This document shows, in pieces, positions 1 through 64,000 of a DNA stretch of 64,000 bases. Position 1 is the first letter of the stretch. Each line of letters opens with the position of its first letter. Under the pieces are notes generated by a model, which searched no databases, had not been told where the DNA came from, and saw only the letters and a list, made by a program, of their open reading frames with translations. Both the position numbers and the translations under genes were made by a program. This DNA is from Posidonia oceanica (taxonomy: Eukaryota > Streptophyta > Magnoliopsida > Alismatales > Posidoniaceae), in NCBI GenBank assembly GCA_037176725.1, contig JAZBRS010000075.1, forward strand, positions 73,720,001-73,784,000, written 5' to 3'.

Positions 1-3000
1 GAGGAAACAAAAAGCGAAAATGATGCATGCAATGCAAATGGTATGCAAATGAATGCTGTGCAGGAGTTCAGAAGGACTTACCTTGAAAGTTTGAGGCCTA
101 ATCTGAGATCTGCTTGGTCCATGCTGAAGAGTGCTCCGCCGGGGTCGTCTGGGCAGCTTATTTGAGACGATCCAACGGTTGGATTGGAAGATATCACAGC
201 TTCAAGGCAGAGGGGCCAGAACAGGGGAGAAGAATGGATCTAAGTGTACAGGGGGTCCTAGAGGTGTGCAAAACAGGTCCTCCCTTGTGAATGGGAGCTA
301 ATGATGCTTGTGTGTGTGCAAAGGATGCAAAAAACTAGAATGCATGAGTGCAATGCATGCAGAATGCAAGAAAAGGCTTAAAGGTGATTTTTCAGAAAAT
401 TGGGGATTTAAATGCAATTTTTGAAAGGATGGGGGTCTAAATGCAAAGATTTTGAAAAGTTTGGGGCTTTCCTGCAAGGGTTTTGAAAAAAGGAGGGTCT
501 GCATGCAATTTTACAAAAGACAGGGTTTAAAATGCAATTTTCCAAGAGGGGTATGCATCAGGACAAGTTTTGAAAACATGTGGCAGGTTAAGATGCAATT
601 TTGAAATCATTAGGGCCCAAAATGCAATTTTTCCAGCAAAACAGGGGTCTAGTGGGTCTGGGAATGCAGATGGGGGACCTATATGCAATTTTCCAAACAT
701 GTGCGGGCTAAAATGCAATTTTATAAGCAAAATATGCATTTAAATGATTTTTATAAGCATACAGAGGACCTATGTGTAATTTTCAAATTATGCAGGGTAA
801 AAAATGCAATTTTATAAGCAAAATATGCATTTAAATGACTACTGTGCATTAGGGAAGGACCTATATGCAAAAATCAGAAAACAAGGGGGAAATAATGCAA
901 TGCAGCAAGCAAAAATTGAAAAATAAAAGCTAAGTTAACTGGACAGAGGACCAAATTGCAATTAAAGAAAACAGTAAGGACCTAAAATGCAATTTTATAT
1001 GGCAAACTTAGAGGATTAAATCAAATTAATTAACTGCAGGACTAAAATGCAATAATCAAAAGCTGGAGGGCCAAAATTAAATTTATTACTGAAGGAAACC
1101 ACAGTAAAAGGACTGACATGCAAATAAAGAGAACTACATATTTTTCATGCAATTTTATGCGGTTTTAACTCAGAAATAAACAGATTTAATCAAATAAAGG
1201 ACCTGAACGCAAATAAGCAAGAACTGAGACCAAAAAAGCAATATGTGGTAAAATAGCATAGATAGCAAAAAATAAAAGCACAGTAAATGGCCGACGGCCA
1301 TGGACACTGTAGCAAATGCTACCAGTGCCCATGAACGCCGGCACAGGGAGGCTGGAGCTGCGCAGACCGGCGGGAAGGCTTCACTTGGACCTGACGAAGC
1401 TCGGGCGACGTCCGGCGAGGTTCGACGCTGGCTGGAGTGGACCGGAGAGGTCACCGGAGGTCAGCAGACCTTCTCAGGCGCAATCCGGGCGGATGAGGTG
1501 GCGTCGGTGCGGTCTGAAGGCTGGAGCATGCTTCTGGGGCCTGCGCGGAGCAGAGGCAGCTGCTGGAGCGACGTTCTGCTGACCGGAGCGACGGGACGCA
1601 CTGTGAAGCTCGCCGGAGAAGACGACGCTAACCCAACGTTGACTCGATGCAGGAGAGGGAGAATCCCTAGGCTAAGGGGCGAAGAAGTGAGAGAGGAAGG
1701 AGGCTAACCTACAGGTGAAGAATGCTACCTGTTTCCGCGGCTGGAGCGTCCTCCCGACGTTGGCTGATCCAGAGGTCGACGGTGAGCTCGGTCTGGCTGC
1801 TGCGGGCGTCGTCTGCTGCTCGCGAGGATCGGAGTCGCTTCCACAGAGCCCTTCGGTGCTTCCCAGATGCTTGGTCGCGAGCTTTGAAGACCGGTGACAG
1901 GATCGAGATTTTTTGGGTGTACAGAGGCAGCCGGAGACGGGGGGAGGTGTTCGCTGCTCCTCAGGCCGAATGGGAGCTGCCGGTGAACTTCTGGAGGTTG
2001 GGTGAGTGTTCTTGGGCGGTTGAATTGGGTCGTGGGGACCTGTAGGTGGAGTTTGCAGGTGGGGTGATCTTCTGGCAGAGGAAGGTCACAGGTGTTTGTG
2101 GTGGTTCGCTTGGTCTGTGTTGGTGATGATGGCTGAGGCTCAGGTGGTTTAGGGAGCTGGTGATTCAGGGAGTCAGGTGTTGGGATTTGGGAAGATTTCG
2201 TGAGCTGTGGAGTCGGTAATTTTGAGAAAGAAGGTGTTGGGTTCCTGAGTTGGAAATGGGGTAGTCGGGGATGATTTCAGGGTGACTTCGGGTGTGAAAT
2301 GAAAGGGTGGAGATGCTGGAAGTTTGGTCGAGATTGAGGGAGGAATTGGGAGAGTTTTGCTAGGTGGAACGGGTGCTGGATTGGATGGAATGGAAGAGGA
2401 GGAAAGGGTCTGATTTTTGCAGAGGAAAGGGAGGGGAATTGCAAGGATTCTGGGTGCTGGACGCTTTCTCTCTCAAGACGACGCGAAGAGGCTGGAAGGA
2501 GGAGAAGACCTGGAAGCTTTATGCAGCTGCGGAGGACAGACGCGCGCTGGGATTCAAATCCCCACCGGCGGGAGCACTGCTGCTGATGGAGAGGCAATCG
2601 GCGAGGAGACGAGCAGTAAATGCCCACCGGAAAATCCGCTGAGTGCTGAGAGAGGAGAGGCGAAGCAGTAGGCCGATTGGACGGAGGGGGAAGAATTGAA
2701 TTCAAAAGGAAGGAGGGAGTGCTGTTGCAGGCCGCGGGAAGAAGAACTGAAGAAGGAAGAAGATGGAAGAAGGGAAGAGGAGGGGCTGAAGGCGTGGGCC
2801 GGGCCGCGAGCTGAAAAAAAAGAAAAAAGAAAGAAAAGAAAGAAGGGGGTGGAAGGGGCCGGACTGGGCCCAACAGGAGAAAAGGAAGAAAAGAAAGAAA
2901 TATAGGAAGAAAGAGAGAAATGGAAGGGAAAGAGAGGAGAAATAAATTGGATAAAAATAAAATAAAAATAGGTAAAATTATTAGAGTGATTGTATTTTAA

Positions 3001-4454
3001 GTTAGGACCGTGATTGAATTTTTTAATGACTGTTTTCGGTTGGTTAATCAGGTTTAGAGGGATTTTGGGTTTGATTAGGGTTTTAAGGGTTTTCTTTGTT
3101 TTTAATTTGTTTTTAATTTTGATTAAATGTTTGTTAAGTCTTTTAAGTTGTTTTTTAATTATGTTTTCTTGTTAAGTACTTGGGATGTTAATTAGGATTT
3201 TTTAAGGTTTGTTTTTAGATTAATTAGAGTGAGTTTTGGCTTTTGATTTTAGTCTTTTAGGATTTTTCTTAGGTCTTCTTTGATTTGCTTTTTCTTAATT
3301 TCGTTTGTTAAATTCTTTTAGCATTTTTTCTTAGGTTAGGTTGTCTTGTTAAGTTTTTAATTAGCTGTTCTTAAATTTTGATTGTTTGTTTTACTATTTT
3401 TTAATTATGTTTTCAATTTTTCTTTTGAGAGTTGTTAAGTTAGGTTTTTCCTCCTTAATTATTAGCCCTTGCATTTCTTAAGTGTTTTCTTTCTTTTAGG
3501 GTTTGTTTTCTTGGTTGTTTTTAATAGGATTTTACTTTTAGCTGTTTTGATCACATTTTGGTTTTTTCCTTGATTTTACAGCATTTTCTCTTTGTTTGTT
3601 TTGTATTTTTTAGCTTGCATTCTTGTTTTTTGGCTTTAGTTAGACTTAGTTGGGTTTAGGTTTTTAATTGTTTGCTTAATATTTTTAATTAGTTTTCTTA
3701 AGGTTTTGGTTTGTTTTCCTTTTGTTTTAAAGTTTTTAGAGGTTTTAAGGATTTTTTAGGGGCTTAGTAAAAAGAAAGAAAAAGAAGAGGAGAAGGAGGA
3801 GGAAAAGGGAAAAAGGAGGAATAAAGGGGAAAGAGAGGAGTTGAAAGAAAATAATTTTTTGGAAGTCAGGGAAAATGCTAAAAATAAGATAAAAATAGGA
3901 ATAAGATTGAGAAGAGATAGATGCAAAAGGGGGGCCCACAGCCAGGCAAGAAAAAAGGAGAGAAGGGGGTGAAAAGAAGGAGGATAATTAGGAGAGAGAG
4001 AGGAGAGAGAAAAGAATAATCCTGGAGAGAGAAAATGATAATTTGGGTGAATGGAGGCTTAAAGGTTTTGAAAATGGGTGAAAATTGGAGAGTGTGTAGC
4101 CTAGGGTTTCTAGTATTAGTTCTGGGGATTTGGTTTAGCTTTGAAAAGGTTTTGGAAGGGTTTTGAGGTGTAGAAAAAGGGTGGTTTTACCTAGGTTTTC
4201 TAGGATTTTTGGGAATGGTTTTGGATTGAAAATTTCTAAGTGTTTGGGTAGGTTTGCTAAGTAGGGGTTGATGGGTTTTCCTATGGTTTTTGGGTAGGTT
4301 TTGGGCTTGGGAAATGGGTGTAGGCTTAGGTCAAGTTTAGGCTTGTTTTGAAGGATAAGATGAAGAGGGTTGGTGTAGTTTTGACCTACGTTTAGATCCA
4401 GAAGTCGCCAGAAGGTCTCAAATGGTCCTAGCCTGTCAAGATGGGGTGTCAACA
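1..4454 (-). mobile_element. Family-A LTR, partial, nested inside the 3' LTR of element A
   Basis: The right edge is the family-A LTR end (plus-strand GGGGTGTCAACA, so the LTR starts TGTTGACACC on the minus strand). The next base, 4455, continues exactly the sequence found uninterrupted from 25917 in the other LTR of element A, so this copy was inserted there. The first bases of the putative duplication are AAGGG; the left side lies outside the window. Internal order matches the solo LTR at 56454-62448: TGCAATTTT-rich block (about 360-1150), hairpin (1302-1330), GC-rich block (1300-2900), T-rich block (2990-3760) and purine-rich block (3760-4080). Its end resembles the 56454-62448 copy more than element A. 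Whether it is a solo LTR or part of a full element cannot be seen. Short ORFs here look like chance frames. Confidence 0.88.
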
Positions 4455-6547
4455 AAGGGGAAGGAAATTCTGGTTTCTGGCAGAAGAAAAGGAGGGGAAT
4501 TCCGTTCTCTCCGGCCGGGGATTGCACAAGGAAGAAGGTGGGTGCTTGAGGGCAGTGAAGGATCTCTCCCTTAGGTGTTCGAGCTGCTACTGGTTTTTGA
4601 ACTGCTGGCTTTTGATCCGTCATTTCGGTCTGAGGGTGGATGCTGCAATTGAGGGCTAAGGAGGCATGGCAGGAAGGTTGCAGGTGCACGGCCGAGGAGG
4701 GCGGCGTACGCCGGTCCGACATGGGCAGAAGGCATGCAAGGTGCAAGGACGGTCAGGTGGAAGGGCGGTGAGCTGTCGACTGCGGAAAGTGTTGCAGAGA
4801 AAAAAGAGAGAAAAAAGAAAACCAGAAGAAGCGGGAGAGGAAGAAGACGGGAAGAGGTGGTGTGCAGGCGTGGGCCGGGCCTCGTGCGCGCGCGGGAGAA
4901 AAGGAAAAAAAAGAACGGAAGGAGGAGAGGGGAGACGGACCGGACCGGGCCCAAGAAAGGAGAAAGCAAAGAAAGAAAGAAAAAAAAGAAAGGAAGAAAG
5001 AAAGGAGGAAGAGGAGGGAGAGAAATAAATTAGATAAAAAATAAAATAAAAATAAAAAAAAATAGGAAAAGGTTCTTAGAGTGATTGTGTTTTAAGTTGG
5101 GACCTTGATTAAGTTTTTAATATTTGTTTTTGATTAATTAATTGGGTTTAAAGAGGTTTAGTTTTGATTAGGGTTTTTAGAGTTTTGTTTATTTTGATTT
5201 GTTTTTTATTTTGATTAAATGTTTGTTAAGTCTTTTAAGTTGTTTTCTAATTATGTTTTCCTTGTTAAGTACCTGGGATGTTAATTAGGATTTTTTAAAG
5301 TTTGTTTTAAACTATTTTGAGTGGGTTTTGAATTTTGATTTTGGTCCTTTTTTGCTTAAGTCTTTTGATTTGTTTTTGATTTTTGTTTGTTGAGTTCTTT
5401 TAATTAATTTCTTTTTTCTTCGGTCTTCTTGTTAAGTTTTAGTTGGGTGTTTTTGGATTCTTGATTGTTTGTTATTATTATTATTTTCCCTTTTTTTTAA
5501 TTAGGTTTTTGAGTTGTTCTTCTTATATTTGTTAGGTTTCTTCTTTTTTCTTAATTAGTTGTCTTGGCACCTTTTTAATTGTTTTCTTTTCTTTTAGGAA
5601 TTGTTTTCGATTGTCTTTTAGTAGGGTTCTTACTTTGACTTGTTTTGATTGCTTTTTGGTTTTTTCCTTGATTTTACAGCATTTTCTTTTGATTGGTTTC
5701 GCATTTTAGTTGCATTCTTGGTTTCCCTTTTTTAGTTGGATTTAGTTAGGCTTTTGTTTTTAATTGTTTGGCTAAGTTTTTAATTATTTCTTTTTAGGAT
5801 ATTGAATCGTTTCTCTTTTGTTTTAGAGTTTTAAAGGTTTTCGAAGGTTTTTAAAGGTTTAGTAAGAGAAGAGAAGAGGAAATTAGAAAGGAGAGGAAAA
5901 GGGAGAAATGGAGGAATAAATAGGAAAGAGAGGAGTTGAAGGAAAATAATTTTTTGAAAATCAAAGAAAATGATAAAAATAAGATAAAAATAGGAATAAG
6001 ATTGAGAACAGGTGGAAGCACAAGGGGGGCCCACGGCCAGACAAAAAAGAGGGAGAAATGAGGTGAAAAGTAGGAGATAATCAGGAGAGAGAGAGGAGAG
6101 AGAAAAGAATAATCCAAGAGATAGAAAAGGATAATTTGGGCAAAAGGAGGTCTTAGAGGTTTCTAAAAGGGGTGAAATTTGGTGAGTGTGTAGTCTAGGT
6201 TCTCTAGTCTTCATCCCGGAGTTTCGGTTTGGTTTTGATGAAGTTTTGCAAGGATTTTGAGGTGTAGAAAAAGGATAGTTTTGCCTAAGTTTTCTAGGGT
6301 TTTTGGGAGTGATTTTGGTTTGAAATTCTGAGGGCTTTTTGGTGGATTTGCTAAGTCAGGAGGGGTGAGTTTTCCAATGATTTTTGGGTAGTTTTTGGGT
6401 TCGGGAAAGGGGTGTAATCTTAGGTTGAGTTTGGGCTTGTTTTGAGGGGAAAGAGGAAGAGAATGGTGTGGGTTTGGACCTTGGTTTGTGTTCAGAAGCC
6501 ACCAGAAGATTCCAGTTGATTCAGCCTGTCAAAATGGGGTGTCAACA
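4455..6547 (-). mobile_element. 3' LTR of element A (visible U3-side part)
   Basis: This stretch is collinear and nearly identical to 25917-28000, with only scattered substitutions. It ends at the same terminal GGGGTGTCAACA and is followed directly by a polypurine tract on the minus strand, as expected at a 3' LTR. The remaining part of the LTR lies left of the nested family-A LTR and outside the window. Purine-rich and T-rich compartments alternate. I see no gene here. Confidence 0.9.
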
Positions 6548-6562
6548 GATGCCCCTCCCTGA
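6548..6562 (-). promoter_or_regulatory. Polypurine tract of element A
   Basis: On the minus strand a purine-rich run, AGGGAGGGGCATC, lies immediately before the LTR start TGTTGACACC. This is the position used to prime plus-strand DNA synthesis. The PPTs of elements B and D in this window have the same layout. Confidence 0.85.
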
Positions 6563-7079
6563 GCGAGGTCAAGCGAAGCGAGGCCGCTGCTCAGGGTTGA
6601 CGAGACACCCCATCTGACCGACGGGAGCAGAGGATTGCTGTCGACGTGAGCCACTTATTCGGCGGATGCACCGGACGTCGTAGATCGTTGCCGCAATGCA
6701 AAGTGTAGGTGCAGATGGATGAAATGCAATGTATGCAATGCATGCGAATGCGGATGCAATGCAAAAGTTAGTGCCGGAGTTAGTACAGATGGGGAAGCCG
6801 AAACAACGCGGATGATACTGATGATGCCGAGGGTGCTTAGACTAGCTTGCGACGTTGCGCGACTGAAGAGTTGATGCAACGGGATGCTGGAGGGGGAGCT
6901 GCAGCGTGACGCGGAACTTGGTGGTAAGTCCAAACCTGCGCAGCAAGGAGGAAAAAAAGGCAGCTTGTTCTCGCCCAAGGGAGCAAGCAAGCAAGGCGGC
7001 TGGAGCCGCGTAGAAAAGGGGTAACCAAAACTACAGAGGTGCGACGAGAGAGGGGGACCCTCTCCTGACGTGGAGGGAT
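6563..7079. other. 3' UTR of element A between repeats and PPT, no gene seen
   Basis: This stretch is non-coding. It contains several ATGCAATG-type short repeats (about 6690-6770). The ORFs of about 60-110 codons here have no recognisable motif. Confidence 0.6.
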
Positions 7080-8095
7080 GTGGGGCTCCGTCTTTTGGAA
7101 CGAAGTCGCGCGATGGAGGTGATAAGTTATCGGACTTATCGGCCGGGGGGGATGAGTTTCGGATCGTCAGTCGAGAGTGATAGTTTACGGTCCTATCAAC
7201 CGGAAGCGATAGTTTACGGTCCTATCAACCAGAAGCGATAGTTTACGGTCCTATCAACCGCAAGCGATAGTTTACGGTCCTATCAACCAGAAGGTGCAGT
7301 TGTGAGTGATAGTTACTGAATATCAGCCGTATAACATGGTTGCAGGTGATAGTTTTGGATATTAGCCCAGGATGAGTTTTGGATCATCAGCCAGAGAATG
7401 ATAGTTTACGGTCCTATCAACCGAAAAGGGCAAACCATGAGTGATAGTTACTGGATATCAGCCATATAACATAATTGCAAGTGATAGTTTTGGATATCAG
7501 CCCAGGATGAGTTTTGGATTATCAGCCAATGAATGATAGTTTACGGTCCTATCAACCGGAAGGTGCAATTATGAGGGATAGTTACTGGATATCAGCCGTA
7601 TAACGCAAACCCGTGATAGTTTTGGATATCAGCCCAGGATGAGTTTTGGATCATCAGCCAGAGAATGATAGTTTACGGTCCTATCAACCGGAAGGGGTGT
7701 TTGCGAGTGATAGTTACTGGATATCAGCCGTATAATGCAATTGCGAGTGATAGTTTTGGATATCAGCCCAGGATAAGTTTTGGATCATCAGCCAGAGAAT
7801 GATAGTTTACAGTCCTATCAACCGGAATGGGCAATTGCAAGGGATAGTTACTGGATATCAGCCGTATAACGTAATTGCCAGTGATAGTTTTGGATATCAG
7901 CCCAGGATGAGTTTTGGATCATCAGCCAAAGAATGATAGTTTACGGTCCTATCAACCGGAAAGGGGCAATTACGAGTGACAGTTACTGGATGTCAGCCGT
8001 ATAACACAACTGCGGGATAGTTTTGGATATCTGCCCAGGATGAGTTTTGAATCATCAGCCAGAGAATGATAGTTTACGGTCCTATCAACCGGAAA
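7080..8095 (-). repeat. Tandem 3' UTR repeats, about 134-bp higher-order unit
   Basis: The unit GATGAGTTTTGG... recurs at 7371, 7506, 7638, 7772, 7906 and 8039, a spacing of 132-135 bp. Each unit holds four sub-repeats, each a short inverted repeat: GATGA/TCATC, GATAG/CTATC, GATA/TATC and GATA/TATC, with 8-9 nt between arms. Variable tandem repeats in the 3' UTR are a known Tat/Ogre feature and a known source of satellite DNA. Confidence 0.92.
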
Positions 8096-8600
8096 GAGCA
8101 GTGATTGATTGATTGATTGATCGGGAAGGGATTGATAAGATATCGGACTTATCGGCCAGCAAAGAGGGGATAAAAGAATGATAAGATACGGACTTATCGG
8201 CCGGCAAATGAATAAAAGAATAGAATGATAAGATATCGGACTTATCGGCTGACAAAGAGGGGATAAAGGAATGATAAGATATCGAACTTATCGGCCGGCA
8301 AAGAGAAAGAGATGATAAGATATCGGACTTATCGACCGGCAAAAGGAAAGAGATGATAAGATATCGGACTTATCGGCCGGAAAAAGGAAAGAGATGATAA
8401 GATATCGGACTTATCAGCCGGCAAAAGGAAAGAGTTGATAAGATATCGGACTTACAAAAGGAAAGAGATGATAAGATATTAGACTTATCGACCGGCAAAA
8501 GGAAAGAGATGATAAGATATCGGACTTATCGACCGGTAAAAGGAAAGAGATGATAAGATATCGGACTTATCGGCCGGCAAAAGGAAAGAGATGATACGGA
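8096..8600 (-). repeat. Tandem GATAAG...CTTATC repeats, about 40 bp
   Basis: About a dozen units consist of GATAAG, then ATATCGGA, then CTTATC, followed by a GGCCGGCAAA-like spacer and GGAAAGAGAT. Arms are complementary with an 8-nt loop. The block adjoins the 134-bp repeats and seems to be a simpler amplification of the same hairpin theme. Confidence 0.92.
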
Positions 8601-8603
8601 TGA

Positions 8604-8640
8604 GATACCGCAGGGCATCTGAAAAGATGCCCCTGGTATC
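8604..8640 (-). other. Imperfect 37-nt palindrome
   Basis: GATACC at 8604-8609 pairs with GGTATC at 8635-8640, and GGGCATC pairs with GATGCCC around a TGAAAA loop. It lies at the boundary between the repeat block and the downstream end of the DUF7745-like gene. Confidence 0.7.
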
Positions 8641-9063
8641 AAGATGATACTAGGGGTCAGCCGAAACGTCCCTGGCATCGAAAAGTAAAGGATGGACAAA
8701 ACTGACATGTTTGTCAAACGAGTAGTTTGGGGGTACCAGCCCGACAGAGACTCAGCTGGGGATGTCGGGTAACAGGATTTGACGGCGTGGGTCCGCAGAG
8801 GTCCTGGAGTCTGGGTTGTTTGCTGAGAACTTTCCTGCGTCATGTGGGCAACAAGTCTGGCCAGGGGCCTCAGGATATGAGTGGTAAGGAGCATGGAATG
8901 CATTAAGCAGCTTCGAAATGTGAGCAGCCAGCACAAAACACTTTTGCATTGATAGAACTGTTGGTTTCACGCCTGTGGCAGGTCAGAAAATACAACATAG
9001 CTTGAAAGGAAACTGAGTAATAGCTGCATAACGGCTTTAGCTGGTTCGGGCCTTCTTTGATTT
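8641..9063. other. 3' UTR of element A after the DUF7745-like gene, no gene seen
   Basis: This is unique-looking sequence between the stop of the minus-strand gene at 9064 and the repeats. ORFs in it have no recognisable motif. Confidence 0.55.
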
Positions 9064-10260
9064 TCAAGAGTCAGGGAACAAGGGACTGCTTGGCGGGATT
9101 TCATCGATGGGCCAGAGGCTCTGCACCTCGGTGATGTACTCAGGAGTACACCCTATGCCTCTCGTAGCCTCGATGTCCGTTGATCGCACTCCATGCTGCA
9201 TCAGATTGGCTAGTTCCTTCGTTGAGGCAGTTGTACTGAGGGGATATGCTTGAAGGAGCCTAGGTGCTGTGCTGTCGACAAAGGCGTCCTGCTGGAAATC
9301 GAACTGGCGCATAACCCTGATAGGGTGGTATTCCACAGCCGCGGTGAATCCTGGTAGCACAATCAACCGCATGTTGCGTGTGCTGAAGAAGACAGTGAAT
9401 GGTTTGGCCATGGAAGGGATGATGCGCCAGGTCACTGTGTCATCTGTCAGTCCTGATAGCCTCTCGTATTCTTCCTTGACGCTCTTGATTGTCTTGGCAT
9501 GGCCGTTGTTGCAGTAGGCCTCGAAAGCATGTACCTGGGGGCGCAGAAGGTCTATTTCGGTGTGTGCGGCTAGCCAAACCTGAATAAGTGCTCCGCAACC
9601 ATGAAAGTGGCGGCAACGATGCGAAATGCGGTCTAGTCCACAGTATGTTTCTGCTAGAACAACTGGTGCCAGGTCTTTCTGGTGAGTCACCACAGCGAGT
9701 GCTATTTCAGCGATATCGATGGCCACCGTCGCCTTACCATGAGTAAAGACCAGCTCGCCTAGGAAACAGGTAACAAATCCTCGGAGCCACAGCTCGTCTC
9801 CGAGTTCAGCGTGCTTTTCCACAGCAACATCAAAATATGCTAGGCGAAGTAGGGGCGTGGGCCCGCTGGTGCAAATCAGTCTTTGCTGGCAGCTTCGAGT
9901 AGAGAGCCCAGTCAGCTGTTTCAGGACCGCAATGTATCCGTCACGCCTCATGAAGACGGGCGGCCCCAAGATCTTGGAAAAGCCACAGATCCGGCGCACT
10001 TCCTCCAGTGTAGGTGTCAGTTCAGTTCTGCCAAAACGGAAGACATGGTGTGCCGGTTTCCAGAACTTGCGGCAGCGCACAGAAGATGGCGGCTCACTTC
10101 TACGTTAGCAGCCTTCAGCAATTTGGTTGGAATGCCCCATAGGCGCAGCTTCTCGCAGTCATCTTTGGTATGCTTGCCGATCTACTCTCGCAGGATCTCA
10201 GAACAATGTGCTGGGGTCACTAGAGTGGGGAAACCCATTGCGTAGACTGCAGAATGTAGG
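9064..10260 (-). pseudogene. DUF7745 / plant-mobile-domain-like gene of element A
   Basis: The main frame covers 10080-9064 (338 codons) and carries a pattern I associate with plant DUF7745/PMD-like proteins: FGRTELTPTLEEVRRICGF near its start, then GPPVFMRRDGYI, LRLAYFD, FLGELVFTHG, CRHFHGCGALIQVWLAAH and a C-terminal TWRIIPSM region. Homologous coding continues upstream in another frame from about 10260 (containing YAMGFPTLVTPAHCSEILRE), with an in-frame TAG at 10184-10182 and a frameshift near 10080. It lies in sense orientation between integrase and the 3' LTR and has no introns. Related PMD proteins of plants act in transcription control and transposon silencing; the function here is not known. 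Family assignment is from memory of the pattern, not from a search. Confidence 0.7.
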
Positions 10261-10264
10261 CAGA

Positions 10265-11585
10265 CAGCTGTCGCAAAATCTTCAGGTACCTGTTATCAAG
10301 ACTGTGAATTATCAGATCTCACACAGGCACAAAACTACTGATTGAAAGCAGATTCTGAAGTTGGTAAAACAGTTCAACACATTCAACAGCAAACATCCAG
10401 ATTATGGCAATTAAACACATATAAGCAAAGGGATTCTGTTGGCGCGGCGGGGACTGGCAGGTGTTCTGGGTCGTTGCTGCCCGATGATGCCAACGCGTGC
10501 TGAGTAGGAGTACTGTCTCTGTGCTGGAGCAAGCTTTGCAAAGTGGAATGATTAGAGGGAAGGGAGATGATTGGAAATGCGGATGTATGCATGATTTTTG
10601 ATCGGTGTAGTTTGCCCTCAGCATTGGGAGTGCTTTGGTGCCTGCTGCACTGGAAGGGAGCGGTCCTTGACTCACTGGACTCTACTCAGACTCCTAACTT
10701 GTTGGTGGCACTCTAGGAAAGGGTGTTGGTGATGTTTGGTGGTGGTGTAGAGAGGACGGACTCCATGCCAAACTCTCAAGGACTTACACTCACTCCTACC
10801 TTTTCCTTCCCTTTTTATGTTGGTGTGCAGGGCTCTCCTCATTCCTATTTTGGAAACAAGGAGGACCTGGCCCGAACTTTAGCTTTTCTCTGGGGTAGGT
10901 GAAAGGTGCGGGATTACCCTGCCGGCCTTCATTTTTGGAGTTGACTTTTGTTCCTCTCCTTTTCCTTTTCTGTCATTCTCGTTTTTTTTTTATCATTCTC
11001 TCTTTTTTGTTTTTTTTTCTTCCTTTTCTTTTTTTTATCATTCTTTTTCCTTTTTTTCTTTTTTTTTTCTTCTGGCTTGCAGGTCTCCGCTATCCCTGCC
11101 CTAGAGGAAATGGGTGTCTGACTTCTGAGCCGTGGGGCTAGGACTCTTCGGTACTAGCTTTTGGCTCTCTCTTTTCTTGCGCGTCTAGGCTTAGACATGT
11201 ACTCCTTTCTGGCTAATGCCTAGCATTTTTTAGGAGTGTAAGTCCTTAGGTGTTTGGGCATTTCGCCCGCTCTCACTGAGTAGTGGCTCCCTCACTAGCT
11301 AAGACATCTAAGTAGTGTCAGGTGAGGTCGGGAGACTCCTTCCGCAGCAGGCAAGCACCTCCGGTTTTCATCACCGGGCCATATGCAATGCATGATTTAA
11401 GAGGATGACGATGAGGATTGAAAAAGGGGTGAGAGGAGGAATGCACGGGAATGCCGTGATGACAGAAAGTGCGGGAGATAGGATGAAGTGATGTATGGGG
11501 GAGATAAGGTGAAAAGAGGTACAAAAACATGCGAGTGGTGGGAGTACGACAGATGGGACGAAGGATCCGCAATGGTTGCTCTCAG
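10265..11585. other. Spacer between pol and the DUF7745-like gene of element A
   Basis: No gene is recognised. A strong pyrimidine run lies at about 10975-11080 (plus strand), so the element RNA would carry a purine-rich run there. The remainder shows no clear repeat. Confidence 0.6.
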
Positions 11586-13034
11586 CTATTGATAGTACTT
11601 CTTGAGGTAGCACAAGTTGACCAACTCGGACTGCTCGACTTGGTCCATGTCCTCAAGAGTTATCGCGCCGCCTGAGAAGATCTGTTTAACCACGAAGGGG
11701 CCACGCCAGTTAGGTCGGAATTTGCCTCGACCATCGGGTAAATGAATGGCACGCAGAACGAGATCCCCTGGCTAGAAGCTTCTAGGCCGGACTTTCTTCA
11801 AGAACGCTCTAGCCATTCGTTTATGGCAACAGTGAGCATTATGCATAGCTTGTAGTCTGTGCTCATCAATCAGATTCAGTTGGACGCAGCGGTCTTCGAC
11901 CCATTCTGCCTCTTCCAACTCAGTTTCTCGTAGGATCCGTAGTGAGGGGATCTCTAATTCGACGGGTAATACCGCTTCCATACCGTACACCAGAGCGTAC
12001 GGGGTGGCTCCTGTTGAGGTCCGGATTGATGTCCTGTACGCCCAGAGCGCGTACGGGAGCTTATCATGCCAATCCTTGTGGGTTTCTACCATCTTCTTCA
12101 TGATTTTGATAATATTTTTGTTAGCAGACTCCACCGCTCCATTCATCTGTGGCTGAAAAGGCGAGGACCTGTGATGCTTGATCTTGAAACTCTGCAGGAA
12201 CTCCTCAGTTCTTTTGGCAATGAAGTTTCTGCCATTATCAGAGATGATGGAGTATGGGACCCCGTATCGGGCAACGATATTGTTCCTGATAAACTTTTCT
12301 GTTGCCACTGCGGTGATTGTCTTATAAGAGGCTGCTTCCACCCACTTAGTAAAGTAGTCAATTGCTACCATGATGAAGCGATGGCCGTTTGAAGCAGCGG
12401 GGTGTATTGTGCCAATGACGTCAATCCCCTAGGTGGAGAAAGGCCATGGCGAGGACATGTTGTGCAGCTGATGAGGGGGAGCCTTGATAAAGTTACCATG
12501 GACCTGACAGTTGTGGCATTTACGCACGAACCGGCAACAGTCCGCCTCTATGGTTTACCAGAAATATCCTTGGAGCATGATCTTCTTGGCTAAGAGGACG
12601 CTATTCATGTGCGGGCCACAGGTCCCTGCATGCACTTGAAGCATTAGCGTATTAGCCTCCAGCTTGTCCAAGCAGCGTAATAACATCTGATTGTACGATC
12701 TTCTGAATAGTTGCCCAACCCCTAATACATATTTTGACGCTAGACGTGCCAAAGTTCTCTTATCTTCTGCAGTGGTGCCAGGTGGAAGGCTGCCGGATTC
12801 CAAGAATGCTCTAATGTCGTGATACCATGGCCGCTCTTCTGCCGAATCTGCTTCCTCTATGTTCATGTAATGCGCGGGCTCCTCTATGCAGGTAACTGAC
12901 ACATCTATCATGCTGTTTTCTGGTATACTGAGCCAAGATGCTGGGTTGCTAGTGCGTCTGCATACGCATTCTTTGCTCTGTTCATGTATGTGAAGTTGAT
13001 GCTCCTGAACTCTTCTATTAGCCTCAGCAGGCAT
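11586..13034 (-). pseudogene. Integrase domain of element A pol
   Basis: The minus-strand product has the zinc-binding start (HAGTCGPHMN, then a CxxC-type pair about 30 residues on), the catalytic core with the first Asp in MVAIDYFTKWVEA, the second in IISDNGRNF and the Glu in MNGAVESANKN, then a C-terminal region ending in LCYLKKYYQ at a TAG (11588-11586). It would insert the DNA copy into the host genome. The frame is broken by TAA at 12557-12555, TAG at 12431-12429 and TAG at 11774-11772, and a frameshift near 12960 separates it from RNase H. All catalytic residues remain readable. Confidence 0.93.
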
Positions 13035-13525
13035 TCGTGATATGGCACAAGTTTCGGATCCTTTGTCTTCCAGTCGCCATTCACTTGAGAGATCACCAGT
13101 ATGGCATCGCCATGCACACGCAACTTTTGCGCCTTATGCTCGAGGGCGACTTTCAAACCCAGGATACACGCTTCGTATTCTGCTTCATTGTTTGTGCATG
13201 CGAAAGTCAACTTCCTCGCAAAAGGAATCATCTGCCCCTGGGGTGTGGTCAACACCGCGCCTATGCCTCGACCCTTTTTGTTGACAGCACCGTCAAAGTA
13301 TAGTTGCCATTGCTCTTGCTCCTCAGGGTCTTTCTCCTCAGAGTCCATTGCAAAAAGAATGTCCTCGTCTGGGAACTGAGTCTGGAGTGGCTGGTATTCT
13401 GGCAAAGGAAAATCTGCAAGGTGATCTGCCATAGCCTGGCCCTTCATAGATCTCTGTGTGACGAAGGTGATGTCGTACTGAGATAACAACACCTGCCATT
13501 TGACACATCTGCCCACCAAAGTCGG
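12950..13525 (-). pseudogene. Second (archaeal-type) RNase H domain of element A pol
   Basis: The catalytic pattern is visible: Asp in WQLYFDGAVN, Glu in NNEAEYEACILGL, Asp in HGDAILVISQVNG. A second RNase H between the first RNase H and integrase is the diagnostic feature of Tat-lineage Ty3/gypsy elements. It is preceded by the connection-like LADHLADFPLPEY-type stretch (here MADHLADFPLPEY). A TAA at 13531-13529 separates it from the upstream domain. Confidence 0.9.
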
Positions 13526-13528
13526 CTT

Positions 13529-14793
13529 TTAGAAGAGAAACTTGATAGGATCATGCCGGCACAAGAGCTGAACTGGGTACGCCATCATATAATGCCTCAG
13601 TTTCTGTGCGGCCCAGACAAGGGACAGACAGGTCTTCTCCATTGTGCTGTACCTGGCCTCGCATTCATTAAACTTCTTTCTCAGGTAGTAGATGGCGCGC
13701 TCCTTCCTACCTGATTCGTCGTGCTGGCCCAAGACGGCGCCCATGGAATGCTGCGTGGTAGAAAGGTAGAGAAGCAAAGGTCTTCCTGGCGTGGGAGGGA
13801 CCAGGACAGGAGGTTTGACCAGAAGTTGCTTGATTTTATCAAATGCGGCTTGCACTCCTCGTTCCAGTCAATTTGTGCGTTCTTCTTCAGGAGTTTGAAA
13901 ATAGGCTCGCAGATGGGCGTAAGTTGTGCAATGAAGCGATTGATATACTGTAAACACCCAAGTAGGCCTCGAACCTCCTTCTCGGTTCTAGGGGGTGGCA
14001 TGTCCACGATGGCTTTTGCTTTCATCGGGTCCACTTCAATCCCCCTTTGGCTAACAATGTAGCCCAGAAGTTTGCCAGATGAAATCCCAAACACGCATTT
14101 ACTGGGGTTGAGTCTCAGTTTGTATTTCCTCAATCGGTCAAAGAGCTTCTTCAGGCAAGCAAGGTGATCCTCAGGCTCTTTGGTCTTAGCAATCATGTCG
14201 TCTACATAGACCTCCACTTCTTGGTGCATGAGGTCGTGAAAAAGTGTAGTCATGGCCCTCTGATAAGTTGCGCCAGCATTCTTCAACCCAAACGGCATAA
14301 CTTGATAACAGAAGACCCCCCAGGGGGTGATGAATGAAGTCTTTTCCATGTCTTCTTCTGCCATTTTGACCTGATTATAGCCGGAGAAGCCGTCCATAAA
14401 GGATAGCATCATGTGGCCCGCAGTGTTGTCGACTAGGACGTCAATGTGAGGCAATGGGAAGTCATCCTTGGGGCTCGCCTTGTTCAGGTCCCTGTAGTCG
14501 ATACATATCCGGATCCAGCCATCCTTCTTGGGCACTGGCACGATGTTCGCAAGCCACTCAGGGTAAAGGACGACCTTCAGAAAATTGACATCGAGCTGCT
14601 TCATTATCTCTTCCTTGATCATGAGCAGCCACTGTGGTCGCCATCTTCTCTGTTTTTGCTTTACTGGCTTGGCGTCTGGTTTCAAGGGCAAGTTATGGAC
14701 CACTATTTCGACATCGAGGCCAACAATATCTTCATAAGTCCAGGCGAAGACATCCGCATACTCTTTCAGAAATGCGATGAACTCTATTCTGGC
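13529..14793 (-). pseudogene. Reverse transcriptase and first RNase H of element A pol
   Basis: RT motifs in order are RICIDYRDLNKASPKDDFPLP, FMDGFSGYNQV, TSFITPWGVFCYQVMPFGLKNAGATYQR, the catalytic EVYVDDMIAKT, LRLNPSKCVFG and LLGYIVSQRGIEVDP. RNase H follows with LLLYLSTTQHSMGAVLGQ and YSTMEKTCLSLVWAAQKLRHYM. This enzyme copies element RNA into DNA. A TAG at 14796-14794 separates it from the linker, and a frameshift near 13850 joins RT to RNase H. The YVDD active site is intact. The Asp expected early in the first RNase H appears replaced, as is common when the second domain takes over; that reading is inference. Confidence 0.95.
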
Positions 14794-16512
14794 CTAGGGC
14801 GATAGTAGGGCACTGATGCGAACTTCTTTGGTTTCTTCGGCTGTGCCGAGGTTAACAACCTCTGTTTCTTCCTCAACATGCAGGTTGGGACCTTCTGGAT
14901 CATCGTCATAGGGCCGGAACTCAGGCGATGGGTCATCATTCTCATCCTCGCCTGTATTGTCTTCCTCTCCATATGCAACAAGTTCTGAGAGGATCTCCTT
15001 TTCGAAGGTGGGGTTTGTTATATCAAAGGAGTGTAGATGTTCTGCTTCTTGGCCCTGGTGACGTCTTAGGATGGTCACGCCTACTCGAGTGTTTCTGTAT
15101 CCTCGATGCGCGACCTCTGTCCTGGTGACTTTCCCTGTTTGTTCTGCTGCTGATGACACTGCTGCATGCTCTGCTGATATTACTAAAGGCCTTGCCGATT
15201 CTGCGACTGATACTGCTGATGGCCCTGCTATTGAGACTACTGACAACTCTGTTACTGACTCTACTTTCTGCTCTGTTACTACTGTTGCGTGATCTGCTGG
15301 TGCTTCCTCTTCTGAGTCCGCTAATATGCTTGTGGAGGGTATGTCGGACTGGCGGTTGACCTGGATACTGCCACTTGCTATCTTGCCCAAGTGAGGCATG
15401 TGCTGCACGAGCCACCTAGACCCACCTTCTGGTTGAAGGGTAATGAGCTTGTCTGGTCTAGGGGAGCCCGGCATTACTGAATTTTCTTCCAGGACCATGA
15501 TGGAGGCGTGGTCCTCTCGCAGAGGAGGATCTGTAACCACGGCTTTTCCTTTCCTTTCTGCGGCTTGGTGCTGTGTCAGGTCTTCGGCTATGGACTCGAG
15601 CTGTTCTTGGTAAAGTAGCTCCAAATCAGACATCCATGAATCGACCTGAGCTTCTATCGCCCCTCCTTCTTCCTCATCTGAGGGTGAGTCGACGTAGTAG
15701 GCGCCGGGGGCCTGTGGCACTGGCTCGGCTGAAAGATGGATTGCTGTCCCTGGTATTTGCGTGGTCTGGCTCACGGGCGCGCCTGATAGCGATAGCCTCG
15801 GCATGGGAGACCCAGATAGGCTGGTCAGCGGGGCCACAGATGGGTATGCTGCCAGGGTCACTGTTGCAGTTAGAGGGTAGGCAGAGGTGCTCTTCTGAAG
15901 GCTCAAGGGCCGGGAGACTGTGATGCTCAACTGGTCCTCTGCGACTGGTGATGATGGTGAGAGCGCGGCCTCTGACGCCATAGGGTCCTGCCATGAGAGT
16001 TGCTATTCTGCAGCAGGAGAATGCGTGACTGACTGAACCGGCGGCATTGCCTGAGATGCGGTTACTGAAAAGGGCTGAGTTACGCTGCTGACTTAACTCA
16101 AAGATTGACCCTCCTGAGAGGGTGACAGTTGTACCAATGCGACAGCGGTTGCGAGCGGATTGACTAACTGCGCCTGAGTTGGTACTAGTGATGCTGACAA
16201 GACTGCAGGAAAATCAGAGACTGTCAAATCTACCAAAGGTTCTGCCAAATCTGCTGCTTTATGATCTGTGGAAGGAAGGGCCAGACAAACCGACCGAGGT
16301 GCTGTTGAGTTGGGCTGGCTTTCGCTGCAGGTCCGAGCTGCCCCTGCTGTGCTAGACCGTTCCTCATCCGAGTAGTAGTCCTCAACGCAGACCCAGTCCT
16401 CTTCCGGTGACGGAGAGCTTTGGCATGGCTCCCACTGCACTATGGCTTGAACGGCGCTTGAACCCAGGATACCCGCACTTGTGAAGTTAGCGAGGTTCCG
16501 GAGTGTGATCAT
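14794..16512 (-). CDS. Linker polyprotein region between protease and RT of element A
   Basis: Two long frames (16512-16093 and 15981-14794) encode a low-complexity acidic, Ser/Pro/Ala-rich region. It ends in EVVNLGTAEETKEVRISALL, the conserved lead-in to RT in plant Tat-type pol, so this is real coding sequence of the polyprotein. A TAA near 16090 and a gap of about 110 bases separate the two frames. In Ogre elements an intron between protease and RT is known, and such an intron could lie here, but I cannot place its sites with confidence. Confidence 0.6.
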
Positions 16513-16527
16513 TCTACGATTCTTCGC

Positions 16528-17361
16528 TTACGGGCGCTTGCCTTCATCAGCGTGTGGGTTGTATCCAAGACCCTCATTGTCTCTTCGTTCTTCTGCCACG
16601 ATCGGTTCAGCGATTCCCTGGCCGTATCGCCCGAGTGGCGTCCCCTTGACGTAGCCCCACCTGTGACAGACGTTCTCGACCATCTGAAAAGGGTTGTTGT
16701 GAACGGCCAAGGAGTTGACACGTTCAAGATCTGGTAAAAAGTTAATCGGCTCGCACCGATTAACGCGGTATAAAGCGTTCGAGAGTTCAGGGTCAAAAGG
16801 GACAGTCCGCGAAGAGACAGAGGAAATCGCCTCGATCCGCTCCTTCTCAAAATTCTCTGCCATGACAACGATGACATCGTCACCTCGGCGGAACTTGATC
16901 ATGCAATGGAGGGTTGAGGGGATAACCTGATGCTTGTGGAACCAAGGGCGCCTAAGCAGAAAGTTGAAGTTAGGCTTTAAGTCGATGACGTAGAATTCCA
17001 CATCGAATGTGGCCAGACCAATGATAAGAGGAATAATCAGAATCTCTAGAGCGTCATGGTGGGTATTATCAAAAGCTGAAATCCCCTTTACAGCCGGAGT
17101 AATGTCCTTCGCCTTAAATCCGAGCTTAGTTGCTGTTCGCAAGGGACAGACGTTAAGGCCTGACCCATTATCGATCTACGCAAGGGGGATGCGAAAGTTC
17201 TTGAATTGTACCGTGACGAACAAGGGTTGGTTATGATTAATCCCCGCCAGAGGCAATTCATCACTCGTGAAAGTGATGACCTGGGGTTCTGCAATCATTC
17301 CAACCATGCTTTCCAAGGCGGCAGGTTCTATGGTTTGGGACACACGGGCGGCTTGGAACAC
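16528..17361 (-). pseudogene. Aspartic protease with G-patch-like tail, element A
   Basis: The frame shows FVTVQFKNFRIPLA, a TAG at 17178-17176, then the active-site motif IDNGSGLNVCPL, the form typical of plant Tat proteases. After about 150 residues comes GYVKGTPLGRYGQGIAEPI and a second GLGY, which fits a G-patch (a glycine-rich nucleic-acid-binding motif). Protease processes the gag-pol polyprotein. A G-patch after protease is known in betaretroviruses; here it is inferred from pattern. Only the TAG just before the active site breaks the domain. Confidence 0.85.
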
Positions 17362-17463
17362 GCGAAGAAAAGCCTAACGGTGTTCGGTAGAAGTGTGTAT
17401 CAGGTCCCAAATGGATATGTCGGCTTTAACCCTTTTGAGTTGGGAAGTAATGTCGGCCTTGGG

Positions 17464-20345
17464 CTAGCCCTTCTTGGTGGTAGGGAGTGAGGCCTTGGGG
17501 ACAGGTTCAGCTATGGTGGATTCAAGGGGTTGGCCTGGAGGTGGTAGGGTTGTAGGCTGGCCTAAGGGATGAGGTGTTGCAGGTTCTGGATAACTAGGTC
17601 TAGCCACTGGTGCTGGGGGTTTGTAAACCCCCCCCCATCGTGTCACTTCCGCACACATTTCTGTGGCGTATCTGTAAGGTACGCGATGGGTATCCCGGGT
17701 TAGGTTAATAACCACGGGAGCACGTGCAGCGAGCACGAGAGGGGCTACAGGGGTGCCTATTGGTTGAGGAAGGCATGGATAGGAGGATTGCTGGGAAGGC
17801 AAACGGGGTGGGGATTGAGGTCTTGCAAACAGGTGCACAGGAGACCCTAGCTGAGGTCTGGCTAGGAGATGTATTGGGGATACTGGCTGCGGGTTACCTA
17901 GCCGGTGTACTGGGGCTTGAGCCCGAGAAAGCATGGTGGCTGGTGCAGAGGAGCGCTCCGGCCTGGTGCGCGGTCGGATCATATGAACGCCTAACTCGGA
18001 GCCAGCGACAACAGCAAGATAAAGAGAGACCGGAAAGGGAGTAGAAACATCATGGATAAGCTCGGAAGGATCTACCACAGATGTGGGAGATCTAGAAGGA
18101 AACAGGGAGCGGATTCCTGAGGTCCCTACGCCTCCTGAATAGGAGTGCTCGGGCAGGGGCTGGTGAACAATATTAGCTGGGGTAGATGCTGATGCAGATG
18201 CATGAGATGGTGTAGAAGTGGACGCGTCGTGCGTGTCGATCACAATCGTTCTTGATTCGATCAAATCCTGGATAGCGTTCTGGTGAACAACATCATGAAT
18301 GCATGACGCTTCGATGAAAATCGCAGAAAAGGTTCGCCTTAAACCAATGTGGTAGTGGGTTTGGTGGCGGGCGAACCTCCGGAAACTTCAGGAGCGACGC
18401 AACCTTCGGGAGGACAGCGGTGAGCGGTTCCACTAGTGGGGCAAACTTCTGCTTCTCAACGGGTGGCCGTCTCGGCCTCTGGAATTGTCCTTGCTGAACC
18501 GGTACGGCAGGATAGACCGGTCGAGCGGTGGTAGCGATTTGTGGTGTGGGGTGTGTCCTAGGTGCAGGCGCGTAATAGATCTGAAGAGGGGCAGACCAGG
18601 ACGCCAGACGAACAGGTGCAGCAGGGGAGTCGACGTACGCAACAACAGGCTTCGGCGGATCCTTTCTCTTGGGACGATTGTTGTTGATGCCGTTGTTGTT
18701 GTTGATGGCGCTGCTGCTGCTACTGTTACTGCTGGCGGGGGCCTGCCTGGCAAGCACAGAGAGTGAAGGGAAGTTGCCACTCCGCAACGAACTCTCTACG
18801 CGAGTGCCAGCTCGGATCAATGCAGTGAAGATTGTGACAGGTTGGAAGCTAAGCAAAGCTCCGGTGGACGGCTGTGCCCCTTTTATAATGATCTTGATAG
18901 ACTCCTCGTCAGAGGGCCTATCTCGAACTTGCGAGGCAAGGGCACGCCAGCGGCCGACGTACTCCCCGAACGGCTCGCTTGGATTCTGCTTGGTTACGAT
19001 CAGGTCTGCGCGCTTTGGGACTAGATCGAGGTTAAAGGAATACTGTTCCAAGAACGCCTGGCTTAGGTCGTTCCATGTCCTAATTGCAGACATGTCAAGT
19101 GAGGTGAACCACTTGAGGGCTGGACCGGACAAACTGTTTTGGATCAGGCGGATCAGCAACCTCTCGTCTGCCTAGAGCTGGGCGAGATCACCGCAGTACG
19201 CCTTTAGATGGGTTATAGGGCAGCCCCTACCATCATACTTCTCAAAGTCCGGGATTTTGAACTTTGGAGGGAGTACCGCCTCTGGGAAACAATAGAGGTC
19301 TCGGAACTGGTAGGTCTGATGGTCTGTGCCCTGCACTAGACGCAGTGCTTTCTCCAGAACATCCATCCTGTTGTTGATGGGGTCTGGAATGACTGCCACA
19401 GGTGATGGGGCAGCGGGGGCAGGGACCACGTATGCCGATTGGGTCGCACCGAGGTGCTCCTCCGGATCTACCATCACATCGCTTGGTGACGCGAGGTGAT
19501 GGCTGGCATACCCGTGCTGTGGTGGAGTGCAAGGGGGATGCCTGTGGAATTCTGAACCTGATGCAAAGGGGGAGGATAGATGGTATGCTGTGCGGTGGGT
19601 GCAGAATGCTGGAGCAACAGCGGTCGCACCGGTGCGGTGCCGGGGGGTGGGCCTGCGAGATACTGTGCTCCCACGAGTCCGAATGACTGGCCACCAGGTG
19701 GCGGAGGTGCATGCTGTGTGTGGTGCGGTGCAGATGCAAGAGGCGGGATACGTGCCCCCATCGCCGGAACTGTGAGTAGTTGAGACGACGGTCTAGGCGG
19801 AAGTGTAGAGTGCAATGCATGATGTACGAGAGCAGGCCGCACAGGAACCTCAGGACCAACAGGAAGGGAAGAAGGGCGGACAGATAGAGCCATACCCTGC
19901 AGCCGCTGGATAGTGTCCATCAGATACTGGTACTGCTCTTCAGGTGTCCCGTCGGTGGGAACACTGAATTCCAGTGCCGGCGAGGGGCCAGAGCCAAGAG
20001 ATCCGGACTGTCTAGGAGATTGGAGTCCTAGGGCGAGAGTCGCCGCAGCAGCAGATGGGGTGTCAAAAGCGACAAATCCCTGAGAAGGTGGGGTCAGAGG
20101 CGCCTCCGGAATACGAGAAGTGGTCATCAAGATAGACTCGGCGACCGGATCAGGAGGAGCGAGCGTCTGCCACTGTCCCATAGCAAACTGGGGTGCCCCA
20201 AACGACAGGGGGGAAATCCTGGCGTCACAGGGGGCACAGAGGGGTTAGAAACGGGAGTCGGAGGGGCCGGAGTGGAAACCACCTCTGAGGCAAGGGTAGG
20301 GGGTTCGACGGTGCGCTGGGCCATTGCTGACCGAGAGCGAGTCAA
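17464..20345 (-). pseudogene. gag polyprotein of element A
   Basis: Frames join from 20345 (MTRSRSAMAQRTVEPP) through a C-run frameshift near 20205, 20181-19474 (Pro/Ser/His-rich), and 19477-19172 to 19159-18293. The last pair holds the retrotransposon gag core: KFKIPDFEKYDGRGCPITHLKAY, a TAG at 19174-19172, LSGPALKWFTSLD, WNDLSQAFLEQYSFNLD and PSEPFGEYVGRWRALA. The segment 18264-17464 continues as a Pro-rich tail ending shortly before protease. Gag forms the particle that packages element RNA. I see no clear CCHC zinc knuckle; NLFCDFHRSVMHS near 18300 may be a degenerate remnant. Confidence 0.88.
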
Positions 20346-21624
20346 AATGGGGCTGCGATGAGCGAAAAACGGACGGACTCTACGAGGAGCTATGCTCGCA
20401 ACGGCGAGTAGCTCAGAAAGAGATGGTCGAGCACAGGTGTCTCAGCAGAGGTGTCAGTAAGGGGAGGAACCCGAGTTCCAAGGATATCGCTTACTGAACT
20501 CTGTTAAGGACACAACAGAAAACCGGGATTAGGAACAGAAAATGAAATGCAAAATGCACTAAATCGTGGCATGAATGACATGTATGCTCTCCAGCATGCT
20601 CTCTCTCACCAATCCAGTGTTTCCTAGCAGGTAGTCTACTCCGGATATCCACAAGTGTACGGGTCACCGACTCAGGTCAGAAAAGTAGGTCCCCTGTCTA
20701 ACTCCCGGCCCAAAGCTCAGGTAATAACAGGGTGGTGCGTTGGTGGCCTCAACCTCGCCTAAGCGTAGGAAGTACCCTCCACTAGCACCGACACGACCCC
20801 TGACACGGGGGACAGACCGACCGACTCACACCATGCCAAAGCATCGGAGTGAGAGGCTAGAACCATCCTTCGCAGACTGATAGGTGGACTCAGATGAGAA
20901 GATGCATGTCCTATATGATGCTTCATGCAAATGATTAAAGTCTTTTATCTTGCGTATTTTATTAACTCCAGGAGGGTGCAAGTGTGTTGATGGCTCTAGT
21001 TAACCCTAGATCTTATTTTTACTTGCTATTTTTAATTAACCACAGGAAAAGCAATCAGTCTCTACTATCCTAGGCATGGTATGTGCAAAAGGGAAGAAAA
21101 TCAACCAAATATGGCAGGCAACAACATACAACAGAGCAAAAGGCAAGTGCATAGCATGTGCGAGTGTTCGTGAGCATGATAGTGAAGGGAAAGCATTCAT
21201 CATGTCAAAAGGCATGTATACAGAGCATGTGCGTGTGTAGTGACATAGCAAATGTGTAAAAGAAAGCATTCATCATTCAAAAAGCATGTATTGTTGCCAA
21301 ACAAGTATGTAGACATGCATTGTGCAGGAAATAAAGCAATAATAAGCAAACAAGATAAAGAAAGGTGAAGACAAGTAAGCATTAAAGCAGATAAGAACAG
21401 AAGCACCGGATAAAGCAAGTAAACAAGCACAAGAGACAGAGCAGAGCAAGGCAAAGCAAGCGAGGGAGGTGCTAAGCCTAAGCAGAGTAGCCATAAGGCG
21501 ACTCGCTAGGGGTTGGCACAGAGGAGCAAACAGACAAGCAAACAAAACACAAAGGCAGACAAAGACAAGCAAAGCTGCAAAAGACAAGCAAGCGAAAGCC
21601 GAAAACGAAAGCCGGAGTCAAATA
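20346..21624 (-). other. 5' leader of element A, no gene seen
   Basis: This untranslated leader lies between PBS and gag. The part next to the PBS (about 21300-21600) is rich in GCAAACAAG-like motifs. A splice-acceptor-like CTTTTGCAG on the minus strand ends at 21575. ORFs look incidental. Confidence 0.6.
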
Positions 21625-21642
21625 TCCCCAGCGGAGTCGCCA
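21625..21642 (-). promoter_or_regulatory. tRNA primer-binding site of element A
   Basis: Minus strand TGGCGACTCCGCTGGGGA begins three bases after the LTR end (...GGATTACA). This sequence is the PBS form I recall for Ogre/Tat elements, usually described as complementary to tRNA-Arg. It fixes the 5' LTR boundary and the element orientation. Confidence 0.88.
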
Positions 21643-22284
21643 CTGTGTAATCCCAGTGTTCAGATCGTCCATGCACACTGCCAAAGCTCGCGTGCACCGA
21701 TCAGAATCAGGCTCACTATTAGCGGCTATGTCCGAGAAGGAAGACTTAACTCGAAAACATTTAAAAAAGGAAAAAGGGGAAGAAAAGAAGAAGATAAGAC
21801 AAAATCGGAGTCGCCACCAAGTCTATTAGATCGGGAGACAAGGAAAATCGGGGAAATGCGTGAATAATCACGCGAAACCAAGCAAAAGATGCAATGCAAG
21901 GCAATGCAGAACAAATGAGATGCAAATGAATGCAAATGATGTGACTCGTGCCTAGGATAAGGGCAATATGGTCATTACGGGCCAAGAGAGAGGGCAAGGA
22001 CTCCTGTTACGTGCGGGGAAGGTGTTAGGCACCCCCGACACGCCCGAGAATCGGTCTTTCTAGGCTTACGCTCACAAACTATCTAAATGCTCATAGGTGT
22101 GCTCTAAGTGACGAATGCAATGCAAGAAAGTAAACGTGCAATCTAATCGCTCAGCAATGCTGTCTGTGTTCCGAACTGGGCGAAACCTGGCTCGTGAGAA
22201 CTCCAAGCAGTAAGCATCACGGCACTATAAGCAAATGCAGGCGACAAAACAAAATGGCGGTGAAAACAGGCAATGCGCGCGATA

Positions 22285-23595
22285 TGCAAGAGAAAACATG
22301 CAAAAAGGTGCAAGAAAACAAAGCGGCACGTAAAACGGTGCAAGAAAACCAATCTGGCATGCAAAACGGTGCAAGAAAAAAAGCGGCACGCAAAACGGTG
22401 CAAGAAACAAAGCCTGACACGCAAAACGGTGCAAGAAAACAAAGCGGCACGCAAAACAGTACAAGAAAATAAAGTGGCATGCAAAACGGTGCAAGAGACA
22501 AAGCTGGCACGCAAAACGGTGTAAGAAAAAAGTCGGGCATGCAAAACGGTGCAAGAAACAAAGCGGCACGCAAAACGGTGCAAGAAAAAAAGCGGCACGC
22601 AAAATGGTGCGAGAAACGAAGTTGGACACGCAAAACGGTGTAAGAAAACAAAGCGGGCACGCAAAACGGAGCAAGAAAACAAAGCGGCACGCAAAACGTT
22701 GCAAGAAACAAAGCTTGACACGCAAAACGGTGCAAGAAAACAAAGCGACACGCAAAACGGTACAGGAAAATAAAGCGGCACGTAAAACGGTGCGAGAGAC
22801 AAAGCTGGCACGCAAAACGGTGTAAGAAACAAAGTCGGGCACGCAAAACGGTGCAAGAAATAAAGCGGTACGCAAAACGGTGCAAGAAAAAAAGCTGCAC
22901 GCAAAACGGTGCGAGAAACGAAGTTGGGCATGCAAAACGGTGCATGAAAACAACGCAGCAGGCAAAACGGTGCGAGAAATAAAGCGGCACGCAAAATGGT
23001 GCAAGAAAACAAAACGGTATGCAAAATGGTGGAAGCAACAAAGCGGGCACGCAAAACGGTGCAAGAAAACAAAACGGCACTCAAAACGGTGCGAGAAACA
23101 AAGCCGGGCATGCAAAACGGTGCAAGAAAAGAAAGCGGACACGCAAAAAGGAGCAAGAAACAAAGCGGCACGCAAAACGGTGCAAGAAAAAAAGAGGTAC
23201 GCAAAACGGTGCGAGAAACGAAGTTGTGCATGCAAAACGGTGCAAGAAAACAACACGGCACGCAAAACGGTGCGAGAAAGAAATCGACACGCAAAACGGT
23301 GCGAGAAACGAAGTTGGGCACGCAAAACGGTGCAAGAAAACAACGCGACAAGTAAAACGGTGTAAGAAAGAAAGCAGCACGCAAAACGGTGCAAGAAAAC
23401 AAAGCGGCTGGGAAAACGGTGGAACAAACAAAGCAGGCACGCAAAACGGTGCAAGAATTCAAAGCGGCTCGAAAAACGGTGCGAGAAACAAAACCATACA
23501 CGTAAAACGGTGCAAGAAAAGAAGCGAGCACGCAAAACGGTGGGAGAAGCAGAGCGGCATGCAAAACGATGCAAGAAACAAAGCGAAAAGTAGTG
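22285..23595 (-). repeat. 30-bp tandem array inside the LTR of element A
   Basis: Roughly forty copies of a unit of about 30 bp built around CACGCAAAACGGTGCAAGAA, with small length changes between units. Because the unit is near a multiple of three and lacks stops, all frames of both strands stay open and give false proteins of up to about 500 residues. The same array recurs in the two solo family-A LTRs. Confidence 0.95.
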
Positions 23596-23949
23596 CAAAA
23601 GCCATGCAATGCAAATGATGTGCAAAAGGTGCTGCCGAGGTTCAGGAGGACTTACCTTAAAAATCTGACGCCCGATCTGAAATCTGATTGGTCCCTGCTG
23701 AAGAGCGCTCCGCCGGGGTCGCCCAGGTAGCTTAGCTGAGAAGATCCAACGGCCGGATCCGAAGATATCCACACTTCAAGGCAGGAGGCCAGAACAGGGG
23801 AGAAGATAAGATCTAAGTGTAAGAGGGACCTAAGGGGTGTGCAAAACAGGTCTTCCCGTTCAAACGGGAGCTAAGAATGCTTGAGTGTATGCAAGGGATG
23901 CCAGATGCAAGGATGCAATGTGTGCGGAATGCAAGAAGAGACTTAGGGA

Positions 23950-24630
23950 TGACTTTTTCAGAAAAAAAAAAGGGAGACTTACATGCAATTTTGAAAAAGA
24001 TGGGGGTCTGAATGCAATTTTACAAAATGCAGAGTTCAAAATGCAAATTTTCAGGGTAGCCATGTATTAGGACAAGCTTTGAAATCGAATGATAAATTGA
24101 CATGCAATTTTGAAATCACACAGGGTCTAAAATGCAATTTTTCCAGCAAAACAGGGGTCTGAGTGGTCTAGAATGCAAACAGGGGCCTATATGTAATTTT
24201 TCAAACTTGCAGGGGCAAAAATGCAATTCTATAAGCAAAACATGCATTTAAATGACTTCCATAAGCATGTAGATGACCTATGTGCAATTTTCAAGTCATG
24301 CAGGATAAGAAATGCAATTTTATAAGCAAAATATGCATTTAAATGACCAACAGAGGACGTATATGCAATTTTTAAATCATGTAGAGTCAAAAATGCAATT
24401 TTATAAGCAAAATATGCATTTAAATGTATGCTGTGCATTAATGAAGGACCTATATGCAAAAATCAGAAAATATGAGGGAAATAATGCAATGCAGTAAGAA
24501 AAATTGAAAAATAAAAGCCTAAGTTAACAGAATAGATGACCAAAGTACAAATAAGGAAAACAGTAGAGACTGAAAATGCAATTTACTAAGGTAAAATATG
24601 AGCATTAAATCAGATTAATATCAGGAAGAC
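23950..24630 (-). repeat. Dispersed ATGCAATTTT repeats in the LTR
   Basis: ATGCAATTTT recurs many times, several times followed by ATAAGCAAAATATGCATTT. Matching blocks lie in other family-A LTRs near 360-1150, 47480-47900 (opposite strand) and 58380-59210. The spacing is irregular, roughly 30-60 bp. Confidence 0.8.
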
Positions 24631-24819
24631 TAACATGCAATTAATTGATTTCTGGGTTTTTTCCATGCAATTTCATAAGATTTACATACGAAATTAAATG
24701 AATAATAACAGAGGCAGGACCAGAATGCAATAAGATGAAAACAGGAACCGAAAATGCAATTTAATAACAAAATAGCTAAGCTAAAGGAAAATAAATGCAC
24801 TGTAAACGCAAAACGGCGA

Positions 24820-24845
24820 CCACTGTAGCACAGTGCTACCAGTGG
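24820..24845 (-). other. Conserved bulged hairpin of family-A LTRs
   Basis: CCACTG/CAGTGG outer arms and TAGCA/TGCTA inner arms enclose a three-base loop, with one unpaired base between the two helices. The equivalent structure is present at 1302-1330, 47423-47456 and 59286-59308, about 3.15 kb from the LTR start in each case. Confidence 0.75.
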
Positions 24846-27800
24846 CCGTCGCGAGCGGAGGGGGGAGGCTGGTGAGGCGCGGATGCGGCGGTGATGCTCT
24901 TCGGAGCTCGGCGGAGGTCTGAGCTGCGTCGGCGCGGCTTGGTGCTGTCTGGAGCAGGCTGGAGAAAACGCCGGAGGTCTGCAGACCTGCTCGGAGGCAG
25001 GGAAGGTGATCGGAGCGTCGTCGTGGCGTTCTGAGGCCACAGGAATGATCCTGGGGTCCGTGTGGTCCTTGGGCGACGATCGGATGTGAGTTCTGCTGCT
25101 GGAGCGACGGTTCCAGTCACGGAGCTTGCCGGAGAAGACGAGACGACGGCGGCAACGACTCGGCAGAAAAGGGGAGGAAACAGCATTCTAACAGGCGGAA
25201 AAGCACGAGAAGAGAAGAACTAGACTACAGGGGGAGAATGGTACCTTTTCGTGGGCTGAAGTGCTCCCCCGACGTCTGGTGCTTCAGTGATCGCCGGCGG
25301 AGATCGTCCGGCTGGTGCAGGCGTCGTCGACTGCTCAGGAAGGTCGGGATCGGATCAGCGGAGTGCTCCGGAGCTTCCTGGACGGTCGAAGCGAAGCTTT
25401 GCAGTGTGGGGCAGGATTTCACTTCTGTGGGTGCTGAAGAAGCAGTCGGAGGTGAGTGGAGGTGTCTGCTACCTTCTGGATCAAGTGGAGGCTCCCGGTG
25501 GGCTCCTGGATGCTTGGTGAGCGTGTAGGGATGCTTAGGTTGGTCTGAGGGGTGCTGGAGAGGGAGTTTGCAGGTGGCTTAATTTCGGATCAGAAAGAGG
25601 AGAAGGTGTTTGTTGCGGTTGGTTGGTGTTGTGGGGAGAGTGAAGGCTAATGGTCAGGGGGGTTAGGAAGGTGGTGTTCTGGCGAGTTACGGGGTGGAGT
25701 TTGGGCAGGTTTAGTGGGCTGTGGTGCTGGGAATTCTGGAGTGGAGGAAAGTTGGGTTCTGGCTGTGGAGTATGGGTGGTCGGGGTGATTTCTGGACTGG
25801 TTTCGGCTGTGGAATGAAGGGAAAGGATGCTGGAGGTTTGGGTGAGATTGGGGGGCAAAATGGGAGTGATCTGGGAGGAGTTTGGGGTCCTGGTTTGAGT
25901 CAGACGAAGGGGAAGGAAATTCTGGTTTCTGGCAGAAGAAAAGGAGGGGAATTCCGTTCTCTCCAGCCGGGGATTGCACAAGGAAGAAGGTGGGTGCTTG
26001 AGGGCAGTGAAGGAACTCTCCCCTGGGTGTTCGAGCTGCTACTGGTTTTTGAACTGCTGGCTTTTGATCCGTCATTTCGGTCTGAGGGTGGATGCTGCAA
26101 TTGAGGGCTAAGGAGGCATGGCAGGAAGGTTGCAGGTGCACGGCCGAGGAGGGCGGCGCACGCCGGTTCGACATGGGCAGAAGGCGTGCATGGTGCAAGG
26201 ACGGTCAGGTGGAAGGGCGGTGAGCTGTCGACTGCGGAAGGTGTTGCAGAGAAAAAAGAGAGAAAAAAGAAAACCAGAAGAAGCGGGAGAGGAAAAAGAC
26301 GGGAAGAGGTGGTGTGTAGGCGTGGGCCGGGCCTCGTGCGCGCGCGGGAGAAAAGGAAAAAAAAGAAAGGAAGGAGGAGAGGGGAGACGGGCCGGACCGG
26401 GCCCAAGAAAGGAGAAAGAAAAGAAAGAAAGAAAAAAAAAAGGAAGAAAGAAAGGAGGAAGAGAAGGGAGAGAAATAAATTAGATAAAAAATAAAATAAA
26501 AATAAAACAAAATAGGAAAAGGTTCTTAGAGTGATTGTGTTTTAAGTTGGGACCTTGATTAAGTTTTTAATAATTGTTTTTGATTAATTAATTGGGTTTA
26601 AAGAGGTTTAGTTTTGATTAGGGTTTTTAGAGTTTTGTTTATTTTGATTTGTTTTTTATTTTGATTAAATGTTTGTTAGGTCTTTTAAGTTGTTTTCTAA
26701 TTATGTTTTCCTTGTTAAGTACCTGGAATGATAATTAGGATTTTTTTAAGTTTGTTTTAAACTATTTAGAGTGGGTTTTGAATTTTGATTTTGGTCCTTT
26801 TTTGCTTATGTCTTTTGATTTGTTTTTTATTTTTGTTTATTGAGTTCTTTTAATTAGTTTCTTTTTTGTTAGGTCTTCTTGTTAAGTTTTAGTTGGGTGT
26901 TTTTGGATTCTTGATTGTTTGTTATTATTATTATTTTCCCTTTTTTTTAATTAGGTTTTTGAGTTGTTCTTCTTATATTTGTTAGGTTTCTTCTTTTTTC
27001 TTAATTAGTTGTCTTGGCACCTTCTTAATTGTTTTCTTTTCTTTTAGGAATTGTTTTCGATTGTCTTTTAGTAGGGTTCTTACTTTGACTTGTTTTGATT
27101 GCTTTTTGATTTTTTCCTTGATTTTACAGCATTTTCTTTTGGTTGGTTTCGCATTTTTTAGTTGCATTCTTGGTTTCCCTTTTTTAGTTGGATTTAGTTA
27201 GGCTTTTGTTTTTAATTGTTTGGTTAAGTTTTTAATTATTTCTTTTTAGGATTTTGACTCGTTTCTCTTTTGTTTTAGAGTTTTAAAGGTTTTCGAAGGT
27301 TTTTAAATGTTTAGTAAGAGAAGAGAAGAGGAAATTAGAAAGGGGAGGAAAAGGGAGAAATGGAGGAATAAATAGGAAAGAGAGGAGTTGAAGGAAAATA
27401 ATTTTTTGAAAATCAAAGAAAATGATAAAAATAAGATAAAAATAGGAATAAGATTGAGAATAGGTGGAAGCACAAGGGGGGCCCACGGCCAGACAAAAAA
27501 GAGGGAGAAAAGGAGGTGAAAAGAAGGAGATAATCAGGAGAGAGAGAGGAGAGAGAAAAGAATAATCCAGGAGAGAGAAAATGATAATTTGGGCAAAAGG
27601 AGGTCTTAGAGGTTTCTAAAAGGGGTGAAATTTAGTGAGTGTGTAGTCTAGGTTCTCTAGTCTTCATCCCAGAGTTTCGGTTTGGTTTTGATGAAGTTTT
27701 GGAAGGATTTTGAGGTGTAGAAAAAGGATAGTTTTGCCTAAATTTTCTAGGGTTTTTGGGAGTGATTTTGGTTTGAAATTCTGAGGGCTTTTTGGTGGAT

Positions 27801-28000
27801 TTGCTAAGTCAGGAGGTGTGAGTTTTCCTATGATTTTTGGATAGTTTTTGGGTTCGAGAAAGGGGTATAATCTTAGGTTGAGTTTGGGCTTGTTTTGAAG
27901 GGAAAGAGGAAGAGAATGGTGTGGGTTTGGACCTAGGTTTGGGTTCAGAAGCCACCAAAAGATTCCAGTTGATTCAGCCTGTCGAAATGGGGTGTCAACA

Positions 28001-28828
28001 CATGACGAATACAAGGGAGTCCATCTGAGACATCCCCGACCACCTCCGGTAGACAATCAGCCTCGGCCGGATCATCATTACTACCAGGCATCTCCCCCGC
28101 GATACGAGCAAGTCGCGCCTCAACATTTCTGCAACAGCTACCACTATCAGCAGCAGAACCATCCGTCCTTCAATTCACACGTCTCGACCCCATCAGCTGT
28201 AACAAATTTGGATGAGATGAGGAAAATGCTCAGTGCACTTGGGGTGCATACCTAGGCTCCGGAAAACTTTGACATGAGCCGGTTCCCCCCATTTAGATTA
28301 CCTCCAGGTTTCAAGTACCCAAAGACTCGCAAGTTCAAAGGAACCACCAATCCACTCAGTCACCTGGTGCGGTTCCAAATGGAGTCAGCCCCCTATTTCC
28401 ATGATTTGGGGCTTGTGGTACACCTATTCTTCTACTCAGTCGAAGGAGAGCCAATGGATTGGTTTCTCACTCTCTCCAAGGAAGACCTCAGCAGCTTTGA
28501 TAAAATCAAAGAGAGCTTCCTTACAAAGTACCAGCACAAGATAGATCCAAAGCCAACCTTCCACGACCTAAGCGAGGAGGTCATGTAGCAATGCGAAAGC
28601 TGGGTTACATTCGCCAACAGATGGCTGGAAATTGCAGCCAGATTAGGACTGACCATTCCAGAGAGACAGGTGGTTCAAACCCTCATTGCAAACACAACTA
28701 GACCAATGAAGAAGGGGCTAGTGAATGCCTATTGCTCCAATGTTACGGCTTTGTATGAAGTAGCGGCATCCATTAAAGAAAACTTGCATGAATTTATGGA
28801 GGAGCCAAAGAAATGCTGGAAAGCATAG
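28001..28828 (+). pseudogene. gag N-terminal and core region of element C
   Basis: A Gln/Pro/His-rich lead (for example YQASPPRYEQVAPQHF) and NLDEMRKMLSALGV are followed by the gag core: FPPFRLPPGFKYPKTRKFKG, FQMESAPYFHDLGLVVHLFF, GEPMDWFLTLSKEDLSSFDK, FLTKYQHKIDPKPTFHDLSE, then WVTFANRWLEIAARLGLTIPERQVVQTLI. In-frame stops are TAG at 28253-28255, TAG at 28586-28588 and TAG near 28827. The gag of element B at 43071 is clearly homologous over the core. The start of the protein was removed by the insertion of element A. Confidence 0.9.
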
Positions 28829-29743
28829 GTGATAGAGGGTGTGACTGGAGTCATCAACAAGATGTGCCCCGCACCCAGGCCATTCGATCAAAGGGCTATA
28901 CTGGCTTCACAGCAGCCAACATGGAGCCACCCTCCTCCTCAGTAGCAAGCCTAGAGCCACCCTCCTCCTCAGCAGCCAACATGGAGCCACCCTCCTCCTC
29001 AGCAACAACAAACGTGGAGCCGCCCTCCTCAGCAGCAGCAGGCATGGAATAATCCTCCTCCTCAGCAACAGATCCGTCCATTGTGGAATAATCTTTGGCT
29101 GCAATGGACCAGGGGTAATCAAAATGACCAGGTCAACAACCGAAATCTCCCCAACAACATTGGGAATGGGAGTGGTTATCATAATGTTCCGCCTCTAGTG
29201 CCACGCAAAAAGGGAAAAAGAGACCATTACCCTCCTCTACCAGTCATGCTGGCCGACATGTTCATAGAACTAGAAGAAGCAAAAGCGCTCGAATTCCAGC
29301 AAGTTAGGCCTGAATTACCAAATTGTGACCGAAACAAATACTGTCTGTTCTATAGAATGCATGGTCACAACATTAATGACTGCTGGACCTTCAGGGACAT
29401 AGTCTATGACATGGTGGAGGCAGATGTACTTGAATGGGATGTCCTGGTCAAAAGAGCCAAACAAAGAAAGCAGACAGGGACATCCCAGCAGGTCTACAGC
29501 GACCTTCTCCCCAAGCATCAAGTCATGGCATTCCAGGACGAGCAGCTCCCTAATCCATTAGAGGACTGGGACAGCCATGTTGAACTAGAAGAGGACTGGG
29601 ATAATCAAACTGAACAATGGGAGACAATCTCGGATGATGACTGGGAGTGTGAGGCAGATGAAGGATTAACAGTAAATGAGCTCCTTAGCCAGTTCAACCT
29701 CACTGCAGTAGTGGAGGAACCACAAGAAGACATAGAGGAATAA
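28829..29743 (+). pseudogene. gag C-terminal region with zinc-knuckle-like motif, element C
   Basis: About five tandem copies of a short WSHPPPQQ-type repeat (28910-29060) contain two TAG stops (28943, 28952) at positions where neighbouring copies read Gln or Trp. A basic stretch, VPRKKGKRDHYPPLP, then LPVMLADMFIELEEAKALEF and the knuckle-like CLFYRMHGHNINDCW follow, a variant of the plant CxFHxxxGHxxxxC form with Tyr in place of the first His. The tail is acidic with repeated EDWD units and ends with TAA at 29741. Confidence 0.82.
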
Positions 29744-30181
29744 AGCCAAGTTCAAAAAGCCAATCAGCAATTTCACCGGGAAAACATAGTCTTTAAGGAT
29801 TCAGAGCTTCCACCCCCACATAAGCAAGAGCTACCACTGGTCATCACAGTGGGAATTAAAGATAATGTGCTGCAAGGAGTATTGGTTGACATTGGAGCAA
29901 GCCGAAGCCTCAGTTCTCTCTCCACACTCCGAAGCTTGGGGCTAAATGAGGGCGAGCTGGATAGGACTCCCTTTATGTGCACTGGGTTTGATCAGAAAGA
30001 AAAGTTGGCACTAGGGACAATACTCATGGAAATCACAGTCGGTCCTTTGACCAGTATCACTTCGGTGATCATTATGAAGGAGGAAGTCCTGGAGCCACTC
30101 ATCCTAGGGAGGTCTTGGCTAGCGGAGGTCGGGGCGGTAGCATCTTCAGTTCATCAATTGCTAAAATTCAAATACGAATGA
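29744..30181 (+). pseudogene. Protease-like domain 1 of element C
   Basis: The frame shows LPLVITVGIKDNVLQGVLVDIGASRSLSSLSTLRSLGL, then a beta-rich stretch with LGTILMEITVGPLTS and PLILGRSWLAEVGAV. The fold pattern is that of a retropepsin, but the active-site DTGAS reads DIGAS, so this copy would be inactive. The protease of element D (39055-39756) is a close relative and keeps DTGAS. A second protease-like domain follows 0.7 kb downstream. Its own copy is therefore either dead by mutation or has a structural role. Confidence 0.8.
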
Positions 30182-30670
30182 GTGGTTGTCAGCATTCCAG
30201 CCAACTGACCCGGGATTCTATGCACATTCAAGATGCCAGAGCCACAAATTGCAATCCTTCGGGAGGAGGAGTCACAACATCTGCCATGGCAAAAATCACC
30301 ACCATGGGAGCCCAAGTTACTGTCCCTGCCAGTTTCCCCAATCTTCAGAGTTGCAAGGCCACCATCAGATCAGTTGCCGATCCTCAGCACTTCAGTACTC
30401 CGGAGCACGATTACTCCATCATCCCCAATCTTCCGAGTACAAACAGAGCAGAGAGCTAGGACCCCAAAGCCACTAGAGCTTGGCGGATCTATACGGAAGG
30501 AGTCCATCTTCGCCTGGCTGCTCAAGAAGGGAGCATTTAAAGGAAATGAGGCTGCTGCGCCCATCACCAGAGGAGGGAGGCTGTCAAATCGGATCATGCT
30601 GCCAGCAGAGGAAGCAGAGCCGGTCAGACCTGAAGTAGGACCCGGGTCGGTAGAATATGACATCCTATAG
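30182..30670 (+). CDS. Polyprotein linker, element C
   Basis: A Pro/Ser-rich frame (30233-30670) includes KPLELGGSIRKESIFAWLLK and ends EYDIL before a TAG at 30668-30670. The next frame continues with QLKKTQARISIYDLINSS, which together is the familiar lead-in to the plant gypsy protease. It is low-complexity in its first half. No enzyme motif is present. Confidence 0.6.
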
Positions 30671-31591
30671 CAATTAAAGAAGACGCAGGCTAGGATCTCG
30701 ATTTATGACCTCATAAACAGCTCAAATGAACACCGGAAAGCTCTGCTGGAAGTGCTAGAGAAGGCCCAAGTTGCCCCAGACATGCCAGTGGAGGAACTCC
30801 ATATCATAGCTGCAACAGCCTTTGTAGAGTCAATCATTACTTTTGCTGATAGCGAGTTGGCACCAATAGAGAGGAGAAAAGCTCCATTGAATATAACCAT
30901 TTCTATAAACAATTACTTAATTTCTGAAGTGCTCATAGATACTGGTGCATCAATGAACATATGCTCGCTGAATACAATACGAGCCTTGGGTGTGAATGAG
31001 GCCTCCTTAAACCCCAGTGACATGACGATTGCCACATATGATGACAGCAAAAGAAAAGCGTACGGCAAGTGGACCACAAAGATAGGGATAGGACTAGCTC
31101 AGGTTCTAACCCAATTAATCATCATAGACATCAATGTCCCATATCAGATCATCCTGGGGTGACAGTGGCTGGACAGTCTAAAAGGAGTATCATCTCCTCG
31201 ACACCAATGCCTGAAATTCCCATACGATGGGAAAATCATCAAGATAGCAGGAGACATATCAGGCCAAGAAGGAGAGGCAAATGTGATATACCTACCGAAC
31301 CAGTTCAGTGTGCGAGAAAAGCTGACTCGGGCCGAAAAAGGCAAGAATGTAGTGTCTATGGTCGAGCTGAGGGACAAGTGGGCCAGGCCCAGGCTATTTC
31401 ACAAGAAGAGGGAACCCTCCAAAAACAAAGAACCATCCATGAATGTAGAGTGGGAAATCATGAGAAGAATTGGCTACAAGAAAGGCCAGGGCTTAGGCCC
31501 AGAAGGAAAGGGAATGAAGGAGCCAGTGAAGGCTTGTGACAGAGAAGGAAGGGGAGGACTCGATTTCGACCAATTCCCCGACGAATGACCA
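30671..31591 (+). pseudogene. Protease-like domain 2 and G-patch of element C
   Basis: After ARISIYDLINSS the frame shows the retropepsin active site EVLIDTGASMNICSLNTI, then VPYQIILG, a TGA at 31160-31162 and QWLDSLKG in the same frame. Further on, at about 31440-31510, WEIMRRIGYKKGQGLG followed by GMKEPV matches a G-patch. This is the intact-looking protease of the element, with its catalytic Asp present. The frame ends with TGA at 31586. The pair of protease-like domains, one before and one after the linker, is unusual. Confidence 0.85.
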
Positions 31592-31749
31592 TTACTGTGG
31601 AATCTACAAGGACATTTTACCAGCGTAGGGATATTCGATCCGAATTCATCCCCCCTGGCAAATATTATTTTTGCGCAATCAACCAAACACACTCTCCAAA
31701 GTGCAGAGGACACAACCGACGTAAACATTTCCGATTATTCTAAACACTT

Positions 31750-32271
31750 GAATTGCCAGCAAAACCTCACGAAGGTCAGACTGCAAGGCAGTTTATAGCA
31801 AAGCCACATGAAGGCCAGACTGTCACAGCAAAACCTCACGAAGGTCAGACTGCAAAAGAGTTGCCAGTAAAACCTCACGAAGGTCAGACTGCAACATCGC
31901 CGCCACCATTGTTAGGCACACTGGCCCCCGAACCTCCGGATCGGCCACCTCTTTCTACTTCGCCCTTTTCTTCCGGTGCCGCGGCCCCCGAACCTCCGGA
32001 TCGGCCGCCTCTTCCTGCTTCTCCCTCTTCTTCCAGCACTGCCGCTTCCAAGCCTCCAGCTCCTCCAGCTCCGGATATCTCTTCTTCCTTGGAGCAAAGG
32101 CCGGGGCAAATTCTACGCAAGTCACAACGACTCGTAGACAAAGTTCGCCACCTCACGGCTGATCTCTCTGAAGAGCTGCAACCTCAGAGACCTGAAGTTG
32201 ACCCCGATCTAGAGGCCGACTATGAGCTTCTCGAAGATGATGGGAACGTCAATCCTGACGAGCCCGCCTAG
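31750..32271 (+). CDS. Linker with KPHEGQT repeats, element C
   Basis: The peptide KPHEGQT occurs four times in about 45 residues (31758-31890), followed by repeats of APEPPDRPPLP-like sequence and a mixed-charge region with EQRPGQILRKSQRLVDKVRHL. It lies between protease and the RT lead-in, where element A has its own low-complexity linker. A stop at 32269 ends the frame. The function is unknown and the region may be a spacer in the polyprotein. Confidence 0.55.
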   Translation, partial: ELPAKPHEGQTARQFIAKPHEGQTVTAKPHEGQTAKELPVKPHEGQTATSPPPLLGTLAPEPPDRPPLSTSPFSSGAAAPEPPDRPPLPASPSSSSTAASKPPAPPAPDISSSLEQRPGQILRKSQRLVDKVRHLTADLSEELQPQRPEVDPDLEADYELLEDDGNVNPDEPA

Positions 32272-32521
32272 AGAGGCTCCTACCTCTACTGATGGAGGTA
32301 ACTCTAGGGGCATTCCCCTAGATGCTGTAAATAAAACTTTGTTTAATTCCGCATTGTTTTCATTTCCTAGGAATAAAAGTAGTTTACTTTCTGTTTTCAA
32401 TAAGGGAGAGGATCACCATGTTAGTTCTAGCTGCTCGCGGTCAACTTCGATCACCGCTTCGAAAACTGTGCACGTGTGTCAATACACGGAGGCATTGCCT
32501 TAGGAGCTGGCTACTGCTAAC

Positions 32522-32752
32522 ATGGTCTTCCTAGTAGAAGAATTTGATCGGTTTGGGAAGTGTGCAGGAATAGAAGCATATGAACTAGTTAGCTGTAGTG
32601 ATGAGGAAGAAGATCAAGAGGCAGACTCAGACCTCCTTAAGCACCTCATGGACAAATATGATGAGCAAACCAAGGCAGCTGAAGAGGAGACCGTGGAGGT
32701 CAACCTGGGAACCGCCGAAGAGCCAAAACCAATACTCCGTGTTTCAGTATAA
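32522..32752 (+). pseudogene. RT lead-in fragment of element C pol
   Basis: An acidic frame, FLVEEFDRFGKCAGIEAYEL to EVNLGTAEEPKPILRVSV, matches the lead-in to RT of element A (EVVNLGTAEETKEVRISALL). RT itself is absent: U3-like LTR sequence begins within a few bases of the stop. This marks the left side of a large deletion. Confidence 0.75.
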
Positions 32753-33644
32753 CACTTTTGAAATAGGAAACTCTGCTGACTTGGCATTTGTGTCATTTTT
32801 TGTTCCTCCCTTGCTTCTATAAAAGCATGGGTACCCCTACTGAGTTGAAGGCCGGAATTTTGAGAGAGAAAAGAACCTAAGAAACTTTTAGAACTCACAT
32901 GCTCTTGAGATTAAAAAAATCTTGGAGAAGTGAGGTCCTTAAGAATTGAAAGAGAGAAGAGAGTTTTTTAAAGAAGGAGAGTCTTAGAAGAAGCTTGAGG
33001 ATCCTCTTGTCGTTGTTGGCTTCATGCCAACACAGTTTGCACCTTGTGCATAGACAGAGGAGACTCTCTTTCATTCATTTCTGTTTTATTTCTGATATTG
33101 CATGTTTAATTCCGTAGTATAATCAAGCATTTTTATTTCAAGTTCATATATTCTTAGCTAGGCATACATCTCTTTTATTTGCAACCGGGGGTATCAAACC
33201 CCTCGGGTACGTATCTCACTACGTTTTCCTTACTTTCATTTCTACTAACTCTGGATAGATTACTACACATATTGATCTATTTTTATATTGTCTTGTTTGT
33301 TTTGCTTTCCTAACGTTTGTCATACAAGAAGGAAGAAGGAAGAAAGAGCTTACCAAGCACGGACACCCTTGGGCAATGCTGGCATTGTTCCAAGGTAGCT
33401 GAACCCGCAACCACACTACTTCTCCCCAAAGGCGTCTCGAGGGCCGGTGAAAGTGAACCGAGAGTGGCGATCACACCGATTACATCACACGTGGAGTGAT
33501 GGAGTCGGATACAAAAAAGGGCGATCTCAAGGAAGAGAAGATAGAGCGAGCAAAAGAGGGAGTCAAAAAGAAGCCTTCTTCTTCCCGCAAAACCTCCCAT
33601 CACCATCATCTTCTTCTCCCCGCATCCAAAACCCCATATCCACA
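32753..33644 (+). mobile_element. 5'-truncated LTR of element C (family-B type)
   Basis: From about 32753 the sequence aligns with the family-B LTR from just before its TATA box to the LTR end CCATATCCACA at 33644. The TGTAGAT... start and the 29-nt palindromes are missing. Conserved marks are TATAAAA (32818-32824), the leader hairpin (33183-33207) and the GAGAGTGGCGAT region (33470). Sequence after 33644 differs from that after the other two copies. Confidence 0.8.
32818..32824 (+). promoter_or_regulatory. TATA box of element C LTR
   Basis: TATAAAA in the context TTCTATAAAAGCA is identical in position and context to the other family-B LTRs. It is the likely core promoter for genomic RNA. 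Confidence 0.75.
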
Positions 33645-33752
33645 GGGATCTCTCAGAATCTCCCTCTCTTAATCTAGGAAGACCTCTCTAGCTCTCATAA
33701 ATGGGTCCTCACTTTTTGATCTGCCTCCCATTGAGCACTGGCTCAGAGGGCC

Positions 33753-33760
33753 TATTTATA
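33753..33760 (-). promoter_or_regulatory. TATA box of element D LTR
   Basis: TATAAATAGG on the minus strand is a canonical plant TATA box and lies downstream of the inverted-repeat cluster, as expected for U3. Confidence 0.6.
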
Positions 33761-33825
33761 GATGTGTGGGGACACGAGTGGATCAGATCTTGGAAGTGTC
33801 TAGAAAAATTAGGTATTTATAGCAA

Positions 33826-34571
33826 GTCGCCTATATGACCGGTGACAAGTACAAATATCTCAGATTAATGACGTGGAAATGACGTGGTGGCATGCTGACC
33901 AAGTCAAAGAAGGCTCCACGTCAGCAAGCCGCCGGTTGCACAGGTTCCTAAAACTCAGATATTCCCGTTTGACTGAGTCAAAGAAGGTTCACGTCAGCAA
34001 GCTGCCGTTGGCACAGGCGCCTAGCTAGTGTGCGGATAAGATGAAAGATATGATTTAAAGGGGCCAGATGAATCCACGTCATTCAGTCGCCGATGACACG
34101 GGCGACCAGGACTCAAATATCTTATTTGACCGGGTCAAGAATATCCACATCAGCTAGTCGCCGCTCTCACTAGCGCCTATTTGCTGGAATATTTTAGACC
34201 AAATTTAAATGTGTTTTTTATTTTAAGAGATCTTTAGCATATTTAACACATTAAAGACGTGTCAAAACGAGATAAAATCCTGTTGTCATCCAAATCTCTA
34301 GGATTTTCTAGAATCTTCTTTAATAAATTATTTTATATGATATATAGATTATACCATATATTAAGTGCTTAGAAAATCGTAGATATGTCAATAATTACGG
34401 GAAAAATGTTATAATACTTTATAAAATTTTCATGTATTATATTAATGCCTAGGATGACAAAATATGGTGAGAGAGAGTGACAAGATGCTCGTCGCCTGTC
34501 TCTAGGGCGACAATACATTCTAGTCGCCACTCTAAATGGCAACTAGACATGTCGCCGCATATAGAGGCAAC
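33826..34571 (-). repeat. Eight 21-nt inverted-repeat modules in element D U3
   Basis: Each has the layout GTCGCC, nine bases, GGCGAC, with variants: 33826-33846, about 33929-33949, 34001-34021, 34086-34106, 34157-34177, 34491-34511, 34523-34543 and 34551-34571. The nine-base spacer differs every time while total length stays 21. Confidence 0.75.
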
Positions 34572-34899
34572 GAACTGGTCTTTTATTTTAATCCAGAGAA
34601 ACATGTTAAAAGCCTGGAAAACTTCAGAAATTTCATTAAATAATGAAAACATCTTCTTCAACTCAAATCTGCCACTAATTTGAGTAGAAACAAAGGGTAG
34701 TCAAGGCACTCTGACCTGTCACTAGTGTGAGTGAGTTAGCTCTGCCACAGCTAACGACCTTGAGTCAAGTAAAATCAAGCGATGCTTTTAAACAAATAAC
34801 GGAAAATCTGGAAAATGTGTTATAGTTGTGTGATCATGGGCACCTCAGAGGTTCCAATCCTTAAAGAACTCTAGGAAATGCGAAAATGGGATATCTACA

Positions 34900-34914
34900 G
34901 ATGCCCGTCCTTGG
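34900..34914 (-). promoter_or_regulatory. Polypurine tract of element D
   Basis: Minus strand CAAGGACGGGCATC lies immediately before the LTR start TGTAGATATCCC. It has the same layout as the PPTs of A and B. Confidence 0.65.
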
Positions 34915-37110
34915 AGTTGATCTTGGCACAAGATCGGCTCCAAAGTAAGAACGATGTCTTATTGAGAATTTCTTGAAGAGGAGAGCTCTGTCTCAAACAA
35001 TCCGCCATTAGGGATAACTAAACTAAATAAAGATAAAAGGAAGGGGTGAACTGACTCGCTTTTGGGAGATTGACACACAACCGAGTGGTTCGATTAAATG
35101 GCATCATATTGAAGACTTAGGCATGGAGGGATCAAGTCGGTTTCGGAGCTATGTCACAGCCAATGTCATGACCAGGTCAAACATGTAGAGATATACTTCA
35201 ACGGGGCAGAAACTAGGGAAGAGATCGTGGGGATTTTACCCTGTCGCAATCGAAAAGAAATGCTCTTGTGGCATCATGTTTGAGATTTTACTCAGATTGG
35301 AATTGATAAAAAGATAGGTAGGAATGATTGGCTCTTGGAGGATCACATATTCTAAGGGTTTTTAACACTCTTGAAGAAAAATGCTCCATTCATACTCCAC
35401 TTCCAATGATATGAGAAATAATGCATGGATGCATGATTCAAGCAAACAAATGCTAATGCAAGGTCAACACACATTGCAATGAATGGTCCATATGCTAGGT
35501 TAGGCCGGTGGGGTACGGTTGGTCCCAAATCATATGGATATATGCAAAATGAATGAATGCAATTCGTTGTGGTCAAGTATTTTCAGTCCTTGAGTGTGAC
35601 CAGCACTCTTGGGAAGGACCGTCAGCCCACAACTAGATTTGGCAAATAATGGGATTTTATGAATAAAGAATCGGGTGAGGGAGTGAATCCTTCATTTGCC
35701 AAACCGGGGTTTGCCTTTTAGTCGAAGTGGGTGTGCTTTTGCACACTATATGAGCTCCTTAGGCGTAAGCTCATTCTTTATGTTGTAAGCTTTACACCTG
35801 CACACTTAATAAGATGTGTTAGTAATCACTGGTGAACCTTTCCCAGCTCCTAAGGAGATTGACTAAGCTATACTTATACAGAAGATAAAGTAATCCCTTA
35901 ATCAATACTACTTGAAAACTAGGTGGAGAGGATTAGTCTTGGCCTCAGCTGAGAGATGGAAAATCGGAGCCCAGTAGACGCCGATTGTGAGTCATCCGTA
36001 GATGCTCTAAAGATTATCACAGAAGCAATGTCTCTGTTGAGAAAACGCACCCAAGCCATGAGACACACTTGAGTAGGACGTTATCTCCAAATCCGAGGTG
36101 AATCGATTTTTGCATCACTAGCCAAGTTTAATCCCAATTTTCCTACTTACTAAGTTCTCACTTAAATGTAGGGTGGATGGTATTTCTTTTTTGTTGGTTT
36201 TCTTGGATTTTCTATTTTTTTTGAATTTTTAGGTTTTCTGATTTTTTTGGCATTTTGGATTTTCTGATTTTTTGGATTTTGGATTTTCTATTTTTTCGTC
36301 TTTCTTGGATTTTCTATTTTTTTCTCTTTTTGGATTTTCTATTTTTTTGTTTGATGAGTGTGGTCACAACCTTTTCTTCTTAGGGATCTGACATTATTAC
36401 CTCATATTATCCAGGGTGAGAGGGCCTTCCCATCTAACATGCTTGGTCTATTGAGAACTTAGGACTTCATACTAGCCTTAGTTTGATTATTATCTCTATC
36501 ATTTACTTAGTCCTTGAACTTCTAAGGTTCCCTGTCCCTTACCTGTGAGTGAGATATGTGGAGAAGGTTTGAAGTGCAGCAAGCTCTCGGCATCAGCTTG
36601 AGTTTGAGCTCCGCTCGCCAGGTTTGGTCCTAATGCGCCTCTTAAGTTTCTAGGATTTTCTTTTTTTCTTGATTTAGGGACAACTTTCTTTGCTGCCTTC
36701 TTTTCAATCTTTGGACAGCACTTTGCTGGCCTCTTTTTATTTGGACAATTTCTTTATTTTTTATTTTTATTTTCACTTGGACAGCTTCTTTGCTGCCTTC
36801 TTTCCTCTCTTATTTGGACAACTTCTTTGCTGCCTTATTTTTTGGGTATTTTCTAATTTATCCGGCGAACGGCACATACCATTAGCCTCCGCTCCGAGCT
36901 TGCCATTCTCTTACCTCTCCATGCAAGTGTATGTGCGGACAGGACAAAGTTGAGGTTACCCTAGTTGTTCAGTTCCTTTTCTATTTGGGATACAACTTTC
37001 CTTCTTTGGCTAGGGTTTGGTCTTTGGTTCTTTCTGGATTATGGCATGCTAATCAAGGGTGTACTATATGCAATCACCATGGATCTGAAGATATCTTCAG
37101 GTTGTCACAA
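34915..37110 (-). other. Non-coding 3' interior of element D
   Basis: No coding motif is seen. A T-rich tract with repeated GGATTTTCTATTTTTTT lies at 36180-36350; its complement recurs at 50370-50580 in element B, in the same sense relative to the element. Three TTGGACA(A/G)CTTCTTTGCTGCC-type repeats lie at 36680-36845. This looks like a long 3' UTR after a pol deletion. Confidence 0.6.
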
Positions 37111-37115
37111 CCAGT

Positions 37116-38464
37116 TGTGGATATGGGGTTTTGAGAGAGAATATGCTTTTTCGTTTATCTATCGCTCTCAATGTCCCCTTTTGTTGTATCTGACTTCTCC
37201 ACTCCACGTGTGTTGAAGTCAGTGTGATCGCTATTCCAGGTTCGCTTTTGCCGGTTCTCAAGACGCTTTGGGAGATGTGATATGTGTTGCAGGTTCAGAT
37301 ACTTTGGGACAATGCCAGCGTCGCCCAAGAGTGCCCGTGCTTGGTAAGTTCCTTCTTCGTCTTCTTTTTCTTGCAAAACAAATTTAAAGATGCGGATTAA
37401 ATATAGTGTAGTAAGTGATCTAATGTAAATAGAAAGCGATATAAAATGGACAAAGAAAAATACTTACTCGAGGGATTTTATCCCGCTGGTTGCAACTATG
37501 TATGAATGCTTAGCTACAACAACAAAAAATGCGAAATGAAATATGCAAATTACTAAAAGAAAACCCCCTTTTATTTAGAATGGGAATGCGAGATGTGGTC
37601 GGAGACCGTCGAGAACTATGCTTCTTTAGAACTCTCTTTCATTCACTCAAAAGCTCTCTCCCTTTTTCTTTGTAATTCTCCTATCTCTCGATTTAAATTC
37701 CTCTCAGATTCAAATTTCTCTCTCCCTCCTCAAAATCGTGTCCTCCTCAAGGCTGAGGGTACCCTTGCTTTTATAGAAGCAGGGGAGGAGCAGATATGGA
37801 TTAAATGGCCAAGTTAGCAAAATTTCCAATTCAGAAGGGTTGGATGCTGGACTACACAGCGTCCAATGACCCCTCGAGACACAACTGCCAGGATCAAGGA
37901 ATATTCCCCTAATAATGATTGATTAATAGTCCTTAAACTTGTTTTAATTGGCTTGACCAGTCAACACACTCTAGAGGAGGGAAAAGATTGGATTTCGTAT
38001 TTTGCCAAAAAAGGAAAGTTAAGGAATACAAAACCAAGTTGTAAAACGCAATGGTTCATTGCTTCCTATGTTGGACGCAGGTATACACAGCGTCCAACAC
38101 ACCCAACTTGCAAACTTGCCAAATTTGACTTCTCAATCAATGGGACAAGTGTCAATCAATTTAATGAGGTGATTTTGTTGACGTGGACCTATTTGACTTT
38201 GACAGACGGTTTGGGTCCAAAAGGAAAATTGGCAGATTTGGAAATAAAATGAACTGGAACCGTTGCTGCGTCCAACATTAGACGCAGTTGGATGCTGCGT
38301 CCAACGTTAAACGCAGTTGGATGCTGCGTCTAACGTTCCAGACAGGCAAATGGGCTTTTGGAGAGTATCTGAGCTGAGCAAATAGCTTCAAATGATGAGT
38401 GAAGCATGGTATGAGGTAATGGTATTTAAAAGTGCAATGGGAGTGCCAAAACAGGATATCTACA
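37116..38464 (-). mobile_element. Solo LTR of family B, in element D
   Basis: It starts TGTGGATATGGGG (plus strand) and ends GATATCTACA, the complement of the family-B ends. It is flanked on both sides by CCAGT (37111-37115 and 38465-38469), a clean 5-bp TSD, so it arose by insertion followed by LTR-LTR recombination. It contains the TATA box (37769-37775), the leader hairpin and 29-nt palindromes at 37839, 38070, 38277 and 38306. It fixes the exact LTR boundaries of family B. Confidence 0.93.
37769..37775 (-). promoter_or_regulatory. TATA box of the solo family-B LTR
   Basis: TATAAAA on the minus strand in the context TTCTATAAAAGCAAGGGTACCC, matching the other family-B LTRs. Confidence 0.75.
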
Positions 38465-38469
38465 CCAGT

Positions 38470-39054
38470 GATTGGACCTTCCCTGGGTGTCATGGTCTCT
38501 ACTTAGGAACCTTAGGTAGTACTTCAGCAATTCTGCTTAGTGCTCTAAGTTTGTTGGGTATAGGCCACGCTCATCAATTATTTTTATTTATTTTAGGATT
38601 TATCTAACATTCAAGCAAAGTTTAAGAAAAGGGAAAAACGAAAGTGCAAAAGGAATGTCTTATTTACATGTTCAAACTGATTTAACCACTGCCCTCAATC
38701 GAGTTCAGTGGAATCTCGCACCTCCCTCCCCAGATGAGGGGGCTTACCTAAGGGGTGACCGGGGAGGTCTGGCCCTGGCGTGGAGTAGTCAGGTGCTTGT
38801 GGCACAAATTTTTGTTTTTCCTTTGTTTTGTGCACAGTTCTTGCTTTTTCCGGGTCAATGTTGGACTCATCCTGACCCATTTCTTGTACTGTGCCCCTGT
38901 TGGTTTGAGACATTATTCTGTTGCGACCTCTGATATGTGTACTGGAGCTTTTCAGAATGTAACCACTGATGTCTTTATGATTGCCCCTAGTGTACTCATT
39001 TCCCTCTACAGGATCCAATGGCTTGGGAGGAGGACCGACTGCTGCTCGTAGGTC
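38470..39054 (-). other. Element D interior between the solo LTR and protease
   Basis: A minus-strand frame of 107 codons (39018-38695) is rich in basic and Pro residues, with no motif I recognise. It may be the tail of the D polyprotein, since it follows the protease frame after one stop. Confidence 0.45.
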
Positions 39055-39756
39055 CTAACATAATGAACTAAGTGCAGCTTCTACTTTATACCAGTCTGAA
39101 TCCGCATATTCATCATAAATGGGCAACTGGTTTTCTTGAATTAGTTCCTGAAACACCTGAGAGTCCATTGCCTCCTCGTCGGGCCAATGATAGGTCCATC
39201 CACCCACCGGCCATCCGTTGTGTGATGATGGACCTAACTCCAGGGAAGCGAGTTTCCGTTCTGCCCCTGAACCCTTCCTGTGATCAGCCCTGACAATGAT
39301 TACTTCCCCTTGATTTCTGAATTTGAGCAACTGGTGCATCGGGGATGGCACAGCGCCAATCTCGGCTAGCCAGGACCTTCCCAAGATCAACAGTTCACCC
39401 AGGTATTCTTTGATCACTACGACTAATGTAGTGCAAGTGAGGGGGCCTATGGTAACATCCATTTGAACCGTCCCAATCGCTTCCTTTTTACTTTTATCAT
39501 AAGCCTTGCAGGCGAAACGACGTTTCATGATCTTGATTTCTTCTATACTCAGGAAATTGAGAGTGGACAGGGAACATAGACTCTTGCTAGCACCAGTATC
39601 AATAAGCACTCCAGGGAGAGAGCAGTTGTCAATGTCTACAATAATGATTAATGAGCGTAAGTGCTCTTCTGGTGCAGGCAGCTCCAAATTTTGGAAGATG
39701 ATGCTTGTTTCTTCGAAGCTCGCGATGATCTTCCCTGCCAGTTCTAATGGATCCAC
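39055..39756 (-). pseudogene. Aspartic protease fragment of element D
   Basis: The minus-strand frame shows LRSLIIIVDIDNCSLPGVLIDTGASKSLCSLSTLNFLSIEE, then IGTVQMDVTIGPLTCTTLVV and ELLILGRSWLAEIGAVPSPMHQLLKF. The DTGAS active site is present. It is the closest relative of protease-like domain 1 of element C, in which that motif is mutated. Its upstream part is cut by the insertion of element B at 39776; gag of D would lie beyond the window. No RT or integrase of D remains here. Confidence 0.85.
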
Positions 39757-40319
39757 ATTATCTGATCCATGTTGCTGTAGATGCCCCGTTTTGGCACTCC
39801 CTTCATGATAGTGTAATCTATTGCATTAGGCCACCTCTAGAAGCTCTTTTCCCAGCTCAAGTACTCTCACCAAACTTATTGACACCTATCCCTGTGATCG
39901 CGAGGTCAAAATTAGCAAGTTTCCATTTGAGTGTGTTGGACGCTGGCTAGTCTAGCGTCCAACGTTGGACGCTGTGAACCATAGCGTCCAACAACAGCTT
40001 TCATTTGAGTGTGTTGGACGCTGGCTAGTTCAACGTTGGACGCTGTGACGCATAGCGTCCAACAACCTGGTTTTCAGTTTCCCTAAACTTGCCATATTTG
40101 GCTGAAATCAAATTTCGTGTTTTGCCTCCACTAAGTGTCCTTTGACCGGTCAAGGCCTTAATGGGTTTTAATGGACATTAATCAGCCACTTATTGAGGAA
40201 TATTCTTTGATCTTGGCATCTTTGCCTCGGAGTGTCGTTGGACGCTGTAACGGTTGCCGTCCAACGCTTTTGAATCAGGCAAGTTGCTGACTTGTCCTTA
40301 TTTGTTCCACCCTAGCTTC

Positions 40320-40326
40320 TATAAAA
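40320..40326 (+). promoter_or_regulatory. TATA box of element B 5' LTR
   Basis: TATAAAA in TTCTATAAAAGCAG, shared by all family-B LTR copies in the window. Confidence 0.78.
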
Positions 40327-40672
40327 GCAGAGGTACCCCCACTAGGAGGAAAGAGGGGAGAGATCTGGGAGGGACTTAGAAGTGATTTTCAAGAGAGAAA
40401 CACAATTCTGAGAAGAAGTAGCAAGAGCAAGTAGAAAATGTGTTTTGAGCTCAAATCTTGAGAGAAGAGGTGGAGAAAGAGTTTGGTGGGAGCTTGAGTC
40501 CTCCTCCGTCATTCGTGACACCACATCAACCCCACTTGCATTCCTTGCATAGACAAAAGGGGGCTTTCTCTAGTTTTCCTTTTCTTTTCACATCATATGT
40601 TTAATTTCGTAGTATAGTGAAGCATTTCATTTCATATATTGTTGTAGCTAGGCATAGTCATACTTAGTTACA

Positions 40673-40700
40673 ACCGGGGGGATAAAACCCCTCGGGTAAG
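40673..40700 (+). other. Leader hairpin followed by splice-donor-like GTAAGT, element B
   Basis: ACCGGGGG and CCCCTCGGGT pair around a short loop and are followed at once by GTAAGT. The same pair of features is at 33183-33210 (GTACGT) and, on the minus strand, at 37462-37490 (GTAAGT). Confidence 0.6.
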
Positions 40701-41045
40701 TACCCCTCCTTTCATTTTATGTTCATTTTCAATTTGTTTTGAATTATATACTACACGTTGTTAATCCGCATCTTTAAAATTTGCTTTGCAAGGAAAAGAA
40801 GAAGAAGAAGAAACTCATCAAGTACGGGCACCCTTAGGCAATGCTAGCGTTGTCCCAAGGTAGCTGAACCCGTAACCACACTTCATCTCTCTAAAGGTGT
40901 CTCGAGGGCCGACGAAAGTGAGCCGAGAGTGGCGATGACACCAATTCTGTCACCTGTGGAGTGACGGAGTTGGATACAAAAAAGGGGCAATAAGGAAGCA
41001 CTAAATAGACACAACAAGCTTCTCCTCCAAAACCCCATATCCACA

Positions 41046-43070
41046 GACGGCTAAAAGTGCCCCCATGCTAGGTGAGTGATCTCTTCTTCTTCTTTCTTTC
41101 CCTTTGCAATCCTTCTTTCACTTTTGCGGATTTTTTTTTTTTCGAGGTCGTGGCGAAATTCCTCATAGTGTTTTGAGGCACCACGACCTTCTTAGTATTT
41201 GTTCTTTAATTATGTACTAAAAAGCATGCTTCTACCTCTTATTTAAATAAGTCTGGTCTGTCAGTGCGTTGAAAGTTGTGCTGGGCAGTGTCCAACATAG
41301 GATGCAGCCTATTCCAGCGTCTTACGCCTCTGGCCAGTTTTCTGTTTTCTTTTGCAATTTCTTCTATTAGTTTTTTTTTATGTAGAAAAAACTATGCAAC
41401 CACCCCTTTCTTTTATTTTGATTCTCGGGAATAAAGGGGTGTTTGAGTAAAAAAAAAAGAAAAAAAAAATCTCTTGTTTTTGTTTTCTAAAAAAAAAATA
41501 TCTCCTGTCTGTGTGTTGGACGCTAATAGGCCTTGCGTCTTATACCTCTGGACAGGATTCTTTTTAAATTCTTTCTTTGTTTTCTTTTTATAACTGACCC
41601 AAGGAATGAGGTGTGAGGTGATCGGCTTTGCCGTAGGGACCGGGGCCTTAGTACTTCAGTGCTTTTCGAAAATCCAAATAAAAATCAAGTTTTCCTTGTG
41701 ACTTGCATGGCCCTTAATTGGGAACTAATTTGATTGTGTCTCTTCTTGGATTACACAAAATAACCACTTAAATCTTGAGCACCTCTGTTGCAAAGGGCTT
41801 AAGAGAGGTGTTTGTGTTGTCACTTGCTTTCACAAGGGGCACTCTTCCTTCCCTTGCTCTGTGTGAAAGTAAGTTAGAATCCCAAGTCTAGATTTATATT
41901 CCATCCCCCCCTTCGGTGGTTTGTTTATCTTGTTTGTTATTGTATTAATACGAGAGAGACCCGACTAATTCTGAGTACGCTGGGCTCTACCTCTACGGGG
42001 TAGGGACCTAAGTGTGCTCAGGCTCCCTAAAAATTCTTAGGAGTTGAGATAGGGGCAGTACCAAAGAAGAAGAACATTTTGTCCTGTTTGTGAGGATCCA
42101 TAAATAACCCATGAAGGCAAGCCATACCCAAGCTTTAAGGAATCCTGAGAGTCATGCAGGTTTAAAACACTAATAACAAGGCGAAATCCAAAAATCAAAT
42201 TTTTAATCGCTCTTTGAAAGTGTTTCTATGTAGCTCTCTGTTACAGGGTGTTGGACGCTATACCTATCTGCGTCCTACATTGGATGCTGGAACACAGCAC
42301 GTCTAACACATTGTCTGTTTATTCCTTTTATTGCTTGATCATTTGGTGGAATTGTTGGATGCTACAGGATGAATGTTTGAACAAGGGTTATAAACAAGTC
42401 ATCTAAACTCTATCTTGAGTCTTTTTTTTTAGATACTTGTAGTAGGTTGTAAAGAACTTTTGTAAGTCATATTGCTTTTCTTTCTTTTGTCTATCAAAGT
42501 GTATGAGTTGTAATATTTTTTCCTTTTATTAGCAAAAAAAAGAAAAAGAGAGAAAGAGAAAAAGAAAAAGAAAAAGAAAAGCAAAAGGAAAAACGAGAAG
42601 AGAAAAAAAAGAAAAAAAAAAGAAAAGGGAAAAGTCCTTGTATGGTCCTGTGATCCTCAAGAGCACAGGGATTTTGTCCATTAAGAAAAATATCTCGGAG
42701 GAACAATTGGCGGCACAAAGACCAGTTGAGCAGATAGCCTGAAGTGTTGGACGGTTGTGTTGTCAGCGTCCAACGTAGGACGCCATCACTTCCAGCGTCC
42801 TACACTGCAATTTTAATTCAGAGCCAATCAGCGCAATAATCGTTTGCCATTTGCCAAGATTATATCTCGAAATACAAGGAGGGCGTTCCAGGGAGTTGTG
42901 GTAGTCATTTCTGCATAATCAAGCACTGATTGCATTGGTTAAGCCAACCAACAGAAGACAGGAGTGTTGGACGCTACTGCAGCTTGCGTCATACAGTGGA
43001 TGCTGCGGTTGTCTGCGTCCTACACTTGCTGTAACAGAACTTAAGCAGAAACAAGAGAAGCTGAGCCAAA
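41046..43070 (+). other. 5' leader of element B, no gene seen
   Basis: The leader holds 29-nt palindromes at 41297, 41515, 42250-42307, 42745-42802 and 42966-43023, most as abutting pairs. An A-rich tract lies at 42530-42630. The open frame upstream of 43071 runs through the palindrome pair, so I place the gag start at the first ATG after it. Confidence 0.65.
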
Positions 43071-44268
43071 TGTCTGAATCTGAAAGTGGCTACACAGATA
43101 CAGATAGCATGCCCGAGGAGGAACCCATCATGCGGTTATTCGATCCAACCATTGGAAAAGAACTGGATCCTAACTCAGCCCGATATCAAGTATTATGCCG
43201 CTTCCTTTACAATGACAACAACCATCCTGGTTCATTAAATCAAGAGGATCTCTATCAAGGCCAACACCTCCCTGGTAAAAGATTGCGAAGGTCTGCTGCA
43301 GGCCACGTCCCTGAAAATTTGCACCAAAGTCAAAACGGGATTGCGCCGTCAGACACCGAACACCAGGGGCAGGAAAATAACTCGCTAAGAGGATTCCAAG
43401 AAAGGTCGAATCCTCTATTCGTTGAACAGCCACAGCAGCAGCCGCATGGCAAGGGAGCCGATCCCTTATTCTCCAACCAACCAGAGCAGAACTACCAGGT
43501 TCCTCTTCAGCCTGGTATAAATATACAAGGAGACAATCAACAGCCGCATGCCAATCAAGTAGCAAATGCTCAAATTCATGGCGGGGTCAGCAATTTAGCA
43601 GAAATGAGGAAGGTTTTAAATTCCTTAGGGGTTCAGATACAAGCTCCCCCAACTTTTGACATGGGCAAATTCCCACCATTTCAGCTTCCACCTGGCTTCA
43701 AGTATTCAAAAACGCCAAAGTTTGATGGGACCACCAACCCACAAACCCACATCATCCGGTTTCAAATGGAGTCGGCTCCGTACTTTCATGACTTGGGTTT
43801 CATCATTCACCTTTTCTTCTATTCATTGGAAGGCGAACCCAAGGAATGGTTCCTTACCCTTTCCGGAGACGACCTCAGCAGCTTCAACAAGATCAAGGAG
43901 TGCTTCTTGACTAAATATCAGCACAAGATCGAGTCAAAGCCAACCTTTCATTACTTGAGCAGAGAGACCATGAAGCCGGGCGAAGAATGGATCACTTTTG
44001 CAAATAGATGGCGAGAAATGGCTACCAAATCAGGCCTAGACATCCCAGAAAGACAAGTCATCCAGATGTTGATTGCAATGCTACTTGCCAAAGTACCCAG
44101 GAAAGAAAGCAAAAAAAAAGTTAGAAAGGAAGGCAGCAAAGAAGCTGTTCATGTGCAAGGAAAAAGAAAGATAGTGGAAAAGACAACAGCAAAGAAGCTG
44201 TCCAAGAGTCAAAAACTGAAAAACTGGGGAATACTAAGCGCAGTAGGTGTTGACACCCTATTTTGACA
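43071..44268 (+). pseudogene. gag of element B, 3' end interrupted by a solo LTR
   Basis: The frame runs from MSESESGYTDTDSMPEEEP through a Gln/Pro-rich region to NLAEMRKVLNSLGV and the gag core (FPPFQLPPGFKYSKTPKFDG, FQMESAPYFHDLGFIIHLFF, FLTKYQHKIESKPTFHYLSR, ITFANRWREMATKSG, IPERQVIQMLI). It then leaves homology with element C and ends in a Lys-rich tail. The family-A LTR entered at 44248, a few codons before the original end; the same frame resumes after the LTR and stops at TAG 50124-50126. Apart from that insertion the core has no stop, unlike gag of A and C. The ATG at 42935 is possible but less likely. Confidence 0.87.
44243..44247 (+). repeat. TSD GTAGG (left) of solo LTR
   Basis: GTAGG at 44243-44247 is repeated at 50094-50098 directly after the LTR. 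Confidence 0.88.
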
Positions 44269-44299
44269 GGCTGAATTAATGGATCTCTCAGGCGGCTAG

Positions 44300-44410
44300 G
44301 AAAAACCTAAAACCACACCCTCCCTTTCAACCTAAAACCATCCAAAACTTTAGCCTAAAACCATCCAAAACTTTAGCCTAAAACCATCCAAAACCTTAAC
44401 CTAAAACCAT
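44300..44410 (+). repeat. 24-bp tandem repeat, four copies
   Basis: CCTAAAACCATCCAAAACTT and close variants repeat four times near the start of this LTR. I do not see the expansion in the other family-A copies. Confidence 0.8.
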
Positions 44411-47400
44411 CCAAATCTAGGCCCAAACCCACAGCATTCTCTTCCTCTTTCCCTCAAAACAAGCGCAAACTCAATCTAGGATCACACCCATCTCCCGAAC
44501 CCAAAAACTACCCAAAAACCATAGGAAAACTCACCCTTCCTAACTTAGCAAATCTACCAAAAAGTCCTTAAAATTTCAAACCAAAATCACTCCCAAAAAT
44601 CCTAGAGAACCTAGGTAAAACTACCCTTTTTCTACACCTCAAAACCCTTCCAAAACTTTCTCAAAACCAAACCGAAACCCTGGGAACAACACTAGGAACC
44701 ATAGGCCACACACCCACCAAATTTCACCCCTTTTCAAAACCTCTAAACCCTCCTTTCGCCCAAATTATCCTTTTCTCTCTCCTAGACGATTCTTTTCTCT
44801 CTCCTCTCTCTCTCCTGATTATCCTCCTTCTTTTCACCTCCTTTTCTCCCTCTTTTTTGCCTGACTGTGGGCCCCCCTTGTGCTTCTATCTGTTCTCAAT
44901 CTTATTCCTATTTTTATCATATTTTTACTATTTTCCTTGATTTTTAAAAATTATTTTTTCTCAACTCCTCTCTTTCCTCTTTATTCCTCCATTTCTCTCT
45001 TTTCTTCTTCCTTTCAATTTCCTTTCCTTTTCTCTTACTAAACCCCTAAAAACCCTTAAAAATCCTTCAAAACTCCAAAACAAAAGGAAAACAAATCAAA
45101 ACCCTAAGGAAAATAATTAAAAATATTAAACAAACAATTAAAAATCTAAACCTAACTAAATCTAGCAAAAATGGGAAACCAAGAATGCAACTAAAAAAAT
45201 GCGAAACCAACCAAAAGAAAATGCTGTAAAATCAAGGAAAAAACCAAAAAGCAATCAAAACAAGTCAAAGTAAGAACGTTACTAAAAAACAATCGAAAAC
45301 AATTCCTAAAAAGAAAAGAAAACAATTAAAAAGTACCAAGACAACTAATTAAGGAAAAAAAGAAGAAACCTAACAAATATTAGAAGAACAACTCAAAAAC
45401 CTAATTAAAAAAAAAGAAAAGTAATAATAATAACAAACAATCAAGAATCCAAAAACACCCAACTAAAAACTTAACAAGAAGACCTAACAAAAAAGAAATT
45501 AATTAAAAGAACTCAATAGACAAAAATCAAAAACAAATCAAAAGGACTTAAGCAAAAAAGGATCGAAATTAAAAATCCAAAACCCACTCTAATTAGTTTA
45601 AAAACAAACTTTAAAAAATCCTAATTAACATCCCAGGTACTTAACAAGGAAAACATAATTAGAAAATAACTTAAAAGACTTAACAAACATTTAATCAAAA
45701 TCAAAAACAAATCAAAATAAACAAAACTCTAAACACCCTAATCAAAACTAAAATCCCTTCAAACCTAATTGACTAATCGAAAATAATCATTAAAAAACTT
45801 AATCAAAGTTCCAACTTAAAACACAATCACTCTAAAAAACCCTTCCTATTATTTATTTTATCTTTCTTCCCTTCCTTCCTTTTTTTCTTTTTCTTCTTGG
45901 TCCGGTCCACCTGGCCTCTCTACTCCTCCTTTCTTTCTTTTTTATTTCTTTTTTTTCGCAGGCCCGGCCCACGGCCAACTTCTCTCCTTCCTCCCTTCTT
46001 CTTCCTCTCCCGCCTGTCTCGAATTTCTTTCTCTCCTTTTTCTCTGCAACTCTCTCCTCGGATTGACAGCTCACCCACCTCAGACCTGACCGTCCTTGCG
46101 CGCCGCACGACCTCTGCCCAGGCCGGACCGGCATGCGCCGCCCTCCTCCCGTGCACCTGCAAACACCCTGTCATCACCTCTCCGAGCCATTAATGACAGC
46201 CAGACACCTGCAAACCAGATAGGAATAGAAACCAGTAGCTACTCACTAGAATTCACCCCCCCAAGCACCCAGAACCTCGGACCTTTCTCCCGTGTGCAAC
46301 CCAGAGCAAGAGAGACCCGGAATCCCCTCCTCTTCCGACTGCAATTCAGCATTCTTCTTCGTCTTCTTTTTCATCCGTCTCAGAGCACCCAACACCCAGT
46401 AGAATCCCTCCAATTTCCTCCCCAAATCCACCCAGACTACCACCATTACAGCCACCGATCCAGCAACCAAATCCACTCTGAATCCACCTTCCATTCACCC
46501 AAAATCCAAGCCAGAACCCATCACTCCATCTTCCCAAAATTCCCACCCCTTTAGCTCACAAAACCCCTCCAAACTACAACCAGAGACTCACCTGAACTCC
46601 ACCATCCAAACACACCAGAGCCTTAGCCTTCATCTCCCCCACAGGCCAAGACCTTCACTCCAAACACTTACGACCAACTCTACCAGAAAATCCTTCCAAA
46701 CCCAATCTCCCTCTCCAGCCCTTTCTCAGCCCTCCTAAGCATCCACACACCTCCACCTAACCTCCAGGAGTTCGCCGGTGCCCTCCGGTTGATCCAGAAG
46801 GCAAAGAACAGCCCTACCCACCTCAGGCGATCTACAGAGCACCCATTGAAGCGATTTTCTCCTCCGAACTGCAAAGCTTCGCCCCGAACATCCAGCGAGC
46901 TCCGGAAGACCCCTAGGAGCTGATCCCAACGCTCGCGAGCCGCCGTCGACGTCCACAGCTACCGGACGAGCCTCGCCGCCCTCTGCAGAACAGACCGACG
47001 TTGGGGGAGCACACCAAACGCCGAACCAGGTAACTTTCTACGCCATTAGCTTTAAGACCTCCCCTTCTTGCTTTTCCACCCCTCAAAAGGGGGATCTGCA
47101 ACCACCTTCGCCAGGTCAGCGCCGTCGCTCACCTTCTTCCCCGACGAGCTCGAAGTTCGTCCCGTCGCGCCGAGCTGCAGAACGACCTCCCGTTGGTTGT
47201 CCCAGCTCCGCACGTCCGTCAGGAATGCTCCGGTGGCCTCAGAATGCCACGACGTCGCCGCTCTCGACCGCAGCATCTCCGGATAGCTCTGCAGTACTCC
47301 GACGTCTCCTCCGGCGAGCTTCGAGCCCCGCCGCCGCTCCCCGACGCAGCCCAGACCTCCGCCGAACTCCGAAAAGCATCGCTGCCGCGTCTCCGCCCCT

Positions 47401-47422
47401 CCAGCACCCCCTCTCACCTTCT

Positions 47423-47456
47423 CCGGGCACTGATAGCATTTTGCTACAGTGCCCGG
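47423..47456 (+). other. Bulged hairpin of family-A LTR, best copy
   Basis: CCGGGCACTG pairs perfectly with CAGTGCCCGG, then a one-base bulge, then TAGCA with TGCTA and a TTT loop: 15 base pairs in all. Confidence 0.85.
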
Positions 47457-48257
47457 CTTTTCCTTTGGTTACTGTAGCTTTATTTCTGTTTATTAAGCTA
47501 TTTTGCCATCAAATTGCATATTTGCCTTGCTTTCTTACTTTATTGCTTTCCAGTCCTGTTCTTGTTTATTATTCATTTAATTTCGTATGTTAATCTCATA
47601 AAATTGCATGAAAAAATTAAAAAATCAGTTAATTGCATGTTAGTCCCGCCATAGTGTTTCTCTTCAGTGTTTCCTTTAAATTCCAGTCCTCTTGTTTTAT
47701 ATTATTGCATGTTAGTTCTATTGATATTAATCTGAATTAATACTTATATTTTACCTTGCTATATTGCATTCAGGCCCTCTGTTTCCCAAAAACATTGCAT
47801 AAAAGCCTCTAACTTTTCAAAATCCTTACATTCAGACCCCCATCTATTCAAAATTGCATGTAAGTCCCTAGTTTTTTGAAAAATCATCCCTAAGTCTTTT
47901 CTTGCATTTCGCATGCATTGCATTCATGCATTCTTGCATCTGGCATCTCTTGCACACACTTAAGCATTCTTAGCTCCCATTTACATGGGAGGACCTATTT
48001 TGCACACCCTTAGACCCCTTTTTACACTTAGATCTTATCTTCTCCCCTGTTCTGGCCTCCTGCCTTGAAGTCTGGATATCTTCAGATCCAGCCGTTGGAT
48101 CTTCTCAACTAAGCTACCTGGACGACCCCGGCGGAGCGCTCTTCGGCATGGACAATCAGATTTCAGATCAGGCATCAGATTTCCAAGGTAAGTCCTCTCG
48201 AACTTCGACAGCATCTTTTGCATATCATTCGCATTGCATGGCTTTCACACGTCCTTT

Positions 48258-49395
48258 TTCGCTTTGTTTCTTGCACCGTTTTGCATGCCCGACTTTGTTC
48301 CTCGCACCGTTTTATGTGCAGCTTTGTTCCTCACATCGTTTTGCGTGCCGTTTTGTTTCTCGCACCGTTTTGCGTGCCCGGCTTTGTTTCTCGCACCGTT
48401 TTGCGTGCCGCTTTGTTTCTCGCACCGTTTTGAGTGGAGATTTGTCTCTTGCACCGTTTTGCGTGCCACTTTTTTCTCGCATCATTTTGCGTGCCCGATT
48501 TTGTTTCTCGTACCGTTTTGCGTGCCCGACTTTGTTCCTCGCACCGTTTTGCATGCCGCTATGTTTCTTGCACCTTTTGCATGCCCGGCTTTATTTATCG
48601 CACCGTTTTGCGTGCCCGATTTTGTTTCTCGCACTGTTTTGCGTGCCTGACTTTGTTGCTCGCACCGTTTTACGTGTCGTTTTGTTTCTTGCACCGTTTT
48701 GCGTGCCGTTTTGTCGCTCGCACCGTTTTGCGTGCCGTTTTGTCCCTTGCACCGTTTTACGCACTTGACTTTGTTTCTTGCACTGTTTTGCGTGCCCGAC
48801 TTTGTTTCTTGCACCGTTTTGCGTGCCCAGCTTTGTTTCTCGCACCGTTTTGCGTGCCCAACTTTGTTTGTCGCACCGTTTTACGTGTCGTCTTGTTTCT
48901 TGCACCGTTTTGCGTGCTCCTTTGTTTCTTGCACCGTTTTACGTGCTCGGCTTTGTTTCTCGCACCGTTTTGCGTGCCCCTTTCTTTCTTGCACCTTTTT
49001 GCGTGCCCGACTTTTTTCTCGCACTGTTTTACGTGCCGCTTTGTTTCTTGCGTCGTTCTGCGTGCCGCTTTGTTTCTTGCACCGTTTTACATGCCCGACT
49101 TTGTTTCTTGCACAGTTTTGCGTGCCCGACTTTGTTTCATGCACCGTTTTGCGTGCCTGACTTTGTTTCATGCACCGTTTTGCTGCCCGCTTTATTTCTT
49201 ACACCGTTTTGCGTGCCGACTTCGTTTCTTGCACTGTTTCACGTTCTTGCGCCGTTTTGCATATCGACTTTATTTCTCGCACCGTTCTGCCTTCTCGTTC
49301 TGTTTCTTGCACTATTTTACGGTCGTACCTCGTTTCTTGTATCGTTTTGCGTGTCGACTTCGCTTCTCGCACCGTTTTGCGCGTTTTACATTGTT
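48258..49395 (+). repeat. 30-bp tandem array inside the solo LTR
   Basis: Units built on CACCGTTTTGCGTGCC, followed by CTTTGTTTCT, are the reverse complement of the array at 22285-23595. Roughly 35-40 copies. They give a false plus-strand frame of 370 codons. Confidence 0.94.
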
Positions 49396-50126
49396 TCCTC
49401 TCGCATGTCACCCGCATTGCCTGTTTCTCCGCTGTTTTGTTTTATCGCCTGCATTTGCATATAGGGCAGTGATGCTTATTGCCTGGAGTTCTCACGAGCC
49501 AAGTTTCGCCCAGTTCGGAACACAGACAGTGCTGCTGAGCGCTTAGACTGCACGTTTACTTTCTTGCATTGCATTCCATCACTTAGAGCACACCTTTGAG
49601 CATTTAAATAGGCATTCATTGGAACTTAGGCATTCAAAGTCTGCATTTCCCTGCCTAGGCGAGCGTAAGCCTAGAAAGACCGATTCTCGGGCATGTCGGG
49701 GGTGCCTAACACCTTCCCCGCACGTAACAGGAGTCCTTGCCCTCTCTCTTGGCCCGCAATGACCGTATTGCCCTTATCCCAAGCACGAGTCACATCATTT
49801 GCATTCATTTGCATCTCATTTCTTTTGCATTGCCCTGCCTTGCATCTTTTGCTTGGTTTTGCGTGATTATTCACGCATTTCCCCGATTTTCCATGTCTCC
49901 CGATCTAATAGACTTGGTGGCAACTCCGATTTTGTCTTATCTTCTTCTTTTCTTCCCCTTTTCCGTTTTTTTAAAATGTTTTCGAGTTAAGTCTTCCTTC
50001 TCGGACATAGTCGCTAATAGTGAGCCTGATTCTGATCGGTGCACGCGAGCTTTGGCAATGTGCATGGACGATCTGAGCACCGAGATTACTACAGTAGGAA
50101 TCAACCTTGAAGTAGGAGGGGTTTAG

Positions 50127-51487
50127 GCTTCAAATCTTCAGCCGACATCTTAGGATAGGGCACCGACTTTCCTTCCACCCACATCCCACACCATACACAT
50201 AAGAGGCAAGGGGCAGATGTCTAGGTCTAGGGATTGTTAGGCGTCAAAGTAAGCCTGAAGCATCCATGGCTCTGAGATTGCACAAGGGACCAAACTGTCA
50301 AGGTTTTCCAACCATGAGGTCTCTTGTTTCCCAACTTCTTGGAAGATTCTTCTTCTCCTACAATAATCCAAAAAAATGATAAAGTCAAAAATCCAAAAAA
50401 AAAAAAAATCCAAAATCCAAAAACAAAAATAAAGTCAAAAAAGGGAATAGAAATAAAGTCAAAATTCCAAAAAAAAAAAGATAAAATCAAAACTCCAAAA
50501 AATGATAAAATCAAAAACCCAAAAAAATAAAGTCAAAAATCCAAAAAATCATAAAACCAAAAATCCAAAATAATAAGCAAAAAGATCAAGAAAGATAAGG
50601 GTAAAATCTACCCAACCAACATCACCTCATGAAACTGATAACAAATCTAGCCGATGACAAAAAATCTAGGGCACTAGCGACTCCGCGTCGCGTTTTGACC
50701 ACTCCTATTCAGGGCGGTCACTTGGTACTCGCTTGCGAGTCGATACCATCTTCATGTAGACAACAAATTTGCGGCCAGATTTATTATCCTCCATCTAAGT
50801 TTATTTCAAGCAATACATGTACATATTTATTATTCTTATCCTTGGACTAGGGGCAGGGGGCACCCTAGATGGTCTAATATCATTTTGTTTAAGTTTCTCT
50901 GCATAAAGCTTCTGTTATATGTTGGATGCAACAGCTTTTTACGTCATATATTGGACGCCACCTGTTCTGGCGTTCAACGCAGCAAAAAAGAAAAAAAATA
51001 AATAAGAGTTGTTGGACGCAGCCTGTTCTAGCGTCATATGTTGGACGCAATCTGTTCTGGCGTTCAACGCAGCAAAAGCAGGAAAAAAAAAAATGAGTTG
51101 CTCGACGCTATCTGTACTGGCGTCCTATGTTAGACGCAGTGACAAGTGCGTCCAACATTTTTCAGCAACTTAAGTTGCTGAACTTCGCTCATGGCCTTCC
51201 AAATCCGCGGACAAGTTGCCAAACCAACTTCTACCAGTTCCAGAGGCTTCTACAAGTTGAAATACACGTGTGGGAGTTGATTTCATATTTTTTGGACCTC
51301 CCGGCCATCCGGAATCACCTATTGTTGTTTACATTAAGTTATTAACTTATTAAAGCGCCAACGGCCGCGGAATTCAGAATTAAAGCTCGCAGAAAATATT
51401 TGTCATTTATAAATCTGAGTTTTCTACGATATCATCGGGGCATACCCCTGAGGTACAAGTGCAAAAAGGGAAAAGAAAGAGCAGCAA
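50127..51487. other. Element B interior between gag and the antisense gene
   Basis: An A-rich tract of TCCAAAAAA-type repeats lies at 50370-50580. Three near-tandem pairs of 29-nt palindromes lie at 50921-50978, 51011-51068 and 51100-51156, separated by A-rich linkers. No sense gene follows gag. Confidence 0.65.
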
Positions 51488-54400
51488 CTATGGGGCACAC
51501 TCTCCCTCGCCCTCGGGAGTTGTAGGAGGCCGAGGTAACTGACGGATGGAAGCACCAGAAGGAGCCCTAGAGGTAGCTCGAGAGCGACGGCTACCTGAAT
51601 GGTGGCTCAACTCAAGCATCGGCGGAGGAGGAATTGACCGTCCTGCAATGGCAGCAGTCTCGAAAGCATGCCTCCGATAATGACTCACCTCACCCTCGAG
51701 CTGTGCAACAATGCCGGCATTACTAGCCAGACTCTGTAGAAAGGACAATCAGAATGTCAAAACAAGAACAAAGGAACAAAATTAGAGCAAGGCCAGTCGT
51801 ACCGTCTCAGCTGCCTCCAGCCGCCTCCTCAACTCGGCAATCTCTGCAGCTGAATCAGTCGCCGGTGGAGGTTGGTGCTGTACAGCAAGCCAGGCAAGCT
51901 CAGCAGCCTTCTTCTTAGCAAGCTGACGAGCAGAGCCTCGGTCACTAACAGCAGTCTGTACCTACCGCTCTAGCTCCTGAACTCGCACATCCCGAAGAGC
52001 AAGCTGGGAAGCCTGGTCACTGGCTCGAAAAGACGGCTCCCTCTGAAGATCATCAATCTGCAAAAGCCGAAGCCATAATTAGAACTGAATCAAGAAATAT
52101 AAAGGGAAAGTATACTGCTATACTTACCATACTCTGAAGGTGGGAAATCTCCCCAGCATGACCCGATGGAGGGACAGAACTAGTCGAAGGCTGCAAAAGC
52201 AAAGAAAGCGTACTTAGCACAATTTTCAAGGCAAACAACTATGCTATAAAAATAAATGCAAACCTGAGAAACAGAGGCTCGCAGACGCTCAACCTCCTCG
52301 GTCAACTCAGCAACGCGCCTAACCAGGTCGCGCTCGTGCTGACTATACTCGTCAGTAGTCCTCAGCTGCAAGGGGCAAGGTCCAAGCAAGTTAACTGTCA
52401 AGAAATTCAGGCAATACAAACATAAAGCTAAATGCTCACCGCTATCTCCATCTGAATCCTGTGAGAGCGGACGGACTCCTGTAGCTTGCCCACAGCCATC
52501 GCTGCCACATTTGTAGCGGTGTCAACCATGGGAAGACCATGAGCTCACTTAATCGGTCATCCAACCACCTGGCCCAAGCCAGCTCGTCCTCAGCAGTCGC
52601 GTCAACAGGAGTGGTGGAGCCGCCACGAACCCAGTCCAGCAACTGTGGACTGTAGGTGTCAACCCAGTGGCGAGCACGACCACCTCCCCCTCATACCTCA
52701 CACCAAACTCGGAACAGGTGGGCCTGAGGCTAAATCTGCTGGCGCCCCAACTACCTAAGTGCCCGGCTGATCTGCTGGAAGTGGTAGTGATTCCGGTAGT
52801 GGAGCCAGATGTCCCGGTCAAAAACTGTCTGGTCCCGAGCTATCTCAGGGACATCCTCGTGCTCCCCCTCGGCGTAAGGACGCCAGGTCACCTGAAAAGC
52901 ATGCATTGAATCAGTAAACCAAATGAAGAATAATATATCAGCAAGGAGCATATTACCTGGGCAGGAACCAGCATCTCAAAGAAGAGACGCCCGACGTAGC
53001 GGTGGCCCATAACTGCCTTAGGTGCATGAACAGCCAGTCCCCAATGCAGTCCACGCGGGAAGGGGATCCCCGCCTCAGGAACCGAAGGTGGGATGGGCCT
53101 CACGAAAGTGAAGTTGTCCCATACCCACATCTGCAAGTAAAAAAGAAAGCCAATCATCAGTCGAGCATGCAGAATAAATAACATTTGAAGCTTAAACAAG
53201 CAAATAAAGCTTATATACCTAAAAGAATGGCAGGTTCCTGCCAAGCTGACGAGAACTACCGTCGGAGAACTTGAAGAGCACAGTGTACAAAAATGCCAAG
53301 CTCGTAGCTCCCCAAGCATACTCCCCTACTCGATCTAAGTCGGCAAGCAGGGCAGGAACACCGCTGAAACCCGCGAGGTGGCATGGCTGAAAAGCAAGTC
53401 TCCAAACAAAACTAGAAGGAAGGCACGGAGCTGCTGATCGACGTCCCCCCAGGCTCCGTCGCCGTCTCTTAGGTGTCCTCGACGCGTTGAACTGCCTAGG
53501 TGGTAACAAAAAGGCTGGGCTCGTACATAACGACCCGTCTCCCCACCAACTCCGCCATCAAAGAGGTGTAGTCGGAGTGTACTGGGCCAGTCAACGGGCG
53601 TCTCGTCACCTGTAGGCCAGTCAACCGGGCCATGTCCTCCAGCGAAAGGACAAACTCGCCAACCCGAGTCACAAAGGAGCTTGTGTGAGGGTGGTAGCGC
53701 TCTGCAGCAGACTCCAAAAGTCCCAACTCATGCTGGAAGAGAGGAATGGATAGGAAATGTCCAAACCCCATCTGCCGAAGCCGCTCGTGCTGGAAAGGCC
53801 CCAACATCTGGTAGCACCTGAGGACCTGACCCTAGTGACAGCGCACGCCGGTGGGAGCCCGACTCTGCAAGAGAAAGAAGAACAGTCAGACAGGGTGCAC
53901 AAAAATAATACTTGAAATTAAATGGAAATATGGTTACCTGTCCCCTAGTCGTCAGTGCAGCTACTGCAAACTCGGCCCGGGCCACATCCCTGCGCGGTGC
54001 CGAAGCCTATACCTCGTCGTACGGTATATGAGCCCGTGTAAAGTCTAGAGGAGCACCAGCGTCGCCCTCTGCCTCCCGTCGAACGAAGTCCTGAATGCTC
54101 ACGTACCAGCCGTCGCCCTCAGCCATCCCGGCAGCAGCAGCGAGGACCGCCTCGGGAACCTCCTCCTCCAACCCCGACTCCTCTGAGTCCTCGCCGAGAG
54201 TGGCTGAAGAATCAGAATCCTCCGAGCCACCAGAGACGCTCGACACCTCGGTCTCCTTGACGCTAGCCTCCTCGGTCTCCACGGCACAAGCTGCCTCCTC
54301 GGGTGCGTCTACCGGTGCCACCACCTCCTCGGTCTCCATGGCACAAGCTGCCGCCTCGGGCACGTCTACCAGTGCCACCACCTCCTCAGTCTCCATGGCA

Positions 54401-54618
54401 CAAGCTACCGCCTCAGGCACATCTACCGATGCCACTACCTCCTCCGGCGTCTCAACTGCCGCCTCCTCTGTCATACCCGGTGCCACCACCTCCTCCGTCA
54501 TCCCGACTGCCTCCGGCACCCTCACCGGAGCCGGCCCAGCCTCGCCGGATGTCGATGGGCCATCCCCCCTCCGTGCCAACTTCTTGGGCCTCATATAGGT
54601 TTTACCAAATCTCGGCAT
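51488..54618 (-). pseudogene. Antisense spliced plant-mobile-domain gene in element B
   Basis: Eight exons fit on the minus strand: 54618-53938, 53864-53219, 53130-52957, 52891-52440, 52365-52264, 52190-52128, 52057-51803 and 51733-51488. All seven introns (65-88 bp) have GT-AG ends with good context such as TTGCAG. Exon 1 starts MPRFGKTYMRPKKLARRG and has an acidic repeat (METEEVVAPVDVPEAA-type, three copies). Exons 2-4 carry PMD-like motifs: MLGPFQHERLRQMGFGHFL, VGEFVLSLEDMARLTGL, ALLADLDRVGEYAWGATSLA, MWVWDNFTFVRPIP. Exons 5-8 encode a coiled-coil-like tail. Stops (for example after exon 1 residues HIPYDEV, at exon 2 residue C-H, and at the end of exon 2) and a frameshift near 53500 mark decay. 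PMD proteins of plants (MAIN, MAIL1) act in silencing and transcription; the role here is unknown. Confidence 0.82.
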
Positions 54619-54636
54619 AAATTGGAAAAGACCCAA

Positions 54637-55370
54637 TAGAGGTCAAAATGCAATCTGGAATAATGAAGAGGAGGAGAAGAGGGGAAGAAGGCGAGCTCAC
54701 CGGAGTTGGAAGCCGCTGTTCGAGCTCACCGGAATCCGCACTGCCGCCGCTGTCGTGCCCTAGCTCTGGCCATCCAAGCTGCCGATCATCCGAGCCACCC
54801 TGCGCCGGAAGAAGCTCGGAAGCTGAGAAGGAGTCGTCGCCGGAGGGGAAGAGGAAGGGAAGTGGTGAGCCGGAAAAATGGGGAAGAAGGGCGGAGGGGT
54901 CTGTTAAAGACCCCGACGCGTTGGATGCTATCCCTCTTTGCGTCATACGTTGGACGCAGTCAAGAGCGGCGTTCAACACCTCGAGTGACAGTTAGACGTT
55001 GGACACAACCTGTTCTAGCGTCATATGTTGGACGAAGAAGGTTGTAGCGTCCAACACTTCAGAGAAGCTTAAAATGCCGAATCTTGCCAGAAAGCCTCCA
55101 AATTAATTTTTTTCCAATATCAGAGGTTTCTACAAGCTAGAATACACATGGAAATGAGGCTGTCATGATTTTCGAAGAACTCGTAGCACCAACGGGTCAA
55201 CAAAGCGAAGCCAAAGAAGTAACCTTTTGTTTTCCTTGGGCAACCACCTTGGTGTGTTTTGTCTCAGTTTTTCCTTGGGCAACCCCCTCGGCGATGCTTT
55301 AGTTCTGTATTTCCTTGGGCAACCTCCTCGGCGAGTCTTTTAAATTTTAGTTCTATCCCTTTGGCCAACG
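54637..55370. other. Upstream flank of the antisense gene
   Basis: A GC-rich stretch (54640-54900) is followed by two abutting pairs of 29-nt palindromes (54920-54977 and 54998-55055), then three repeats of TTCCTTGGGCAACC...CTCGGCGA type at 55220-55345. No gene is seen. The GC-rich part may be promoter and 5' UTR of the antisense gene. Confidence 0.55.
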
Positions 55371-55379
55371 CCTAAAGGT

Positions 55380-55690
55380 AGATCTTTGAGAGTTTGATAA
55401 ATCCAGCTCAATCCTTAAGTGTTGGACAAATCTAGCTCAAACCTTGAGTGTTGGATAAATCCAGCTTAAACTTTGAGTATTGGATAAATCCAGCTCAATC
55501 CTTAAGTGTTGGACAAATCCAGCTCAAACCTTGAGTATTGGATAAATCCAGCTCAAACCTTGAGTGTTGGATAAATCCAACTCAAATCCTTGAGTGTTGG
55601 ACAAATTCAATCCCTGAGTGTTGGATAGACCCAGCTCATTTTCTCTGAGTGTTGGATGTTTGATCCAGCTCAAGTCTTTTAAGTGTTTTC
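55380..55690. repeat. Tandem TGAGTGTTGGATAAATCCAGC repeat
   Basis: About eight units of roughly 35-38 bp, each with GAGTGTTGGA, then (T/C)AAATCCAGCTCAA. Confidence 0.9.
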
Positions 55691-55719
55691 TGTTCCCCTT
55701 CGGGCAATCCCCTCGGCAA

Positions 55720-56265
55720 GTTTGCAAAAGAGCCCCGGAGCACAATCGGACAAATAAAGCAAACCAATCAGAAGCAGGTACCCCGGAGCATAACCGGGAC
55801 ACCAAAGCAAAGATCCCCAGAGCATAATCGGGACACCAAAGCAAAGATCCCCGGAGCATAACCGGGATAACAAAGCAGACCTACCAAGGCAAGAACCCGG
55901 AGCACAACCAGACAAATAAAGCAAGCCCTGGAGCACAATCGAACAAATAAAGCAAGCCCCGGAGCACAACCGAACAAATAAAGTAAGCCCCGAAGCATGA
56001 CCGAACAAACAAAGCAACCCTGGAGCACAACCGGACAAACAAAGTAAGCCCCAGAGCACAACCGAACAAACAAAGCAAGCCTCGGAGCACAACCGGACAA
56101 ACAAAGCAAGTCAATCAAAAGCAGGTACCGCGGAGCACAACCGGACAACAAAGCAAACCCCAGAGCATGACCGGACAAACAAAGCAACCCCGGAGCACAA
56201 CCGGACAAACAAAGCAAAGCCAACCAGCAGAAAGATCTCCGGAGCATGACCGGGACAACAAAGTA
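55720..56265. repeat. Tandem CCCCGGAGCACAACCGGACAA repeat
   Basis: About fifteen units of CCGGAGCA(C/T)AACCGG(A/G)ACA with AAAGCAAG linkers, 30-45 bp each. Long open frames on the minus strand (up to about 160 codons) follow from the repeat. It lies in the 3' UTR of element B, as in other Tat-type elements. Confidence 0.9.
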
Positions 56266-56453
56266 AAGCCAACGGTATTAGTGAACCCCCTGTTCACTAA
56301 CTCCCGAGTCAGAAGATGATGGTCCCCACCAAGAATGTAGGCAACATTCAATGAAAGGACACTTGATTCTGACGAATAACGCCAACGGTATCAATGAACT
56401 CATCGTTCATTAATTCCGGGTCACGAGATGACGGTCTCTGTCGAGAATGTAGG
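56266..56453. repeat. 113-bp repeat pair, second copy split by the solo LTR
   Basis: GCCAACGGTAT...GAATGTAGGCAACATT... starts at 56268 and again at 56381. The second copy is interrupted at GTAGG by the LTR and resumes at 62449; a diverged third copy begins near 62497. Confidence 0.8.
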
Positions 56454-59400
56454 TGTAGTAATCCTGGTGTTTAGATCGTCCATGCACACTGCCAGAAGTT
56501 CACGTGCACCGATCGGAATCAGGCTCACTATAAGCGGCTATGTCCGAGGAGGAGGGCTCAACTCGAAAATACTTAAAACAGAGGAGAAAAGATAAGAAAA
56601 GAAGAAGATAAGACAATTTGGAGTCGCCACCGTGTCTATTATCGGAAGACAAGGAAAACCAGGGGAAATGCGTGAGCTAACACGCAAACCAAGCAAAGGA
56701 TGCAATGCAAAGCAATGCAAAAGAAAACAAATGCAAATGAATGCAAACGATATGACTCATGCTTAGGATAAGGGCAATATGGTCATTGCAGGCCAAAAAA
56801 CTGGGCAAGGACTCCTGTTACGTGCGGGGAAGGTGTTAGGCACCCCCGACAAGCTCGAGAATCGGTCTTTCAAGGCTTACGCTCGCATACGCAGGGAAAT
56901 GCAGGTTTGAATGCCTAAATGCTAATGAATGCCTGAATGAATGCTCATAGGTGTGCTTTAAGTGGTGGGATGCAATGCAAGAAAGTAAACGTGCAGTCTA
57001 AGTGCTCAGCAACGCTGTCTGTGTTCCGAACCGGGCGAAACCTGGCTCATGAGAACTCCAGGCAGTAAGAATCACAGCCCTATATGCAAATGCAGACGGA
57101 AAAGCAAAACGGCGGTAAAACCAAGCAATGCAGGCGACATGCAAGAGAAAACGGCATAAGACACGCAAAACGAAGCGAGAAACAGAAGCGGCACGCGAAA
57201 CAGTGCAAGAAAACGAGACGGCACGCGAAACGATGCAAGAAAACAAAGTCAGCACGCAAAACGGTGCAAGAAACAAGAACGGCACGCAAAATGGTGCCAA
57301 AGACGAAGCGGCACGCAAAACGGTGCCAAAAAAAGCGAGCACGCGAAACGGTGCCAAAAACTGAGCGGGCACGCAAAACGGTGCCAAAAGCAAAGCGGAG
57401 ACGCGAAATGGTGCCAAAAACAGAGCGGGCACGCGAAACGGTGCCGAAAGCAAAGTGGGCACGCAAAACGGTGCCAAAAACAGAGCCGGCACGCGAAACG
57501 GTGCCGAAAGCAGAGTGGACACGCAAAACGGTGCCAAAAACAGAGCGGACACGCAAAACGGTGCCAAAAGCAAAGCGGGCACGCAAAACGGTGCCAAAGC
57601 AGGTGAAATAAAGCATCGATAAAACCATGCAGATGCAAATGCTATGAAAAAGAGCAGGAGAAGCAAATGGCAGGTAAACAGTGCAAGTGTGAGAACGAGC
57701 GCCATTTAAAGACCACGCAAAATAAGTGTGAAGACCTTCAAAGGGGAAGGGAAACAAGTGGAAGGATTACCATTGTTTTGTACTGTTTCCCACCAAAATG
57801 TCCCACGATATATCTCGCACGCTGCCAAGAGCTCGCGATGCGATCGGATCATGGAAAAGGGGGAAGAAAGTCGTAATTAGTAGTGAATCTAGGGGAAACG
57901 CAACACAAAGCACTGGGAGTACACGAAAAGAGGGAGCAGAGTTGATAGATAAGAAGAGGAAATCCTATTCTACATGCTCGAGAAACCAGAAAGCAAAAAC
58001 AATGCATAGAATGCAAATGGTGTGCAAATGAATGCTGTGCAAGGGTTCAGGAGGACTTACCGTGGAGATCTGAAGCCTGATCTAAGATCTGTTTGGTGCA
58101 TGCTGAAGAGCGCTCCGCCGGGGTCGTACAAGTAGCTTGGTTGAGAAGATCCAACGGCCGGATCTGAAGATATCCCAGCATCAAGGCAGATGGGCCAGAA
58201 CAGGGGAGAAGAATTGATCTAAGTGTACAGGAGGTCCTAAGGGTGTGCACAACAGGTCCTCCCATGTGAATGGGAGCTAGGAATGCTTAAGTGTGTGCAA
58301 GGAATGCCAAATGCAAGAATGCATGAGTGCAATGCATGCAGAATGCAAGAAAGGACTTAGGGATGATCTTTTAGAAAACTAGGACCTTATATGCAATTTT
58401 TGAAAAAGTGGGGGTCTGAATGCAAAGATTTTGAAAAGTTTGGGGCTTTTATGCAAAGTTTTTGAAAATTGGAGGGTCTGAGTGCAATTTTGTAAAATGC
58501 AGGGTTAAAAATGTAATTTTTCAAGATAAACGTGCATCAGGATAAGTTTTGAAATCATATGGGAGATTGGCATGCAATTTTGAAATAAGCAGGGTCTAAA
58601 AGGCAATTTTGCAAGCAAAACAGTGGTCTTAATGGTCTCGGAATGCAAACAGAGGATCTACATGCAATTTTTAAATATGCAGGGTCTAAAATGCAATTTT
58701 ATAAGCAAAAATATGTATTTAAATGATTTTTATAAGCATACAGAGGACCTATGTGCAATTTGTAAAACATGCAGGGTCCGAAATGCAATTTTATAAGCAA
58801 AATATGCATTTAAATGTATGCTGTGCATTAATGAAGGACCTATATGCAAAAACCAGAAAATATGAGGGAAATGATGCACTGCAGTAAGATAAATTGAAAA
58901 ATAAAAACCTAAGTTAACAGATCAGAGGACTAAACTGTAAATAAGGAAAAAAGCAGGGACTGAAAATACAATTTATCAAGTTAAAATTAGAGCATTAAAT
59001 TAGATTATTAACTGGAGGACTAACATGCAATAACAAAGAACTAGAGGACCAGAACATAAAAAAAACACTGAAGAGAAACACTGTGGAAGGACTAACATGC
59101 AATTAATCAACTTTTTAAGTTTTTCATGCAATATCATAAGATTTTAATGCGAAATTAAAAGAACTTTAAACAGAGGCAGGACCAGAATGCAATAAGTTAA
59201 AAAAACAAGGCAGATATGCAATTTATCAACAAAATACCATAGTAAAGGAAAAATAAAGGAACAGTGAAAGCTGCAGTGGCCATGGCACCGTAGCAACTGC
59301 TACCAGCGGCCATGACCGGCGGGAGGGGGCAGTTGGTGAAGCGCTGACTGGTCGGGGATGCTCTTCGGAGGTAGACGGAGCTCGGGCGACGTCCGGCGAG

Positions 59401-62400
59401 CCGCAACAGTACCTGGAGCAGGCCGAAGGAGACGCCGGAGCGTCGCAGACCTGCTCAGAGGCAGTCCAGGCGATCGACGCGACGTCGACACGATCTGAAG
59501 GCACCGGCGTACTCCTAGAGGTCGTGCGGACCTCAGGCACGATTGGCGAGGCGTTCTGCAGCTGGAGCGGCGATCCGAGCTCAGAGCTCGCCGGAGAAGA
59601 AGAAGTTGACGGCGGCGTTGACTCCGGCACAGAGGGAGAGAAAGCCTAATCTAATGGCCGGAAAAGCAAGAGGGAGAAAGAACTAGCCTAGGGACGAAGA
59701 AAGTTACCTGTTTCCGCAGCTGAGTAGTCCCCCCGACGTCGGCTGGTTTTGCAGATACCGGCGGTGATCGTCCGGCTGGTGCAAGCGTCGTCGGCGGCTC
59801 ACAGGTGCTTGGATCAACTCCACGCAGTCCTCCGGAGCTCGCTATATGCTTGGAGCGAAGCTCTGAAGGCCGGAGGGATGAATGATGATTTTGGGTGTAC
59901 TGCTGGTCGCCTGAGGTGGCGGGTGAGGTCTGTTGCTCCTCATGCCAGATGGAGGCTTTCGGCGGACTTCTGGAGGTTAGGTGAAGGGTTCTAGAGGGTT
60001 AAATTGGGCCGTGGGTTGCTGGAAAGGGAGATGGCTGTCGGATGGATTTTCTGATCAGAAGGTGGCTAAGTGTTTGCTGTGGTGGGTTTGGTCTGTGGTG
60101 AGAACTGAGGGTGATGCTTGGGTGGTTTAGGAAGGTGGTGTTTCAGGGAGTTACGGGGTAGATTTTGGGACGAAATGGAGGCCTGTGGTGTTGGGAATTC
60201 TGGAAGGGGTGGTGTTGGGTTCTGTTGTGGATTTTCAGATGATTGAGGGGAAATGCTAGGATGGTTTCGGGCGTGGAAGGAAGGGGAAGGATGTTGGAGG
60301 TTTGGGTGAGATTGGGGGATGAATTTTGAGTGATTTGTTGGGCTGTGAAGGCTAGTTCCAGGTGGAAAGGAAGAGGAGGAAGAGGTCTGATCTCTGGCAG
60401 AGGAAGAGGAGGAGAATTGGGGGCTCTCTTGCTCTCAGGGTGCTCTCTCTCTCATGGTGCTAAAATGGTGCTGGAAGGAGGAGGACGGAGGCTTTAACAG
60501 GGGGCTTGAAGCTGCTGAGCGTGCTTGTGGATTCAAATCCCCACCGGCGCAAGCACTGCAGCTGATGGAGAGGCGGCCGACGAGAAGACGGGCAGTAAAT
60601 GCCCTCCCGGAAGATCCGCTGAGAGGCGAGAGAGGAGAAGCGAGCTGTAGGTGGAGGTGATGGCGAGGGAGAATTTGAGTTTCAAACGAGGGGAGGGAGT
60701 GCTGTTGAGCTGGCCGCGGGAAGAAACAGAAGAAGAAGAAGGAAGAAGAAGAAGGAGGGAAGAGGAGGAGAAGTGCTGGCGTGCCGGGCCTGCACGGAAA
60801 TGGAAAAAAAAAAGAAAGAAAAAAGAAAATAAGGAAGGAGGGGGAAAAGGGCCGAACTGGGCCCAGCAGGAGAAAAAAGGAAACAAAATAGAAAGAAAGG
60901 GTGGAATGGAAGGAAAGGGAAGAGGAAGAGAAAGAAGAAAGAAATAAAATTGATAAAAATAAAATAAAAATAGAAAAAGCTTTTAGAGTGATTGTGTTTT
61001 AAATTAGGACTTTGATTAAGCTTTTTAACGATTGTTTTTGGTTAATTAATTAGGTTTAGAGAGATTTTAGTTTTGATTAGGATTTTCTTTGCTTTTGATT
61101 TGTTTTTAATTTTGATTAAATGTTTGTTAAGTCTCTTAAGTTGTCTTTTAATCATGTTTTTCTTGTTAAGTACTTGGGATGTTAATTAGGATTTTTAAAG
61201 TTTGTTTTTAAATCAATTAGAGTGAGTTTTAGATTTTTGACTTTGGTCTTTTTTCCTTAAGTCTTTTTTGATTTGCTTTTGATTTTTGTTTGTTAAGTTC
61301 TTTTAATGTATATTTTTTTTAGTTAAGTTTTCTTGTTGAGTTCTTAATTAAGTGTTTTTAAATTCTGATTGTTTTGTTTTTCCTTTTAGTTAGGTTTTTG
61401 AATTATTCTTTTTAGATTTGTTAAGTTAGGTTTCTCTTTTTCTTAATTAGTTGCCTTGTCATTTTTTAATCGTTTTCTTTTACTTTTAGGAATTGTTTTT
61501 TATTATTTTTTAGTTGGGTTTTTACTTTTGTTTGTTTTGGTTACATTTTAGTTTTTCTTGATTTTATAGCATTTTGTTTTGGTTTGTTTTACATTTTTTA
61601 AGTTGCATTCTTGATTTTCCATTTTGGCTAGATTTAGTTAGGTTTAAGTTTTTAACTATTTGCTTAATGTTTTTAATTATTTATTTTAGGGTTTTGGTTT
61701 GTTTCCCCCTTGTTTTAGTTGTTTTGAAAGTTTTTAAGGGTTTTTTAAGGATTTAGTAAGAGAAAGAAAAAGGAAATTAAAAGGAAGAAGAAAAGGGAGA
61801 AATGGAGGAATAAATAGGAAAGAGAGGAGTTGGAAGAAAATAATTTTTTTGAAGGTCAAAGAAAATGCTAAAAATAAGATAAAAATAGGAATAAGATTGA
61901 GAAGAGATAGAAGCACAAGGGTGGCCCACAGCCAGGCAAGAAAAAGAGAGAGAAGGGGGTGAAAAGAAGGAGGATAATCAGGAGAGAGAGAGAGAGGAGA
62001 GAGAAAAGAATAATCTAGGAGAGAGAAAAGGATAATTTGGGTAAATGGAGGGTTTAGAGGTTTTGAAAATGAGTGAAAATTGACGAATGTGTAGCCTAGG
62101 GTCTCTAGTGTTGATCCTAGGGTTTTGGTTTGGTTTTGAGAATGTTTTGGAAGGGTTTTGAGGTGTAGAAAAAGGATAGTTTTACCTAGGTTTTCTATGC
62201 TTTTTTGGAGTGGTTTTAGGTTGGAAATTTCTAAGTGTTTGGTTACGTTTGCTAAGTTGAGAATGGTGGGTTTTCCTATGGTTTTTGGATAAGTTTTGGG
62301 TTAGGGAAAGGGGTGTAATCTCAGGTCAAGTTTAGGCTTGTTTTGGAGAGTAGAATGAAGAGGATTGTGTAGTTTTGACCTAAGTTTGGATCCAGAAGTC

Positions 62401-62448
62401 ACCAGAAGATTCCAATTGATTCAAGCCTGTCAAAATGGGGTGTCAACA
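56454..62448 (-). mobile_element. Solo LTR of family A in element B 3' UTR
   Basis: It starts TGTAGTAATCC and ends GGGGTGTCAACA (plus strand), 5995 bp, with TSD GTAGG at 56449-56453 and 62449-62453. Orientation equals element A. It carries the 30-bp array (57150-57605), the TGCAATTTT block (58380-59210), the hairpin (59286-59308), the GC-rich block (59270-60800), the T-rich block and the purine-rich end. It resembles the copy at 1-4454. No internal domains are present. Confidence 0.94.
57150..57605 (-). repeat. 30-bp tandem array, short variant
   Basis: About fifteen units of CACGCAAAACGGTGCCAAAA, a variant in which GTGCAAGAAA has become GTGCCAAAAA. The array is about a third as long as in element A. 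Confidence 0.92.
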
Positions 62449-63167
62449 GTAGGCAACATTAAATGAAAGGACACCTAATTGTAACGAATAGAGCCAACGT
62501 GGTCGGTAGAGAAGATGTCGTTTCCCCTGTTGCCTGGGAGCATCATGGACCTCTCGCTCACCAACCCGCGTATCATGAGACGACGGTCCCCTAGCAGAGT
62601 ATAGGCTACGCTCGAGGAAAGGGCACCTGATCATGACAAATTGCATTCACGCATGTGTCAGTCTGCCTTGGGTGGTGAGAAAAATTCCTGAGCCAACCCA
62701 GTATACAAATTAAAGCCGGCGATAATGGAGGAACCTCATTACGTAGGGTCATGCATTACATATCATGACCCTTTTTTTGCATTCCCGTCAGCACGCATCC
62801 ATGCACAGCGCATTGTATTGCATTCGCATTTGTAATGCATTCACATTAAGCGGTCGTCGGAATCATTAGCTATCCATCCTGTAAGTTTGACCTCACGGGT
62901 AACCCCCGTGGCAGTGTCTTTGGTTTGACCTCACAGGCAAACCCCGTGGCAGTGTCTTTAGTTTGACCCCCGCGGGCCATCTCCGCGGCATGTCGTTAGT
63001 TTGTTCCCCTTGGGCAATCCTCTTGGTAATGTTTATTTAGCCAACCCTCTTTGTGTCCCGTCCAAGCCTGGTGGCAGCAGGCATTGGATTTCATTCAGGA
63101 TCATCAGGTAGCGCCACATGGGGGTATCGTCTCGCCTTGTAAATAGCTTCGTGCCGAAGCCATCTTT
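62449..63167 (+). other. Distal 3' UTR of element B
   Basis: It continues the 113-bp repeat, then holds four repeats of about 44 bp (62885-63030) of the type TTTGACCTCACGGG...CCCGTGGCAGTGTC, each with a short inverted repeat. No gene is seen. Confidence 0.65.
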
Positions 63168-63181
63168 AAGGAGGGGCAATC
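63168..63181 (+). promoter_or_regulatory. Polypurine tract of element B
   Basis: AAGGAGGGGCAATC lies directly before the LTR start TGTAGATACCCC. This shows that the LTR at 63182 is a 3' LTR and that the element interior lies to its left. Confidence 0.85.
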
Positions 63182-64000
63182 TGTAGATACCCCGTTTTGG
63201 CACTCCCTTCATGATAGTGTAGTCTGTTGCATTAGGCCACCTCTAGAAGCTCTTTTCCCAGCTCAAGTACTCTCATCAAACTTATTGACACCTGTCCCTG
63301 TGATCGCGAGGTCAAAATTGGCAAGTTCCCATTTGAGTGTGTTGGACGCTGGCTAGTCTAGCGTCCAATGTTGGACGCTGTGAACCATAGTGTCCAACAA
63401 CAGCTTTCATTTGAGTGTGTTGGACGCTGGCTAGTCCAACGTCCAACGTTGGACACTGTGACGTATAGCGTCCAACAACCTGGTTTTCAGTTTCCCCAAA
63501 CTTGCCATATTTGGCTGAAATCAAATTTCGTACTTTACCTCCACTAAGTGTCCTTTGACCGGCCAAGGCCTTAATGAGTTTTAATGGACATTAATCAACC
63601 ACTTATTGAGGAATATTCTTTGATGTTGGCATCTTTGCCTCGGAGTGTCGTTGGACGCTGGTTGTACTAGCGTCCAACGTTGGATGCTGTAACGGTCGGC
63701 GTCCAACGCTTCTGAATCAGGCAAGTTGCTGACTTGTCCTTATTTGTTCCACCATTGCTTCTATAAAAGCAGGGGTACCCCCAATAGGAGGAAAGTGGGG
63801 AGAGATCTGGGAAGGACTTAGAAGTGATTTTCAAGAGAGAAACACAATTCTGAGAAGAAGTAGTGAGAGCAAGTAGAAAGTGTGTTTTGAGCTCAAATCT
63901 TGAGAGAAGAGGTGGAGAAAGAGTTTGGTGGGAGCTTGAGTCCTCCTCCGTCATCCGTGACACCACATCAACCCCACTTGCATTCCTTGCATAGACAAAA
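63182..64000 (+). mobile_element. 3' LTR of element B, cut by the window end
   Basis: It aligns with 39776 onward with few differences. It keeps three full abutting pairs of 29-nt palindromes (63341-63398, 63419-63476, 63650-63707), where the 5' LTR has lost parts of two. TATAAAA is at 63762-63768. The rest of the LTR and the right TSD lie beyond the window. Confidence 0.9.
63762..63768 (+). promoter_or_regulatory. TATA box of element B 3' LTR
   Basis: TATAAAA in TTCTATAAAAGCAGGGG, as in the 5' LTR. Confidence 0.75.

Follow-up and report, generated by a model that had tools for sequence, protein, structure and literature searches.

Palindromic 10-N9-10 modules as candidate cis-regulatory sites in LTR retrotransposons of Posidonia oceanica

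Related motifs in plant transposable elements

The closest described systems are the RM boxes of Sireviruses (Ty1/copia), many family-specific palindromes in the LTR upstream of the TATA box (Bousios 2010, PMC2829016). According to the accessible parts of that paper, they are CpG-rich, have extra copies beside the extra gene ENV and were proposed to be regulatory, and its Table 3 gives their short intervening bases as consensus letters. The DNA analyzed here, a 64-kb stretch of the P. oceanica genome (the window), contains LTR elements with 29-bp palindromic modules, which are best read as akin to RM boxes. As in that system, the LTR has many copies of a palindrome ahead of its TATA box, extra copies stand beside an additional gene (here on both flanks of an antisense PMD gene in the window, and on the 5' flank in the 4/4 other loci that include it), and the motif seems to be CpG-rich and to vary between families. 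Unlike RM boxes, the arms are GACGC/GCGTC-based (RTTGGACGCWR or YTAGKCGCC) and the RM core CGG-CCG was not found; the palindromes are longer, with a variable spacer fixed at nine bases and 58-bp abutting pairs, copies also occur in the leader, and the extra gene is antisense PMD instead of ENV.

Other systems have some of these features. The VANC targets of VANDAL are also short, repeated, fast-evolving motifs in non-coding TE regions (PMC5735166, PMC10398659) and are bound by a known TE protein; however, as far as the accessible text describes them, they are same-orientation arrays of the 9-base YAGTATTAY and not palindromes, and VANDAL is a DNA transposon. Retand Ty3/gypsy elements combine 3'-region tandem repeats with an antisense ORF that lies close to the 3' LTR (PMC11963269), although the antisense domain given in the available sections is TRP28 and not PMD, and the word stem "palindrom" is confined to the reference list of that paper. 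PMD is an extra domain of Ty3/gypsy elements, including 57% of Ogre elements (PMC6317226, PMC9289625; the percentage from the former); flanking palindromic modules are not described in the accessible portions of these sources. The BII boxes of Tnt1, compared by description, are LTR-promoter boxes too, which bind defence-induced factors in a Ty1/copia element (PMC3316501, in part). The Arabidopsis PMD proteins MAIN/MAIL1 are tied to the DOWN motif CATGCAGTTT in the available text of PMC9899485.

Composition of the locus and census of the modules

The two LTRs of element B (Table 1) match at 91.6% over 819 columns. Its gag-like ORF has a weak Retrotrans_gag match (E 0.0022, under the curated cut-off) and 85% protein identity over 346 aa in loci L005 and L019, with no protein relatives at E 0.001 among 2683 candidates. 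No pol of B was seen within the window, which also has no tRNA genes. The antisense gene has a PF10536 match (E 4.3e-9) at 53499-53831, PMD being a domain known from host silencing proteins. The search for known RNA families gave only MIR8024, at 28 bits and so below the gathering score of 57.3, in a different array at 55451-55553. The LTR of the related element C has 69-76% identity to that of B in three longer BLAST pieces. The LTR of another element, E, starts with TGTAGATAYCC like that of B, but by BLAST it resembles neither the LTR of B nor that of C; E and B have in common only this start and the TTGAC pair described below. Class-1 modules are common to B and C, and class-2 modules fill the putative U3 of E (starts at 33824, 33926, 33999, 34084, 34155, 34489, 34521 and 34549), with different arms (YTAGKCGCC) and the 9-base spacer kept.

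Table 1. Coordinates of LTRs, genes and modules in the window.
Feature	Position	Strand	Remarks
LTR of E (cut)	33646..34898	-	read from sequence; two TATA-like candidates, 33760 and 33821
Eight class-2 modules TAGTCGCC-N9-GGCGACTA in E	33824..34573
LTR of C	37116..38463	-	TATA at 37775
TATA-proximal class-1 module of C	37839..37867		centre -78
Class-1 pair, U3 of C	38041..38098		first unit degenerate
Class-1 pair, U3 of C	38277..38334		arm-match list
Left LTR of B	39776..41045	+	starts TGTAGATGCC, ends CATATCCACA; ends read from sequence; TATA at 40320
Class-1 pair, U3 left LTR	39935..39992		arm mismatches 0 and 0
Class-1 pair, U3 left LTR	40013..40063		shortened by 7-bp deletion (alignment to right LTR)
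Inverted W-box-like pair TTGACC-GGTCAA, U3	40142..40153		one of 4 TTGACN0-4GTCAA sites in window
TATA-proximal class-1 module, single	40237..40265		29-bp unit lost; centre -69 from TATA
Class-1 pair, leader, degenerate	41268..41325		also in 3 other copies
Class-1 module, single, leader	41515..41543		arm-match list
Class-1 pair, leader	42250..42307		arm-match list; homologous copies
Class-1 pair, leader	42746..42803		second unit with paired T3A change
gag-like ORF of B	42905..44247	+	interrupted by nested solo LTR
Class-1 pair, last before gag	42966..43023		arm-match list; homologous copies
Class-1 pair, 3' side of PMD	50921..50978		arm-match list
Class-1 pair, 3' side of PMD	51011..51068		83% identity to 54998-55055, spanning exactly 58 bp
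Class-1 pair, second unit 28 bp	51100..51156		arm-match list
Antisense PMD gene	51480..54642 (approximate)	-	several reading-frame segments, open segments
Class-1 pair, 5' (upstream) side of PMD	54920..54977		arm-match list; homologous copies
Class-1 pair, 5' side of PMD	54998..55055		arm-match list; homologous copies
Right LTR of B	63182..64000	+	cut by window end; TATA at 63762
Class-1 pair, U3 right LTR	63341..63398		arm-match list
Class-1 pair, U3 right LTR	63419..63476		arm-match list
TATA-proximal class-1 pair, right LTR	63650..63707		centres -98/-69

When at most three mismatches to the 20 fixed arm bases are allowed, the window contains 19 copies, and 100 dinucleotide shuffles gave none. 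With degenerate copies included, 35 29-mers were listed, comprising 33 of the 39 rows with seven or fewer arm mismatches and two added by eye (38041, 51129); four rows with seven mismatches were dropped as chance (12635, 18841, 21670, 53690) and two as half a module each (38248, 42354). All 35 class-1 modules are inside B or C, with none in 1-28000, 28001-37000, gag or the two nested A-type LTRs. The left-to-right arm offset, counted for arms with at most two mismatches each and 5-30 bases apart, is 19 in 19/22 arm pairs; the remaining three are 9 (twice) and 18, the latter being the one 28-base copy already reported, located here at 51129. The abutting pairs listed in the initial annotation were borne out, except that 42745/42774 should be 42746/42775, and 38277/38306, a real pair, sits in the separate minus-strand LTR of C and not in B. 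Its placement of modules in U3, in the leader and to either side of the antisense PMD gene was confirmed in the window, and with the separate family C their spread does go beyond LTR duplication.

The palindrome is real, and the phenomenon is larger than had been reported. The exact 10-N9-10 site was found at 25,471 genome places (reversed control, 0), and the same arms with spacers of 0-8 at 514. Across 20 loci (arm pairs with at most one mismatch), the spacer is 9 in 85 arm pairs and 8 in 10, with no other length from 0 to 35 and hence none from 10 to 35, so that spacer length is not random; the genome-wide N9 preference and the arm offset in the window both uphold the fixed 10-9-10 geometry of 29 bases first described. 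The outward gap is 0 in 40/56 arm pairs having a gap of at most 60 in these loci, the commonest unit being two abutting 29-mers (58 bp). A simple satellite origin, named earlier as a possible refutation, was not seen: the modules are dispersed at recurring places within LTR elements, mostly as pairs spaced at least 77 bp apart, and long head-to-tail arrays were not found. The exact module had 0 matches in viral contigs.

Half-sites, TATA registers and spacer cores

The 29-mers are probably DNA-level cis-regulatory (promoter/enhancer) sites for a dimeric protein, phased with the TATA box and multiplying as 29-bp units; the geometry, positions, copy number and arm/spacer statistics are observed, whereas protein binding, the dimer, activation and phase are inferred. 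In 92 non-redundant modules, the half-site is RTTGGACGCWR (T2 in 181/184, A6 in 180/184), and each 29-mer may be described as two facing half-sites with centres 19 bp apart, which would most simply hold one dimeric DNA-binding protein, the 58-bp pair holding two dimers. Position 11 is a purine in 165/184 and the 11/19 pairing correlation is absent (41 vs 40.4, 92 modules), which is predicted by half-site recognition and not by a stem.

The initial annotation had suggested either a dimeric protein or an RNA hairpin, and the fixed geometry agrees with the former, whereas the latter lacks a clear excess of paired changes. A hairpin in the genomic or antisense transcript, acting in packaging, dimerisation, processing or as an siRNA source, is unlikely. 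The 78-nt stretches do fold strongly (z -1.94 to -7.68, six pairs folded), the palindrome-rich LTR regions of Sireviruses attract small RNAs in the accessible text of PMC10760457, and the leader, PMD-flank and 3' U3 modules would lie within the full-length transcript. However, the arms vary independently, with 216/290 paired cells vs 214.4 shuffled in the window set, 82.8% vs 82.0% pairing in a second window test (147/500 shuffles as high) and 195/280 vs 195.3 in class 2; a hairpin would not need a constant TATA distance, and no Rfam family was found over any module in 37000-64000 at E <= 1. Partner shuffling, structure-pair counts and the half-site test gave the hairpin no support. The paired arm change noted earlier exists in the second unit at 42775, but such changes are not in excess in the shuffle tests, and convincing arm covariation was not found; the 92 ascertained modules have a weak paired-arm surplus (711 vs about 698 of 920, +1.8 sd), which counts against the dimer-site reading.

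A module is present within 200 bp upstream in 14/24 TATA-like sites, and in 14/14 of these the centres are at -107/-78 or -97/-68 (+/-1), two registers 10 bp apart that include the separate family C, at -78; part of this regularity is descent, since the copies behind it are homologous. Under the dimer-site reading, the U3 modules would be activator sites, both close to the promoter and farther from it, in a fixed helical phase with the TATA box, and the leader and PMD-flank modules would act jointly on the promoter of the genomic RNA and on the antisense gene. All four other loci that include the 5' side of PMD have modules upstream of the PMD domain, at a distance of 1.0-1.2 kb. Against this reading, no TATA box was seen for the antisense PMD gene on reading its upstream sequence, and no known promoter adjoins the leader and PMD 3'-flank modules; the two TATA-like candidates of E, which give its modules alternative places relative to the promoter, also count against it. 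In its favor, the motif TTGACN0-4GTCAA, which we take to be a W-box-like inverted pair, occurs four times in the 64 kb (0.41 expected), each time ahead of TATA in an LTR of B, C or E.

These short units could also be a functionless by-product, duplicated by slippage or by template switching during reverse transcription, which we consider improbable. Units of 29 bp are gained and lost between the B LTRs and among copies, and related spacers show descent by duplication, as a neutral process would have it; the dimer-site reading also has copies that would multiply and vanish in 29-bp units. Compared with the right LTR, the left one lacks portions of two modules, lost as 7 bp at 40013 and 29 bp at 40237, which makes the 58-bp pair the more complete state. 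In 13 homologous LTRs, the arms change at nearly the rate of other U3 sequence (0.090 vs 0.098, not clearly slower), which favors neutrality and weighs against the dimer-site reading; at non-CpG positions the values are 0.058 vs 0.089 (permutation p 0.075), and arms are slower than R-U5 (p 0.005). The difference in the B-C alignment is modest (arms 0.88, other 0.81, spacer 0.70), and this footprint was rejected as too weak a proof of arm constraint; after insertion, the arms have no protection (substitutions at 5/97 arm positions vs 26/643), a result counted in favor of the dimer-site reading. On the other side, neutrality would not account for arms that are alike while flanks are unrelated (pairwise identity in 13 window pairs: arms 0.74-0.80, spacers 0.31-0.32, flanks 0.27-0.30), two fixed TATA registers, a strict spacer with two arm classes in one geometry, or modules that recur at matching leader and PMD-flank places in other copies.

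The earlier statement that the spacer changes at every copy stands for homologous copies at one site, where the core is hypervariable, but within the window spacers are related: among the 26 spacers of 13 pairs, 20/325 comparisons share at least 6/9 bases (3.9 expected, maximum 12 in 500 shuffles), and CTGTTCT recurs at 50950, 51011, 51040 and 54998. In three regions, spacer cores are 2.4-4 times more variable than other sequence within their alignments, an excess that is smaller against one R-region control. Differences between homologous copies (up to 17 module sites) are unimodal, with a mean of about 2.2/9 over 280 pairs vs about 1.1/9 in 6,011 control pairs; wholesale swapping of spacers between modules was rejected, the unimodal differences fitting raised substitution better.

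Candidate binders and significance

A host factor is the more likely binder. E keeps the geometry with the arm class YTAGKCGCC, so the binder, or its specificity, may differ between families. Alternatively, the modules could be the target of an element-encoded protein (PMD or another antisense product) that marks copies for activation or silencing relief in a VANC-like manner, with arm classes co-evolving with the protein; this is hardly probable. The motif lies in non-coding element sequence and borders the PMD gene on both sides, has two arm classes in one geometry and diverges fast in the spacer, and VANC targets, in the available text, form tandem repeats that diverge quickly and are not the same in related TEs (PMC5735166, PMC10398659). 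However, element A encodes a PMD protein and holds 0/35 class-1 modules, DNA binding of PMD is not described in the accessible PMD literature, VANC motifs are arrayed in one orientation while these modules are palindromic, and the DOWN motif linked to MAIN/MAIL1 is absent from the window. Also against it is CpG decay between the two B LTRs, which accounts for 3/5 arm substitutions vs 0/26 outside modules and suggests that this copy of B has been methylated; 14/22 U3 CpGs are inside modules, which cover 174 of 579 bp.

A further reading, which we regard as very unlikely, is that these retrotransposons carry a recognition system (the PMD protein or a partner) whose target is the modules. The arm class would then be an address specific to each family, shifting along with the protein, and the spacer core would be driven to change at 2.4-4 times the rate of its surroundings because host silencing would track the exact sequence whereas the binder would read the arms alone. 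We know of no comparable arms race in LTR retrotransposons, and none turned up in literature searches; if this reading were true, it would be the first, to our knowledge.

It is unusual that the modules keep both their arms and their spacer length frozen while the spacer core is hypervariable, and this contrast separates two testable questions, what binds the arms and what drives change in the core. The antisense PMD gene is tied to shared candidate cis-sites on its flanks. A defined short sequence also gives a handle for finding the putative protein that switches on these retrotransposons, and, if bound, the 25,471 exact places would be enough to shape regulation across a 3-Gb genome.

Elements of the window and geometry of the module

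The window holds nested LTR retrotransposons of the plant, designated A to E, and B is the main carrier of the class-1 module, a 29-mer palindrome with 10-nt arms and a 9-nt spacer, usually found as a 58-bp abutting pair. No pol of B was seen in the window, and BLAST gave no similarity between the LTR of E and those of B or C. GTAGG is read from the sequence as the target duplication of both A-type solo LTRs in B; the second of these is absent from the homologous loci L006, L012 and L020, and in L012 the matches ending at 56453 and 62449 overlap by 5 bases, which is the empty site for this insertion.

Features of the window
Feature	Position	Strand	Remarks
Element A	1-28000	-	long direct repeats at both ends; reverse transcriptase and PMD gene on the same strand
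PMD protein of A	9064-10104	same as the reverse transcriptase of A	without class-1 modules
Element B	39776 to past 64000		LTRs, gag-like ORF, antisense PMD gene (PF10536, E 4.3e-9)
A-type solo LTRs (two) inside B	about 44248-50093 and 56454-62448	opposite orientation	both flanked by GTAGG
C	37116-38463	-	LTR resembles that of B
D	about 32751-33645	+	LTR resembles that of B; without B-like U3
E	33646-34898	-	LTR start TGTAGATAYCC, common to E and B
Inverted TTGAC/GTCAA pairs	33969, 34126, 37953, 40142		confined, within the window, to LTRs of E, C and B
Class-2 modules (eight)	in E		TAGTCGCC-N9-GGCGACTA

In the host genome (2,962,952,704 bases, 80 contigs), the exact 10-N9-10 pattern occurs at 25,471 places, against 514 for the N0-8 spacer variants and 0 for the reversed control, which bears out the fixed spacer geometry proposed in the initial annotation. 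Twenty loci, 9.9-kb stretches at the first listed places and all on contig C1, contain arms (≤1 mismatch) with spacer 9 in 85 cases and 8 in 10, and none other from 0 to 35, as well as 67 arm pairs at spacing 36-38, fitting the outer arms of abutting pairs. The outward gap is 0 in 40/56 arm pairs, and the commonest distances between module-pair starts are 231 bp (13) and 78 bp (9). The window itself has 19 copies at ≤3 mismatches (0 in shuffles), with a left-to-right arm offset of 19 in 19 of the 22 arm pairs spaced 5-30. With six weak rows of the arm-match list left out, 35 window 29-mers were assigned to the LTR of C (5), the left LTR of B (5), the leader (9), the surroundings of PMD (10) and the right LTR of B (6), and none elsewhere.

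Beside PMD, two module pairs, one starting at 51011 and the other at 54998, are 83% identical across a match of exactly 58 bp. A B-like PMD with its 5' side was found in four loci (L006, L009, where a second PMD copy is cut, L012 and L020), and in 4/4 the PMD domain is preceded, 1.0-1.2 kb upstream, by modules, as in the window; these loci are homologous copies, thus indicating retention and not independent gain. At L008 1166-2420 there is an A-type PMD gene whose protein is 70% identical to A's; a B-type LTR lies about 1.2 kb away.

Other repeats were also observed. The A-type LTRs contain a 30-bp tandem array (22300-23585, 48262-49239, 57162-57598), whose unit holds, by eye, the short inverted repeat GGCAC-N8-GTGCC and which is perhaps another dyad array. 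A 29-bp tandem array at 55386-55638, unit TTGAGTGTTGGATAAATCCAGCTCAAACC, contains an imperfect palindrome, has a period equal to that of the module, and includes a sub-threshold MIR8024 match. Class-1 modules or pairs are spaced 202-244 bp in LTR-like sequence of L004 (4081-5207), L007 (4523-5436, where the stretches separating modules are hardly alignable) and L016 (4243-5152).

Promoter register and the second arm class

A survey of the 20 loci and the window gave 24 TATA-like sites, 14 of them with a class-1 module (≤7 arm mismatches) ≤200 bp upstream. In all 14, two of which are the LTRs of window B, the module centres fall, to within 1 bp, into one of two registers, -107/-78 or -97/-68; family C, 69-76% identical to B, has its module at -78. 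The ten module-free sites include four in D-type LTRs (L005 2943, L011 5829, L013 2119, window 32818) and two that are another of the sites read on the opposite strand. The motif TTGACN0-4GTCAA, whose inverted pairs we take to be W-box-like, occurs four times in the window (0.41 expected), always upstream of TATA in the LTRs of B, C and E. In E, either of two TATA-like sequences, 33760 or 33821, is a candidate; the module lowest in E (33824-33848) has its centre 76 bp from the former but adjoins the latter, so no register is claimed for E.

The modules of E have class-2 arms; at a limit of three mismatches five are recovered, where 0.08 would be expected. Across the window and the 20 loci, 44 class-2 matches were collected, 35 of them non-redundant, and likely chance or class-1 rows are among them (window 14411 and 32198, L009 3949, L020 7507). 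Class-2 arm pairs with ≤1 mismatch each, up to 40 apart, have spacer 9 in 8/14, and the remaining six are at spacings 18, 36 and 37. Since the LTR starts in L002 and L004 resemble E's (77-81% over 317-333 columns) and both arm classes lie in their neighbourhood, the classes may mix within a single lineage.

Spacer core and arm pairing

Thirteen homologous B LTRs were aligned, two from the window and the others from 11/20 loci, the other nine loci having no such LTR match. Mean pairwise diversity of the five central spacer bases is 0.392 (0.234-0.539) in first modules and 0.266 (0.158-0.381) in second modules, compared with 0.090 for arms, 0.098 for other U3 and 0.133 for R-U5. One result counts against a hypervariable core: in the alignment made first, diversity was 0.25 for the seven central spacer bases but also reached 0.202 in 96 columns directly 3' of TATA. 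With CpG columns excluded, the values are 0.306 (core), 0.058 (arms), 0.089 (U3) and 0.109 (R-U5); 0/20,000 permutations each reach the excess of the core over U3 and over R-U5, and arms give p 0.075 against U3 and 0.005 against R-U5. For the leader, four copies gave 0.341 in the core, 0.099 in arms and 0.095 elsewhere, and for the PMD 5' flank five copies gave 0.41, 0.102 and 0.17; in each of these regions, too, 0/20,000 permutations reached the excess of the core. Module columns are not independent and the copies are related, making these p values optimistic; more weight falls on the recurrence of the core signal in three regions. The core may change through loop-prone replication errors or through selection for change. 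The spacer had been described as differing at every copy; it varies, but window spacers fall into related groups (≥6/9 bases shared in 20/325 comparisons, 3.9 expected), so copies descend from one another.

An RNA hairpin had been suggested as an alternative to a protein site, and both arms had been noted to change together in one copy. Single strands do fold well in 6/6 chosen cases, as any palindrome would, but a clear excess of paired arm changes was not found: in 29 window modules, with each LTR module counted from a single copy, 216/290 arm cells pair against 214.4 ± 4.0 when partners are shuffled, a separate count agreeing, and class 2 gives 195/280 against 195.3. Among 92 non-redundant modules from the 20 loci, a sample chosen for exact arms, the ten arm pairs have z of -1.19 to 1.94, except pair 6 (89 paired, 88.1 expected, z 3.36), and pairing sums to 711 of 920 against about 698, about 1.8 sd. 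Position 11 is a purine in 165/184 half-sites, with pairing at chance level (41 against 40.4).

Putative binder and known systems

The simplest account of the modules would be a dimeric DNA-binding protein that reads two half-sites 19 bp apart and acts together with TATA at a fixed phase. A host factor is the likelier binder for two reasons: class-1 modules are missing from A although it has PMD, and the LTRs contain W-box-like pairs as well. The targets of VANC, as far as the excerpted account in PMC5735166 goes, resemble the modules in fast divergence; however, they differ in orientation and have a demonstrated binder, that of the modules being putative. The closest known system, within the portion of PMC2829016 considered, is that of the Sirevirus RM boxes, whose palindromes precede TATA and also accompany the ENV gene. 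Because their CGG-CCG core signature, spacer and pairing differ in that account, the modules are not filed as RM boxes, although they appear to act in a similar way.
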